From assembly GCA_905221605.1 (NCBI GenBank), contig CAJNDS010002734.1:901779-965778 (forward strand): a stretch of 64,000 bases of DNA, given 5' to 3'. The stretch is from Symbiodinium natans. Its lineage: Eukaryota; Sar; Dinophyceae; Suessiales; Symbiodiniaceae. Shown here piece by piece: positions 1 to 64,000 of this stretch. Position numbers and translations under genes: made by a program. The stretch's first letter is position 1, and every line of letters starts with the position of its first letter. A model generated the notes under the pieces. The model saw nothing but the letters and a program-made list of their open reading frames with translations. It was not told the DNA's origin and made no database searches.

Positions 1-425
1 CTCAACCCCAGCCCCCCAGCCCTCAGCCCCTCAGCCTCAGCCTGGAACGGCATCCCCCACGCAAGAGTCTTGTCGGGGATGGCGTTGCCACCCCCCCCCC
101 CCCCCCCCCAAACACCCAAGCAAAGTATGTGCGCGCGCACCCCACCCCCACCCCCCACCCCCCCCAAACACCCAAGCAAAAGAAGGTGCGCGCGCGCGCG
201 TCTGCACCTTCCAAGCAAAATTGTGTGTGCGCGCGCATGCTGCGCCTGGCAAACAAAGGTGCGCGCGCGCGCGCACCTGCGCATCCCCAGCCCCAGTCCC
301 TCACCCAAAAACCAGAGTTGAACAAGAACAGCAAAAAGCCCAAAACCCTTCAAAACCCCCTAAAACCCCGGACCCACCCTAGACAATTTCTATTAACCCT
401 AAACCCAGTCCTTCCCAGGCAGCAG
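1..425. repeat. GC-rich dispersed repeat, copy 1
   Basis: A C-rich stretch beginning with a run of 'cctcagccc' units, then GGAACGGCATCCCC, a GGGGATGGCRTTGCC core, poly-C, CA/CG-rich purine-pyrimidine alternation and an 'aaaaccccggaccca' tail. The same order of blocks recurs at 23554-23905, so this is a dispersed repeat about 0.35-0.4 kb long. The left edge is cut by the window. Open frames across it are low-complexity and not credible genes. Confidence 0.7.
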
Positions 426-803
426 TCACGGTGAGCAGCCCTTCCTGCCCTTCAGCTGTGAATCAGAGTGCTGCGGCATCTTCGCGACTCCAGTCAGCTG
501 TGCCTGGTGCTGCAGCATCTTCTCGACTCCGGGCCTCCTTGGCTTCATCCGGCAAGCTTTTTTCAGGTGCTGTTGCTTCTTTGGCGTTGCTCCCGAACTC
601 CACACCCTCGCTTCTCCCGTGAATGTCCCAAGGAGCCAGATGAGGTGGGCGCGACTGCAAAGCCCGTTGGCAGGCGTGATGCCTTCGAGGCGGCTCAGTC
701 TGTACCTAGGTCGCATGCGTCTGTTATTTGCGTTTTGAGAAGCACAGAAACAACGAGTGATACTACGCGCGGTACTTGTAATTTTCACTCCTGCGATCAA
801 CTC
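426..803. other. No confident gene; short internal duplication
   Basis: Two related blocks near 468-492 and 508-532 (GTGCTGCRGCATCTTC core, about 40 bp apart) form a small tandem duplication. Upstream exons of the WW-domain gene may lie here, but none could be recognised. Confidence 0.35.
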
Positions 804-1784
804 AGGCACGGGTGCGGTTGCGTCAGGCCCTGGGGCTCCTGGAGGCGGCCATCCAGGAGCGGCCGGCACAGCCGCCAGAGACGGAGGTGGCAGCGGAGGT
901 GAAGGACAAGGTAAAAAGCAACCGGTGCCGGCGGAGGGCTCGGTGCCGGCAGCGGTGGGGATGCCCGACAGAGTGGAGAAGGAGGGCATGATGGTAGGTG
1001 AGGAGATGAGGCCTTACATCTTCCCACACTCAACCGCGCGGGCGTTGGAGGAGGCTGATCCCTTGCAATCTATTTTCTTTTGGCAGGGCTCTTTGGCATT
1101 GGGTTTAGGCTTGGGTTGTAAGCATACCCTATAGGGCTCCTGACCCTTTTCAGTGTCACAAACACATTTTCGCGATGGAGTCAGGTGGACGTGGGAGAAG
1201 GCTGGACGGCGGTGCGCGCCACGGACCAGAGTGTCTACTTCTATCACAAGCTGGGACGCTGCTACTCTTTCTTCCGCCCGACCATGTCCGACTCTTGCCA
1301 GTAATTGAAGCACGTTATTTCGTGCGATGTGAAATATTTACTTGTGGGATTACCCACAATAACAACCGCGACATGCTTAGGTGCAGCCCAGAGTCATCGA
1401 GGGTGAGTCCGCCGTGCATCCGTGGCAACGCTGGTATCAACTCGGAGAGCCTCTGGATGACTCCAAGGCTCTGGCCTTTGATCCCACTTCTGGGCTGGTT
1501 CGGCCGTGGCTGCAGCTAGAGCCACAGCAGAATGACAATTAGTTTTGTGGCGGGTTTCCTTTGTTGGTTGTTTAGGGTTCGAATGGTAGTTTTGAGTTCA
1601 GGGTTTCGGGTTTAGGGTAGGCTTTGGACTTGGGCATTTGTTCTTTATTTGTGGCTTTGGGGGTCCAGTGCTCCAGGCTCCTCTCGTGGAGTTGGCGGCT
1701 GCAGCGGAGAGGGCGGCCAAGCGGAAGGCGCAGGAGGAGGAGGAGAAGAAGAAGAAGTCCACGCGCCGGCGGAAGAAGAATTAA
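804..1784 (+). CDS. WW-domain-like multi-exon protein (3' part)
   Basis: Four exons can be read: 804-910 (acceptor CTCAG, donor GTAAAA), about 1185-1295, 1381 to about 1527 (acceptor CTTAG) and 1677-1784 (stop TAA at 1782-1784). Exon 2 encodes GEGWTAVRATDQSVYFYHK followed by a Tyr-Ser-Phe-Phe-Arg-Pro end. This has the W-x(about 20)-aromatic-x2-P spacing of a WW domain, a proline-ligand binding module, with the second Trp replaced by Phe. Exon 1 is predicted helical. The last exon ends in an alanine/glutamate helix and a very basic Lys/Arg tail that could be a nuclear signal. A TTTAGGG-like array at 1572-1620 lies between exons 3 and 4. The 5' end is not identified. The WW call is moderate and the cellular role is unknown. 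Confidence 0.5.
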
Positions 1785-2677
1785 AAATAGTGATTGAGGT
1801 GAGTTCTCTCACAATGAAATATGACAAGAACCTAACCCCCCAATGCCCCACTTCTACAATTAGGAACGTCGCAGATCAACAAATTCGAGAGCAACACAAG
1901 TCTTGAACCGTAAACAGTAAACCCGGGCCCCGAGACACACAAACCCGGACCCTGACACAGAAACTTAGTTCATATCTCTGAGTCCTCCTTACATATAAAC
2001 TTGTTAATCGCTTCTTTACATACTTCGCGATTGCAGGCTGCCACCGTCGCCCCTTGCTGCTGCCACATTGTCATGCAAGCCGAGGTGGTCTGGGGGGGGG
2101 GGGAGGGGAGTGGTAGCTTGGAGCCTGCGCTTTGCCGTCCCATTCGTGATTCGCAATTCCAGCAACTCGGAGCCCGCAACCCGTGTCCACAAGCCTAGTT
2201 TTCTGTGTCTTTGCCAGGTGACGATGCTGGCCACGAGTTGTGGCCGCCAGCAGGGGGCCTCATTTCATGCGCCCGAAGTGTTTCAGGTCTCGGGTTTAAG
2301 GCATCAGGCGTGTTCAGAGTCACACTGCGTGATATGCTGCAAGCAAAGACATGCTTCGAGTTTAAAGGGGAACGCCTCTGCAAGGTCGTAGTTTTGCGCT
2401 TGAGGTTTACAGTTTAGGGTTTGGGATCCATAGGTCTCCTGGTTGTGCGCGTGCGAAAGGTGATAAGTGACATATCAGAGTTTTCGGGCGGTTGCGCCTG
2501 CAGAAGGTGATAACACTTATATAGCATGGCTTGAGGGTGAGAGTGCACATGCTACTGTTGTGGGGTTCCTGCTTGTTTTGCGAAGCAGTCCAAGCAGCAC
2601 CGCAGAGGATTCAGCATCTAGCCCATCGTTGGCCACAGTCCACGGTGAAACAGTGCGGGTTACTGCGAATTCTAGCT
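1785..2677. other. Intergenic, no supported gene
   Basis: Short frames only. It contains a poly-G run near 2092-2106, TTTAGGG-like fragments near 2405-2425, and at about 2489-2512 a GCGCCTGCAGAAGGTGATA motif that recurs on the opposite strand in the 27.1-28.4 kb minisatellite. Confidence 0.4.
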
Positions 2678-3769
2678 CTAGGCCGCTTGGCAGCCTTCCA
2701 GTCTTCCGATCATGTCCCGTTTAACTGCGGCAAACTCCTCCTTGTCAAGAATCCCATCCTTGTGCCACAGAACTGCATCTTTGAGAGAGCAATCTTGCAA
2801 GGGATGCATGGTCGAAGCACGTAGTGCAGGCAGTGGAGCCGAGTCTGATGTCTTCGTTCTGCACCTTCTCCTTACTGATGCTTTGTCGGGATCGCTTGGG
2901 TCTTTGTGTTGGTTCTTCTCTAAACCTGAGCTGGCACGGGGAGTCTCGTGGCCGGCAAGACGACGTTGTGTCGACAAGTAGTCTGCGACGCGTCCACGCT
3001 CCTGAAGCAGGTACTTGTGGATGTCCCTGACGGTAAGCTTCCCGTAAGCTAAATGAGTCTTGATGCTGGATTGAGAGTGTCTTGCGAATTTCATGCTCAT
3101 TGAGAGAGAGACCCCCTCCCCCATTAACATGGTAATCTTTGTACTTCTCCCACTGTGGGTGCGAAGTTGCTTCCAGCACTTGGCAGCGCCGGGATGGGTT
3201 GAGCAGAAAGCTTCCGCTGCCTTCCGCACAGCAGACCACACTGCATGGTACCCCAGATGAGGTCTTTGTATTTTTTTCTTCTTGTATGTGCTTTGCCGGC
3301 ACGGAAAAAGTCGACCGGCTTTGGGGAGCACGTACTTCTCATGCCTTGTCCGAGCCCCGTTTTGATTCACTTTCACTGTTCTGCTGACAGTCACCCCCTC
3401 GCCCAGCCACATTCGCAAGAGGCTAGCCTGCTCTGGCATGATGGGCACATCTCCTGGAGATTTGCCGCGCCCTTTTTCTTTTGGGATGCGGATAAACGGA
3501 GGGTTGGCCTGGAGATAGATGTCTTCTCGACGGAGCATTGCAGCCTCCGACGCACGAAGTGCGAAAAGACATGTCAGCGCCACCAAGATATACATCTTCG
3601 GTCCTTGATGCTTCAGCAAAAACTGTAGCCAAGCGTCCCAGGACTCCGGTGAAAGTGCCACGGCAGACCCGATCTCTCGCCTAGGCTGGAGCCTCGACGA
3701 GGGCTTCTTGCGTGGCGCGCTCCATGTTTTGCGTGGGCAGCACCAGACCAGCAAGAACAGAAAGAGCAC
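2678..3769 (-). CDS. Tyrosine recombinase/integrase with SHOCT-like tail
   Basis: A 363-residue frame. The C-terminal catalytic domain of the tyrosine recombinase (phage integrase/Cre-like) family is visible: Arg72 in FALRASEAAML (box I), a Lys-rich hairpin near 97-103, His205 and Arg208 in LRTHSGRST (H-x2-R, box II), His231 in FARHSQSS and the likely nucleophile Tyr242 in HLAYGK. Such enzymes cut and rejoin DNA through a 3'-phosphotyrosine link without a DNA polymerase. Residues about 325-357 (LWHKDGILDKEEFAAVKRD) resemble a SHOCT motif, a short oligomerisation helix pair. An N-terminal core-binding domain is missing, and the hydrophobic first residues look like translated intron, so an upstream exon is likely. 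On the minus strand a CCCTAAA-type array (3877-3895) lies just upstream. It could belong to a Crypton, DIRS-like or giant element; no reverse transcriptase was seen. Confidence 0.75.
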   Translation of the reverse strand: MLFLFLLVWCCPRKTWSAPRKKPSSRLQPRREIGSAVALSPESWDAWLQFLLKHQGPKMYILVALTCLFALRASEAAMLRREDIYLQANPPFIRIPKEKGRGKSPGDVPIMPEQASLLRMWLGEGVTVSRTVKVNQNGARTRHEKYVLPKAGRLFPCRQSTYKKKKIQRPHLGYHAVWSAVRKAAEAFCSTHPGAAKCWKQLRTHSGRSTKITMLMGEGVSLSMSMKFARHSQSSIKTHLAYGKLTVRDIHKYLLQERGRVADYLSTQRRLAGHETPRASSGLEKNQHKDPSDPDKASVRRRCRTKTSDSAPLPALRASTMHPLQDCSLKDAVLWHKDGILDKEEFAAVKRDMIGRLEGCQAA

Positions 3770-4436
3770 GCCCCAGTTCGCACCATGGCAGGCAGAGGCA
3801 CGTCACGAGTGTAGAAACATCATCAAGATGCTGTGACCTATAACACGTTAGACGAGGCCAGCTAAACAGTCCATGGTAGAGCTTAGGGTTTAGGGCTTCC
3901 GTGTTTAGACAAGACTCCATGACTTCACAGCAGTGCGCAACAAGAATTTGCACACTCGAACCTTTCAGCTTCGTCCCAGCCCACCCTAGTGAGTGCCTAC
4001 TGCTGACCCCCGGCGCCTGGGACATATCGCTTGTCGAGGTAGGCCAAACCAGTGTTTCCCTTAGGCAGAAGTTCAGATTGTGGCTTTGTGTCTGGCTCAT
4101 CACGGCTTCCCGCCTTACCGCAGCTCTTCGCATGCTATACAAATCAAAGGCAACGCTTCATGCCAAAACGCTTTGCCTGTACAACTCCTGCGTGATGCCG
4201 AGTTGTAATGCCAGGCGTCTGGCATCTGCGGCACCGTCACAGAAGACCCGCAATTGCCGAGGACAGTCATGCTGTAGACTGCATTGGCATTGCCTGAGCT
4301 TCGTGTTTAGGCTTCAGAATTTGGGGGCAGCCACCGACAGCACGAAGCATTAGCTTTAAATTACTTCTCCCCTTTTTGAAGCCCGAAACCCTAAACCCAT
4401 CTAAACCCTAAATCCTAAAACGCATAGCGCTGCTGC
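3770..4436. other. Intergenic or intronic, no supported gene
   Basis: Frames on both strands lack recognisable composition or motifs. A TTTAGGG-like array occurs at about 3877-3895 and a CCCTAAA-like array at about 4384-4420, directly ahead of the next coding exon. Confidence 0.4.
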
Positions 4437-6859
4437 GTGTCCACACAGTCGCATGTAGCAGGGCTCTTGCAACAGTTGTCCCGCGAAACAGCACATTTGG
4501 TGTTCAAAATTCCAGGGGCTTTTGCGCACGTCGCCATGATCTCAGACGCAGCGGTCAAAGCTGCTCTGGGTGGCTGGCAGGATGCGCAACATAAAAAGGA
4601 GTGCGATGGCAAGGGGTGCTTTAGGTGTGCCTTCCTTGCCCGGAAGCAGGTGCTGGAGAAGATTCATGCGTGGGTCTCTGCCAAGTTCCATGCCGAGACG
4701 AATACGTGGGGATTGGGCTGCCGTGTCTGTCATGAGGTGTGTGCAAAGGATGTGAGTCTCATGAACATGTACCGAATGGACAAGCACCACTTTGCCAAGT
4801 TCCAAGTTTGCAGCGGTGATCTTCGATTGCAAAGGTTCCAGAAGCATGCGACGTCGCCGTCACATGCTGCTGCGGTTCGTTTCCTGGAAGGCGGCAGGCA
4901 AAAGGCGGTAGAAGGGGACCAGCACTCCTGTCCCAGCCAGGTAGAGTGGTTTTCGGTCCTCGACAGCAAAGATCCCAAGAAGGTGGCCAGGGATAAGAAG
5001 CTGAACGTCATGAGATGGTGCTTGGCATCCGCTTTCAGACGCCAAATGCGGGACTTTGCTCGAGAAGCACTTTGCATCAGCGTCCAGCAGGATGCACGTG
5101 GCAACAGGTTCCTATCGCGATTCAAGATGGTGAACGCCAAGCTGGACATTTTGCAGGGCACGCTCTCTTTGGCCAGGCACAAGGCCACGATTGAGCAACC
5201 GGGTTCTGTCGGCATCCGTAGACGAACCATGCTCGCCTTGGAAAACCTGGCAAACACAAGCCTTCCTCCCACATACAGCTCGGTGAAGCCCGTCTCTGCA
5301 CAGCTCGCTCCTGTGGACCCAACAGTGTACCGGGACATTGTAGCGAAGGTGGAGTGTTTCGCCGCTGATGCAGCAGCGGATGAACAGGTTGCAGGGCGAG
5401 AGTTGAGCTCGGCACTGGTGCTTGCAGGACCTGATCCTCTCCCCTTGCAAGATGTCATGGAGCAGAGTTTGCCGAACCTCAAGGTCATCCAGCGTGATCG
5501 GGCACATGCAGCCCAAAGGACTTCGGGGCATCAGGGTTGGGTGTAGGGTTTATAGGATGATAGGGTTTAGGGTTCGGGCTTAGGGTTTCGCGTGTAGGAT
5601 GATGAGCCGTCCCTGGCAAGCAGACGCGTTCATAGCGAACATAATGCACCATTTCATCGAGAAGCAGAATTCGCCCGCCAAGCTAATCACGCATTGCCCC
5701 AACCTGCAGCAGATCTACGAGGACCTGCGAAAGCGATCCACGGAGGACGTCCAACTTTCCAAGAATGTGCACAGTTTTGCGTACGCCCCGCAACGTTATG
5801 CCTCGGAGTCGCAGGCGCTCTGCCGCATGATCTTGACCATTGACGCAGTTGTGGGGTTGCTAGTTGCTGTGCAAGAGTTACGGCGAGGGACTGCGGAAGC
5901 AGCCGCAGCTCTGGAGACCTTGGCTTTCATTACTACGGAGCGCATGCTTCAACTTGCGCTTTTGGGAGACGCTGCGTTGGAGCAGTACCGCATTGTCGCT
6001 TTTCTAGATAAGAGCGACCTTGACGAAGCGGAGATCCCTCGAGAGCTTGACATGTTCCATGAGAAGTTGGATCGTCTGTTCACAAAGCAACAAGTCCTGG
6101 AGATTCCTGGGTTGACACAGCTGATGCTGCGCAAGTTGGCGGAACCGCGTTCAGTCATGCTGACCAACGGGCAAGCTGTCAATTGGGGAGGGGCAAATGC
6201 TGTGACACCCGCCACGTTGGAGCAATGCCTCGCGAGGATGGTGGCCTACTCCATTCTCTCCCGCCGAACTGGCCTTGCAGAGTTTCCTGACTTTGAGATG
6301 ATGTCAAATTTCCGCGTTTTCAGCTTGCCACAGGATGGTTCGGATGCACAAAAGAAATCCAGCGAGACGGCTCTTTTGCTTGGGCAACTTGCCAAGACCA
6401 TTGGCGTACATGGGCCAACGCTTCAAATGGAGTATGATGATCTTCGTCCCGTGGCCTTGAAGTTTGCACGCAAGGAGGCCTTGGCCAACTTCTTTGCTTG
6501 GAAAAAAGCAATTGAATGCACTGCGAAGCAGCGAGACAGCCACCCTTGTGGATGCCTTGCTGCCGGTCCTTGCCCGCTATGCCTGCTGGTCTTCGTCCTC
6601 CTCGAATGTGGAGCGTGGCTTCTGCATTGCGAAGCAGTCAAAGAATGTGGGGTGTTCGCAGGACGAACACGTCGCCCGGGAAGAGGACTTGCTGATCTTG
6701 AATCAGGACGTCCTGCCACATCTTACCGACGAGCAGCGGACACAGCTTTGCCAGACTGCGGCAAGCATCTGGCGAGACACGTTCCGTCGGGTGCGTGCCA
6801 GTGGTGTCCAGAAGCGAGCCGAGCGTTGGGACAAAGGCTTGTCGAAAAGGCGTGGTTAA
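4437..6859 (+). CDS. hAT-like zinc-finger transposase, frame-shifted
   Basis: Two long exons separated by a roughly 62-nt intron of TTTAGGG repeats (about 5536-5597). Exon 1 (4437-5535) has cysteine pairs (GCFRCAF; GLGCRVCHE) and a downstream FQKHATSPSHAAA, i.e. C-x2-C plus H-x5-H, a BED/TTF-type zinc finger typical of domesticated and active hAT elements. Exon 2 (about 5598-6859) ends with SSSSSNVERGFCIAKQSKN, which resembles the hAT C-terminal dimerisation block (S-x-x-x-ERxFS). The frame changes between about 6500 and 6535. The six-A run at 6502-6507 is the simplest indel site, so this is either an assembly error or a broken copy. Catalytic Asp/Glu residues could not be assigned. A TTTAGGG array follows 6859 at the position where donors are marked elsewhere, so the gene may splice on to 7001. 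hAT assignment is tentative. Confidence 0.55.
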
Positions 6860-7000
6860 GGGTTGAGGGTTTACGGTTCAGGGCTTAGAGTTTAGGATGT
6901 TGTGTTCAGGGCTGTGCGCCAGTTAGACATGACAAAGACGCAGTCAGTGCACCGTAAATTACACTAATTACACTCTGTATTCCGCATTCATTGCCTGCAG

Positions 7001-7966
7001 GAAAGAGAAGACGGGGGAGGCCAGTTTCTTGGAGAAGCGTGCGGCTGCCACTGATGCCTTGCTCACTACACCGGTGCCCACCACATCCGTTAGCGTGGAC
7101 GCCATTTGCGATGCTTTTGCGGATGGACACCGCAAAGAGATGAAGTTCATCGGGGGCAAGTTGCAGAAGCACACGATCGAAGCATATCTACAGGGCCATT
7201 TGCCTGAGGGGCGTGTGGACGAGAATGTGGCAGACCAGGCAGAAGCTTTTCGCGAGAAGTTGCGCCAGGCGCAACGTGAGCGAAACAATCGCACTCGCGT
7301 CGTACAACGACGCACGCTGCAGAAGCAGGACAGAAGTCCCGAAAAAAAGACATATAAAAGTAAGGTAGCAGCTTTACGTTATCTCTTGACGTCTCGTGTT
7401 TGCAGGAAGCGTGGAGGCCCGAACTTTCAGTGCTCGTGCATTCCACCGTCTTGGACCTTGGCTTCCGTATCACAGAGAACCCGTGCGTGACCGAGATGTG
7501 GGAGGCGGACTTGATCATCGTACCGGACCCTCGAAAAGTGGCAGATGATATCCGGTTCATTGCAGGCCTTCGTGGATCTATGCTGTGTGCTGCGGAGTTT
7601 GTTCGCACAAGAGGCTCACATGGTGTGGCAGTGGCTTACTCTAAGGCCATGAGCGTGCAACGGAAGATATATGTCACACCTCGATTCATGGGAGTCCATA
7701 CCGAATGCTGTCGTGCCCTTTTGCAGCTGCTGAGGCTGCAACAGTGCAAGTGGACGCCACTGTCACGGCAACAAGTGGCCACTATCATGGGTGCAAGGCT
7801 GGATGCCAAAAGGCTGAACCAGACCATAGTGCTGTGCGAGGAAGACGAAGCACAGGAATATCAGGTCTTGAAGCACGTGTTGAACATGCAGCGTGCCTTG
7901 GCCAGTCCCTGCTTCGTTCAGGAAGACTCATCTCGCTCTCGCACGGGCCTCGCCGCAGGCTTTTGA
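7001..7966 (+). CDS. Unknown protein, two exons, transposase-linked
   Basis: Exon 7001-7359 follows a CTGCAG acceptor. A GTAAGG donor at 7360 and a TTTGCAG acceptor near 7405 define a short intron (about 46-50 nt). The second exon runs to the TGA at 7964-7966. Exon 1 encodes a charged, helical segment rich in Lys, Arg and Glu. Exon 2 encodes a mixed alpha/beta segment (LSVLVHSTVLDLGF; EADLIIVPDPRKVADDIRF; KIYVTPRFMGVHTECC) with no motif I recognise. It may be the 3' half of the transposase gene immediately upstream, given spacing and the TTTAGGG array between them, or a separate passenger gene of the same element. The exact splice phase is unresolved. Confidence 0.5.
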
Positions 7967-8413
7967 AGTAGAGCGAGCAGCTTGCGGTGTACAGCTTCAC
8001 TCCATGCCGGCAGCGCTGCCAAGTGGAGTGTGTGGGTGTTTTGAGCGCGCTGCGCGCTCAATGTCTATCGTACCATGGGGCTTTGTTTCTGTATGCTTGG
8101 GCTGGGGAGAGGATGCCAAAAATCAGCAAGTCAGTGCATGCTTTGGCGCATCACTCCTGCAGATGTGTTTACTTTGCCTCTTCAATCATGTTGAGCCTCA
8201 TCTCTTGCAGGACGGACCCCTTCGGCGGCTGCTACAAGCCAGTTGCTTAGACAGAGACAGATGTCGTCATGTCTTTCAAAGTGTTCGATTGTCTTGAACC
8301 GCTTAAGTGTAAAGCGTGTCAAGGGCTGAGATCCTTTGAACCGGTTCCCAGGCCTCTCGGATAGCTGTTAGCAAGCTAAAAACTCTTTACAAATCATCTC
8401 AGAAAGAAAATTC
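7967..8413. other. No supported gene
   Basis: Possible 3' untranslated or intergenic DNA. A self-complementary GAGCGCGCTGCGCGCTC lies at about 8042-8058. No coding frame is convincing. Confidence 0.4.
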
Positions 8414-8516
8414 CATGTTGTGAGCTGTTCAGGTGTAAAAAAGTGTCTTTCGCTATGATGCGCGCGCGCGCGCATCATAGCGAAAGACACTGTTCTACGC
8501 CTGAACAGCTCACGAC
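8414..8516. repeat. Near-perfect 103-bp palindrome
   Basis: Left arm 8414-8465 and right arm 8466-8516 are reverse complements with about five mismatches and no spacer. The dyad centre is a CG-alternating run (GCGCGCGCGCGC). Arm landmarks are CATGTTGTGAGCTGTTCAGG on the left and its complement on the right, both containing AGTGTCTTTCGCTATGATG. It could form a cruciform or be a compact miniature element. Confidence 0.9.
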
Positions 8517-8554
8517 ATGGCCGGAAGCTCGGGCTCAGACCGATTTCGTGTATC

Positions 8555-8599
8555 TAAAATAATACGACAATAGGAGATCCTTGTTGACGTATTATTTTA
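8555..8599. repeat. AT-rich hairpin next to the palindrome
   Basis: TAAAATAATACG (8555-8566) and CGTATTATTTTA (8588-8599) are a perfect 12-bp inverted pair around a 21-nt loop. An outer CAGACC/GGTCTG pair (8536-8541, 8602-8607) extends the dyad. Confidence 0.75.
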
Positions 8600-8984
8600 T
8601 AGGTCTGGTTGGCACATATAGGTAAGGCGTCGTGCAGGGGCAGGGGGTTGACAACAGATCGTTCGCGCTGCTGTGAGCCTTTGAACTATTTCGTCTTGGA
8701 CGTTTGCGCACTTACAATAGTTCTTTTTGTGACCCAGCAATCTTAACAGAGCCTTCCAGGATACATGTGGTCCATGTGGTATCAACAAAAGCATTGGGGC
8801 CTTACGCAAATGTTCTGCGTTTCCCGTGCGAGGTGACCGGGTGATGTCGTCAGCAAATGCCTGGATCTGTCTGGGGCCCCAGAATTTTCCTTAGAAATTT
8901 GGGTGGTTCCAAGAAATTGGCCTGGATTCTCTGGGTGGCAGTTTCGAGCAGCTTTGGAAGGATTTGGAGGCCTCTGAGGGTTTG

Positions 8985-9215
8985 GGGGGGCGGGGGGGGC
9001 GGGGGGGGGGGCCCCGCTCGACTCTCCTCGACTTGCCTGGCTGCCCCTCGACTCTCCTCGACTCTTGCTTGTTGCCCTCGACTCTCGTTCGCTTCCCGGC
9101 CTCTTGCCCGCCTCTTGCCCGCCCATTCCCCCTCGACTCTCCTCGACTTCCCTGGTCCCGCCTCGACTCTCCTCGACTCTTGCCCTCCCCCCTCGACTCT
9201 CCTCGATTCTCCTGG
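8985..9215. repeat. Poly-G tract and CCTCGACTCT minisatellite
   Basis: A G-rich run (8985-9013) is followed by at least ten irregular copies of CCTCGACTCTCCTCGACT-type units up to about 9210. Long frames through the block are repeat-driven. Confidence 0.8.
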
Positions 9216-9486
9216 CTGGCCGTGGCCCTTCTGGGGCTGCCTTGTGCTCAGCTCAGGTGCTGGAGCGCCGCCTGTGGCCTGCAGCAGCTGGCCCAGAGGT
9301 TTTTGCGAAATCTTTGACGGTTGGTGGGATTTGGGAGGGTTTGAGTCGTTTGCTGACGGCTGTGGGTTCTGCTGGTGACACATGGCGGTTGTCAGGAAAG
9401 CTTTGCAGTCTGTGGCACGTTATGTATTTGTTTCTGCCGGCTCTGCTGCCCACAGCAGCTCCTATGTTCAGACATCTTGTAACACG

Positions 9487-9573
9487 GGGTTTAGGGCTCA
9501 GGGTTTAGGGTTTAGGGTTTAGGGTTCAGGGTTCAGGGTTTAGGGTTTAGGGGTCAGGGTTTAGGGTTTAGGG
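9487..9573. repeat. Interstitial TTTAGGG array
   Basis: About eleven TTTAGGG units with TTCAGGG and GGGGTCA variants, upstream of the first methyltransferase. Confidence 0.85.
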
Positions 9574-9710
9574 TGCAAGAAGGGGACCCCCCGTCAGAGG
9601 TATCTTAGAGCATGTTTCGCAGCTTCGCACTTGTGAAGAGTTTTGAGCAACACTAATCAGCTGTGCTGCCTCCACTCACTCTTTGCGGGTTGCCATAGAG
9701 TCCTGTCTCC

Positions 9711-11425
9711 TTGTCTGCCACAGCCATGGCAGAGTCCATTGCTCAGCCACGTCCGTTCCTGAAAAGGAAGAAAGCCATGCGGCCAGGTAGTCTCGACTGG
9801 CAGGCTCACTTGGATGACCTCGAGCCAGGGCCTTCTAGTTTGGAGGAGCTGTTCCGTTGGCCAGAGAATGCCTTGAATGTGCTACGTAGCAAGCGGCTTG
9901 AGTGCCTGGAAACATTGAAGAACAACTTGGTGGCTGGCTGCAGTGTCATCACCCACTACAGTGGCAAGGGCACGGCTGAGGCTGCTCTAGCTGACATATC
10001 AGACTACTTGTGCCAGGAGTTCGGGTTATCTGAGCAGCCCTTCCGCATGGCTAGTGCTTGCGACATGTCGGAGGCGTGCCGCCGTGTCTTGTGCAGCCAT
10101 GCTTCCTCGTGCTCAGCTCCCCGTCATGTTTTCGGAGACATTCTTGATCGAATTCCAGCGCAGACACCGCCTCTTTCCAAGAGCTCACCTGTATCCGTCG
10201 AGGCCTTCCTAGAGGTCCACGGTCATGAGCTCTACAACAAGGATGCACGTGCCTTCTGCTACAAACACATGGAGCCATGCCGCTTGTGGGATGGGTTGGA
10301 GGAGCCAGAGGACCCTGGAAAAGGACTGGACTGGTGATCAGTGCTGCAGGCTTCAGCTGCACGGATTGGTCACCTCGCAGAATGGGTAAAAGGCCAGGAC
10401 TTGCAGGAGCCACAGCCCCAGTGTTTTTCCACTGGACAAGCGAAAACAAGGTGTTGCGCCCTGACATGCTGTTCTGGGAGAACTCTGCAAGCTTTGACCC
10501 CGAGGCTTTGACTGCGGCTTTAGGGGGTGAGTTTTTGCATGTTTATGCTGAGATGAGTCCAGACATTTTGGGCTGGCCAGCAAGCAGACCAAGAACGTTT
10601 GGAGTGTCGCTCTTGGCAGCGACCGTCGGCTTCAGTGGCAGTGCAGAGGAGTTCTTGTCATGGTTCATGAGATCCCCGCAGCTTGATGCGGACATCTTCT
10701 TTCAGGCCCCAGAGAAAGACGTCCAGGACATGATGCGAGGGCTTGCTGCCGCTCGTGGGTATGCCGGCGTGGAATCCCCTACGCTGAACATGGCAGTGAG
10801 TCCGAGTGCTGTTGTGGCTCTCGAGAACTACAAGAAGCTACAGGACAATCGAGCAGGCATCAACAGCGGTGCCTTCGTCTGTGACCTCGACCAGAACCCT
10901 GGCTTTTCGGCTTGTGGTTCGTTTCTTCCAAGCTGCCCAACCCACAGCTCGATCTACAGCATGAAGAAAGGGAGATTGATGTGCGGGCAAGAGTTGCTCG
11001 TGGCCATGGGTGCCTGCGTTGCAATGGAGTCGGACGTTTTCATTTTCATTGGTTCAATGTCCCGGCCCCCTCATAATCTTGGACCACTTTCTCGAGTATA
11101 AGTTATAAAGTGTGCACCGCTTGTAGGCGAGAACCTCTGGCATGTTGGAGAGTCGTCTGCCGGAACATCGAAGAGTCGGATTGCCAGCTGCGTCAGCTCC
11201 TTGAGTCAAAAGGAGATGAAGTCGCTTGCGGGAAACTCGTTCCATCTCGCTTTGTTCGGGACCTGGGTAATGTATGTCCTCGCTCATGTTCGGCGGCACC
11301 CACGTGACATCCCTTTGCCAATCATGAGAAGCGAGTACGGCACAGCCCTTTCCAGCGGCGACTTGCAGTGTGACAGCCAGGACATGGACAGCCAGGAGAG
11401 CCTTGAGGACAAGGTTGCTGTTTGA
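9711..11425 (+). CDS. Divergent cytosine-5 DNA methyltransferase, frame-shifted
   Basis: Reads as one C5-MTase in three pieces: 9711 to about 10320, about 10320-11085 in another frame, and a last exon 11127-11425 after a CTTGTAG acceptor. Motif I-like HYSGKGTAEAAL (SAM binding), a motif IV-like GFSCTDWS carrying the candidate catalytic Cys, a motif VI-like ENS, a motif VIII-like ASRPRTFGVSL and, in the last exon, a motif X-like LAGNSFHLALFG appear in family order. The enzyme would methylate cytosine in DNA. The frame changes near GGAAAAGGAC (10317-10326), a homopolymer, so an assembly error or a disabling indel are both possible. The motifs diverge from DNMT1 and Dcm types (Ser-Cys rather than Pro-Cys). 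The start at 9711 is an alternative codon; the ATG at 9726 is more likely. Confidence 0.65.
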
Positions 11426-11668
11426 GGGGCCCCACTGAGGGCCGCTGAGGGTCTCAGGGAGTCAGTAGTTCGCCGCCTTCGAGGCACGGCGGACGTTTTG
11501 GTAGCGACAGCAGCGATTCTTGCGAGACACCTAGTGCTGAGCGGATTTGAATTTTAGAAATTTTGGATGATCAGCTCTGTGCAGAAATGTGTCATAGCCA
11601 TGTGCTTGTGTTGCAGCTTCTGTGCCCTCGTTGCGCGTGCGGTCCAGCTGTGGTGAGCGTATTGCTGG

Positions 11669-11992
11669 ATGTCTGGCACGTCGGCCAGCTTGCAGGCTCT
11701 TGACTTGTTGTCGCGTAGTCCAGTAGTGCAGCTTCCGAGACCAGACATGTCCGAGTCGGGGTCCCAGCAGTCCCTGCTTTGTGCAGAGCGCAAAATGGCT
11801 CGCAAGAACATGGAGAAGATGCTGGCCCGCACAAAGGCAGCGGGGCACATTGGCGAGGATGCGTGGGCCCAATGGGAGAAGATGAAGCGCGAGGGCGGGG
11901 CTGCCAACTACAATGCTTTGCTCGAGCAGTTCCGCAGTACTGATGCGACTCGCCCGGGTCTGAAGCCTTCTAGTTTTGTTTTTGAGCCGTGA
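11669..11992 (+). CDS. Small protein with W-W-K-GG-N motif
   Basis: A frame of 107 residues whose centre, GEDAWAQWEKMKREGGAANY, matches SGDRWSRWQEIKRQGGANLN in the next gene downstream. This W-x2-W-x2-K+-x-GG-x-N pattern is shared by the two, so they are paralogous in part, perhaps by local duplication. The first ATG giving a compact protein is at 11748. Charged and probably helical; no known family recognised. Confidence 0.5.
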   Translation: MSGTSASLQALDLLSRSPVVQLPRPDMSESGSQQSLLCAERKMARKNMEKMLARTKAAGHIGEDAWAQWEKMKREGGAANYNALLEQFRSTDATRPGLKPSSFVFEP

Positions 11993-12280
11993 CACCTGGA
12001 TTCGCGAAGCAGCCAACATTGCATGTGCCATTGCTCTGCGCTGCTTGTGACTTGTGAAAGCTAGTCGCATGCTTTACAGCTTGCTCTGTTTGCTCCAGTC
12101 GCCACTGTCCCTTGCGTGCAGCAGACTTGTGCAACAACACGTCTTCATGATGTGCGCCACTGTGCTGCTGCCACCGCAGGCTTTTGAAGCAGGTCCTGCA
12201 GGGATCGCAGTGGTGCGTTCTTCGACTTGTAAGCAAGCCAGGTAGTAAGCCCGGCTCACCCTGCCTAATACAAGGCAGCG

Positions 12281-13219
12281 ATGGGTGAGAAGTCTGAGCA
12301 GCGTGATTTGGTGGCTCAGTTTGAGGGAGCGGTTGAGGCAGCTGGCAAGCTGCAGTTCGAGAATGAGTCAGAGGACGAGAAGGGCTCGGGGCCGAGAGAC
12401 TCACCGCTTCCTGCGGATGAAGAATCCGAGGATGAGTCTGATCAACAGCCAGATCCGACGAAGTGTGCCTGTTGCGGTGAAGAAGCCCGCGTGGCAAAGT
12501 CGGTGTATGGGCCCGAATGCAAGAAGGCCTATAACAACATCGACAAGCAGGAGGCCAAGGCCACGAACAAGAGTGGTGACAGATGGTCGAGGTGGCAGGA
12601 GATCAAGCGGCAAGGCGGCGCCAACTTGAATGCCATCTTGCTGGCCTACTTGCACGAGTGCGAGGAGTCGAAGGGCTCAGGTCACAAACGTGGACAGTTC
12701 GATGTTGGCTACCACTACGAGGAGTTGCAGTCCGTTGCCCGCGTGGAGACCGGCGAAAAACTGGTCTACATGACCATGACGAAATGGCTCAAAATCGCTC
12801 CGGATGAGCATGGCATCGACATCCAGGAGGCAAAGCGCATGTGGCAGAAGAAGGAGAAGTCATTGCCGAAGTACAAGAAGAAGAAATCGGTTTCCGGCAT
12901 CCTGCTTCTCCCCATGCCTGCAGAAACGTACATTGTTGGAGCAAACAGCAACGAGCACAAGAAGGGCATGCGGCTTCAGGGACAGCAGATCAAGAAGCCA
13001 ACGGCTGAGAAGATCAAAAAGCTGGAGCAGCAGGTTGGTTCCGGGCACTTTGGTTTTGGAGATTCAGCCTTCGGCCGGGTTGGTGGCGGTGACCTCGTCA
13101 ACAATGCTCAGACCGGAGGCTCGCTTGTCTTCGCTCCAGATGGTGACTCCATCTTTGGGGGTGGCCAGAACTTCCGCGATGCCGCCCTTGCGCCCAGCTT
13201 GCATGCCATCATGCCATGA
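12281..13219 (+). CDS. Unknown acidic/zinc-finger-like protein
   Basis: A 312-residue frame starting at an ATG. Residues about 40-65 are acidic (ESEDEKGSG, EESEDESDQQ). A Cys pair in KCACCGEE with a downstream Cys in YGPECKKAY may form a small zinc site. Next comes the W-W-K-GG-N motif shared with the 11669 gene, then a basic stretch (KKEKSLPKYKKKKS) and a Gly/Phe-rich C-terminus (FGFGDSAFGRVGGGD). The layout resembles a nuclear or DNA-associated protein, but no function can be named. It lies in the same orientation as the methyltransferase and the next gene. It could be an upstream exon of that gene if the stop at 13217 is spliced out. Confidence 0.6.
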   Translation: MGEKSEQRDLVAQFEGAVEAAGKLQFENESEDEKGSGPRDSPLPADEESEDESDQQPDPTKCACCGEEARVAKSVYGPECKKAYNNIDKQEAKATNKSGDRWSRWQEIKRQGGANLNAILLAYLHECEESKGSGHKRGQFDVGYHYEELQSVARVETGEKLVYMTMTKWLKIAPDEHGIDIQEAKRMWQKKEKSLPKYKKKKSVSGILLLPMPAETYIVGANSNEHKKGMRLQGQQIKKPTAEKIKKLEQQVGSGHFGFGDSAFGRVGGGDLVNNAQTGGSLVFAPDGDSIFGGGQNFRDAALAPSLHAIMP

Positions 13220-13291
13220 ACACTGAGTTTGTAGATTAAGCTTCCGGCCGCCGCTCCAATAAACGATCCCTGAAGCGATCATTCTTGTCAG

Positions 13292-15049
13292 GCAGGTACC
13301 TCGACTCCTCCCAGATCCAAGAAGCGAAGTTTCGCTTTGCAAGACAGCGCTGAGAAGGGAGCAAACCCAAATGCTGGCGCTGCCGCCGCAGATGCGGAGA
13401 CCCCAGCTAAAGCGTGTGAGAACGGGAAGAATCACAAGAAGAAGAAATCCTACGATGTTGTCGCCAACCAGAACCAGCTGATCGAGAAGGTCAACAACCA
13501 GCTCATGCGGGGCATCCAGGAGCAGATGGGGAAGGCTGTTGCAGATTGCGAAGAGAGTCGCAAGCATGCGAAGGAGACCTTCCCAACCGAGATTGCCTTC
13601 TTCAAGGACTACGAGTCAACTGTCATCGCCCGCCAGGAGATTGCCTCAGCAGTCCTGTCAGAGAAGGACAACGGCGATGCTGAGCTTGTTGCCCTCATTG
13701 AGAGTCAGAGGACCCAAAAGGTGTTGAGCATTGACGATGTGGCAAGCCTCACCACCTTGAAAACGGCAGCCGGTAGCTTGACTGAAACCACGAAGAAAGC
13801 TTTGAGTGAGGATGACATCAAGCTGGCCATCAAAAGCCTCAAAGACAGCCTCGCGGCTTTCAAGCGGGTGGTGGCTGCAGTGAGCCGTGCGGCCAATGAC
13901 TTGAAGCGGGCCGTGGATCAGAAGCAAAAGAAAGCCGAAGCAGATGTCAGCAAGAAGCGCAAGCAGGACGAGGCCAAGCAGAAGAAAGACTTGCGGGAGA
14001 TGACGAAGAAGATGAAGCAGGGCAACCAGGGCGAGACCTTGCCTGCCCTGTGGGTCTCTGGTCCCATGACGGAGAAGTTGTGCAAAGCCTTGCTTGTCTA
14101 CGATAGCCTGGAAAGCCTCAAGGCGGATTTCAAGGTGGGGGCGTCAATAAACCATGTGTGTAAAGTTGTAAAGACTGCCAAAAAAATTGCTGCGTGCGGT
14201 TTTGAAGCAATTTTTGTTTGTCAGGCTGGTGCCAACTTGCACAGCGGCGTGCCCTACATCGTGCAGTCCAAGGCCGTGGAGTCTCTCAAAGAGGAGCTTG
14301 CGAAGGACTCTGTGAAAGGCTTCTTGCAGATCTTCGAGACCCAGTTTCCTCTCAGCAAGCAGGCCCGGGAGAAAGGCCGCGTGCAGTCCGTCATGAAGGT
14401 GGAGAGCACTGCCAGGCTCAAGGAACTCATGATGGAGTTGGTGTCCGGCAAGGTGAAGGTGTTTAACGGCGATGGCCCCAACTCCGACATGGATTGCTTG
14501 CACTCGTACGGCTTCACGAGCAACATGCGCTATGGCGGCACGGAGTACCTGGGCCTTGGCACCGTGCGCTACGCTGTGAAGGGCAGTCGTGAAGTGGTGA
14601 TTGTCAATGCTTCTGAGATGTGGCCGCTTCTCTTGGAGCACCACGCGGAGGAGGCTTCAAAGCTTGCTGCAGACAAGCTTGTCGCAAACTTTCTCGGGGA
14701 GAAACTCCTGCATGTGAAGTGTGACGATGCTTGGGTGCAGGCGCTGCTCAAGACCGGGAAGAGTATCATGTGGCGAGCTTTGGTGCCTGAAGGCTCAATG
14801 TTGTTCGTGCCTGCCGGGGTCATCTTGTTGGAGCGTTCTACCAACAACTGCTTGGGCATGGGTTTGAGGATGGCCGTGGACGATTCTTCCAACCAGTCCC
14901 TGGCCAACCTCGACACCCTCTTGGCTGCTCACATGACCTATGCCGATGCGAAGGACAAGCTTGTGGCAAGGTGGCAAGATTGCGTGAATCGTGCCAGGAA
15001 GTCCTCGGCCCCGGCCCCTGCGGCCTCTTCAGGACAGCCTGCAGCGTAG
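13292..15049 (+). CDS. Coiled-coil protein with possible cupin/JmjC-like end
   Basis: Coding from a CTTGTCAG acceptor at 13291 to the stop at 15047-15049. The N-terminus is basic (PPRSKKR). A long charged coiled coil occupies about residues 40-240 (KQKKAEADVSKKRKQDE). The C-terminal third has GTEYLGLGTVRYAVKGSREV and later SMLFVPAGVILLERS, an arrangement reminiscent of the two halves of a cupin/JmjC barrel, though the metal-binding His-x-Asp/Glu is not evident. A 90-nt stretch (14135-14224) inside the frame looks like an intron that keeps the frame open. Similar genes were not recognised by name. Placement between two C5-MTases suggests a chromatin or mobile-element role (inference). Confidence 0.55.
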   Translation, partial: AGTSTPPRSKKRSFALQDSAEKGANPNAGAAAADAETPAKACENGKNHKKKKSYDVVANQNQLIEKVNNQLMRGIQEQMGKAVADCEESRKHAKETFPTEIAFFKDYESTVIARQEIASAVLSEKDNGDAELVALIESQRTQKVLSIDDVASLTTLKTAAGSLTETTKKALSEDDIKLAIKSLKDSLAAFKRVVAAVSRAANDLKRAVDQKQKKAEADVSKKRKQDEAKQKKDLREMTKKMKQGNQGETLPALWVSGPMTEKLCKALLVYDSLESLKADFKVGASINHVCKVVKTAKKIAACGFEAIFVCQAGANLHSGVPYIVQSKAVESLKEELAKDSVKGFLQIFETQFPLSKQAREKGRVQSVMKVESTARLKELMMELVSGKVKVFNGDGPNSDMDCLHSYGFTSNMRYGGTEYLGLGTVRYAVKGSREVVIVNASEMWPLLLEHHAEEASKLAADKLVANFLGEKLLHVKCDDAWVQALLKTGKSIMWRALVPEGSMLFVPAGVILLERSTNNCLGMGLRMAVDDSSNQSLANLDTLLAAHMTYADAKDKLVARWQDCVNRARKSSAPAPAASSGQPAA

Positions 15050-15912
15050 GATGTAGGAACAGTCGTGCAGCTGCAACTGCAACGCAGATGCTTGCTGCTA
15101 TTTTGAGCTTGTGTTTGAGCCTGAGCCTGTGGCTGAGGAAGCCTGCGATGTACAACATAAGCGGTAGAAACTATCAAAAGACACCGCCCCGCGATACTTG
15201 TACGTAGCTGCCTACGGTTGCCGCTTTGAAGTGTGCACCTAGCTACCTAGTTTATAGAAGAGCTTCGGGGAAGCTCACGGGCTCGGGTTGGTGTGTTGAC
15301 GATTCCACGCAGGTGAATCGCACATTGGATTGCACCCGCCTTTTTGCTGAGTGAAGAAAGTTGGGCCACGTTGCGTTTGCCCTCGAAACTCACACCTCAA
15401 AATCTGCAAGTCAGTGTAGCAGTGCAAGCATAGAAGCCCCAAGGTCCCAAAAAATCTATGAGCCTCCAAAAAAACCCAGCCCCTAAATACAGCTGCACGC
15501 TGCCGAGGCCAGAAGAATCCTGACGGTCCTGACGACCCATGACATCCGCGACAAAACCTGCGGAAAGGGTTTGGGATTTCGGGGGTTAAAGGGTCAGGGT
15601 TTGAGAGGGGTTTGGGGTTTCTGGCGTTTCTCGGGTTTCACAGGGTTTAGAGTTTTAGAGGGGTCTGGAGTTTAGAGTTTAGGCTCCCAAATCCGGCACA
15701 TCATCTGTGCCTCAACCCGAGGCCGGAACTTGAATTCCAAGCGCGGCCAAAAAACTTAAACCTTTCAAGCCCTCCAATCTCCAATGAGAAAACTCACAAT
15801 CTGCAAGCCCAAGAATGCTGCGCCCGTCCCAATCCCCCGCGCGCAATCTTTGCATGCCCTGCAAAAAACCTCCCAAGCCTAAACCCATAAACCCTAGAAA
15901 CCCTATGAACAC
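15050..15912. other. Intergenic, degenerate telomere-like DNA
   Basis: No convincing gene. G-rich degenerate GGGTTT-type repeats occupy about 15565-15690 and short CCCTAAA-type pieces lie near 15880-15905. Confidence 0.4.
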
Positions 15913-16160
15913 TTAAGGCTGAGGCATCAATAGGGCATAAGTTTGGACGTTTTGGCTCAATGCCCAGAGTTCGAGCGAATGGGGCCTCCAAGTTTGGATG
16001 TAGGATCGTTTTGGCTCGAACGCAACAGTTCGAATGAGTGGCAGCACCAACTTGAGACGCAGGATCACACGGGCCCAAATCGGCTCAGTTTCCGGCGTTC
16101 CCATGACTGCGTTGTCCATCCTCAGATATAGGATTGTTTTGGCTCGACTTCCAAAGGTAA
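15913..16160. repeat. Degenerate repeat with GTTTTGGCTC core
   Basis: Diverged units share AGTTTGGAYGT, a GTTTTGGCTCRA core at 15949, 16008 and 16136, and GTTCGA-type steps. The first core matches the 3' part of the dinoflagellate spliced leader (TTTTGGCTCAA), which may be chance. Confidence 0.45.
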
Positions 16161-16248
16161 AGGATCCAACTACGCGTGAGTTAGTTGTTGTGGGGTTGAG
16201 ATGCTGGGTCTGCGGGTGCTTAGAATTTGTCGGCCCCGACGAAAATTG

Positions 16249-17058
<810 letters not shown>

Positions 17059-17121
17059 GAGACACAGAGACAGACACGCGCAGACACCAACACACACGTT
17101 CAAGCACACTGCCAGGATAAG

Positions 17122-17634
17122 ATGTCCATGTTCGGGCCGTTTCGGGTGGCAGTGGGCGGAAAGACTCCAGGGTACGATGCAAGCCAGTCGCCGGCCAAGT
17201 CAAAGCTGGCAATGGAGACATGCTTTTACCATGAGCGCTCCCTGTCACTGTGGGAGGAAGTGATTCACGGCTACAATGTCGGCGCAATCTTGGATTGCAG
17301 CGTGTCCTCCGGTACATTGGCCTTTCTGGCAGCCGTGCAGCGGATCCCCTACTTTGGGGTGGCATTGACCAAGGAGCACGTCGACCGTGTGAAGGACAGG
17401 GTCACACAGATGATCATGGAGGAGTTCATGAAGGGCAACTCCCCTGTCTACAATGCCAAGTTTGCGAATGTCATCAGTTCAGCGAACCAAGCCAGCGCCG
17501 AGAATGCCACAGGCGGGGCAAGCGGGGCCGTGCGTGGGGCAAGCAGCGCCGCAGCCGGGGCAAGCCGGGCCACCGGCGGGACAGCACCTTCCGGGGCAGA
17601 GGGACTCGGCGAGATGGAGGCCGGCCAGGGATGA
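17122..17634 (+). CDS. Rossmann methyltransferase-like fragment (N6/N4-type)
   Basis: From ATG 17122, just after the CA repeat, to TGA 17632. AILDCSVSSGTLAFLAAVQR followed by IPYFGVALTKEHVDRVKDRV matches the shape of the SAM-binding end of N6/N4 DNA methylases (D-x-F/S-x-G/S-SGT...yiGiel...y...a..R), with DCSVSSGT in the place of DPFxGSGT. No DPPY-type catalytic motif is seen, so the catalytic half is missing, upstream or lost. The C-terminus is a low-complexity Gly/Ala/Ser tail. It sits between two C5-MTases in the same orientation. Alternative: a catalytically dead methyltransferase fold used as a scaffold. Confidence 0.45.
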   Translation: MSMFGPFRVAVGGKTPGYDASQSPAKSKLAMETCFYHERSLSLWEEVIHGYNVGAILDCSVSSGTLAFLAAVQRIPYFGVALTKEHVDRVKDRVTQMIMEEFMKGNSPVYNAKFANVISSANQASAENATGGASGAVRGASSAAAGASRATGGTAPSGAEGLGEMEAGQG

Positions 17635-17791
17635 ACACATTCTTTTGTATAGCCATATATGCACGGGGTGCCTTGCAATTTTCGCAGGGAGGCCCAAAAG
17701 AAGTCATAAAGTTTCCAGAATTTCAACCATGTCTGGCCCACAACACACGTACTTGCAGGCAGCTCTGCAGCTGCTCGGCGTGAGCACGTGA

Positions 17792-18797
17792 GGTTCGCAG
17801 CGGAACCGTAGAGTGTGGCCGGTGGGCGCTCAAAGAAGTCAAAGCAGCAACTTGTAGTGTCTTTCCATATCTGATGCGTAACAACAGAATGCCCGGGCCA
17901 TTCTTCCTGCGTCCCAAATTTTGGAGCGAACATCCATGGATACGATGCCGGAGCCGACGCCATGGAGCATGTACAAGAGCAGCCAGACCAGAGAAAGTGC
18001 AAGGTGAAATGGTATGGTGTAGGGTATTCTTGAATCATGCACGACGCAGAAGTGGCCTAGCTAGAGGAGCGGAGCTTCCACATATGCCATGACAAGCGTG
18101 GAACGGGTAGGACCCAAAATCCTAAAGCTAAGCCTAAAGCTAAAGCCTAAAGCTGAAACCCTGAACCCCAAACTGTGGCCTTAAAGCCTAGAGTATACAC
18201 CCTAGCGGCCCTAGCGATTCTACGGTTGAACCCAATCTGGAAATTACGCCCCTAGAAGCCTTGAACCCCCAGGCTCAATTCCCCCTAAGACCCCCAACCC
18301 TGCAAACCTGACAATGTCATCCTGCTGAGGCGCGATGTGGCTGCAAAGCTACGAGGAAATCATGTTCAAGGTCTTCCAGAGGCCTCACAGCCGGAACAGA
18401 ATAAGGGCTTGACGGTATTGGGTATAGAGGCCTGCGATCTCGCTCATCTTTTTCGAGTGGGGATGATTGACACCAGAGTTTCGTACACAGGTTCACACGT
18501 TATCCATCGCAGACTGAGCTAAGAAATGGTTCAGGCAAGGATGCGCAGTGACCAAAGCCCGAAGAACCGCGAGACAGCAACGCTGTGAAGACAACACCTG
18601 GAAAACTCTTATGTGCAGCTGTGCCATTCGGGGTGCATTGCTAATTAATGCTGCTTGTCTTCCGTGGTGCAAATGACTTACCTCTTGTTCTGGGACATGT
18701 CGGGTTTCAAGGTTGAGGGACGCTTGCGGGACACTTTCGGCTTCGTACAGGATCTTCCTGTCAACGACTTCTCACTGTCACGCCAGCTTTTGCCGCC
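17792..18797. other. Intergenic, no supported gene
   Basis: CCTAAAGC-type degenerate repeats lie at about 18118-18200. No coding frame is convincing. Leader sequence of the following methyltransferase probably lies near 18700-18797. Confidence 0.4.
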
Positions 18798-20205
18798 ATG
18801 ATGCAAGAGGCAGCGTCTTCTAGTGTGATCCCCCAGAAGAAGCCGAGCAGCAAGGGCAAAGGCAACGGCCGTGGTGGCCGTGGCACGAAGAAGCAGGCGA
18901 CCAAGCTCAAGAGCTCGGCTGTGAAGAAGCAGGTGACCAAGAGCTCGGCGATGAAGAAGCAGAGAAGCAAGAAGGGCTCAGCCAAAGAGAAGCCGAAGCA
19001 GCTCCCGGAGTTGCCACCGCGAGAGCCGGAGGTACAGGAGCTCTTGGGCACGGGGCCAGTGTCTCTGGCCAACAAAGTCGTGAAGGTGGCATCTGATTGT
19101 TCGGGCTTGTGCCCGGAAGGATTGGCAGTTGAGTTGGCGTTGCCCGGTTACAAGTCCCAGCATACCTTCGCCTCGGAGCTCTGCAAGAAGAAGAGGTGCC
19201 TGGGTGGCTCAGCACACCTTGTGTTGCGGAGTTGTGCGGTTCATGCGGAAGCCTTGTCATGAAGTTGTTTCCGTTCATGCATTAGCGCCGCAGGTCCTTC
19301 ATCAAAGCTTTCGTGAAGCCAGAAGTCATCAGCCCGGACATGAAAGATGCCTCACAGCCAGAAGCCTGGCGCAATGTGCATTTGTACGCCTGCGGGTTTC
19401 CGTGTCAGCCGTGGAGCGTTGCAGGGAAGATGCAGGGGACCAATGATGGTCGCGGACGCTTCTTCGGCGACATTCACCAGCGCATAGCAGAGGGTTTGCC
19501 ACAGTGCTTCCTAATAGAGAATGTCGCTGGCCTCACGACTGCAAACTTCCGCTCTGAATTTGCTGCTTTGCTGACGGTCCTTCGTGGCATCAATGGGGGT
19601 GCTTACAATGTGATGTGGAGCGAGATGCATAGCGACCTTCACGGTGGCCTGCCGCAGAACAGAAAGCGCGTCTACATCGTGGGGATCTTGAAAAAGTCGC
19701 AGATCAAGCCCTTCGAGTTCCCCAACCAGCTCCCTCGCTGCCTCTCGCTGACACAGGTCCTGGGGCCGCATCTTCAGAAGCCTCTCCCTGACCTGCGGAG
19801 CAAGACCTCAGATGAAAACGGTTGCAGCCTGAACAAGAGTGTGCAGGCCAACTTGCGGCGCTTCGCTGAGAAGGTTGCAGGCACCAGTGAGGAGATTCAG
19901 GGGGTGGATTACATCATCGACACCGGTTCGAGCAAGGGCCACGCCATGAAATCAAGGTGCCCCTGTTTGACCAGTACGCGTTGCTCCAGTCGGCACGGGT
20001 ACTACTCCGTGTCTCGTGATCGTTTCCTCGATGCGCGCGACTTCTTGAAGCTCCAAGTCTCCAAGGCTACCCAACCAGGCTCCATGGCGAGATGCTGCGC
20101 GCCACAGACGAGCGGACGATGAAGCACATGTTGGGTAATGCCATGACCTTGTCGGTTGTCACTCGCTTGGTGCGTGCGATTTTCCACAGTCAGGGATTGT
20201 TGTAG
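18798..20205 (+). pseudogene. Cytosine-5 DNA methyltransferase with 8-bp duplication
   Basis: Exon 1 18798-19195, a 98-nt GT-AG intron 19196-19293, exon 2 19294 to 20205. The N-terminus is Lys/Ser-rich (KKQATKLKSSAVKKQ), probably nuclear and DNA-binding. C5-MTase motifs occur in order: motif I SDCSGLCPEGLAVELAL, motif IV GFPCQPWS with catalytic Cys, motif VI FLIENVAGL, motif VIII GLPQNRKRVYIVGI, and motif X LGNAMTLSVVTRLVRAIF. Motif X lies in a different frame: CTCCAAGT/CTCCAAGG at 20051-20066 is an 8-bp near-tandem duplication that throws the frame just before it, giving a premature stop at about 20120. Without those 8 bp the product would be about 430 residues, a normal small C5-MTase size. 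The allele should therefore be inactive unless the duplication is an assembly error. Confidence 0.85.
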
Positions 20206-21000
20206 AGGTGTTTGTGCGTGTGGCTCTTCTCGCTACAAGAGCAATGGCCAGTCCGAAGCACAAGATGGGAAGTCCGGCAGGAGAAAAGAAATGTCCAGAA
20301 CCGACAGAGCGTCGGAGAGCCGAGCATGGAACTTGGAGTCTTTGAGCATCCAAGCCCATAGACGTAAGAACCCGGCTTACTGTCATTGTTTTGCAGGCCG
20401 AGCAGATCAGACGCAGAGGACGGACAGGGGATCAACGCATAGAGTTGTTTTGTTTGCCGGTTTAAGGTTTATGTCTCTGGATTGAGATGTGGGGTTCAGA
20501 GCCTGGCTCTTTCAGGTGGCTATTGGGCTATTGACAAAAAGGTTGTCTGGCATGGTTGGGGAAAAATTGATTTGCAAAGAAGCTTGAAAGCTTCAAGAAA
20601 CAGCACGTGCAGCAGTGATATAGTAAACCCTAAACCCTAAACCCTATCAAAGCCTTTACCCTCAATGCCAAAAAAATAAAAAATGTATGTGTTTCGTTAT
20701 GAGCAGCTCGTGCGATAATCTTTCGGTTTAGGGCCTAAACCCTAAACCCTAAACTAGAGCGAGCTGCGGGTGCTGCGTTAAGCAGCAGCGAGCGTTACCG
20801 CGTGGCGACAGGCCCGCGGACGAGCCCGAGCCGTCCGGCGAAGCCTGGCGAGGGCTCGGGGCCAGTGCGCGCGATGAGCGCGGCCCACGCTAGAGGGGTC
20901 GAACCCGCGTGCCAGCGTCAGTCTGGCCCCAAAGAGAATAACCCCAAACCCTCGGTTTTAAAGTTAAAACCACGCATCCTCCCCGTTAGGATTCAGGGCC
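20206..21000. other. Intergenic with short CCCTAAA arrays
   Basis: Short CCCTAAA arrays at 20623-20645 and 20730-20755. A GC-rich block 20760-20930 contains CGAGCCCGAGCC paired with GGCTCGGGG (hairpin). No gene is supported. Confidence 0.45.
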
Positions 21001-21950
21001 TTTAGGGTTTAGGGTTCAAGGCCTTTAGGATTTAGGATTCAGGGGCTTTAGGGTTTAGGATTCAGGGCCTTTAGGGTTTAGGATTCAGGGCCTTTAGGGT
21101 TTAGGATTCAAGGCCTTGAGAGTTTAGGGTTTAGGATTCAGGGCCTTTAGGGTTTAGGATTCAAGGCCTTTAGGGTTTAGGATTCAGGGTCTTTAGGGTT
21201 TAGGATTCTAGGCCTTTAGGATTTAGGATTTAGAATTCAGGGCCTTTAGGATTTAGGATCCAGAGCCTTTAGGGTTTAGGATGCAGGGCCTTTAGGGTTT
21301 AGGATTCAGGGCCTTTAGGGTTTAGGATTTAGGATTCAGGGCCTTTAGGATTCAGGGCTTTAGGGTTTAGGATTCGAAGCCTTTAGAAGGTTTAGGATTC
21401 AGGACCTTTAGGGTTTAGGATTCAGGGCCTTTAGGGTGTAGGATTTAGGATTCAAGGCCTTTAGGATTTAGGATTTAGGATTCAGGGCCTTTAGGATTTA
21501 GGATTCAGGGGCTTTAGGGTTTAGGATTCAGGGCCTTTCGGGTTTAGGATTCAAAGCCTTTAGGGTTTAGGATTCGGGGCTTTTAGGATTTAGGATTTTT
21601 CTGGAAAACGGAGGGTCACCCAAAACCATCGTTTTTCAGTACTAAAAAATCGCATTTTTACTGCGGGTCCGGCCAAATCCTGGACAGGGCCTTTAGGGTT
21701 TAGGATTCAAGGCATTTAGGGTTTAGGATTCAGGGCCTGGAGGGTTAGAATCCAAGGCCTTTAGGATTTAGGATTCAGGGGCTTTAGGGTTTAGGATTCA
21801 GGGCCTTTAGGGTTTAGGATTCAAAGCAACCCTCGGTTTTATAAGTTAAGTCTCTGCGTCCTTTAGGATTTAGGATTTAGGATTTAGGATTTAGGATTTA
21901 GGATTTAGGATTTAGGGTTTAGGATTTAGGATTTAGGGTTCAGGGCCTTC
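21001..21950. repeat. Minisatellite of GGGCCTTTAGGGTTTAGGATTCA units
   Basis: About forty degenerate units of roughly 22-24 bp, each a telomere-like TTTAGGGTTTAGGATT joined to CAGGGCC. A non-repeat break sits at about 21597-21690. The end (21865-21940) collapses to pure 7-bp TTTAGGA units. Confidence 0.9.
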
Positions 21951-23080
21951 TGGAGGCTCTCCCAGACCCTCTCGGACCAGACCTAGGCTTTTTGGGACCA
22001 TTTCTGAGCCTGTTCGGCTCAGTTTCTGAGCCTTCTTGGGCTCCTCCCGGACAGTTTCCGAGCCTTTTTCGGCTCCCCTCGGACAGTTTCTGAGCCTTTT
22101 TTGGATTCCTCCCGGACAGTTTCTGAGCCTTTTTAAGCTCCTCCCGGACAGTTTCTGAGCCTTTTTGTGCTCTTGTGCTCCTCGGACCGTTTCTGACAGT
22201 TTCTGAGCCTTTTAGGCTCCTCCCGGACAGTTTCTGAGCCTTTTTGTGGTCTGCTCGGACAGTTCTGGCTCCTCCCACACCGTTTCTGAGCCTTTTCAGG
22301 CTCTTCCCAGATTCTGAGCCTTTTTGTGCTTCTCTCGGACCGTTTCTGAGCTTTTTTGGGCTTTCCCAGACAGTTTCCGAGCCTTTTTCGGCTCCTCCCG
22401 GACAGTTTCCGAGCCTTTTTAAGCTCCTCCCGGACAGTTTCTGAGCCAAAAAGGCTCCTCTCGGACAGCCTCCTGGACAGTTTCTGAGTCTTTTGTGCTC
22501 CTCCCGGACCGTATCTGACAGTTCTGAGCCTTTTTAGGCTCCTCCCGGACAGTTTTTGAGCCTTTTGTGCTCCTCCCGGACAGTTTCTGAGCCTTTTTAG
22601 GCTCTTCCCGGATTCTGAGCCTTTTTGTGCTCCTCCCGGACCGTTTCTGAGCTTTTTTGGGCTCCTCCCGGACAGTTTCTGAGCCTTTTTGGGCTCCTCC
22701 CAGACAGTTTCCGAGCTTTTTCGGCTCCTCCCGGACAGTTTTTGAGCCTTTTTAAGCTCCTCCCGGACAGTTTCTGAGCCTTTTTGGGCTCCTCTCGGAC
22801 CGTTTCTGAGCCGTTTTCTCCTCCTCCCGGACAGTTTCTAAGCATTTTTAAGCTTCTCCCGGACAGTTTCTGAGCCTTTTTGGGCTCCTCCCGGACCGTT
22901 TCTGAGCCTTTTTGTGCCTCTCCCGGGCCATTTCCGAGCTTTTTGGTGCCCCCCTCATTGAACCGAAGATTTTATGAGCCGTCTTTTGGGGCCTTTCGTC
23001 TAAACCATTTCTGGGCTTCTCTCGGACCATTTCGGGCTTCTTCCGGGCCATTTCTGAGCTTTTTCGGGCGCCCCCACCAC
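21945..23080. repeat. Hairpin-unit minisatellite, about 32-bp period
   Basis: Roughly 35 copies of CCCGGACAGTTTCTGAGCC followed by TTTTTNGGCTCCTC. Each unit holds GAGCC-TTTTTN-GGCTC, a 5-bp stem hairpin. It abuts the telomere-like minisatellite directly. Confidence 0.92.
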
Positions 23081-23260
23081 CTGAACCGAGGATTTTATAC
23101 CGTCGCCGGCCCTTTGAACCAGGACTTGACTGGGGCCCTTCGTCTAAGTCATCTTCACGACCCGAACCGAGCATATTATAAATCGTCAACGACTTTTGAA
23201 CCGAGGATTTTACGTGTGACTGGGGCCGTCGACGGCTTTTGAACCGAGGATATTAGGTGT
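23081..23260. repeat. GAACCGAGGATTTTAT repeat tail
   Basis: Four to five units with core GAACCGAGGATTTTA or GAACCGAGSATATTA (about 23086, 23165, 23199, 23241, and one at 22962 inside the preceding array). Confidence 0.75.
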
Positions 23261-23367
23261 GAAGGCTATATTATAATACGGAAAGCGATAGCCCAACAAC
23301 TATATGAAAACCCTAAACCCGCCCAAGGTTGAGATGTGGGTGGGTGGGTTGGGAGAGCGCGTTGGAC

Positions 23368-23412
23368 CCGGGCGCACACCACAACACACGTCCCGCGTGG
23401 TGGTGTGCGCGG
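23368..23412. repeat. GCGCACACCAC inverted repeat
   Basis: GGGCGCACACCAC (about 23370) pairs with GTGGTGTGCGCG (about 23399-23411) around CGTCCCGCG, forming a stable hairpin beside a CCCTAAA/CACTAAA array (23424-23480). Confidence 0.75.
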
Positions 23413-23553
23413 AACATTGAACAAACCCTAAACCCTAAACCCTAAACCCTAAACACTAAACACTAAACACTAAACACTAAACACCTAAAGTCTAAGTCTA
23501 GGGTTTAGGCTTCGCCCGTCACAGTGCACGAAAAGAAGACATGACGCTCACGC

Positions 23554-23684
23554 ACCAAACCTCAACCCCAGCTCCTCAGCCCTCACCCCCCCACCTCAGC
23601 CGCCCAACCCCTCAGCCTCAGCCCGGAACGGCATCCCCACGTAATAGTCTTATGTCGGGGATGGCATTGCCCCACCCCCACCAA

Positions 23685-23716
<32 letters not shown>

Positions 23717-23905
23717 ACCTTCCAAGCAAAGAAACACCTTCATCCTTATTTTTGCCTCCTCCCCTACCCCACGCTCTGTTTGGCCACCTCCTCCTCAGCC
23801 CCAGCCCCTCACCCAAGAAAAGCAAAAAACAAAACCCCCCAAAATCCCTCAAAACCCCCCCAAAACCCCGGACCCAAACCCTATACAATTTCTATAAACC
23901 CTCCG
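23554..23905. repeat. GC-rich dispersed repeat, copy 2
   Basis: Same block order as 1-425: CTCAACCCCAGC start, GGAACGGCATCCCCACG, GGGGATGGCATTGCC, purine-pyrimidine alternation (GT here), 'aaaaccccggaccca' and ACAATTTCTATAAACCCT end. Confidence 0.75.
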
Positions 23906-23919
23906 CAGAGTCACCTGCG

Positions 23920-24690
23920 CCGGCGTCGGGGCAGGTGTGGCCCCTGCCGGCGCCGGAGGGGGGGGGGGGTGACCTGCCTGCTAGCTTTGCAGATGTTGTA
24001 ACCATTGTGATTAATCGACATCTTGAGACTCTGAGGGCCGCGCAAAAAGCAAAAGCGACGAAAAACACACGGCGATTCGTGTTGTGTCATGTATAGCCAA
24101 TGTAAGAAGTAAGCTGTTTCCTTCACCTCACCGAAAGAACCTGAAGGAATTAGTGTTTAGGGTTTAGGGTTTAGGCTTCAGGGTTTAGGGTTGACTACAG
24201 TGTGTTAAAAAACTTGAAACGCAGGACTACGTCTAGCGCAAACGCTGATAATTACGACATTTGTTTGCTTCGTTCAATATATATTCCAATACATATAATT
24301 CATATGGCGTTCACAAGAGGCGTGCTCTTCTCCAGCATCAGCCCTCCCGGCGCCGGGCGGGGCAGGTGGCGGTGGCTTCGTTGAAGGTTTAAGGTTGAGT
24401 CGGTGGTTTAAGGTTTTGGGTCAAATCGTTAAACATTCTTCTCGCATTCTCATTACAAAAAACTGAGGAACACAAGACAACATGACTTTCATTACTTCAA
24501 AAAATAGTTACTGACAGAAAAAATGGTTGCAGATCTGAAATATAAAGAAATTGTATTTCTTGCATGCCTTTGAGGCCTCCCCCGGCGCCGGGAGGTGCGC
24601 CGGCCTGCCCCGGCGCCGGGAGGGGCGCCGCCTGCTCCGGCGCCGGGAGGGGCGCCGCCTGCCCCGGCGCCGGGAAACACGAATGGGCTC
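23920..24690. repeat. CCCGGCGCCGGG palindromic units
   Basis: Perfect GGCGCCGG dyads occur at about 23949, 24349 and four times in 24576-24676, where a roughly 28-bp unit (GGAGGGGCGCCGCCTGCCCC type) is tandemly repeated. A TTTAGGG array lies at 24150-24190. Confidence 0.75.
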
Positions 24691-24699
24691 TGGCTAAAG

Positions 24700-25118
24700 C
24701 AAAAGCGAAAACATTATAATTCCTTTGTATAATGAAATGAATATCGTTCCTAGCTATGGGAATGGCAAGGAGGCGTGCCTCCTCCGAGACAACGCCCGTC
24801 CCCTCCTGTCCTTGTCCCGCTAGAGGTTCAAGATGGAAAAGAACATCTTTTCGTCCTGGGCTTCCTGAGAAGGCGCTCTGAGACAGATGCCGCGCAGTGA
24901 AGTTGCTTCGCAGTCTTTTACACCCTGATTGTCATCATTTCCTTCCACTGGTGGAGCTGGCATCCAGGCTCAAACATGGGACTTCCACTCCGGGACAATG
25001 TCAGGGTCTTGACTACAAGGGCTCAATACTGCCATCAGTTCATCCACGCAGGGGTGTTGCTCTCAACCCGCTCAGTGCTTTTAAGTTTTTCAGGTTCTGT
25101 GAGCGTGCCGCTGTCGCC
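24700..25118. other. Upstream region of the Lys/Arg-rich gene
   Basis: No gene is supported. A TTTTTCAG acceptor at 25085-25092 lies just ahead of the ATG used below and may be a cis or trans splice site. Confidence 0.4.
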
Positions 25119-25589
25119 ATGGTGGTACGTGGTGGCGCGGTCGTTGCATGCGAGATGGAAGACAGCTTGGTGGCAGCGGAGCCCAAGAAGGCAAAAGCTG
25201 CCCGGAAAAGCAGAGCCAAAGCAGGCTGCAAGAAGCCGCCGCCTCGCAGATCAGCCTTTGCCGGGAAAGGCGTTCCAGACGAGGGCGTTGAGCGTCGAAA
25301 AGCACTCTCTCGGATTTATGAGCAGCGTCGAAAAGCCCGGCAGGACATCGACAGAAAAGTCGCCAAGTCGGCGGCCCCGGGATCATGTCTGAGAGATGAA
25401 ATCGCGAAGGCCAAAAACTTCAGCAGCGTGACGGACGTGCTGCGCGACTGTCAAGTCCGTGTGGCTCATGAGCTGAAGCGTGTTCGGGAAGCTGGCCGTG
25501 AGTTGGTGATCGACTTCGAAGAGCGAGAGACCTTTCTCAAAATCATCCAGCACAGGCTATCCCTTCTGGGTGAAGACGACGATGCTTGA
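25119..25589 (+). CDS. Lys/Arg-rich small nuclear-type protein
   Basis: From ATG 25119 (MVVRGGAVVACEMED) to TGA 25587, about 156 residues. The start was chosen because TTTTTCAG lies 26 nt upstream and upstream codons lack coding character. The N-terminal half is basic (KKAKAARKSRAKAGCKKPPPRR), like a nuclear or DNA-binding tail. The C-terminal half is a charged helix (RVAHELKRVREAGRELVID) ending LLGEDDDA. No family recognised. Composition resembles the basic N-terminus of the C5-MTase at 18798, so it may belong to the same mobile or chromatin gene set (inference). Confidence 0.6.
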   Translation: MVVRGGAVVACEMEDSLVAAEPKKAKAARKSRAKAGCKKPPPRRSAFAGKGVPDEGVERRKALSRIYEQRRKARQDIDRKVAKSAAPGSCLRDEIAKAKNFSSVTDVLRDCQVRVAHELKRVREAGRELVIDFEERETFLKIIQHRLSLLGEDDDA

Positions 25590-26777
25590 AGGGCTTCTAC
25601 ACTGCAGCTGCACATGTCAGCGATTCGTTTCTACACAGAGATTGCGCTTTGATTGGGCCGTGTCCTTGGATGCCCAACGTTTTCTTCTCATGTTCACACA
25701 TGAGGTCCCTTGGGGGAAATGCGTGAAGTGTTGTCGCCCTGACAGTGGAAGTCTATAGCCAACTCAAGACACCCTGACTAGTCTTAGTCAGAGTAAGAAG
25801 TGCAAAGACTCAGAGCCCAGGGCATGACAGCACGTTCCAGCATTAGGGGCAGTCGGAAATAGCATTTGCGACTGATGCGTTGGCAGCTGCGGCGTCCAGG
25901 TCCGAGATTTGTTTCGGAGTTCCGCTACATGTAAACTTAAACAAGGTGTTCGGAAAACTCAAAGGACCTGAGCGTAGTTGCTACAAGTTTCTTTTGGAGG
26001 AGGAGCGTCCGAGCGCCCGGGACCCAAACCAAAAAGATTAACTCAGACGCCGTAAGCTTCCACAACCGATAGCTGCTATTTTCGGTGAGAGCACGGATCA
26101 CCCAAGCACTTCGTATGCCAAGTCACACTGGCAAGTTCATTATTCTTGTACCCGGTCAGGAAAGGAAACGTTTCAGAGAAGGCGACAGTGCGTTTAAGGG
26201 GGTGTGCCTGATGGCCCGAGGCTTTATGGTCATAGCGCATGCGCAATGCGGAGCAGAAGTTGATAGGCTAGGTGCGTTCCCGTCATGTCACCCAGTTCCC
26301 TAGGCACCGCGAAGCCCACAACGACTTGCAAACCCTGAACCCAGTGCGCAAGCCCAAGTGGCAGTTAAAGCTACATCGCGAAGACAATCATCACATCCTC
26401 GCCAGGCAAGAGAATGACATCAGGGAAGGCCTGCAAAGTGTCTGTGGATCCAGGGCATGTGCAGTGTTCTGGTCCACTGGTTGCTCTGGGATAGGCTGTG
26501 TAAGAGAAAGATATGCCACAAGTGTTGCTTCACACCAACAATGATATGAAGCCCAACCCTAAACTAGCGATGTGCCTTGGTCCCCAACTCGTCCCCAAGT
26601 TATTCACACCAATCACTTGAGTACCCCCCAAACAAACAAGAGACGCGTCACGGCAGAAGACAAGCCTTGATCATCCGTCGAACCCAGACATCCAAAACCC
26701 TTCAAACGATAAGACTGAAAACAGGAACTCCTATTTGAGGTCTCCCGTGTGTGGATTCGTTTGGAGCGATCTTGACT
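25590..26777. other. Intergenic, no supported gene
   Basis: Only short frames without recognisable features. A small inverted pair ACACCCTGACTAG/CTAGTCTTAGTCAG-like occurs near 25765-25795. Confidence 0.4.
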
Positions 26778-27200
26778 TCATGCGTCGCAGAGACTAAGAA
26801 GTGTTGCAAGCTCTAAAGGTGTTATTCCACTTGCCATGATTAACTCCGTGAAGAAACTGCAGAGCTTAAGCCCTGTGTGCAGGATTCCGTAGCGCCGCGC
26901 CGCACTCTGCTGCATATACTTGGAAACACTGGTCACTAGCCCTGGGCCCTGGGCAGACCTTTGTAAATGTTTCTTGTCACTCGCACCCTTCCGCCCCTTC
27001 GGATCTGCTGCAGGCATGTCCACGTAAATTCCTTGTCTGGGCCGAGCACCGTGCGCAGGCACGACCTCAAGCCAGTAGTAGTTGTGACCTGGCTCCTCTG
27101 CGTAGCATTGTGGCTTATCACCTTGTGCAGGTGCACCCCCGCCTGACCCATGCTTTTTGGTGAGTGCAGCCAGGTAGAGCCCTTGTGGTGCGATGCACAA
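26778..27200 (-). CDS. Possible exon of an unknown minus-strand gene
   Basis: A 140-residue frame ending at TGA (26778-26780). It has balanced composition (YYWLEVVPAHGARPRQGIYV; FFTELIMASGITPLELATL) and is not repeat-driven, but shows no family motif. It contains one copy of the GCACAAGGTGATA motif of the neighbouring minisatellite. Real coding status is uncertain. Confidence 0.3.
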   Translation of the reverse strand: MCIAPQGLYLAALTKKHGSGGGAPAQGDKPQCYAEEPGHNYYWLEVVPAHGARPRQGIYVDMPAADPKGRKGASDKKHLQRSAQGPGLVTSVSKYMQQSAARRYGILHTGLKLCSFFTELIMASGITPLELATLLSLCDA

Positions 27201-27479
27201 ATGATACCATGGCCGAAGTTTCGGCTGGACGCCGCTGGTGTAATGAAAAAACTAGGCCACCCGGCACCCGAAACCGAGGCGGGAACCGCTCAGGTAACCT
27301 TTCAGCCTAAAAGATTACTTGGGCGGGCCTTGGGGTTTGGCTTAGGCTTTGGGGGGTATTGGCTATCAGCTTGCGCAGGCGCAACCAAACCCCAAAACCT
27401 ATCACGCGCAGCCCCCTTAAACCCTGACGCAAGAGGGCTTCCGCAGCACAATCACTCTGAGCTCCAGGCCTGAGAGGGC

Positions 27480-27715
27480 TTAGGTTTAGGGTGTAGGACG
27501 TAGGCTAGGGTCTAGTGTCTAGGGAACAGGGGCCAGGTTTAGGGTTTCGGTAGGGTCTGGGGCTTAGGCCAGGGTTCTAGGGACCACCTAGAACCTACAC
27601 CCACTATGGCCCTATGCGCCGACTCTCTCTTAGGGTCTCGGGCTTAGGCCAGGCTAAGGGTTTCGGACGACCACTATCACCCTTTGCGGGCGACTAAACC
27701 CTAACCCCTCCCTAA
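27480..27715. repeat. Degenerate TAGGGTTT-type DNA
   Basis: Irregular TAGGGTCTAGGG and CGGGCTTAGGCC units with an imperfect duplication (ACCACTATSRCCCT at about 27601 and 27670). Confidence 0.5.
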
Positions 27716-28400
27716 ACCCAGCAACTAGCTATCACCTTGTGCAGGCGCAAACCACCCCAAAAAAAACCCAGCAACTAGCTATCACCTTGTGCAGGCGCAA
27801 ACCATCCCAACAAAAAAACCCAGCAACTAGCTATCACCTTGTGCAGGCGCAAACCACCCCAAAAAACAACCCAGCAACTAGCTATCACCTTGTGCAGGCG
27901 CAACCCCCCCCCCCCCCAAAAACCCACCCCCCCCCCCCCCCCCCCCCAAACCCAGCAACTAGCTACCACCTTCTGCACGCCCCCCCGCCCCCACCCAAAC
28001 CGAACCCTCCCCGAAACCCAGCAACTAGCTAAATTATCACCTTGTGCAGGCGCAGAACCACCCTCCCCCTCTGAAGCCTAAACCCTAACCACCCCCAAAA
28101 AAAACCAACAACTAGCTATCACCTTGCGCAGGCGCAACCACCCCCCCCCCCCCCCCGCCGACAAAAAACGAACATCACTGGTTCCCCAAGCCCGAACGCT
28201 ACAAGGTTTTTGGGTTTAGGGTCTAAGGTTCAGGCTCCAACCCACCCACAACAACCCGGGACCTATCACCTGTAGCAGGCGGCCCCCTCCCCCACCACCT
28301 CAACTCTAAACCCTACTACTAAGGCCTAGCAATCACCTTGTGCAGGCGCAACCCACCACCTATTAACTACCACCTTGCGCAGGCGCTACTGCCCCAAAAC
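27716..28400. repeat. CAACTAGCTATCACCTTGTGCAGGCGC minisatellite
   Basis: About six 50-60-bp units between 27716 and 28135, with looser copies at 28260, 28325 and 28365 and upstream at 27110 and 27360. Each has AACTAGCTATCACCTTGTG followed by CAGGCGCAA and a C/A-rich spacer that often expands to poly-C. Confidence 0.9.
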
Positions 28401-28512
28401 CTGAATACTCTCCTCCACTAAACCCACAAAGTTTGTTGACTTTCTTTCAAGCAAACTGATCCTACTTTTGTCCTAAGCCCAGGTTCTCTCAAAGAAAAAA
28501 TCATGGTTTCAG

Positions 28513-28770
28513 CCAAAGAAAACAAATCTGTTTGTGTTTGGCATAGATATTCATGTTTTGGTGGAAGGCAAATTCATAGCTTTTCTGAGTCTTTGCGATG
28601 ACACATAATTGTCCGAAGTCCATGTTTCTTTGGAGCAAAACGAACATCATGAATCATGAGTCCAGTCAAAGAAAACAAACAGGTTATCTTTTTTGTGGCA
28701 CAGATTTTTGTTCTTGTTGTTGATGGAGAAGTCAGCTGGCTTTCCCTGAAATACTGAGGGGCACATCAGA
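28513..28770. repeat. Degenerate direct duplication
   Basis: CAAAGAAAACAAA at 28513 and 28669 begins two diverged copies of about 95 bp, each with TTTGTGTTTGGCA/TTTGTGGCA, a GATGGAGAAG/GGTGGAAGGC step and a GATGACACAT/GGGGCACATC end. No coding frame. Confidence 0.5.
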
Positions 28771-28865
28771 CAACAAACCTCCGGAGATCGACACAAAGAG
28801 CCTTTCTAAGGCCACCCAAGTGTTAGCATAAGGGGAACATCCCAAATGCTACTGGCAGCAAGTCC

Positions 28866-28893
28866 TAAAACCCTAAACCCTAAACCCTAAACC
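28866..28893. repeat. CCCTAAA array ahead of phosphofructokinase exon
   Basis: Four CCCTAAA units immediately before the first recognised exon; a TTTAGGG array (29006-29055) follows that exon. Confidence 0.85.
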
Positions 28894-28929
28894 CTGCTTA
28901 AAAGCCTGTTTGCTTCCACTTGTCGCCAG

Positions 28930-31900
28930 GGGCGGCTTCGATGCCGAGAAGATCTGCGACAACTTGCAGCGGCTGGGTTCCTCGTCCGCGTTGGGGCAGA
29001 TTTTCGGTTTAGGGTTTAGGGTTTGGGGTTTAGGGTTTAGGGTTTAGGGTTTGGGGGGTGTTGAAACTCCTTGCGCGGCCGCGCGTAAGAGCTTGTAGCG
29101 CAAGACGCAGCCAGGGGCTCTTGGCAACAGCCAGAGCCCTTGACTGCAATAAAGTACAACGAACTTGACCTCCCCGAAGAGTTCGTGGTCGTCCTGTCAG
29201 GTTTCGTTTTCAGGAAGAAACGTCTGCAACTATAGCTGTCATTCCAGAATTCTTGCAGGAATTACGGTCCTTTTTCTGGTGGGCGGCGATGGCACACAAT
29301 TCGCAGGACACCTGCTGTATGAGGCAGCACGAGTCCCAGCTAACAATCGGCATGCTTCTCTGCTTTGCTAATGCCCTTGCCAACTTGCCGCGCTCGTACT
29401 TTTCCCTGTGCGCAAGCTGAACCCGAACCCAGCAGACCTTAAACAACTGATTTCTAGAGCTAAAAGGAAAGCGACGACTCGACGTGAGCATCGTGGGCAT
29501 TCCCAAGTCTATCGACAACGATGCCTGGGACGCAATTGCTTGGCGGGTGTAGGGTTTAGGGGGTTTGGAGGGAAAGTTTGGGCCACCGCGGCGCAGATTT
29601 TCTGAATCATTTTTCTTGCAGCAGGGCAGAAGAAGATGCGCTGCCGGTTCGTCGGTGTAGATGTGCAAACAATCTGCCGTAGCAGCCGTAGTTGTCGGGC
29701 TCATGGGTTGTGAGGGTCAGCCGACATCGGGACGTTTGCCATTCTTGGTCCCTTCGATTCTCGCAGGAACGCAGGGTTGTTCAAGAGTTATCATGGGCCC
29801 TTTTTTTGGATGTCCCTTAATGGCTACCGCCAGTGCCGACCCCAAGAGCTGCGAATTGCCAGAGCTTGAACCGCAGAAGCCCTGAAGACCCGTGGCAGGG
29901 TGGGGCGGTGGGGCAGGGAGCAGGGGGTAGGGGGGGGGGTGGGGGAGGGGGGTGGGGTGCGGAGAGCATGGGGGGGGGGGGGGGGGGGGGCGGGGGGCAA
30001 GACAAAGACTTCACGGCCACCGACCCCAGCAGTCAGCGGATAGCTTTCATGGTCGTCTCTTCGTTTAATCTTAAGAGTATCAGGATGGGTTTTGATTATT
30101 TCAAAAGTATCAAGTCGGGGTTGAAACATAAACCTTACAGAACCACCCAGGACGTGGTCCTGTTTGACCGGACCTTCGGGTTCGAGACTGCGGTGGCAAA
30201 GGCCTGCTTAGCCAACATCTCGTGGACAACTACGAAGAGATAGAGAAGCGTTGGTGAATTTGTTTACGCATATATATATATACACACATATATATATATA
30301 CACACATAGATGTGGATATTTGTATACGCATTTGGATATTCTGTATTTATCTAGATATGACAAGGAGGACATCCGACGCGAAAGCTTACGCCCTAAACCC
30401 CAAGCCGTGGCCCTAATCCCAATTCGCCCTAAGCCACCCTAGACCCCTCAACCTTAAGCCGTAAACGCCAAACCCTAAACCCTAAACCCTAAACCCTAAA
30501 CCCTAAACCCTAAACCCTAAACCCTAAACCCCAAACCCCAAACCCCAAACCCCAAACCCCAAACCCCAAACCCCAAACCCCAAACCCTAAACCCTAAACC
30601 CTAAACCCCGACTGCTGTCTGAACCGCCAGGCATCGGAAGTGATCCGCAATGCCTTGGTGGAAGCCAGCAGTTGTGACCGAGGCTTCGGGGCTTAGGGCT
30701 GCTTCGGGTTAGGGTTTAGGGTTTAGGGTTTAGGCTTCAGGGTTCAGGGTTTTAGGTTTAGGGTGTCGGGTTTAGGGTTTAGGGTTTAGGGTTTAGGCTA
30801 AGGTTGGGGGATGGAGTGGGGCGGGGGGGGGGGGGGGGGGGGGCGATTTCAAGTTCTAGGCTTAGCGGGTCAGAGGTTGCTAAGGGCCTCCGGTTTCAGT
30901 CCTTGCGCGGGCTTTTGGCGTTCCAGGCGTCGGCATTGTGAAGCTCATGGGCCGAGACTCTGGCTTCGTCGCCATGCACGCCGCCACCGCGGCAGATGTG
31001 GTGGACCTCTGCATGATTCCCGAGGTGAACGTGAAAATGACGCTTGGGCAGGCCCTTGGGATGTTTTCGATGTTTCCCCCCCAGTGGGATTTCACCTGGG
31101 TGATATTGAGGAGTATCTTTCAGAGAGTACCCTAAACCCTAAACTTTAAACCCCAAACCCTAAACCCGAAACCCTAAACCCTAAACCGGGGCCATGCAAG
31201 GAAAGATGTCCTCGAACATGTTGATGCCACCTTGGCCAGAAAGAAGTACATGGTCATCGCCGTCGCAGAGGGCGCCGGGCAAGAGCACCTAGGACCGGGA
31301 GTAGGCCCTTTTTTTCCTTTTTTAGGGTGGGGTTCCCTTAAAACCAATAAGGGCACCCTTTTTTTTCCTAGGTTACTCCCGGGTCTAGGCACGTCTCCAC
31401 GGGGAAGAAAGACGATACGGGCCATACAATCTATGGCGACATCGGTGTGTTCCTGAAGGACACCCTCAACAAGCATTTGTCACTGTGACGCAATTCACAG
31501 CCTGGCGACCGTTTTGACCTGCAACACAGGTGCGTAGTCACGGTTACAGTAAAGTGCAGAGGCCAGCAGGGTTTTCAGAAAGGGTCCTCAGTGTGACCGA
31601 CTATTTCACCGCCTATGGTCTTGATCACTTGTTCAACTTACCAGACGGTAGCGATATAGCATTGCTTGCAACGGCTAAGTGTCTACGTGGCCCCCCAGAC
31701 AAGGAAGCCTTCTGGGGGTCGCACGTTCTACATCGATCCGTCGTACATCATCCGATCCGTTCCCATCACTCCCAACGATCACATCTACTGCGTCCGCCTG
31801 GCCAACGACGCGGTTCACACGGCCATGCGCGGCTACACCGGAGTTTGCGCAGCCTGGGCCAGCAACAGAAAACAGGTGTGCACGTGTGTCTCTGTATCCT

Positions 31901-32050
31901 GCCCACGCAGCTCACCCTAAACCCTAAGCCCTAAACCCTCTGTCTAATCTTTTCTCCTAGCCGGCCGAACGCCCCCAGGTCGGTGCCATGCACAACATCG
32001 TGTGCATGCTTCCTTCGAGGCAAGAATGGGGGAGCCTGGCAACGGTGTGA
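28930..32050 (+). CDS. ATP-type 6-phosphofructokinase, many small exons
   Basis: Catalyses fructose-6-phosphate + ATP to fructose-1,6-bisphosphate in glycolysis. Exons read: 28930-28977 ([16 protein letters not shown]), 29259 to about 29333 ([13 protein letters not shown]), about 29458-29540 ([13 protein letters not shown]), 30151 to about 30220 ([14 protein letters not shown]), 30631 to about 30674 ([14 protein letters not shown]), 30927-31024 ([19 protein letters not shown]), 31085-31121 ([11 protein letters not shown]), 31201 to about 31288 ([13 protein letters not shown]), 31389 to about 31480 ([17 protein letters not shown]), 31699-31875 ([19 protein letters not shown]), and a last exon from about 31961 or 31979 to TGA 32050. 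Gly after GGD, and IDND instead of IDGD, indicate ATP rather than pyrophosphate as donor. The set resembles plant/trypanosomatid PFKs. The N-terminal GG loop exon(s) are not found, so the 5' end is missing. Introns hold TTTAGGG/CCCTAAA arrays and one inverted-repeat element. Confidence 0.88.
30468..30608. repeat. CCCTAAA array with internal CCCCAAA block
   Basis: Eight CCCTAAA units, then about eight to nine CCCCAAA variants in a row, then three CCCTAAA units. It sits about 20 nt before the exon at 30631. Confidence 0.95.
30705..30800. repeat. TTTAGGG array after phosphofructokinase exon
   Basis: About ten TTTAGGG units with variants, beginning about 30 nt after the exon end near 30674; a poly-G run follows at 30822-30843. 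Confidence 0.9.
31289..31388 (+). mobile_element. Inverted-repeat element forming a whole intron
   Basis: CCTAGGACCGGGAGTA at the left and TACTCCCGGGTCTAGG at the right are inverted repeats. The ends coincide with the splice sites of the phosphofructokinase intron, and GCAC flanks both sides, like a short target duplication. The interior has AGGGTGGGGTTCCCTTAAAACC and AAGGGCACCC, which can also pair. Confidence 0.7.
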
Positions 32051-32114
32051 TGCCTTGTCTCGAATCGGACATACTGAAAGCCCTGAAGTCTGGAGAGTAG
32101 GAACGCTGCTGCGA

Positions 32115-32247
32115 CATGGGTGTTTACGATATTAGGGTACCTTCTTGGGGGTCCTTCTCCTATTTTGGGGTTCTATATCAGGGGTCTGTTGTTAATAAAA
32201 AGATATTTTGAACAAAAACACCGTTTGCGTAAACACGGATCAACATG
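32115..32247. mobile_element. Miniature element, GGGTTTACGAAA family (copy)
   Basis: Left end CATGGGTGTTTACGATATTA and right end GCGTAAACACGGATCAACATG. The interior AGGGTACCTTCTTGGGGGTCC and CCTATTTTGGGG match other copies at 33861, 38211 and 58211. Confidence 0.55.
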
Positions 32248-32249
32248 CA

Positions 32250-32657
32250 AAGAGTTCACACGGTATCCGGTACTGGACCATCCTGGCACAGACATTCGAG
32301 TCGTCGGGTTTATACGATGTTTAGGTTTTATGGACTTTATTGAGCTTACAGGGTTTATAGAGGTTAAACAGGTTGAAGAAGGGTGTATAGGCTTTATGGG
32401 CCTTACAGGGGTTGTGGGACTCAGGGACTTGCATGTGTGCTTTAAAGGCTCACGTGCTGCCAGGCTCATCGCAACTGGAAAGAAGAAGGTCCGACCACAT
32501 AGCAGCTCCTGGCAAGGCTGCGCCCGAAACTCAGAAGCTGCGATGCCTTTGTCGGCTCCTGAACCCTAAGACTTGTTAAGCATGGTCCTGGTAGGTATTG
32601 TTAAGTATGTATCTATTCTATGTAAGTGTATATCTACACACCTGTCCTTCAGATCTG

Positions 32658-32688
<31 letters not shown>

Positions 32689-33725
32689 ATATTCGTCTCG
32701 TTATGCAGATAGACTTTGTACATCTTTTTCCCCGCAATTTTTTTTTCGAGGTCCAGACGTGCAACATGCCAGCCGCACTGTCGGGGCTCTTCTGAGGCAG
32801 TGCACACCGCACGCCAGTTTGTATAGTGGCCGTTTATGTTTTGGTCGTCCTTGCTGACTACAGAAGCAAGTTCACAAAGTTCACGCTATGGTGGCACGTA
32901 CCAGTCTGCAGCCCAACTTTGTACAGGTTGTTGCAGCCTGTGCTTTGCTTAGGCTTAAGTACCTGAGAATGATCAACGGCTTAGTTGTGTTTGCCATGTA
33001 GGCTCCAACTCACAGCCCTGAAGTATACACAGCAGTTGGCGAAGGACTTGCCAAGCATCTGCACAGGGCGTGCCCCGCACGGTCCAAGAAGTGTAGGCAG
33101 CTCGCTCGTGGGCTGGAATCTCTTTGAGGTAGCTCGACTCCGCGACAAGGCAATTACACATAATATCAATGGCGATTATGTCAAAACAGTGAATGGTTTT
33201 GTCACTTCGCAGCGAGTAGAGGCTGCAGATTGCGCATGCTTGCAGTCCCTATTCACGCACTCATGCGCCATGCTTTGCCATCATCTCTTCCGCGATGAGT
33301 CTGTGCGAAATGGTCGCTGTGTCAACTCAAAGTTAGACAAAGCCGGAAGCCGCGTCCGCCTTTCCTAGCTGACAAGCTCACCTTCAAGCCATGCAGCAGC
33401 AAGGCGGGTTCCTTGTTGTCCCACCAGCAGCACCGCAACGCACCCGACACACCCCCTGAGCGCGCTCAGCAGTCTTGCTCGGCACTTCAGGTCAGCAGGT
33501 GTACGAACTCGCACAGCAGAGCTCCGTCAGCGCCGTTGTCGCCCGCATCCGCGCACGAAGCGCTTCTGGCTGCAAAGGATCGGCTCTAGATTCATGTTCT
33601 GCGCGTATTGCACATCTTCCACCATATTGCACCAGTTGCTTATAAGCCCTAAACCCCAAATCCTCAACCCTAAATCCCCTAAACCCTAAACCCCAAATCC
33701 TAAACCCTAAATCCCCTAAACCCTG
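32250..33725. other. No confident gene between PFK and DUF4116 gene
   Basis: Contains a TA/TG microsatellite (32655-32692) and an open frame 32985-33368 (127 residues) after an ATGTAG acceptor that shows no recognisable motif. CCCTAAA/CCCCAAA-like repeats occupy about 33645-33725. Confidence 0.35.
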
Positions 33726-33822
33726 ATGTCTGCGTCGAGGCACCGGGGCGCCCGTACCCTTCCAGTCTCAAGCGCCAGTCCAGAACTCGGAATCGGGTCG
33801 AGGACGGTCAGCCCAAAGCGAT
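33726..33822 (+). other. Candidate exon bracketed by C and G arrays
   Basis: Non-repetitive DNA lying between a CCCTAAA-type array (to 33725) and a TTTAGGG array (33822-33848), the arrangement seen around proven exons in this window. No family is recognisable from about 30 residues. Confidence 0.3.
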
Positions 33823-33860
33823 TTAGGGTTTAGGGTTTAGGGTTTAGGGATTTTAACACT

Positions 33861-33980
33861 GTGCGGGGGTTTCTCGGAAATTAGGGGTACCTTATTGGTT
33901 TTTTTGTTTGTTTTACAACAAGGGCATCCTACTATTTGGTGATCTATATTAGGGTCCCATATTTTCGTAAAGCCCCATGT
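33861..33980. mobile_element. Miniature element, GGGTTTACGAAA family (copy)
   Basis: Left GTGCGGGGGTTTCTCGGAAAT; right ATTTTCGTAAAGCCCCATGT. The interior has AGGGGTACCTTATTGG and CATCCTACTATTTGG. Confidence 0.65.
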
Positions 33981-34129
33981 CCTCATTGAGAGTTCTATCG
34001 CGAAAGCTAATCAGCGTAGCCAGGCTTGAGTTTCACGTACTTAAGCAAGAGAACCGGTCAACCCCGGGGCGAAGGGGGAGGTCCTGAAGCCATCAGGTAA
34101 ATTTCGAACCTACCGGGGAATTTCCTTTC

Positions 34130-34800
34130 AAAAAGATGGGTTGGGTCGCCCATGCGCGGCCGTTGCGTTGCAGATGGCAGTCTGTACAAGCGCGCGTTCT
34201 CTGAAGCGCGCGTGTTTCGGAGAACTCTGCAGATCTGGATCGATCACGGTCTCCATTATGTGAGCGCATGAGTATGTCGCAAAAAACAGGCAAATTCGAC
34301 AATTCGGTTTAGGCGTAGTTTATTCATAAGAACACATACAGTAACAGGGTTACACGAGGATCTTGAGTTCTAGATCGCGGTCTACCTGAGCGCGCGTCTT
34401 CGTACATCTTTGTATCTCGAGCGCGTGTTCTGGAGAGCTCCCTGGACCGAGATCGTAGGGTTTAGGGTTTAGGGTTTAGGGTTTAGGGTTTAGGGCATGT
34501 TGCTCCAGATATGCCCCCCTGGTACGTCTTTCTTCTCGCAAGTCGCGTGTCTTGGGTGGCTCCGGAGGTCCAGGTCGCGACCTCTGTGTAGGGTTTAGGG
34601 TTTAGGGTTTAGGGTTTAGGGCACATGTTTCCTCAACATGTTGCTTGCGCGGGCTTGAATTAGGTTTAGGGTTTAGGGTTTAGGGTTTAGGGTTCAGGGT
34701 TTAGGGTTTTGGGTTTTGGGTTTTGGGTTTAGGGTTTAGGGTACTTACAGATCGCGGTCTGTGCAGTATCCGTGCGGTCTTCGAAGGTCATCCTCGGTGG
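34130..34800. repeat. Diverged CGCGTGTTCTGGAGA repeats split by TTTAGGG
   Basis: Three to four units with GCGCGTGTT(T/C), a GGAGARCTC step and GGACCGAGATCG/GATCGCGGTCT ends lie at about 34190, 34410, 34540 and 34750, separated by TTTAGGG arrays (34455-34495, 34588-34620, 34664-34742). Confidence 0.5.
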
Positions 34801-34879
34801 ATCGAGCAAAAACACCCGGGCGTGAATCCACGCCAGCTTTCGTTCTCGTCGGCTTTGCCCTTCAGGGGCACAAATCTAT

Positions 34880-35012
34880 GTGTACGTATGTCAAAAATAT
34901 ATACACACGTACCTCGTATGTATAACAAATATGTATATGCATGTGTGCGTACAATATAATATAATATAATAACAAATGAAATAAAATAAAATATTATAAT
35001 CTATACATATCA
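34880..35012. repeat. TA/ATAAT microsatellite
   Basis: ATATACACAC, then ATAATATAATATAATA and AAATAAAATAAAATA steps; very AT-rich. Confidence 0.85.
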
Positions 35013-36263
35013 TTTGTTGTTATTACCTTGAGTCGGGAGGGCGGGCTGCTGCGGCTAAAGGCAGCGACATGACACAAACCCCCCCGTTCTGCCCCTGTTT
35101 TTTTACCCGGGCTCTTGAAAGAGCAGGATACACCCTGGGCCGCGAGTACCCATGCATGGGAAACTTACTTCGCCTTAGTTGAACTTTAAACTTTCTGGGC
35201 TTCCTTGCTTGGTAGGAATCTTAAAGCTTAACCTTTCTTTCCCCCTTTTTCCCCCTTGGTTATTGGAGAAGTAAGGAAATGGGTCCATGCTCAGCTCTAT
35301 CCTGGCTCCGGTGGGCGTCTCCCTCACCTTCTGCGTGATCGTCGGCAAGTCGCTGCACATGTTCGGCAAGTGAGCTCCGGCGTTTTGTCTTCCGCTCCTT
35401 AGAGAGGCTCCCTGCGGGGGCTTTTGCAAGGCGCTCGCAAGGAGCGCCAAGGAGCCAAAGGCGCAGAATTTGTAGCTTTGCTGTGACGTGGCATTGTCCA
35501 AGGAGGCAAGTTGCAAGGCTGCGGTGCTGCCGTTCACTGCCCAAGTCGGTGATCGGTGGGTGCGCGGCAAGGGATGGAGTCCACGTGATAGCAAGGGAGT
35601 GGCTGTATGTTTAAGATCGCAGCCCATTTATGAGGGTGATATCTATCCATCGAGCACCTGTCGCCTCAAAAAGCTGTGGCGCCCATGGCTCCTGCTTCTG
35701 CAGGGGAGATTGCGTACCCCCTGAACCTCTGCAGTTTGTTAGCGCCGTCTGCCGCCTTTGCAGCTGCGGGTTCCGATGGGGTTTAGGGTTTAGGGTTTAG
35801 GGTTCCAAATGCTCGCACTCGGGCCATCTATTACAACCAGTGGTGTGCCGGAAGCCATGGGGCTGTAGCAGCTCGCCAGAGTGGAGCCATGGCTCTGCAA
35901 GTTACCTTCACCCAAGACATGGGCCAGACACACCAGCTCGACGCCGAACCAGACGAAAGCCTTGGGTCTCTGAAGCAAAGGCTGTCTGTGATGCCGCTAA
36001 GCTCAAGAAGGGGGATTATACGGACCCCCAACATGGATCCCAAATGGTAGCATCCCCTTGTAATAAGGACCCCAGTCCCCCAGATGGAGAGGCCTATTAC
36101 GGGTCTTCGACTCGGTTCTCTGCGCCAAGCCTTTGTGAGACAAGCCTTTTCTAGTTAGGGGCTGGGCAGTTAACCTTTAACCTTCTTGCTTGGATATAAT
36201 CCGACTAGAGACACAAAGGTGAACAACCTTTTCTGGGCTAGGGTGTTCAGCCCCTGGGTTGAG
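35013..36263. other. No confident gene; possible hydrophobic exon
   Basis: A 28-codon frame at 35288-35371 (MLSSILAPVGVSLTFCVIVG) is hydrophobic and could be a terminal exon of a membrane protein. A short TTTAGGG array lies at 35778-35800, and 36011-36080 is a degenerate GGGTTTACGAAA-family fragment (CCCAAATGGTAGCATCC). Confidence 0.3.
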
Positions 36264-36582
36264 CACCCTAAACCCTAAAGCCCAAAACCCTAAACCCTAA
36301 ACCCTAAACCCTAAACCCTAAACCCTAAGGTTTGGAGTGGCAGCAGTTGGACTGCGGCTGGAGCACGAGAAGAGGGCCTTGCTGGACGACGCGATTTCCT
36401 TGGAGGTCGCTTGGAAGCCGGAACCCTAAACCCTAAACCCTAAACCCTAAACCCTAAACCCTAAACCCTAAACCCTGAACCCTGAACCCTAAACCCTAAA
36501 CCCTAAACCCTAAACCCTAAACCCTAAACCCTAAACCCTAAACCCTACACCCTAAACCCTAAACCCTAAACCCTAAACCAAG
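36264..36582. repeat. Long CCCTAAA arrays
   Basis: Array 36264-36328 (nine or so units) and array 36422-36582 (over twenty units, the second with CCCTGAA variants) flank a non-repeat segment 36329-36421 that could be an exon (frame FGVAAVGLRLEHEKRALL). Confidence 0.95.
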
Positions 36583-36589
36583 CCTTGGG

Positions 36590-36770
36590 CAGTGGCCCAT
36601 TTTTTTTGGGGGGGGGGGGATTTACGAAGACAGGGGGGGCCCTAAAATGGCCCGTTATGGGGGGGGATTTACGAAGACAGGGGACCCTGACATGCCTAAA
36701 ATAGACTCCCAAATAGTAGGATCCCCTTGTGGCAAGGACCCCAATAGGGTGCACCGACTTTCGGGAACGT
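36590..36770. repeat. Tandem GGGATTTACGAAGACAGGGG copies
   Basis: Two consecutive copies (about 36618 and 36662) of GGGGGGATTTACGAAGACAGG; the second continues into ATAGACTCCCAAATAGTAGG, linking it to the GGGTTTACGAAA miniature family. Confidence 0.6.
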
Positions 36771-36903
36771 CCTAAACCCTCAACCCTAAACCCTAAACTC
36801 TAAACCCTAAACCCTAAACCCTTACTGGGGCCATAGGCTCCCTTGCAGTGATTCCCAGGAGCTGCTCCCAGCTGACAGAGAAGCGGATGAAGATGCCCCC
36901 TGA

Positions 36904-37079
36904 CTTACTGTTGGTTAGCAGGGAATGCATGGGGGAATGAGGTACCCTATATAGTCCCTAAAGGCCCTAAAGGGTATATATATATATATATATATTTTTT
37001 ATTTATTTATCCGTATATATATATATGTATACATATATACACACATAGATTCCCTTGCTCCCTGCTAACACACAGTAAG
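36904..37079. mobile_element. 176-bp element with TTACTGT..GTTAGCAGGGA ends
   Basis: Left CTTACTGTTGGTTAGCAGGGA and right TCCCTGCTAACACACAGTAAG are inverted repeats (two mismatches). The interior contains a TA microsatellite. CCCCTGAC occurs just outside both ends (36896-36904 and about 37088-37095), compatible with an 8-bp target duplication. Confidence 0.75.
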
Positions 37080-37437
37080 GAAGAGGCCCCTGACCGCCCG
37101 CAGCTGCTCCTGCACGTCTCCGTGCGAAGTGCCGAGGAGACCAGCCAGCTCCAGGCTTTAACCGGCAGTCCGCGCAGCTTGCCTCGTTTCGGAGCCCTAA
37201 GCCCTAAACCCTAAACCCTAAAAAAACCCTTAGTTAAAACATCCCCAACCCCAAAATCCTAAGCCCTAGCATCCTAAACCCTAAAAGACCCCCTAAACCC
37301 TAAAACCCCCCAAACCCCCCCTAAACCCTAAAACCCCTCAACCCTTAAAACCCTCACCCCCTAAGAAGACCTTTAGGGAACCAGGACTTCCGAAAGCTTC
37401 ATCTGGCCCTAAACCCTAAACCCTAAACCCTAAACCC

Positions 37438-37606
37438 CGGAGGTGCCGAGGTCGTCCATCTGCTGGGAAGGCTCCCCCTCGCGGCGCTGAGCCAGGAGGT
37501 TGCCGAGCCCGGTTGGGGTTGAGACTTCAGGGATTGCAGGGTTGAGGGCCTGCAAATAAACTACCCTCTGTACGTATGTAAATCTATGTAAATAAATAAA
37601 TAAATA

Positions 37607-37650
<44 letters not shown>

Positions 37651-39128
37651 GTATATATGTGTCAAAAAAAAATATATATATATATATATACACACATATA
37701 TCGTACTTTCTCCTGCTTTCTTTGGTTTGGAACTCACGCTCTTGCAAATTGCCGTGAGGTGATTCTCACCGCTGTCGGCCGGGCTCCTGAAGCTTTGGGC
37801 CATGTTGGGGAGTGGCGGGATGAGAAGGAGCGCATGGACAGTTCGCCGTTAGGGTTTAGGGTTTAGGGTTTAGGGTTTAGGGTTTAGGGTTTAGGGTGGT
37901 AGGGCAACAGACTAGCTGATCCACTGGATGCAACGTCAACTGACTGGTTTTGGACGACGAAACCAACAAATTCTTGGGCACATGCCCCTGCGAAGCTCTT
38001 CGCAGAATCCGTGAGCATGACGGGCACAGCTACGAGAAAGTGGAGAACACCCCAGTTCATCTCCATGAAACTTCGACGCAACGCAAATACAACTTAAGGG
38101 CCACCAGAAGCTTGCACCCATGGCGAAAAGAGCCGGCGACTTGTATTTTCCACATGCATTGCCAAGAAACTGCTCCAGAGACATGTGGTATTCCATCCTC
38201 TTTTCTCGGTATGGGGGTGTACGATACTTGTATTATAGGGGCACCTTTTTGGGGTCCTTGTTTGCGGGGGTCCTGCTATTTGGGGATCCACTTTAGGATA
38301 AGCCCCCCATATGTTCACCCGCAGCCCTGACCATGGCCTTGACAGGAGGTGGTCTTGCGGGCTGTGGCGCAAGATGGGCTGGTGCTGGAAATGGCGTCGG
38401 AAGTGCTGAAGGCACAAGAAGCATCCGACCACTTGGCGGTTCGTGGGTACTTGGTATAAGTAGGGTGGCTATGGTGATGACCTGGTTTAGGGTACTTATA
38501 ACCCCACTTGTGTAAGCACCCATGAACCTTCAAGCATGAGGGTGTGCAAGCCACAGCCGATGTTGGTCTATCTGTTCGGATTGCGCGCCCGACATGTCGT
38601 CAGGAGGACGAGGAGGTCCTTCTCGCGGCCGTGTCGCAGAACGGTCTCGCGCTGGAGTTCGCCGTGGAGAGGGCCAAAGCAGAGCCGAAGGCCAGCCTTA
38701 GCTGATGTTCCCTTCTGCAAACCCTAAACCCTAAACCCTAAACCCTTAACCCTAAACCCTTAGCTGATGTTTCCCTTTGCAGAAGTGGAACCAGTCCTGC
38801 TACGAGGTGGTGCGCGCGGCCGTTGCTCAGAATGGGCTTGCCCTGCAGTACGCGGCAGAGAGCCTCCGTGCAGATCGCGCCACGGTTCTCGCAGCCGTCT
38901 CGTGCGACGGGCTGGCGCTGAGATACGTGTCGGATGCGCTCCGAGCCGACGAGGAGACGGATCCCTAAACCCTAAACCCTAAACCCCTAAACCCTAAACC
39001 CTTTACGGTAGCCGGTCCTTGTTGCGCACGGAGACCTGACTGAGACTCTACAGACATCAACACAAACCCAGAGGCTGCTGGATTGGTTGATAGTGCGCGC
39101 CACTGCGGCCTGCGGGAACATAAGCCAG

Positions 39129-39171
<43 letters not shown>

Positions 39172-42100
39172 TCTTGTTCAAGGCCCCCCCCCCTCCCCCC
39201 CCCCGCTTGTTTCAAGGGGGGGGGGGGCCCTCCCGCCCCGGTCAATTGAAGCCTCCCCCCCCCCCCCTCCCCCCTTTTATCAATTTTAATAAGATTAAGA
39301 TTTCGATTTACTTTAATAGAAATTAACAAATACAAAACGTGGATTTTTTTTTAATAGGGAGCAACGGTTTCCAGCTTCTATTAGTGGCATTTCTATTTCT
39401 TTTAATAAAAGTATTCTTAATAGGGTTTCACTTGATTTTAATTCAAGTTCCAATTGGACTTCTTTTGATTCTAATCGGGTTTTTGCTACTTTTGAAAGAT
39501 TTCTAATAATATGAATGAGGTTTTTATCCCTTCTAATAAGATTTGTATTGCGTTTAACGGGATTCGTATTAAAATAATAGAAATCCTTGTCGAATTAAGT
39601 TCAACTCCTATTACAATTGCTTGAACTGCTATTGAAATTAGTAGAAGTCCGATTAGAAAAAACAATTCCAACCCCATGAAAATTGAATTGAAATGCTACG
39701 AAAAAAGAAGGCAAATAGAAATCTTGTTACATTAATAGAAATCCTCTTGAAATTAGAAGGATTCCGAATAAAAACAATAGGAATCCTACCAAAAATGGCA
39801 GAGGAAATGTGGAATTGAGCATGGGGGGGGGGGGGGGGGGAAGGGGGGGGGAGGGGGGTTTGTGGGGGGGGGGGGGGGGGAGGGGGGGGGTTACCTTGAA
39901 TATCCGCGGGCCTCTTTTTTACGCACTCTCGATTGATTTTGGTTTAGGGTTTAGGGTTTAGGGTTTATAAGGTTTAGGGTTTAGGGTTTAGGGTTTAGGG
40001 TTGGAAGATACTGGCAGGAGGTGGTCTTAGCGGCCGTGCAGCAGTGCGGAAGGGCCTTGCGCTTCGCGCGGGACGCGTGCAAGGCCCTCAAGCGCTTGCC
40101 AGGGCTTTGCATGACTTATAAGTGGTTCTCCACATTCAGGGGTAAGGAGGGACCCCTGGAAGAAGGGACCCTTAATCTTATGCTTTTACATGACCCCCAT
40201 ATATGTACCTTATATAGTCCCTACATGCCTAAGTAGCCCCTAAATGAAAGAACCCCTAGACCTAACCCCTAAGGTCCCTTGTAAGGGTCCCTCCTTCAGT
40301 CCCCTCCCTCAAGTAAGATGCGATGCGAGGGCTCCAGGGCAGCTTCCCCAAACCACCCTTTAGGGTTTAGGGTTTAGGGTTTAGGGGTTGATGATCCGTG
40401 ACATCCAGGCCCAGGCTGCGGTGGTGGCGGAAGCCGTGCGGAAGGAGGGAGCGCCAGGGGCTTAGAACGTCCATGGGAAGCTGCGCACCCATCTTGCTAT
40501 GTCCTACAAGTAGATGCAAAATGCAGGGTGTTTTTGTTCATTCTGACTGATCGAATTTCACGTATTAGACTGATGTTCATTCGGCCCCGTGCTTCTCCTT
40601 TGTCCAGGGCCTTGCGGCACGCCGCCCTGGGCTGCAGGGCAGATGCGGGCATTATGGCGCTTGCTGTGGCGCAGGCGGGCTTGGGGCTTGGGGTTTTGTA
40701 GTGTTATAGGGTTCTTGGGTGTATTGGATTCACACGGCTTTTGGTGTTTTAGGGGGGGTTTGAAATTGTGGGGTTTATGTGCTCTCAGCAACAGCACCAG
40801 TTCCACTCGAATTATCATGCCCGGGGGCTGGTTCCCTAAACCCTAGTTATAATTGCATTACGTACACATACCAAACAAGTTCTATATGTATTGTGTCTAG
40901 TATATGAAAAATGTACGTGTGCATATATAGATGGTCTTTAAAGGTATACACGCTCTTTAGCATATGAGAGGCCTAAACCCCCACACCCTGCAAGACCCCC
41001 AATGCCCCCTCGCAGGATGGTCTTGTGCTCGAGTTCGTCTCCGAGGAAGGCAAGTGCCAGAAGCAGTGCCCTGGAGCGAAGGGTGGGGGTTCAGAGGGTT
41101 TACATTGGGATGTTCCCCCTTATAATTATACTAAGAGTCCTTAATAGGGATTCTATAATCCGTAGTAGGGACTGCTAGTATAAGGGGGAACATCCCCAGG
41201 TTGGTAGGGTCTACAGTTTACAGGGTTTGTAGGGGTTTGCCGGGTTTGTAGGGATTTGAGGGATTCGAGGGGTTTACAGGGTTTGGCGGGCTAAACCCTA
41301 AACCCAAAACCCTAAACTGAGGGTTTTTAGGGTTCTGCTTTCACATGGGGGGTGACATGCATGGGCTTAGGTTGCTGAAGACCTCAAGAGTCCTTCTAGA
41401 CCCCTCAGCCCTAAAAAGCCCTTGACCCCTTGAAAAAAAGCACCAGAAATCCTCTAAGCCCATACAAACTCATAAAGCCCATAAGCCCCCCAAACCGCAA
41501 CAGGGAGGCTGAAAACCCCAAATAATCCTCAACCCTGAACCCTGGAGTTTTGCTTCTACCCAAGTCTAAGGCTGCAACCATGGGCCCTTAGTATGGTCCC
41601 CGTAGACCCTAAACCCTAAACTCTAAACTCTAAACCCTAAACCCGAAACCGTTCGAAGGGATTTCCGGGAGTTCGGATCCCCTGCCAAGGCTGGTCCTGG
41701 CCGCCGTGAGGCAAAGCGGCCTCGCGCTGGAGTTCGCCGCCCCGGCGCTCCGCGCCGACCCGGAGGTACCCAGCTTAGGGTTCAGGGTTTAGGGTTTAGG
41801 GTTTAGGGTTTAGGGTTTAGGGTTTAGGGTTTAGGGTTTAGGGTTCGGCTTCCCCAGTCTTGGGTTTCTATAGGGTTTTTCTTATGGGATTACAGGGTGT
41901 TGTATAGAGTTTGATTTTTGCCTTGTGGGGTTTTTATAGGGCTTAAACAAGGGTTTACAGGGTGCTTAATATAGGTGTCTTTGAAAGTTTTTAGGGGTTC
42001 AGTTTTCTCATGCTGAAAGGTCTTGTGGTTGTTGATTGCTGTCTTGCTTCTGATTTGTCCCCCCCCACCACCCCTCCCCCCCACCCCTCCCCCTTCCTTT

Positions 42101-45100
42101 ATCTCCATGTTTGGCTGAGGTTGTCATGGCTGCGGTGGACAGCCAGGGCTTGGCGCTGCGCCACGCGGACCACGCGAGCCGGTCGGACCGAAGCCTGGCG
42201 CTTCGCGCTGCGACGCGGGACGTCCGCACGCTGGCGTACGTGGGGGAAGGCCTCACTGGAGACCGGAGCTTCGCGTTGGAAGCCGCCCCGTCGCATCTAA
42301 CCCACTCACACCATAGCTGTGGTCATCGCTTCGGGATGCTTCCGGTAGTAGAGGGGCTACTGGTGGCGCCAGTACTCAGTTGCTACAGGCTGTGAAGCAC
42401 CACGGCGCTGCTCTTCGGCACCTTCCAGCCTTTGCCGGAGACCGGGAGATCGTTCTGTCCGCCGTGCAGCAAGATGCAGCTTGCCTGATGCCCGATAGTG
42501 CCATGATAATATAGTATCGCCAGGACATGAAACGATGGGACATGAAAGGACATGGCTCTTGAAGCACAGTCCCGCCCTCCTGCAAGTTCGAGGCCACCAT
42601 GCTGGGGGTGGCTTCGGCCGCGCTGCGCAGCGACCCGAGCGTCGTTTTTGAGGCCCTGCGGTCGGACCCCTCCGCCGTGCTCTACGCTGCGGAGCCCCTG
42701 AAGCGGGATCGAGACTTCATCCTCGCCGCCCTCCAGGTGAACCCACAGTCGCTCGCATATCTGCCGGACGTTCAAGGAGACCGGCAGATGGTGCTGCAAG
42801 CCGTGTCCGGTGACGGGAGCGCGCTCCGCCACGCAACGGATGCGTTGCTCCTGGACGAGGACCTTGTGCTGGAAGCTTGCGCCCTGAACCCTGATTCCCT
42901 CTCGCACGCGCCGGCCCTCATCTTCGAAGACGACGACTTCGTGCTCAGAGCCGTGGCTCGCCAGCCTCGTGCTTTCAGCTTCGCCTCGCACGACGTGCAG
43001 TCGGACCCTGCCTTTGTGTTGGAAGCCATCGAAGTGAACCCCGCGACCTTCCAGTATTGCTGCCAGGAGTTGAGGCAGGACCCTGCCTTTCTGCTCAAGG
43101 CGGCCTGTCAGACGCCTGCAGTCTTGTCGTACGTGGGCGACGACGTCCCTGTGGATGATGACTTCCTGCTGGAAGTTGTCGCGCTGCGCCCCGAAGCTGC
43201 ATCTTGCCTGTCGGGCGGCCGCGGGAAGGACAAGGACATGGGGCATGGGGGTTTACGAAAACAAGAGAATGAAACTTAATATAGACCCCCAAATAGTAGG
43301 ATCCTTAGTCTCCTCTTGAGCTGCCCTCCTACACCCCGGCCTTACACCCGGCCACAATCCGCTCGAGGACTTTGCCCTGCGAGCCGTGCAGAAGAATGCT
43401 TCTGCCATAAGGCTCGGACACGTCGCGCATCGTCAAACCTCCGTCTGACTAAGCAGTGCCTCAACCGCAGCCGCTTGAAAGGTACTTGGGAGTCGATGAT
43501 GACTTCGCTCTGGAAGCCTTGCAGCTGTGTGGAGACGACGCTTGCCCAGCATGTCGAGAGAGAGAGAGAGAGAGTGCCTCACGGTTGCGGAGTCCAACCC
43601 TAAACCCTAAACCCTACATAAACCCTAAACCCATGGAGCATCCGGCAGGGCGTCTCGGTTCCACATCTGAGGCTTTGGCTTTTCTTGACAGCTTCCAGTC
43701 CAGCAAGCCGGCAGTTCTTGCGGCTGCGCGGGCCCTGGGCAACCTTCAACACGGGTTTAGGGTTTAGGGTTTCGGGTTTCGGGTTTAGGGTTTAGGGTTT
43801 AGGGTTTAGGGGACTGACGGTTCCTGACACATCCTGACACTGCTCTCCAGGTCCGCAGCTCTGGCACTGCCCTCGCCCACGCCTCGCAAGCGCTGCGCGC
43901 CGACCCGGAGGCACCTGGGATCCGATGAATGGGGATCTCCCAAAAATAGTTTGCCCAAAATACCCTTATCCTTCTTGGAGGAAGCACCAGAAACCAGAAA
44001 GGGTGCGACCCTCTTTTCGTAAAGCCCCTTTATTCACAGTGGCTGAGAGCTCCCTAAACCCGAAACCCTAAACCCGAAACCCTAAGCCCTAAACCCTAAA
44101 CCCTAAACCCTATCCCCTACATCAACATCCGCATGAGATCTGGTACTTGGGCTCGGAAGCCCAGGTGTGCCTGGCAGCTGTCCAATCCGATCCCATGGCC
44201 TTGGAGTTTGTGGCGGAGGTCTTCAAGGTTGGGGTTTAGGGTTCAGGGTTGAGGGTTTAGGGTTTAGGGTTTAGGGTTTAGGCTTAAGGCTGAGCGGACA
44301 AGTGGGGGGGCTCTTGAAGGTTCGTGGGCAGTGATAAGTGGGGATATAAGTAGGGCCGCTATACTTATAGCTGGTTAAAGCCTTTTCTGGGGTACTTACA
44401 AACCCTACTTCTAATTACCCATAAACCTCCAAGCTTCCCCCCAAATCGGGGCGCCCCTGTTATGGGCAGGTTCCGATATTCGGGGGTTAGTGTCGTGTGG
44501 GGTACATGAGCTCGTCCAGCTTCTCTGCGCTGCTCGTAGAGCGTCGGCCTCGGAGGGTTTCGATTTCCGAGGTGACAAGCTTTACAAGGGGCCCTAAACC
44601 CTAAATCCTCAACCCTAAGCAGTGGCCTGCACTAGAAAAGGTGCGCAGGGTTGTTAAAAAAAAAAAACCTAAGCCCTTTCTGGCTGTGAGGCAGACCGAA
44701 GCTTTGTCTTGCCAGTCGTCCAGAAGAATGGCCGCGCCTTGATCTTTGCGTCGAAGGAGACCTCCAGCTCAGTTCGTTCGTTGCGGTCCCAGACTTTCTA
44801 GGCTGTCCGAAAGTGTGTCTACCATTTGTTTTTTTGGGTGGGGGGGGGTTCGCTAGAATGAGGATCTAAGAGTATTCTGGGGTTCTGTCTGTGGGATGCC
44901 TGTTTTGGGAATTCCCTTCCAGGGTTTCCAGGGTGAGTCCTCGACTCGGAGCTTGGTTCGTCCCCTGCTTCTGCTAGCCCCCTGTTAGGGCTTCTACGGC
45001 TTCAAGGGGTGGGCTGCCTTGGCTGCAGGAGCTGAGGCATGATGAGGAGCTCGTCCTGGCGGCGCTGGCCACACACACAGGCGCAATCGTCCACGCTCCG

Positions 45101-48100
45101 CCGGCCCTGCGCTCCGAGAGGACCTTCGTCCGCCGAGCCGTCCGCCAGGCAGGCTTGGCCTTGGAGCATGTGGACAGCGAGCTGCAAAGTGACGAGGAAG
45201 TGGTGCTGGACGCCATGAGCCAGGACGCATTTGCCCTCCAACATGCCAACGAGGATCTCCGGAAGAGCAGTCGCTTTCTCACGCAGATCTTGGAGCGGTT
45301 TGGTGTCGCTGACGACCCCGAGGGCCAGCCTCTCATGGAGAGTGACGCCGAGGACCTCCGCTCGTGCCATGCTGGAACGAACGTGTGCGGGTCAAGGCTG
45401 TTAACCAGCCGTAGTCAGCGTTCCATCTCGGGTCGGGTGTCCATCTGCTGGCCCCGCTCTCCCGATCTTGCTGGTGCCTGCGCAGGAGCTCCTGCACAAG
45501 GTGCAGGTACTGGAAGCCGTGGAGGCCGAGGCACCTCGTCTACTGCAAAGCCCAATCACTCATGGGGGGTTTGGGTTTAGGGTTTGGGGTTTAGGGGTCC
45601 GCCATGACCCGGTCTGATGATACTGGTCCAAGTCGATGAGCGGCTCGCACGATTGGGTCCCTTTCGTGGTTCCTACTCAGTACGACGCCTTCTACCAATA
45701 AGGAGCCCAACAAGTTTTCGACCCTAACCCCTAAACCCTAAACCCTAAGCCCTAAATAATTTCGAGAACTGCAACTGAGGTTCGGTCAGATCGCGGGCTG
45801 CTTGTGGAGCTACAGCGGAGAAGCTCAGCTGTCCTAGCTTATATTGTTTCGTGGCCCCCCCGAGCTATTTTTTTTATTAGGTTCAAAGCTTCGTTACAGT
45901 ATCGAAAGAATCAGCGTAGGGGTGCTGCTATTTTGGGAACCCCCCTCCCCCTCCCCCTTCCCCCCATATCAATTCATGATGTTGGGCAGTTGATGCAGCT
46001 GGGATGCATGCGCTCGCCCAGGACGGCACACGTTGCTGAAGTCTCTGGCCTGTGTCACCTCCGATGAGGCCATCCACAAGGCCCCTTTGCCTGCATGTTT
46101 GGGGCTTAGGGTTTAGTGTTTAGGGTTGTGTTTAGGGGTTAGGGTTACTATTAGGGTTTAGGGTTTAGGGTTTAGGGTTTAGGGTTTAGGCGTCGTGGAG
46201 CTGCTCACTGCTGATGTGCACTCGTCGGTCCATTTATTAAACCCAAGACCCGACACCAGGCCACTCTTGTGACTTAAACCTCCGACACCACTCAGAAGAA
46301 AACACTTCTTCGCAGCTCCGTCTTCTCCCTACCCAAAGGCTCCCATGCAGCTCCTTCTTGGGCTAGTTACAGGGGATTCTAGTATACTACCCCAAAAAGG
46401 TACTTCCCAGGAGCCTTTGGGTAGGCCCTACACCCTAACACCCGCCAGCTTTGGCTTCGAGACTGCACCTTAGGCCCTACGAGCCGGAGTCTTCTCGCTG
46501 GGCCGCGCGCTCCGCTCGCTCGAGCAGCTCAGCGCCCGGAACGTTTTTTTGGGTTCAGAAGCAGCGGTCCATTTTGGGGTCTACTATGGCCGGCATATTC
46601 CCTATACAAGTTTACTTTAAGGTACGGACCAAACTTCAAAAGGGGTGGCCCGAAGTTTAGTTCATTCTCCTTCTGGAGATAAATGGTCCAGACCGTTGGC
46701 TTTGAAGTTTCCGGACGGCTTGTCCGAAAGTGGTAGTTGTTAATAATCACAGGAAATAGGGCAAGCTGGGCTTGTTTTTTGAGATCTTCCTAAGGTGGTT
46801 TCCGGATCTTTGGAATGCAGCACTTGCGGAACAGCTGCTTTGTCAGCAGCAGTTGGTGGAAGCCCACGCTACGGACAAGGCCCTTCTTGTCGAAGCTCTT
46901 CGTTCGCAAGCCATCAGCCTGCAGCATCTTGGGGAACTGCAGCCGGATTGGTGCAGCGACCGCGAGATCGTGCTAGCAGCCGTGGAGCAGAACGGCGCGG
47001 CCTTGCGGCATGCTGCGACCCTGCTGCAGGACGACGGCGGTCTTGTGGCCGCCGCTCTGCGCAACGACGGCTTCGCGCTGGCCTTTGTGGCCCCAGAGTC
47101 CCAAGACCAGGCTCTTCTACTCCCAGCGCTGCAGTGGCACGTCGCGCGAGTCGCACGTGTCGCAGAGGCGAGGGCACGTAGCAGCAGTGCGCCGGAGCTT
47201 GGGCAGATTTGCGACTGGGTCCAGCAGTGCATGTTTCTTTCGCGGGGCGTGCTGGACAAGCTCGGAGCCAATGAAGGTCTTGCAGTGGAGATACTCCGAT
47301 TGGAGCTCCTCGCACCAAGCCAGTGTGTAAAGCTAATGTTTGGATGCTTCCAAAGTAGAAGGTCGGATGGGTTTGCTCTTGGCCATGCCAATTCCAGTCT
47401 ATTGTCTCTGCTTGCTCCTGTCCCGCATTCTGTTTTTAACCGTCAGAGTCTTTCACCAGAGTCCTTCTCCGGCGGCTAAAGCCCTAAACCCTAAACCCTA
47501 AGCCCTAAGCCCTAAACCCTAAACCCTAAGGACAAGCATGCGCGGGCTGCACGGGCTCACAGCCCTTCCAACGCTGCGGGATTTCATTGCAGTGGAGCTC
47601 GAGGATGACGTCTTCAGGATGCCCCGTCGAGCTGAGCTCCTCAGCAGCCTTGGCACATCGGAGCACTTCTCGAAGTTTCAAAGGGGGGAGACGCTTATGC
47701 TAGGTTTGTCATCTGGTCTCAACCAGTCAGAACGAATCTTGAGCAACGACCCCTAGGCTCCAGATTCAAGATCTGAGATTCTTAGGCTCAGATCGAGCAG
47801 AACCTTTGTGCAAGCGGCAGTCGCTTGGAGGCAAATTATTATTTTTATTTTGTTGTTTCAACATATATTGTTAATGCATTCTTATTCTTTCACGTTCATT
47901 GTATTTAGTATTAGGTTAGAACAAGGCTGTTATTAATATTCGTGTATTTTTAATGATATATTTTGATATCACATTGTTTCATTCATATTATATTATGATG
48001 TGTTCTCTCATTTTTCTGTTATGAATATTAGATGATTGTATTGGTGTAAAGATTTCATTGTATTACTATGCTTGTTTATTGCATTATGTTTTTTTAGTCC

Positions 48101-50164
48101 TTTTTTCCCGTTATTTGATTTCTTTTGTACTTATAGAATTATATTCGCCCATTATTAGTATCATCATGGTATTGTTCTATTGCCATATTGTATAATTGCA
48201 TGATTGCATGTTTCGGGATATGTTCTTGCGGTTTCACTTGTTCAGTCTTGCTGTTCTTATAGTTCAAAACGAAAATACATATGTTCTTTTACACTTACAG
48301 GAGTGCGTTTCTTCATAGATTATTGTATGATAGCCTGAGCCCAGGTCAAGGAGGGTCTTTTCTGGCTGCAGCACGCATCGGAGGAGCTCCAGAGAGATCG
48401 GCGCCTGGTTCTGCATGCCCTGAAGCATGACCGCTTCTCACTTCAGCACCGCGTCCCGAAATCCAGGTTTTTGAATGTGAGCCGAGCTGTCAGCCACTGT
48501 CAGATTCGCCTGTCCGTCCCTGTCAGCTGTGTGCAGATTGTAGTACAGACCCGTCGAGACTTCAGACCTCTTGGACCTCAGGCACGCCGCCGAAGAACTG
48601 CGTGGGGATCGCCGGGTCATCCAGCAAGCGTTGAGGCACAGCGCCTTGGCTTTGGGCCTGGCGTCGGACAGGCTCCGGAGACACAAGCGCTTGGTGTTGG
48701 AAGCCGCTGCAGAGAACTTCGCAGCCTTCGATCTCGCGCATGACGACCTGAAGTCGGACAAGCGCTTCGTGCTTCGTGTTGTGAGACCGGGCTGCAGAAA
48801 GCTTGCTTCGTTGGATTTGACCCGAACACGAAAGCAACTCCGGGAAGTCTAGATCAAGGAGTCACCAAGGTAGCCGGGCTCATAAACTAGCAACATAAGA
48901 ATAGACTAGTGTAATGATACAACAACATGCGTTTATTGATATTTTATAAGATAGTTCAATAGGAGTAAAACAATAGTGGTATATAACATCAATATAGTAG
49001 TATAGGAATATAGAAATATGAAGTATGTTTGAAAGATAGTACGAAAATGACAAATAAATAAGTAGTATAAGAATTTGGTAATATGTTTAGAAGATAGTAT
49101 GATACTAAAATAACCACAGAATATGATGATGCCCTACAACAATAGGCTCATAAGCTCACGCCGAGGCATGAGGCTGGATTCGCGTTGCAGTTCGCCGCAG
49201 CCGCCCTGCGCGCGGATTGCGATGTTGTCCTGGAGGCAATCCGGCAGAACGTGTATTCGATGGAGTTTGCCGCGGACGAGCTGAAAGCAGACCGGGACTT
49301 TGTCCTCAAGGCCCCTCATGTTCAAGCAAATACTCCAGTGTATATATATATATATATATGATATGATATGATATATTATATATTATATTTATTATATATA
49401 TATATATATTCTCGACAGCTCATCGTCGTGGCGGTAGCACATGTTAGGAACTTCCCAGGCCATGAGCATCAACCCCACAGCGCTGGAGCTTTCCGGAGAA
49501 GTGATCAAAGCCTCTCGTCACATTGTCCCATCAGCTAAACCCTCTTTCCTAAACCCCCTGTCCTAAACCCCCCCCTTTCTGCTTAAACCCTAAACCCTGA
49601 ACCTAGCTATCTGCAACTCCTTCTGTCATACACCCAAGGCTGACAAGGACTTGATGCTCCAAGCGCTGAAGCTCAGCCCCGCAGCGATTGGGCGTGCAGA
49701 CACGTCGATCAAGTCTGACAAGGTTCGTGGGGGTCCGATGGAGGAGTTTGAAATACGTATAGACACACACACACTCACCTTTAGAGCAACTCGTGTTGGA
49801 CCAGTCTTAAGCAAGTGGCAGGCAGTAAGACACGTCGTGCAGTTCTGGCAATGCAGTTGTGCTATCGTGCTGCCCTGAGCAGCACTATGCAACACCGCCA
49901 CCTCGCCCAGCCTGCTTTACACAACCCCGCAGGGCGTCGTGTGTGGCCCTAAACCCTAAACCTTAAACCCTAAGCCCTAAGCCCTAAGCCCTAAGCCCTA
50001 AACCCTAAACCCTAAACTTATGATGTTCCGTGACCCCATGAGTGCCAAGTGAGGAGGTGGTTCTTCGTGCTGTCGAGCAGAACACCCTGGCGGCGTACGA
50101 TGCAGCAGAATCGGTCTTGGACCGCGAATTTGTGCAGGAGGCCAGCATGCAGCCTCCAAGGTGA
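37438..50164 (+). CDS. DUF4116-repeat protein, dozens of exons
   Basis: Exon after exon encodes units of the form (D/R)-R-E-V-V-L-x-A-V-x-Q-x-G-x-A-L-x-F/H-A-x-x-x-L-R-A-D, the DUF4116 (about 49-residue) repeat, function unknown. Clear exons: about 37756-37833, 38346-38421, 38604-38690, 38783-38960 (two units), 40018-40095, about 40606-40690, about 41680-41764, 42117-42297, about 42393-42490, 42590-43240 (six units, the largest exon), about 43486-43560, 43640-43750, 43850-43915, 44130-44230, 44690-44790, 45030-45390, 46840-47200, 48370-48440, 48570-48785, 49165-49320, 49640-49725 and 50054-50164 (stop TGA). The first exons and exact junctions are uncertain, and more than one gene is possible. 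Introns carry arrays, miniature elements and AT-rich blocks. The repeats are helical and probably scaffold-like (inference). Confidence 0.75.
37590..37700. repeat. TA/AAATA microsatellite
   Basis: AAATAAATAAATAA, then (TA)n to 37643, GTATATGT and a second (TA)n; lies in a DUF4116-gene intron. Confidence 0.9.
37850..37895. repeat. TTTAGGG array after DUF4116 exon
   Basis: Six units, starting about 17 nt after the exon that ends near 37833. Confidence 0.9.
38211..38313. mobile_element. Miniature element, GGGTTTACGAAA family (copy)
   Basis: Left TATGGGGGTGTACGATACTT, right AGGATAAGCCCCCCATATG. The interior GGGGCACCTTTTTGGGGTCC and TCCTGCTATTTGGGGATCC are shared with the other copies. It ends about 33 nt before the acceptor of the exon at 38346. 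Confidence 0.6.
38432..38534. mobile_element. Miniature element, CTTGAAGGTTCGTGGGT family
   Basis: Left CTTGGCGGTTCGTGGGTAC with TATAAGTAGGG; right CCCCACTTGTGTAAGC with ACCCATGAACCTTCAAG. These are inverted, and it is related to 44313-44433. It begins about 10 nt after a DUF4116 exon. Confidence 0.75.
39128..39895. mobile_element. AT-rich block bracketed by poly-C and poly-G
   Basis: Poly-C runs (39128-39170, 39184-39204, 39255-39273) lead into about 550 bp of AT-rich DNA (39275-39820) with recurring AATAGAAATC-type words, then poly-G runs (39825-39888). The C and G ends are inverted, with CAATTGAAG/GAATTGAGC just inside. No coding frame is convincing. It lies inside a DUF4116-gene intron whose outer ends carry CCCTAAA (38966-38999) and TTTAGGG (39942-40002). 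Confidence 0.5.
40144..40296. mobile_element. Inverted-repeat element, AAGGAGGGACCC ends
   Basis: AAGGAGGGACCC (40144-40155) and GGGTCCCTCCTT (40285-40296) are perfect inverted repeats. Inner AGGGACCCTTA/TAAGGTCCCTT also pair. Intronic in the DUF4116 gene. Confidence 0.7.
41107..41196. mobile_element. 90-bp element, GGGATGTTCCCCC family
   Basis: GGGATGTTCCCCCTTATA and its exact reverse complement form an 18-bp perfect terminal inverted repeat. The interior has ACTAAGAGTCCTTAATAGGG, which is shared with 56406-56516. Confidence 0.9.
41777..41845. repeat. TTTAGGG array after DUF4116 exon
   Basis: About nine units starting roughly 12 nt after the exon that ends near 41764; a CCCTAAA array (41605-41645) precedes the same exon. 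Confidence 0.9.
43244..43320. mobile_element. GGGTTTACGAAA family, one-ended copy
   Basis: CATGGGGGTTTACGAAAAC directly follows the 42590-43240 exon. The interior CCCAAATAGTAGGATCC matches other copies, but no right terminal repeat is visible. Confidence 0.5.
44313..44433. mobile_element. Miniature element, CTTGAAGGTTCGTGGG family
   Basis: Left CTTGAAGGTTCGTGGGCAG with ATATAAGTAGGG; right CCCTACTTCTAATTACCC with CATAAACCTCCAAG. Same family as 38432-38534. Confidence 0.75.
46328..46425. mobile_element. 98-bp element, CCTACCCAAAGGCTCC ends
   Basis: CCTACCCAAAGGCTCC (46328-46343) and GGAGCCTTTGGGTAGG (46410-46425) are a perfect 16-bp terminal inverted repeat. Only one copy is seen in the window. 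Confidence 0.85.
47826..48310. other. AT-rich non-coding block
   Basis: About 480 bp of T-rich, low-GC DNA without coding frames, abruptly different from the GC-rich exons around it. It lies between DUF4116 exons. Confidence 0.6.
48880..49135. other. AT-rich non-coding block
   Basis: A-rich block with imperfect repeats of AGTATAGGAATATAGAAATATG type (AAGATAGTA at about 49033 and 49090). It lies between DUF4116 exons. Confidence 0.55.
49340..49412. repeat. TA/GATAT microsatellite
   Basis: (TA)n, then ATATGATATGATATG and TATTATATATTATAT steps. Confidence 0.9.
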
Positions 50165-52109
50165 ACAACAGCGTGCGAGAATCGACCCGAACTTTATTAT
50201 CATAGGACATGGCTTAACAAGATGAAAAACTCATAGAACATGGTTTAACAATTCCAGATATGTGCAGCATCAGTTCCTGAATTCTTGTGCAGGCTGCCCA
50301 TCGCAAGGGGCCCCTGTGTGGGGAAATCCTCGACGAGGTGAAGGCGAGCAGCTTTGGAATTCCTCGTGGGCGACACCCTGAAGCCTTACACCCCAACAAA
50401 AACCTAAAACCTAAGCTCCAAAACTTAAAACCCTAACCCAAAAAACCTAAAGCCTAAGCCTTACTTACCTAAGCTCCAAAACTCGCAGAAGACTAATATG
50501 TCTTTTTGGCAAGCAGGCCCATGTACACCTCGTAGAGTCCTAAACCCTCATCTGAAATGGCATTCTGTCAGGGTTTAGGGTTCAGGGCTTTAGGGTTTTA
50601 GGGTGCTTGGGGTTTTAGGGTTTCCAGGGTTTAAAGTTTATGGTTGTTATCGGACTTTAGGGTTGTTTGGGTTTTCGGGCTTTGGGTTTATGGTTTTCAC
50701 CCTTGATGGACGCACAGTTCTGCCCAAAGTGAATTTGCAGTTTTTAGGTTTGTTAGGGCTTTCAGGTTTCAAGGTTTTGCGTTGCGCAAAGTGAACTTCA
50801 AAGTGGCAGAGAGGTTCGTGACATCTTAAGACCCTCCTGTCATCTCCTGTCTGAATTATGACTTGAGAAGGTTGGACCCGTCATCACCCGAAGCGCTAAG
50901 CCCAAAACTAGCGCCAAACCCCTTCAAGGAAGTTCGGAAGCTGCCGTTTCGCAGCCGTGAGCCCGTGCCTATGGCTGCAAGATATGCTTCGGGCGTTCTT
51001 AGGCCCCTTTGAATCAAAGGAGCCCAGTTACTAGATCCCGAACGGGACGCCGAATTAGAGCATATTAGAGCCGTCCCCCAAAATATGTGTCGGGGGGTCG
51101 GTGTGGACTGAGACGTTCAAACCTTTTCCTCCAGGATCTCGATTGCGAGGAATTGGCGGGGCCATAAAGCGTTAGCTACCCTGCAAACCCCCTAAACCCT
51201 GTGAACCCTACAAACTTTGTAAACCCTTTCTTGCAAGCCTCTCTGTAGCCAGCTCGGCCACCTATGACATGAAAGCGAACGATCATCCCTGTAGCATGAA
51301 GTGCTTAAACCACGTTCACCTAAATCATGCAAGTGTGCGTTTGTTCAGTCTGCGTGGTAAGGAGTGGTTTGTGGAGCTCTACAACTCCAAGTTCTCCTAG
51401 CCAGCCAAAGCTGCGCGGCGGAAGCAAGAAAATGGCCCCCAGGGTTCACGGGTCGTGCAGCTGACAAGTTCTGTGACACAGGGAGATGCAACACTCACGC
51501 GATCCTGCGACACATGCACCATAGATAACGGATCTGGGGTCTTGGGACGATTATTTCCTCGGCGTGCGTCTGCGGCAATTTGAGGCCTTGGGTTTTGCTG
51601 ACTCAGCCCCCCACATTGAAACCAAAAGCCCAATTTGTCCCCATTTCCACTGTGCGCGTCGGCCCGCTGAACTCTGAACCCATGCAAGTCCTGTCCTCTG
51701 GGTATGCCAGGCAACGATTCGTGCGGCATTTTGCGACTTCATGATTTTGATGCTCGAGTTCGGACCGGGTCCGTTTTTTGAGTGAGGGTACTGCTTCGGC
51801 CGTTGCTGCTGCAGCTGTTGCTGTCACACATTTGCAGATATTTCGCTTGCATGTAGGAGCCCTTGGCACGTGGGCCTGGGATACGTTTGAAAGTCCGCAA
51901 TTGCAGTCGTATGGCGTGTGGAACATGCTGCTGTGTGGGTGCGTGTGTTTTTGAAGGCGAGGAAACTGCCCGTGATGTCATATGGCAGTTTAAGTTCGTG
52001 TACCACATGATGGCGATTGAGCTTCCTCCCTGGCGAAGGCCAGTGCTGCTGGGCGCTCAGACTCGCTTCCCCCTGAGTTGTGTGGTCCATCATGTCAGCT
52101 GTCACCTGC
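50165..52109. other. Non-coding region downstream of DUF4116 gene
   Basis: Degenerate AACCTAAA (50390-50470) and TTTAGGGTTTTAGGG (50570-50650) tracts. Frames from 51240 to 52000 on either strand show no recognisable motif. Confidence 0.4.
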
Positions 52110-52870
52110 CTTCTATCGTTTCCACTTCCACATATATTTCTGCTCATTCCCCGTCCCGCTTCATTCCATGCCTTTCCATTTTCAAGTCCGTTCATTTCCC
52201 AGCCTCATGTTCGTTCATCTCCTTCCTGTCTCATTTCTTGTATTTTTCAGTGCCGTGCCATCTCCGGCATTTCCGCTCATGTTCGCTCAAACCTCTGTTC
52301 ATTTGGTCACCAGTTCCGCTCTAGTTTGGCTCTTTTCCGTTCTTGCAACGTTTTACGTTTTTGGCCAGGCGCTCCATGTCCCAAATGCCTCCTGCCCGAC
52401 AGTGATGCTGTGGACATCGGCGGAACTGAAACACCAAAACAAGGCAAGCGTCGTCCCCCTTTACATGGTATTTTTGGCAGGGCTTCTGCACGCACCAGAG
52501 TGCTGTTTGTGCATATTTAGACATGGGTGGAAATCAAAGCGGAAGTAAGTGACGGAAATGTGCGGATGAAATGGAAAGGAGCAGGAGACTAAGCGGATGC
52601 AAGCGCTACATGAGCGGAAGCGTGAGCAGGGAAAACAGTGGAGGGGACGAAAGCGAACGAACATCAAAGCGGAAGTCACGGAAATGCGTAGAAGTAAAAT
52701 GGAAATGACGGAGATGCGTGAGAGGGAAGCGAGGACTGAAATACACAGAAGTGACAGATAAGCAGCGGAACAATGAAAGCTGAATTGAGTTTGGGAATGA
52801 CGGAAATCACGGACATGCAGCTGACCAGATATTAATGAACCCGGAAATGACGGAAGCGATCGCACAAGTG
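52110..52870. repeat. Facing pyrimidine-rich and purine-rich repeat blocks
   Basis: 52115-52345 is C/T-rich (CCGTTCATTTCCC, TTCCATGCCTTTCCATTTTC), while 52527-52870 is A/G-rich (GGAAATGACGGA, GAAATGGAAAGGAG). The words of one block are near-complements of the other, so they look like two diverged inverted copies of a GGAAATGACGGAAATG-type minisatellite around a 180-bp centre. Confidence 0.5.
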
Positions 52871-52919
52871 AGTGACACAGTTTGATAGATGGATATAGAT
52901 GGCCTAGGCGGGCGCCGCG

Positions 52920-54076
52920 GCGCCGTTCTTCGAAGCAGACACGGTCCATAAAATAGCCGTTGTTGCAATCATGAGATGCTGTGTGTTTTTGCGATGTGAC
53001 TAGGGGCTTCACTACGTCCCCATGCGCCTTGCAAAGATGGAATACGTCAGCGCGATTTCCCGCGCCATGGTGCGCGAGCGCACGGCCAACTGGGCGCGAC
53101 AAGACCTTGCTTTAAACTCCCCTGCGCAAATGTGCCATGTTATGCGGTGCCAGGAGCGAGAGCTTCGAGCTTTCGGCTTTGAGCGCTTGGTCGGTGGATG
53201 TGTCAGCAAACGGGCGCTTTCTGTGCCACCTCTGTTGCGGCGGTGCTGACATCATCCAAATGATTGAAAAAGCATCCGAGAATGCTTCAAAGTCTTGGCT
53301 TCTGGAGATTGCATACTACAGAGTGCTTTGCGAGGCATCGTGCGTCAGAGTTGCTGGGCAAACAATATGAGCAAATGCCCCGCTCAATCATTGAAGCGAC
53401 GGATGGGGCACTTGACAGAATCCCATCACGTCCCATTGTGCTTTTCTGTTTGGACGCTTGACGTGTAGCCGAAGCTTCATACAGGTTCTGAAACCCAACC
53501 TTTGCGACATTCTGTGTTGGTCTGTAGCGCAAGGCAGCTTTAGCTGCGCTTAGGATGCAGGTCTGGCTTCAATGGATACGAGCTTCAAAGCCTGCGTGAT
53601 CAGGTGCCATCTCTGTGGGACGTTTGTCAAGACCCATCTGCTGTCCATAGACCGCAGACCTTGACGTTGATGTGGATGATCTTGGCCGTGTACATGTGTA
53701 GTGAGTGATCTTGCTCATGTCAAGCGTATGGTAACGATTCAATTCAGGGCCTTGTATGGTGCCAACAAAATATGAGCAACGTTGCATTTCTGGGCTGCAA
53801 GGGAGACGGACACGTCTGTCCCATCGGTGAGGTGTGAGTGCTTCCTCAGTAGCATTTAATCTCAAAGCGTCTAACTATTCGGCATTTGCTTTAGTAAGTC
53901 AAAGTAGTGCTGCAAGGAGCACCCCTATGACATTATTGAAATAATCTTGCGCGGTCTGATAGCTATATAGAGGAAATGGAGGGAATAGAAAAGAGTGCGG
54001 GCCCGCCTATAAGTGGTCCAGGGACACACCTGGCCGACAATGCCAACATCTCAGACTTCAGAAATGGGCGATCCAT
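52920..54076. other. Possible exon fragments, unassigned
   Basis: Frame 53022-53249 (MRLAKMEYVSAISRAMVRER) and, in another frame, 53240-53370 (DIIQMIEKASENASKSWLLE) have protein-like composition but no family motif; they could be exons of an unknown gene. The rest is featureless. Confidence 0.3.
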
Positions 54077-54326
54077 GTGCCAAACACCCTACCTACATTC
54101 GACACAAGCGCAGCAACCCATGAACCCGTGATGATGTCGCTGCAAAGTTTGAGGGCACGGGGTGGGACCCTCTTTGGCTCATGCTATGAAGTACAAGCAT
54201 TTGCTGATTCGTTTGTGGGTACGGCTACTCATTGTTGCCTTCCTGTGGCAGCATGCCTGTCGCTTAGATCTCTGCGGCTTTGCAGTTGTAGCTCCCGGCC
54301 TAAAGGCAGTTTCATGAGCATGACAA

Positions 54327-54617
54327 GTGAATCCACGCCTTCAGGGCCTGGGAAAAGCTCGACAGGTGAGGAGCTTCGAAGAAGGGGACATCATCCTCAG
54401 CAAGGGAGATTCTCCACAACAGGGCTCCAGAAGAAGTGTAAGCAGGCGCCAGGAGATGCTGCAGGTGCTCGTCATGGGAGACCACACTCTTCCGTTCTGG
54501 GATGGAAAGCATCAGAGGACCCTGGGCGGGACATCTCTTGTCGAGCCCACGAGTGTAGGAGCAATCGTCTGGAGGCAAAGCATGCAGCATCCACACGTTG
54601 GGAGTGCTTTGCGATAG
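54327..54617 (+). CDS. Possible cyclic-nucleotide-binding-like fragment
   Basis: Frame of 96 residues with VRSFEEGDIILSKGDSPQQ and later VLVMGDHTLPFWDGK, GTSLVEP. The F-x2-GD-x-I-x3-GD pattern recalls the beta-roll start of a cNMP-binding domain, but the phosphate-binding cassette is not seen. It may be an upstream exon of the RRM gene that follows. Weak. Confidence 0.25.
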   Translation: MNPRLQGLGKARQVRSFEEGDIILSKGDSPQQGSRRSVSRRQEMLQVLVMGDHTLPFWDGKHQRTLGGTSLVEPTSVGAIVWRQSMQHPHVGSALR

Positions 54618-54723
54618 TTCACAAATTGCCTCGTCTAGTAGTCTTCCTGATCTTTTTGAGCACGGAAGTTTGGCTCAAATAGCACATCTTGCAACTCTGC
54701 ATAGGAGTGTTTGCGCCGCAGTC

Positions 54724-55920
54724 ATGGCGTTCGTGACCTATTGGCCTCCCTTTCGCTGGCGGTCGATGGGCAGGGCGTGCGTTCAGTTCAAAACACGCGA
54801 AGCGGCCGTCGCAGCCGTCCAAACATTGGATGGCTCGATGCTTGATGGACGTGCAGTTCGACTGGAGGAATGGACAAACAAGCGCTGGCCTTCCTCAGCA
54901 GCTACCTGCGTGTTTGTTCGAAACCTTTCCTGGAGGACACGGGGCTGGAAACTCAAAGCACACATGCAGGCTGCCGGCGAGGTGACCTGGGCCCACGTGC
55001 TGACCCTGGATGGCATGGGCGAGGCGGCGCAAAAGTTTATTGATCGTTCGAAAGCACCTGACACAGCGTTAGCCAGTTCACACCCTCGTGCTGCAGCGAC
55101 GTCGCAACCTACATCATCTTGCGAGCTCTCCCGGAACGCATCAAACACAAGCCGTGGCCATGTCCCTGCGAAGTTTCTGAGCCTGCCTCTGGTCCTTCTG
55201 GATAACGTGATGGGCTTCTTGCGGGATTTCGCCATATGCGTCACGTTGTGCCGCAATGCAGCTGCCAGTGCTGCAGAATATGCGACGTGCAAGGTGCATG
55301 CTCAGAAGAAAGAGGCTTTCCAAAGGTGCTTTTGGATCCGCTCTGGAAATCCCCAAGCCCTGGGTCACCGTGACGATCAAGCAGCGCGGTGCCTACTTGC
55401 ATGTCTAGGCTTCGCGTGCACCTTTGCGCGGGTTCGCCCAAAAGCTCTTGTGGCGTTGGTGGAGGACTTGCTTCACAGCTTCAGGCACGATGAAGGAGCT
55501 GTCCGTGTGGGTGCCGCAAGCTTCTTGAAGGAGTTGGTGGCACGCAGGACGCCCTTGCAAAGATTGATTGCAAAGCACATGGTGGCCTTTCTGGCAGAAG
55601 CACAATGCATGCCCAGTGAACGAGCGCGAGCGTGCGCAATTCTAGCATGTTGCGGGCCTGACTTGGGTCGCTTTGGACGCCCGTGCGTGAGTGCTCTAAT
55701 CAAGGCAGTTTGTCGACAGGAGAAAGGTGCCTTCGAAGCGCTTGACAGCATGCGGAGCCAATACCCTCAATACCCTGTCGCCGAGGCTTTGCAGGCCAAA
55801 ACGCCTACCGGACAAAGTTCGATAGCCATTTGGATTGATTGGGGTCGTGTGCAGAGCGCCTTGGTAGCGCCAGGACGGGTCCAGCGCAGCGGCCCGAAAG
55901 GCAGCAAGCCAGGGCGATGA
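54724..55920 (+). CDS. RRM protein with F-box-like and HEAT-like regions
   Basis: The long open frame begins upstream at 54598; the ATG at 54724 follows a GCCGCAG acceptor-like site and is the likely exon start. Residues about 14-50 (GRACVQFKTREAAVAAVQTL... DGRAVRLEEW) are the second half of an RNA-recognition motif (RNP1 and beta4). TCVFVRNLSWRTRGWKLKAH then starts a second RRM with RNP2 (VFVRNL). A later stretch FLSLPLVLLDNVMGFLRDFA looks like an F-box, and the C-terminal half is a run of paired helices (LLACLGFACTFARVRPKAL; GAASFLKELVARRTPLQ) like HEAT/armadillo repeats. An RNA-binding substrate adaptor is one reading. The first half of RRM1 must come from an upstream exon or is lost. It is unbroken over 1.2 kb, unlike the intron-dense neighbours. 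Confidence 0.55.
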   Translation: MAFVTYWPPFRWRSMGRACVQFKTREAAVAAVQTLDGSMLDGRAVRLEEWTNKRWPSSAATCVFVRNLSWRTRGWKLKAHMQAAGEVTWAHVLTLDGMGEAAQKFIDRSKAPDTALASSHPRAAATSQPTSSCELSRNASNTSRGHVPAKFLSLPLVLLDNVMGFLRDFAICVTLCRNAAASAAEYATCKVHAQKKEAFQRCFWIRSGNPQALGHRDDQAARCLLACLGFACTFARVRPKALVALVEDLLHSFRHDEGAVRVGAASFLKELVARRTPLQRLIAKHMVAFLAEAQCMPSERARACAILACCGPDLGRFGRPCVSALIKAVCRQEKGAFEALDSMRSQYPQYPVAEALQAKTPTGQSSIAIWIDWGRVQSALVAPGRVQRSGPKGSKPGR

Positions 55921-56405
55921 GACAAAAAAACAACAGCAGGGCACGACTCCTGCTTGCTAATTTAGGGGCTGATGCCAGGGGTGGGCAACGCCAGAAGGGG
56001 CAAGTACACGTGCGCTGGAGCAGTTTGCAAGTAAAACTAGAAGGCAGAGCACACTAAACCAGCCTAGCCCCTAAACAGCTTAACTGCTACTGCAAAGACT
56101 ACTGCCCAATCTTCACCGCGCGGGCCGCGCGGGCAACTTTATTCCGTGCCACTTTTTCCCAAGAGACGCATGCGTCACAGCCAGGTGCACACCATGCACT
56201 CTCAGATGTACTATGATGTACTCTTATGTGCTCCCACAGCCAAGCAACTGTATGTCCCAGCGTTATTGCTGCAACCCAGGATTAGGGTCAAACGAAGTTG
56301 GCCGTTTGCTCCGCATGTTCTGCGCACTACGGCAGCCAGTCATGAGGCCGGGTGGTGGACCTTGCTGGATGTGGTGGGATATGAGCCTTTTTGTAGCTAT
56401 TGGTT
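55921..56405. other. Intergenic, no supported gene
   Basis: No coding frame with recognisable features. CACTTTTTCCC and CCGCGCGGGC-type GC dyads lie at about 56118-56136. Confidence 0.35.
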
Positions 56406-56516
56406 GGGATGTTCCCCCGTGTACTAACAGTCCTGAATAGGGACTACAGTACCCCCAGTTTAATGATCCCTATGAAGGATTCTTAGACATTCTTAGTATA
56501 TGGGGGGAACATCCCA
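56406..56516. mobile_element. 111-bp element, GGGATGTTCCCCC family
   Basis: Ends TTGGGATGTTCCCCC and GGGGGAACATCCCAA are inverted. ACTAACAGTCCTGAATAGGG near the left end matches the 41107-41196 copy. Confidence 0.88.
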
Positions 56517-56682
56517 AGCTATGGGCATCTGTGAAGGGTTTTCCAAGTGCACAGCTTCACGACGCAGCGCTGCGATGCGAAGGCCGGCGCAGACCACGCT
56601 TCGCCTCGCTGCCACCGTCTTGGGTGGAGCTGGGGAGAGTTGTGCTGAGATGGGGGAAATTGGCTGATGTTAACACTAAACT

Positions 56683-56830
56683 CCAAACCCTAAACCCTGA
56701 ACCCTAAACCCCAAACCCTAAACCCTAAACCCTAAACCCTAAACCCTAAACCCTAAACCCTAAACCCTAAACCCTAAACCCTAAACCCTAAACCCTAAAC
56801 CCTAAACCCTACCACCCCAAACCCTAAACC
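56683..56830. repeat. CCCTAAA array
   Basis: About twenty CCCTAAA units with CCCTGAA and CCCCAAA variants. A TTTAGGG array (56934-56975) lies 100 bp further on; the segment between (56832-56933) is non-repeat DNA. Confidence 0.95.
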
Positions 56831-56999
56831 CAAACGCTTGAAGTCCTTGAAGTGCCAAGGCTGCCCGCCTGGCTGCATCGAAGCTTCGAGCCTGCTGCCT
56901 GAAGACGGTCGAACTGAGAGGATGTAAACTTGGGTTTAGGGTTTAGGGTTTAGGGTTTAGGGTTTAGGTTTTAGGATTCAGGGTTTTAGGGTTTAGGGT

Positions 57000-57690
57000 T
57001 TCGGATATAGGGTTTAGGGCTTGATGCATGCCTTAGCTTACTCGGAGGTGCATAGGTGCTTTGAAACCTCAATTCTAACTGTACCTCTAACATGCTTTGA
57101 GGATTCAGAGAGAATGTTTGGATTTGTTTTTGGCTTCTCCAGGTAAATTGTGCTTTTTCAAGGCAAAGTGTTTTTCCAGACAAGTACTGCTTTTGCTAGG
57201 AAAAGTATTGACCAAATACTATACGAAACAGGCCATACCCTGAACCTCCAAGTAGGCCACCCTTATACAGCAGGGTTGAGGGCTTTCGGGCTTGGGGCAG
57301 TTTTGGGTTGAATGATTTAGTGTTTGTAAGGCTGAGAAGCACAGAGTGGCCTAACAGGGACATCATCGAGCCCTGCTGTGATCATAGCCGGTCTTACTTG
57401 ACACTAGTACGGTCATGGGGGGGGGGCCCTATACCCCAATGCGCTCTTCAGGCTGCGCCGTGGTGCGCATTCCGCCATGGCAGCACCATGGCGCAGGCAC
57501 CCGTTGCCTCAAAGCTGCTAGGGGACCTAGGGTTTCGGGTTTAGGGTTTAGGGGTTAGCATCTTGGTGTGCAAGGTTTTTGAGGGGGGTCAAGGGTTTGA
57601 GGGTTCGCAGTCACACTGAGCACGAAAGTCCCAATGTTCTTCGCCGTGGCAGCTCCGAGGCACGAATTGTGAAGCGGTCGCAGTTTGGAG
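57000..57690. other. No supported gene
   Basis: Short frames only. A TTTAGGG array fragment lies at 57532-57555. The TTGTGCTTTTTCAAGG/CTTTTGCTAGG steps at 57140-57200 are mildly repetitive. Confidence 0.35.
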
Positions 57691-57697
57691 ATGAGGG

Positions 57698-57800
57698 GCC
57701 CCCCCCCCCCCCCCCCCCTCCCCCTCGATTTAAGGTATCCTGCCGCGCCCTGTTTACCTTTTTTTTCGAGAGGGAGGGGGGGGGGGGAGGGGGGGTGGGG
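57698..57800. mobile_element. Small element with poly-C and poly-G ends
   Basis: Poly-C with CCTCCCCCTCGA (57700-57727) and TCGAGAGGGAGG with poly-G (57767-57800) are inverted around a 40-bp unique centre. Same design as 39128-39895 on a small scale. Confidence 0.55.
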
Positions 57801-58063
57801 TAGTGTTATGGGAGCGTTATGGGGAAGGGATTACCTTCTACTAGTATTCCCAAAGCAATGCTTCTCACGCTGGGTAGCAACTCAGCAGTGCGGCTTAGGT
57901 GGCTTAGGACTTCGGACTTGGGAGTGAGGTGCAAGACCACACGTTCGCTCAGCAGGAAAGTCTTTGCATGCCCTAGCCCTCTACCCGCACCTTCGCATTG
58001 TAGAGTAGAGTGCATCCGACACAAAGGAAAGTTCAGTCAAAGTGGGGCTGCTGTCTGAGTCCT

Positions 58064-58138
58064 CCCTAAACCCTAAACCCTAAACCCTAAACCGTAAACC
58101 GTAAACCCTAAACCCTAGACCCTAAACCCTAAACCTGT
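58064..58138. repeat. CCCTAAA array with CCGTAAA variants
   Basis: About ten units followed by TTGCAG, an acceptor-like site, at 58137-58142. Confidence 0.9.
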
Positions 58139-58210
58139 TGCAGCGGCAGGAGACTTCGAGCCCGCAAATGCCCGTGGCTTCGTCCCCTCAGCAGACTCAG
58201 GCTGTCGGCA

Positions 58211-58312
58211 CATGGGAGTTTCCGAAATTAGGGGAACCTTATTGCAGTTCCGTGTTATGAGGGAATCGGGGGTTTAAAAAAGGGGTCCCTTTTTTTCGTA
58301 AACCCCCACATG
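58211..58312. mobile_element. Miniature element, GGGTTTACGAAA family, both ends
   Basis: Left CATGGGAGTTTCCGAAAT and right TTTCGTAAACCCCCACATG are inverted repeats. The interior has AGGGGAACCTTATTGCAG and AAAAGGGGTCCC. Confidence 0.8.
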
Positions 58313-59200
58313 TTGAAGAGTTGCCCACGATGTCTGAAGCGAGTTTTCGTCATTGTCCCGACAGGCGACGCCTTCCACCACCGATGAGGACTACCTAAGC
58401 CTAAGCCCTGAACCCAAAACCGCAGAATCTAGACAAGCCCTACGACGTATCACGCCCGGAACTTCTCCTTTGCTTCTGGACGATCTTCTCGAAGGCATGC
58501 TATGGCAAGGCGTGTGCTGAAATGAAGTGCCTTGTTTGTGCAGGATGCCGGAACTACCATCTTCAGCCCAACAGAAGAACATCAGGCAGGCTCATGCGTA
58601 ATCAGAGTGCATGGGGGTGGGGGGGGGGGGTGAAGTAGAAGCAAGTTCGATCCGGCATAGATTCAGAAGGAGACCGGGCACAAACCACAGGGAAGAAGAA
58701 TCGTCACAAGGCAGAACGAGTGGCCGTGCAGCGCGCGCACGGCGCCCCGCCTTAAAGGGAAGCCGAAGAGCGGAGCTTTGCTGGTTAAGGGTTTAGGGTT
58801 TAGGGTTTAGGGTTTAGGGTTTAGGGTTTCATCGGCATCCGGTGGTTTGGTTGTTTTCGCCCGAGTCGCTCATACCCACCTGATTCAAGCTGAAGGAAGG
58901 ATGACCCACGCAAAGAGCATTCCCAACGCATCCCCGAAAGATGATGGCAGGCAACAAATGAAGGCATGTTGTTCCTTGAGCACCACATTGGGACACATTG
59001 ATGCTCGGGGAGAGGGGTGTTTGCGAAGCTTCCAGAAGAAGAAGGCGAAGAAGAAGACGAAGAAGAAGAAGAGGACAAAAGAGTGAGCAACCATATCCCA
59101 TTTCTGAGAACCCCCAGAAGGTGCAGTACCCGAATTTTGGAAGCCCCCATCCCATCTTCTTGCCTAACCCTAAACCCTCAACCCCAAATCCTTTTTGGGA
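58313..59200. other. No confident exon; arrays and GAA-rich tract
   Basis: TTTAGGG array 58787-58828; GAAGAAGAAG-rich tract 59030-59080 on +. Upstream (transit-peptide) exons of the acyl-CoA dehydrogenase probably lie here but were not recognised. A CCCTAAA array (59163-59190) precedes its first clear exon. Confidence 0.4.
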
Positions 59201-59201
59201 G

Positions 59202-62200
59202 GCTCTGCGCGAGATGGTCAGGTCCTTCGCCGAGGCGGAGGTGGAACCGCAGGCGCTGGGCCTTGTGAAGGTTTCATTGGGATCTAGGGTTTAGGGTTTA
59301 GGGTTTCGGGTTTAGGGTTCAGGGTTCAGGGTTAGGGGGGCTCTCTGACATTACGGTCTCTTGTTTTGGGGGTTCCCGTGCACTAAATTGCGGAGTCCTG
59401 CAAGAAGGGTAACCAAAGAGGGACGGTAATTCAGAGAAGGGCCCACATGCAGCTGGCGGTGGATTGATGTTGTGACATGTTCAGGCCATCGACTTCAATC
59501 GCGAAGAGAAGATGAATCTGCAGCTCAGATTCACCAGTAGAGTGCCGGGGCATGATTGAACGTGGCATCAGCCAGGACGCTTTCAATCCTAAATCCCTTT
59601 AAGCCTAAACAAACAGTAAACCCTTCATGGGCATACTCTGAAGAGTCTTATTAGTAGTAATTTTTATTCACAAAGAATAGTGCTTGCAGAAATTATAATC
59701 ATGCTAGCAATCCCAGCAGTCGGAGCACAAAAAAAGACTTCTACCACCCCCACTTCACCACCACCTCTACCACGAGCAACTACCCACCATCACTACTACC
59801 CACTGCCGCTACTACCCACCACCACCAGCACCAGCACCATGGCCACTGCCACACACCACACACCACCTCCACTACCACCATTACCACCACTGCCGCTACT
59901 CCTACCATCCCCGCCACCATAACCACCACTACCATTGTTAACCTTAAACCCTAAACCCGAAACCCTAAACCCGAAACCCCAAACCCTAAACCCTAAACCC
60001 TAAACCCCAAACCCCAAACCCTAAACCCTAAACCCTAAACCCTAAACCCTAAACCCTACCCTACGACCGAACCAGCAAAGACCCCAGGCCCCTGTTCCGA
60101 AAGCTGGGGGAGCTCGGCCTCCTTGGCGTCACGGTGCCCGAGGCGGCCCGAGGGTGCTGCCTTTGCCCTCTGAGGGGTTTAGGGTTTAGGGTTGAGGGTT
60201 CAGGGTTTAGGGTTCAGGGTTTCGGTTTTAGGGTTTGGGGTTTAGGGTTTAGGGTTTAGGGCTTAGGGCTTAGGGTTTAGGTTCTATCTTCCATAGTGGT
60301 TGGTTGAGGAAAAGATTTCTTAAAAGACGTGGGTGTTCCTCAAAAAGCTGCTGTATAGTGAGGACCCCTGCGTGATAGCTCATGATCTAAGGGGGGTATA
60401 TTGTGGCAAAGCTTAGATCACCTCCACCCCTTCCCCATGATCCCCTCCCCCCAGCACCCCGTCCACGCCCAGGAATACGGTGGAAGCGGCATGGACGCCA
60501 CGGCCGCCGTGATTGTCCACGAGGCGACGCGACTAGCAAGGCAGCAGGAGTTCCAGAGGCACTGCTCAGGTTTAGGGTTTAGGGTTCAGGGCTTCTGGCA
60601 AATCAGCTTCTGAAGACACACATGTGGGGATTCTCCCCCTTGCCCCTGGTAGGCAATGCCCCGCCCTCAGTTGTCCTCAGTTGAGCGGCTCCTATTCCAG
60701 GAGCTGGCTGCAGTGGATCCTGCCTTCTGCCTGGCTTACCTGGTGGGGCCTCTCTGTTTGTCTCTGTTTGTGGTCTCAGCATTGAAGCTCTCAACACATT
60801 CCCTAAGGTCGAAGCCGGCATGATAAGAATTGAGTAAGCGTACAGACAGGGAGCATGGGATTGCGGGAGTGTTAGACTTGAAAGTGGCTACGCGACACTT
60901 GAAATGCAGTTCTTAGCATGCCAGGCCCACAGCATGCTCTTCGTCAACAACCTTGCGCAGAACGGGAACGAGGCACCCGTCATCATCAGAATCCTTCCTC
61001 TATGGAATCCCAGTAGGTTACGAAGATGCACGGAGTCGAGCCTCTGGGGGCTCTTGCTCGGTGTATCCCATTCTTGGGGCACTGATGAGAGCATGTACCG
61101 AGACAGCTCCGACTGAGGCCCAGAAGAGGCAATGGTTGCCCTCTGCCGTGGACGGCTCGAAGGTTTGCGGCATGCCCGCTGCTTGGGAGGCTCTTCGGGT
61201 CTCATGAGCCTGCAGTGGCTGCTACTGTAAGGTTCTAAACCCTAAACCCTAAACCCTAAACCGTGGAATGTGCACGTAGGGTGCAGGAAGTTGTAGGCCC
61301 ATGCTTTCATGCTGCACGGCTGAGATGTGTAAGGTGCATGTCGGAGCCAGCTGCTCAGCCCTAAGACTCGCTTAGTCCAGCATGTGAAGCCGCGCCAACA
61401 GAGATGAGCTTGCCTGGCACGTCTGACCCTATATATATATATATAATATAGACTACATTGAAGATTATAATGAATTAAACATATAGGTAGTGTATATATA
61501 TATATATATATGTCAGATAGAGAATATAATTCTAAAATCTGAGTCTTTTGATGAGGTTGGCACCGATGTGCTGGGGATGAAGACGACCGCCGTGCGAGAG
61601 GGAGATGAGTGCCCTCCTCGGGTGAAAGTCTGCGCCATTTCCCTCGGCATCTCTTGACTGCTTTTTTTCTGTGCGAACTTAAACCCTAAACCCTAAACCC
61701 TAAACCCTAAACCCTAAACCCTAAACCCTAAACCCTAAACCCTAGATTTCAATTACCATAAACAAGGAAGCCACATCACGACCGCAGATCCGCATGATGG
61801 TAGGATATTCATGTGTCCTACTGAGTTTTTGTTCCACATAGCCTCTGTCTGCAGGTACGTCATCAATGGGGCCAAGATGTGGATTACAAACGGCACGCTG
61901 GATGGCAAGGATACCGGGGACGCGTATCTTGCCGGATCCTGAATCTGTGGAGATCCGCCCTGCACCCTAAACGGGCAAAAAACCCATGTAGGAGTGGAGC
62001 ATGGGCCGTTTGGGGTCTCTTTAGTCTCATCCTTAAGAACCCCAAAACCTGCTTTTGAACGGTAGGTTGCTACCAGAGCAACCTACAGAAAATTACGTGT
62101 TGGGTTCTTAGGGCATTCCTTATCGTTTAGCGTACCAAAAGGGGCCTAGAATTTGGATCGACAGAGCTGCCCAGGTCTATGCGCGCACGGGGAGTACCAG

Positions 62201-63846
62201 CAGGGACATCTCGCTCTTCCTCGTTGAGAAGGGCATGAAGGGCTTTTCCTTGGGCCAGAAGATTCAGGCCAGATTCCTGCATTGTTGGAAAGGGTTTTGG
62301 GTTTGGGGGTTTAAAGTTAGGGTTCAGGGACGATAGAAATTCATCTTGAAAAGGGTTTTGGGTTTTGGGTTTAAAGTTAGGGTTCAGGGCCGATAGAAAT
62401 TCTTAACACCGCTGATCGAGGCCGTTGCGCTTAGAGGGCTTGCCTCACGTCTACGTGGACCTCGCAGGTGCCCTAAACCCTAAACCCTAAACCCTAAACC
62501 CTAAACCCTAAACCCTAAACCCTAAACCCGGCAGGATAAGTGCGGCATGCGGGCGTCCATGACGGCCGAGTTGGTCTTCCAGGTGCCGAGTTCCGAAAAA
62601 CGACCTGCTTTGCCGAAATTGAGTTGCTGTGACATGAAAGGTCTTGCCTTCATATGCAGGCAAACCCCTAAACCCTAAACCCTAAACCCTAAACCCTAAA
62701 CCCTAAACCCTAAACCCTAAACCCTAAACCCTAAACCCTGAACCCTGAACCCTGAACCCTGAACCCTGAACCCTGAACCCTAAACCCTAAACCCTAAACC
62801 CTATCATCATTTTGGATTTTGGGCAGTGGGAGAGAGTGGCTGCAGCTGCACGTGGTCGGGAACATGAGGACTGCCGCGTTCCGGCATCCAACCTCGTCGG
62901 CGAGGAAGGCCGAGCTATCAGATCAGCTTCATCCCCCTAAACCCTAAACCCAAACCCTAAACCCTAAACCCTTCAGGCAAATTTGCAGCATTGTTTTGGA
63001 GCTTTCGCCTCTTGTGTCCGGTTGCCTTCGAGTCGTGCGACATGTGTGGGCTGTATTTGCAGCGCAGGCAAAGCCGCGCTGTGTATGATGAGAAACCTGG
63101 AGATCGAGAGAGAGCCGAACTCAGGGTTTGGGAGCAGCTTAGTAGTAGCATTAGTTACTGTTTGTTATTATTATGACTATTAGTATTCTTATCATTATTA
63201 TTATTGTGTATTGGTGCTTATTGTGTATGATCAGTTGTGGTTCCGGTGACTATGAGCAGAATTTGCAATCAATCCCTCAGAGTGAGCGCGCGGGGGCGTC
63301 TGAAAGCTTACAGCAGCCACTTCGTAACCCGCCAAATCTACCTTGCAGGGTGGTTGTCGCACGAGGCTTTGTGCTGTGGTAAGGGGGTTGATGTGCTTTG
63401 GGTCTACCGTGCCACCCTAAACCCTAGCCCTAAACCCTAAACCTGAAACCCTAAACCCTCAACCCTAAACCCTAAACCCTAAACCCACTCAGGTCGCGCT
63501 TGCATCGATGAGCCTCGGCATTGCCAGGAGGTGTATAGAAGAGATGAACAGGCGCCTGCTGGGTGGTCGTTGAAACGTGTTTAGGGTTTAGGGTTTAGGG
63601 TTTAGGGTGTGGGGTTTTAGGGCTGCTGGAGTCAGACCGCCGAGTCTTCCTGTCCGAGCTGAAGAGACAGTACGTCCTGATTCTACAGCAAACCCATGAC
63701 GGCGACTTGATGGGACCCTAACCCCTAAAAACCCTAAACCTCTGGACCCTAAACCCTAAACCCTAAACCCTAAACCCTAAACCCTAAACCCTAAACCCCT
63801 CAAGTTTGCACCCCACGAGCCAGGTACGCCAAAGATCGGAAGGCCA
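59202..63846 (+). CDS. Isovaleryl-CoA dehydrogenase, micro-exon gene, 3' cut
   Basis: FAD enzyme of mitochondrial leucine breakdown (isovaleryl-CoA to 3-methylcrotonyl-CoA). Exons: 59202-59270, 59485 to about 59527 (DFNREEKMNLQL), 60088 to about 60143 (LFRKLGELGLLGVTVPE), 60473-60525 (EYGGSGMDATAAVIVHEA), 60701-60742 (DPAFCLAYL), 60925-60975 (AHSMLFVNNLAQNGNEA), 61118 to about 61173, 61556 to about 61602 (GTDVLGMKTTAV), 61855-61931 (YVINGAKMWITNGTLDGKD), 62175-62267 (VYARTG; DISLFLVEKG), 62535-62582 (DKCGMRASMTAELVFQ), 62869-62910 (DCRVPASNLVGEEG), 63067-63112 (MMRNLEIER), 63493-63552 (VALASMSLGIARRCIEEMN), 63824-63846 (YAKDRKA). Every acceptor is AG|G. The order and wording match isovaleryl-CoA dehydrogenases better than other acyl-CoA dehydrogenases. 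The exon with the CMSEPGAG-type FAD/substrate motif before 61556 was not found. The catalytic Glu and C-terminus lie beyond the window. Confidence 0.9.
59740..59936. repeat. ACC-rich trinucleotide repeat
   Basis: CACCACTACC/ACCACCAGC-type runs in an acyl-CoA dehydrogenase intron, directly followed by a CCCTAAA array. Confidence 0.85.
59944..60058. repeat. CCCTAAA array before exon 3 of IVD
   Basis: About sixteen units with CCCGAAA and CCCCAAA variants, ending 30 nt before the exon at 60088. Confidence 0.95.
60178..60285. repeat. TTTAGGG array after exon 3 of IVD
   Basis: About fourteen units with TTCAGGG and CTTAGGG variants, starting 35 nt after the exon that ends near 60143. Confidence 0.95.
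61428..61512. repeat. Two TA microsatellite blocks
   Basis: (TA)n at 61430-61450 and 61494-61512 in an intron of the acyl-CoA dehydrogenase gene. Confidence 0.9.
61679..61745. repeat. CCCTAAA array in IVD intron
   Basis: Nine to ten pure units upstream of the exon at 61855. Confidence 0.95.
62285..62405. repeat. 60-bp direct tandem duplication
   Basis: GGAAAGGGTTTTGGGTTT ... GTTAGGGTTCAGGGACGAT ... AGAAATTC is repeated once with few changes, in the intron after the exon ending at 62267. Confidence 0.9.
62667..62803. repeat. CCCTAAA array with CCCTGAA block
   Basis: About nine to ten CCCTAAA, then about six CCCTGAA, then three to four CCCTAAA units, between the exons at 62535 and 62869. Confidence 0.95.
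63415..63486. repeat. CCCTAAA array abutting IVD acceptor
   Basis: Eight to nine units with variants; the last CCC is followed by ACTCAG and the exon at 63493. Confidence 0.95.
63581..63799. repeat. TTTAGGG then CCCTAAA in one intron
   Basis: TTTAGGG units at 63581-63612 (near the donor side) and CCCTAAA units at 63742-63799 (ending 24 nt before the exon at 63824) within the same intron, in inverted orientation. Confidence 0.9.
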
Positions 63847-64000
63847 GGCTTGGGAAGCTTACAGCCCAAAGAGCCCCAAGCCTGTGTTTTGATTCCCATT
63901 TTGGCATCTTCCGGGGATGAGGAGTACGATGGTAGTTCGAGGTGTATTTCTAGAAAGGGTCCCCTACTTGAATGTTCATGGGTACGTATAAGAAGGTTAT

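Follow-up and report, generated by a model that had tools for sequence, protein, structure and literature searches.

CCCTAAA arrays before and TTTAGGG arrays after short exons of Symbiodinium natans: a widespread polarity and its possible link with splicing

Why do telomere-type repeats lie around exons in a dinoflagellate, and why with a preferred strand order? The question is raised by a stretch of 64,000 nucleotides of Symbiodinium natans DNA, called the window below, in which CCCTAAA (C) arrays had been noticed before exons and TTTAGGG (G) arrays after them. Tandem telomere-type repeats of this kind, lying inside a chromosome, are interstitial telomeric sequences (ITSs), and TTTAGGG telomeres are indicated for the host lineage in PMC11453091.

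Arrays in the window were listed as TTTAGGG or CCCTAAA runs of at least 12 nt. The exons of two genes, phosphofructokinase (PFK) and isovaleryl-CoA dehydrogenase (IVD), were fixed via homology-guided spliced alignment to homologous proteins (P0001 and P0121, respectively), which gave 35 exons and 33 introns with the IVD continuation in the locus L024 included. Inside the window the internal IVD exons were identical with P0133 and P0132 as queries. The aligner accepts only GT, GC or GA as donor and AG as acceptor, hence intron ends are imposed, and exon edges can move by a few bases owing to short boundary repeats; the start of the PFK exon 28930-28976 was placed manually after the AG at 28929. 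N-terminal PFK exons were not found upstream by spliced alignment, the alignments there being nonsense and dropped, and Rfam gave 0 matches within the window. The wider sample comprises 15 loci, L024 and the window, 215 kb in all; among the loci, L010 was sited at known array-word matches and L009 where none was listed. A kinase search yielded no loci, its 133 matches being mostly long and single-frame. On array-rich loci Pfam gave only ankyrin families for the plus strand of L022 and had no match on the minus strand of L019, L021 or L014, probably because the exons are too short. The features of the window are the following.

28868-28895, plus strand: CCCTAAA array of PFK, ends 34 nt before exon 28930-28976
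28930-32789, plus strand: PFK gene, 12 exons of 39-145 nt in the spliced alignment
28930-28976, plus strand: first PFK exon recovered, C/G bracketed, from spliced alignment to P0001
29006-29052, plus strand: TTTAGGG array of PFK, begins 29 nt past the donor
29550-29561, plus strand: short TTTAGGG run of PFK, begins 30 nt past the donor
30470-30608, plus strand: two CCCTAAA arrays of PFK, the nearer one (start 30582) ends 22 nt before exon 30631-30682
30631-30682, plus strand: PFK exon, C/G bracketed, predicted in the loop of a hairpin formed by both arrays
30709-30797, plus strand: TTTAGGG arrays of PFK, the first begins 26 nt past the donor
31129-31187, plus strand: CCCTAAA array of PFK, ends 13 nt before the acceptor
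31914-31939, plus strand: CCCTAAA array of PFK, ends 39 nt before the acceptor
38719-38760, plus strand: CCCTAAA array with a 20-bp flanking direct repeat (17/20 identical), acceptor tract included; insertion-like footprint
38963-39002, plus strand: exception, CCCTAAA array lying 9 nt downstream of a DUF4116 exon whose edge was read by eye
39941-40002, plus strand: exception, TTTAGGG array lying 15 nt upstream of a DUF4116 exon whose edge was read by eye
41606-41845, plus strand: DUF4116 exon, C/G bracketed, gap 139 (exon from reading frame only)
43596-43811, plus strand: array pair forming a C/G bracket, gap 120
44063-44282, plus strand: DUF4116 exon, C/G bracketed, gap 119 (exon from reading frame only)
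58541-63842, plus strand: IVD gene, exons 1-17 of 23 aligned, remainder in L024
59166-59178, plus strand: CCCTAAA run of IVD, ends 23 nt before exon 59202-59252
59285-59319, plus strand: TTTAGGG array of IVD, begins 32 nt past exon 59202-59252
59945-60058, plus strand: CCCTAAA array of IVD, ends 29 nt before exon 60088-60142
60175-60281, plus strand: TTTAGGG arrays of IVD, the first begins 32 nt past exon 60088-60142
60569-60586, plus strand: TTTAGGG array of IVD, begins 45 nt past exon 60473-60523
62471-62529, plus strand: CCCTAAA array of IVD, ends 5 nt before exon 62535-62582
62935-62972, plus strand: exception, CCCTAAA array of IVD, begins 26 nt past exon 62869-62908
63414-63486, plus strand: CCCTAAA array of IVD, ends 6 nt before exon 63493-63551
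63579-63608, plus strand: TTTAGGG array of IVD, begins 27 nt past exon 63493-63551
63729-63798, plus strand: CCCTAAA array of IVD, ends 25 nt before exon 63824-63842

The spliced-alignment exons confirm the strand rule proposed in the earlier note, and the arrays lie where it had placed them. In the 33 PFK and IVD introns all 13 G arrays occupy the donor half, and 8 of the 13 begin 26-45 nt past the donor (8 within 45 nt vs 2.0 expected, p = 5e-5), which puts sense-strand G-runs close to the 5' splice site, as in splice-site G-quadruplexes. C arrays are found in the acceptor half in 13/18 cases and in the donor half in 5/18, with 9/18 ending at most 45 nt from the acceptor (9 vs 4.0 expected, p = 0.007). 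Array type is associated with intron half (Fisher p = 4e-5), and 0 arrays overlap an exon. Inside the window 10/10 G arrays of the two genes are closer to the donor (the earlier note had counted seven TTTAGGG arrays, all just downstream of an exon): seven begin 26-45 nt past it (29006, 29550, 30709, 59285, 60175, 60569 and 63579), and those at 30768, 60238 and 58788 begin 85, 95 and 202 nt past it, respectively. Its statement that all but one of about 13 CCCTAAA arrays lie just upstream of an exon holds for 9/15, which end 5-39 nt before one (28868, 30582, 31129, 31914, 59166, 59945, 62471, 63414 and 63729), but is too strong for the other 6/15, which end 65-129 nt before the next exon, 62935-62972 among them. 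The two exceptions it named in the DUF4116 gene are real, with C after a donor at 38963 and G before an acceptor at 40002. Judged from exons alone, the donor-side preference for G over C is modest (12 vs 4 within 60 nt, p = 0.08; 12 vs 7 within 80 nt, p = 0.36).

The two array types are coupled across the exon. Among 43 exons a G array follows in 10/14 of those with C upstream vs 2/29 of those without (p = 2.7e-5); for PFK and IVD exons alone the numbers are 6/10 vs 2/25 (p = 0.003), and the coupling is robust to array cut-offs of 11-21 nt. The rule also extends beyond the window. L019, a minus-strand gene outside it, conforms for the most part; 8 of its exons were counted: 4 are C/G, 1 is reversed, 1 has C after it and 2 are bare, the exceptions being exons 1281-1328 and 1723-1769. 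Its exon 6963-7029 was counted on a single alignment (P0242), and the alignments at 99-128 (without acceptor), 5223-5245, 5437-5470, 6056-6096 and 9151-9177 were excluded together with the tiny 2889-2909, which would have scored as G after only. Across the 215-kb sample there are 47 C>G pairs 75-135 bp apart vs 11.0 ± 3.0 in a shifting control (maximum 21 in 1000), and 13 G>C pairs at this distance vs 11.2 expected. A re-count dropped the window, L024 and L010, where matches were known beforehand, and gave 32 C>G pairs vs 9.0 expected (maximum 21) and 11 G>C pairs vs 9.0; dropping L010 left the outcome unchanged. Inserts with a coding score above 4 were found in 19/39 C>G, 5/20 G>G, 2/16 C>C and 0/13 G>C pairs (C>G vs G>C, p = 4e-5). 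Genome-wide, where exact telomere-type 14-mers number 3.58 million in 759 Mb, 172,562 C...G word pairs stand against 97,350 in the opposite order (56 vs 24 in the sample), a 1.77-fold contrast that is diluted since the search counts word pairs, not arrays, and its N stretch takes in array interior. At N{200,230} 647,222 C...G words were counted, in this order only. The C-before and G-after pattern is real and widespread, and it wraps exons rather than tying intron ends.

Two explanations concern a single intron. G in the donor half (13/13) and C in the acceptor half (13/18) would fit pairing of UUUAGGG near the donor with CCCUAAA near the acceptor, which would loop the intron out for splicing, as the earlier note proposed. 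However, both types occur in just 2/21 array-bearing introns, so that the partner is missing in 19/21, and no positive coupling was seen inside the introns (both types in 1, G alone in 7, C alone in 8, none in 17; p = 0.39). Pairing between the two ends of an intron is not stronger than pairing with the ends of other introns (P 0.14-0.37), and G>C pairs at 75-135 bp match expectation, which leaves looping unsupported and very improbable. Introner-type transposons with telomere-like terminal inverted repeats would likewise place G at the donor and C at the acceptor, whichever way round they inserted; PMC7789003 describes Amoebophrya introners whose ends are complementary, and G follows 33/33 acceptors. 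The same scarcity of introns with both types and lack of within-intron coupling argue against them, no conserved flank is visible between splice site and array in the introns listed, and the test for terminal inverted repeats inside one intron gave P = 0.06; we consider this origin improbable, if slightly less so than looping.

We tentatively favor another reading, namely that interstitial telomeric arrays accumulated in the introns of this short-exon dinoflagellate and that pre-mRNA splicing shaped their retention, with the G-strand mainly pointing away from the exon. The arrays would be insertions into pre-existing introns, in keeping with the similar median length of array-free introns and of array-bearing ones once their arrays are subtracted (202 and 197 nt). 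A UUUAGGG array 26-45 nt past the donor could offer G-triplets, or a quadruplex in the RNA, like those found at many 5' splice sites of animals, and a CCCUAAA array right before the acceptor would give a C-rich, AG-free stretch. Where the two flank a single short exon (46-90 nt in the observed cases), they may pair as a strong hairpin whose loop contains that exon together with its two splice sites; such a structure could contribute to exon definition. The single bracket folded, 30560-30745, gave -97.3 vs -62.6 ± 4.5 kcal/mol (z -7.7). The alternative of the earlier note, in which G triplets past the donor act as enhancers and C-rich sequence precedes the acceptor, may hold. The arrays are not obligatory splicing signals, since 12/33 introns are array-free and have no G/C skew at their ends. 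A stronger version, which we regard as unlikely, is an exon-marking code: independent C and G arrays would be kept as complementary pairs round very short exons, mostly with non-canonical donors, and the hairpin formed in the RNA would offer the exon to the spliceosome. The genome would then hold of the order of 100,000 brackets, as extrapolated from about 36 excess pairs in 215 kb.

Splicing might also act purely as a filter. Arrays would then insert in introns in either strand, with no positive role, and only those disturbing splicing would be lost, chiefly G beside acceptors. We find this somewhat unlikely, although several observations agree with it: C arrays also occur in the donor half (5/18), CCCTAAA contains no AG, GT, GC or GA, the excess of G over C past donors is not significant on exons alone, and array-bearing introns are longer by about the added arrays alone (median 197 nt with arrays subtracted vs 202 nt in array-free introns). 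Against it, G arrays crowd +26 to +45 even within the tolerated part of the intron (8 vs 2.7, p = 2e-4), and the cross-exon coupling is strong. Same-type pairs in the sample number 17 C>C vs 10.5 expected and 17 G>G vs 12.9, and relative to jitter C>G pairs are in excess by about 35 but C>C and G>G pairs together by about 11, where a neutral donor side predicts equal excesses. Decoy acceptors also score poorly: by the local matrix TTTAG|G falls below all 33 real acceptors, so the obvious reason why selection would exclude G arrays upstream of acceptors carries little weight, and a cryptic-acceptor filter was rejected as the main one. The polarity could instead be mutational, if exon-bearing fragments released by breaks were telomerase-tailed at both 3' ends and re-ligated as CCCTAAA-exon-TTTAGGG. 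In this respect the earlier note was wrong in holding that telomere healing would not predict the polarity: tailing of both ends of an exon-bearing fragment would yield precisely the order and the paired occurrence observed. Insertion-like flanking duplications exist at a few arrays (clear single cases at 38719, L010 1480, L019 3769 with 13/13 bases, and L022 4423). However, neither variants nor purity (rho 0.05) are common to both arrays of a bracket, and the two look independent, which speaks against one inverted duplication and against simultaneous origin; whole brackets show no significant outer duplications (P 0.085) or inverted flanks, as one inserted unit would; and 1/73 G>C pairs within 400 bp in the sample has a gap <20 bp, with no excess of adjacent head-to-head arrays of the kind left by telomere fusion. 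We therefore consider the mutational route improbable. Junction duplications occur at 6/268 arrays vs 0.7 expected, 2 of the 6 inside a satellite block at 21 kb, and after masking at 2/54 vs 0.35 expected (54/264 arrays kept), so target-site duplication at most arrays is unsupported.

Inverted Alu repeats, too, place complementary sequence to either side of an exon, and such pairs promote exon skipping or circular RNA; we know of no fixed orientation of these relative to the exon. Mammalian ITSs, as treated in PMC7215372, are likewise short telomere-type arrays inside chromosomes; human ITSs are given there as absent from coding exons, a few of them with target-site duplication. The proportion in introns is reported to fit random insertion, and any effect on splicing is left open. 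The arrays described here, unlike those, are far more abundant and are tied to exons with strong polarity. In animals G-quadruplex motifs past the 5' splice site lie on the non-template strand and are strongest in short introns, according to PMC9065059. The G-rich non-template motif is alike here, whereas in the dinoflagellate it consists of telomeric arrays and is accompanied, on the acceptor side of the same exon, by C-type arrays. The Amoebophrya introners, as presented in PMC7789003, share dinoflagellate introns, complementary sequence and non-canonical splice sites; however, their complementarity links the two ends of one intron, and here it links two introns flanking one exon. Among the matches listed no title concerned telomeric arrays at dinoflagellate exons, in a search with most of the subscription literature outside it, and 'telomer' and 'introner' have 0 occurrences each in the main text of the Symbiodinium comparison PMC8045281.

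Tiny exons with unusual donors are among the puzzles that dinoflagellate genes pose. Should the arrays have a part in splicing, a repeat of selfish or repair origin would have been recruited on a genome scale to define such exons. If they have no such role, their polarity is nonetheless a record of how telomeric DNA gets into introns and persists there, a point that the mammalian ITS work leaves open. The rule is simple enough for testing with RNA-seq and gene annotation. We note some smaller observations on the brackets. Pairing might favor matching array sizes: the spans of the two arrays are correlated (rho 0.30, p = 0.03), whereas their exact-repeat lengths are not (rho 0.12, p = 0.40). 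An 'inner direct' signal at brackets (P = 0.003) arises from overlapping windows in short inserts. Some directly joined G-to-C arrays exist genome-wide.

The exons of the phosphofructokinase (PFK) and isovaleryl-CoA dehydrogenase (IVD) genes were modeled on homologous proteins and not on RNA of the S. natans strain. As queries we used the visible exon pieces joined together. For PFK the best match is P0001, a protein named as an MMETSP transcript product (84% identity), and the named best relatives include Durusdinium, Effrenium and Polarella, all dinoflagellates. For IVD it is the protein P0121 (85% identity across 90% of the query). Spliced alignment, with donors restricted to GT, GC and GA and acceptors to AG, gives two gene models.

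28930-32789, + strand: PFK, 12 exons, from spliced alignment to P0001
58541 into the continuation beyond the window (L024), + strand: IVD, 23 exons, from spliced alignment to P0121

The same internal IVD exons are obtained from P0133 (a symbB model, which we take to be Breviolum minutum) and from P0132 (Polarella); within the window only the first and last exons differ. Exons of both genes are 19-145 nt long. The donors of the 33 introns are GC in 22 cases, GT in 6 and GA in 5. A G follows the acceptor in 33/33 introns and is not imposed by the aligner; the terminal AG is. N-terminal exons of PFK are not recognisable in the upstream DNA searched to 14 kb; the gene in the window may be truncated, or these exons may lie farther off or have been missed.

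Telomere-type arrays of at least 12 nt are distributed in these 33 introns with a clear polarity. The donor half holds all 13 TTTAGGG-type (G) arrays and the acceptor half 13 of the 18 CCCTAAA-type (C) arrays (Fisher p = 4e-5), and no array overlaps an exon of either gene. Eight G arrays begin 26-45 nt past the donor, versus 2.0 expected (p = 5e-5), and this crowding persists when the arrays are confined to the intron part they occupy (8 versus 2.7, p = 2e-4). Nine C arrays end at most 45 nt from the acceptor, versus 4.0 expected (p = 0.007). The strand rule of the earlier note, CCCTAAA before exons and TTTAGGG after them, is real, quantitative and wider than claimed; its counts were slightly too clean. 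The G arrays, described as just downstream of an exon, do keep to the donor half, but the one at 58788 sits 202 nt from its exon. The statement that all but one of the C arrays lie just upstream of an exon is too strong: inside the window, six C arrays stop 65-129 nt short of the following exon, and among these the one at 62935 begins 26 nt past a donor. The intron 38955-40025 of the DUF4116 gene is reversed, with a C array at its start and a G array at its end; it also carries a poly-C tract near the start and poly-G near the end, so that the two halves of this intron are complementary at large scale.

The new point is an exon-centred pairing of the arrays. Among 43 exons, a downstream G array is found in 10 of the 14 with an upstream C array versus 2 of the 29 without (p = 2.7e-5); for PFK and IVD alone these counts are 6/10 and 2/25 (p = 0.003). 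The coupling across the exon is stable when the array cut-off is varied between 11 and 21 nt. Inside introns the coupling of donor G and acceptor C arrays is not positive (both in 1 intron, G only in 7, C only in 8, neither in 17; p = 0.39). Hence, the unit is C array-exon-G array, a bracket, rather than G array-intron-C array. The proposal that UUUAGGG near the donor pairs with CCCUAAA near the acceptor and loops the intron out is unsupported, since this within-intron coupling is not positive and intron ends pair with their own partner no better than with others (P 0.14-0.37). The 12 array-free introns have neither a G-rich start nor a C-rich end. A bias between chromosome strands cannot yield the rule either, because on either strand the exon has the C array on its left and the G array on its right. 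The minus-strand gene is that of the sampled locus L019, with relatives in Symbiodinium sp. KB8 (P0243), S. natans (P0245) and S. necroappetens (P0247) and the further proteins P0241 and P0242. The eight exons counted in it from the relatives' alignments (one based on P0242 alone) comprise four with C before and G after, one reversed, one with C after, and two bare within 60 nt.

On the most economical reading, arrays would be supplied by insertion and then kept or lost under the influence of splicing. For G-rich RNA just past the donor there is a precedent in animal quadruplex motifs, for which an excerpt of PMC9065059 describes an enrichment peak after the 5' splice site, on the non-template strand and in short introns. 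The AG-free, C-rich array would fit the stretch preceding the acceptor. Two arrays flanking one exon could form a predicted RNA hairpin with the exon in the loop; the single bracket folded, 30560-30745, has a predicted energy of -97.3 kcal/mol versus -62.6 +- 4.5 for shuffles. Cryptic acceptors explain little, since TTTAG/G scores lower than all real acceptors. Our confidence in any mechanism for the arrays is at most moderate.

Array-bearing introns exceed the others in length by roughly what their arrays add (median 197 nt with arrays subtracted, versus 202 nt for array-free introns). The array at 38719-38760 is flanked by a duplication, a 20-base repeat with 17 identical positions that includes the acceptor tract, and the array at 3769-3891 of L019 by one of 13/13 bases; imperfect flanking repeats occur at L010 1480 (18 bases) and L022 4423 (15 bases). 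Among clean arrays such duplications number 2/54 versus 0.35 expected, an excess so small that they are only suggestive of insertion. Mammalian interstitial arrays are born in break repair, with the target at times duplicated, according to an excerpt of PMC7215372. The paired arrays of a bracket have neither variants nor purity (rho 0.05) in common, which speaks against an origin in one event. In size they agree weakly when spans are compared (rho 0.30, p = 0.03) but not when exact-repeat lengths are (rho 0.12, p = 0.40). For the bracket as one unit, neither an outer duplication nor an inverted flank is significant. Across the 15 sampled loci, L024 and the window, bracket C arrays are purer on the exon-near side (0.68 versus 0.56, p = 0.004, 38 arrays); in the 42 bracket G arrays this gradient is absent.

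The same sample (215,362 bases, 304 arrays) shows the pairing beyond these genes. At 75-135 bp, C-then-G pairs number 47, and shifted arrays give 11.0 +- 3.0, with at most 21 in 1000 shifts; G-then-C pairs number 13 versus 11.2. L010 had been placed at known array matches; when only the remaining 14 loci are counted, the figures are 32 versus 9.0 (maximum 21) for C-then-G and 11 versus 9.0 for G-then-C. Against jittered arrays the excess is about 35 for C-then-G, 11 for same-type pairs and 1 for G-then-C. Word density per kb is 4.76 in the whole sample versus 4.71 in the genome (5.50 in the 15 loci, 3.11 in the window), and 4 of the 15 loci lack any array. With a codon score trained without the 15 loci that supply the inserts, scores above 4 are reached by 19/39 C-then-G inserts, 5/20 between two G arrays, 2/16 between two C arrays and 0/13 G-then-C (C-then-G versus G-then-C, p = 4e-5). 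Genome-wide, words 80-110 bases apart occur 172,562 times as C...G and 97,350 times as G...C (reversed-letter controls 8 and 9), a tally of word pairs in which array edges are blurred. At L020 6756-7746 a tandem duplication of about 465 bp stands in three copies, its unit containing a C-insert-G bracket with a 59-bp gap.

An excerpt of PMC11453091 gives TTTAGGG as the telomere repeat of the host lineage. Over the assembly of 759,417,921 bases in 2543 contigs, its two-unit 14-base word has 1,788,098 forward and 1,787,600 reverse occurrences (reversed-letter control, 257 and 280); by these counts, pure telomere-type repeat makes up at least 25 Mb of the genome. Within the window, exact runs of at least 11 nt number 70 for the G type and 78 for the C type. 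A satellite-like block at 20986-21937 has 23/46/99-bp units mixing TTTAGGG with TTTAGGATTCAGGGCC and a TTTAGGA array at its end; directly downstream, at 22020-22946, lies a 32-bp tandem repeat array (GACAGTTTCTGAGCCTTTTTGGGCTCCTCCCG). A CA dinucleotide array of 842 bp occupies 16256-17097. At G000:C1019:16657-35637, near-identical kinase domains stand in tandem on one strand, many about 1.6 kb apart.
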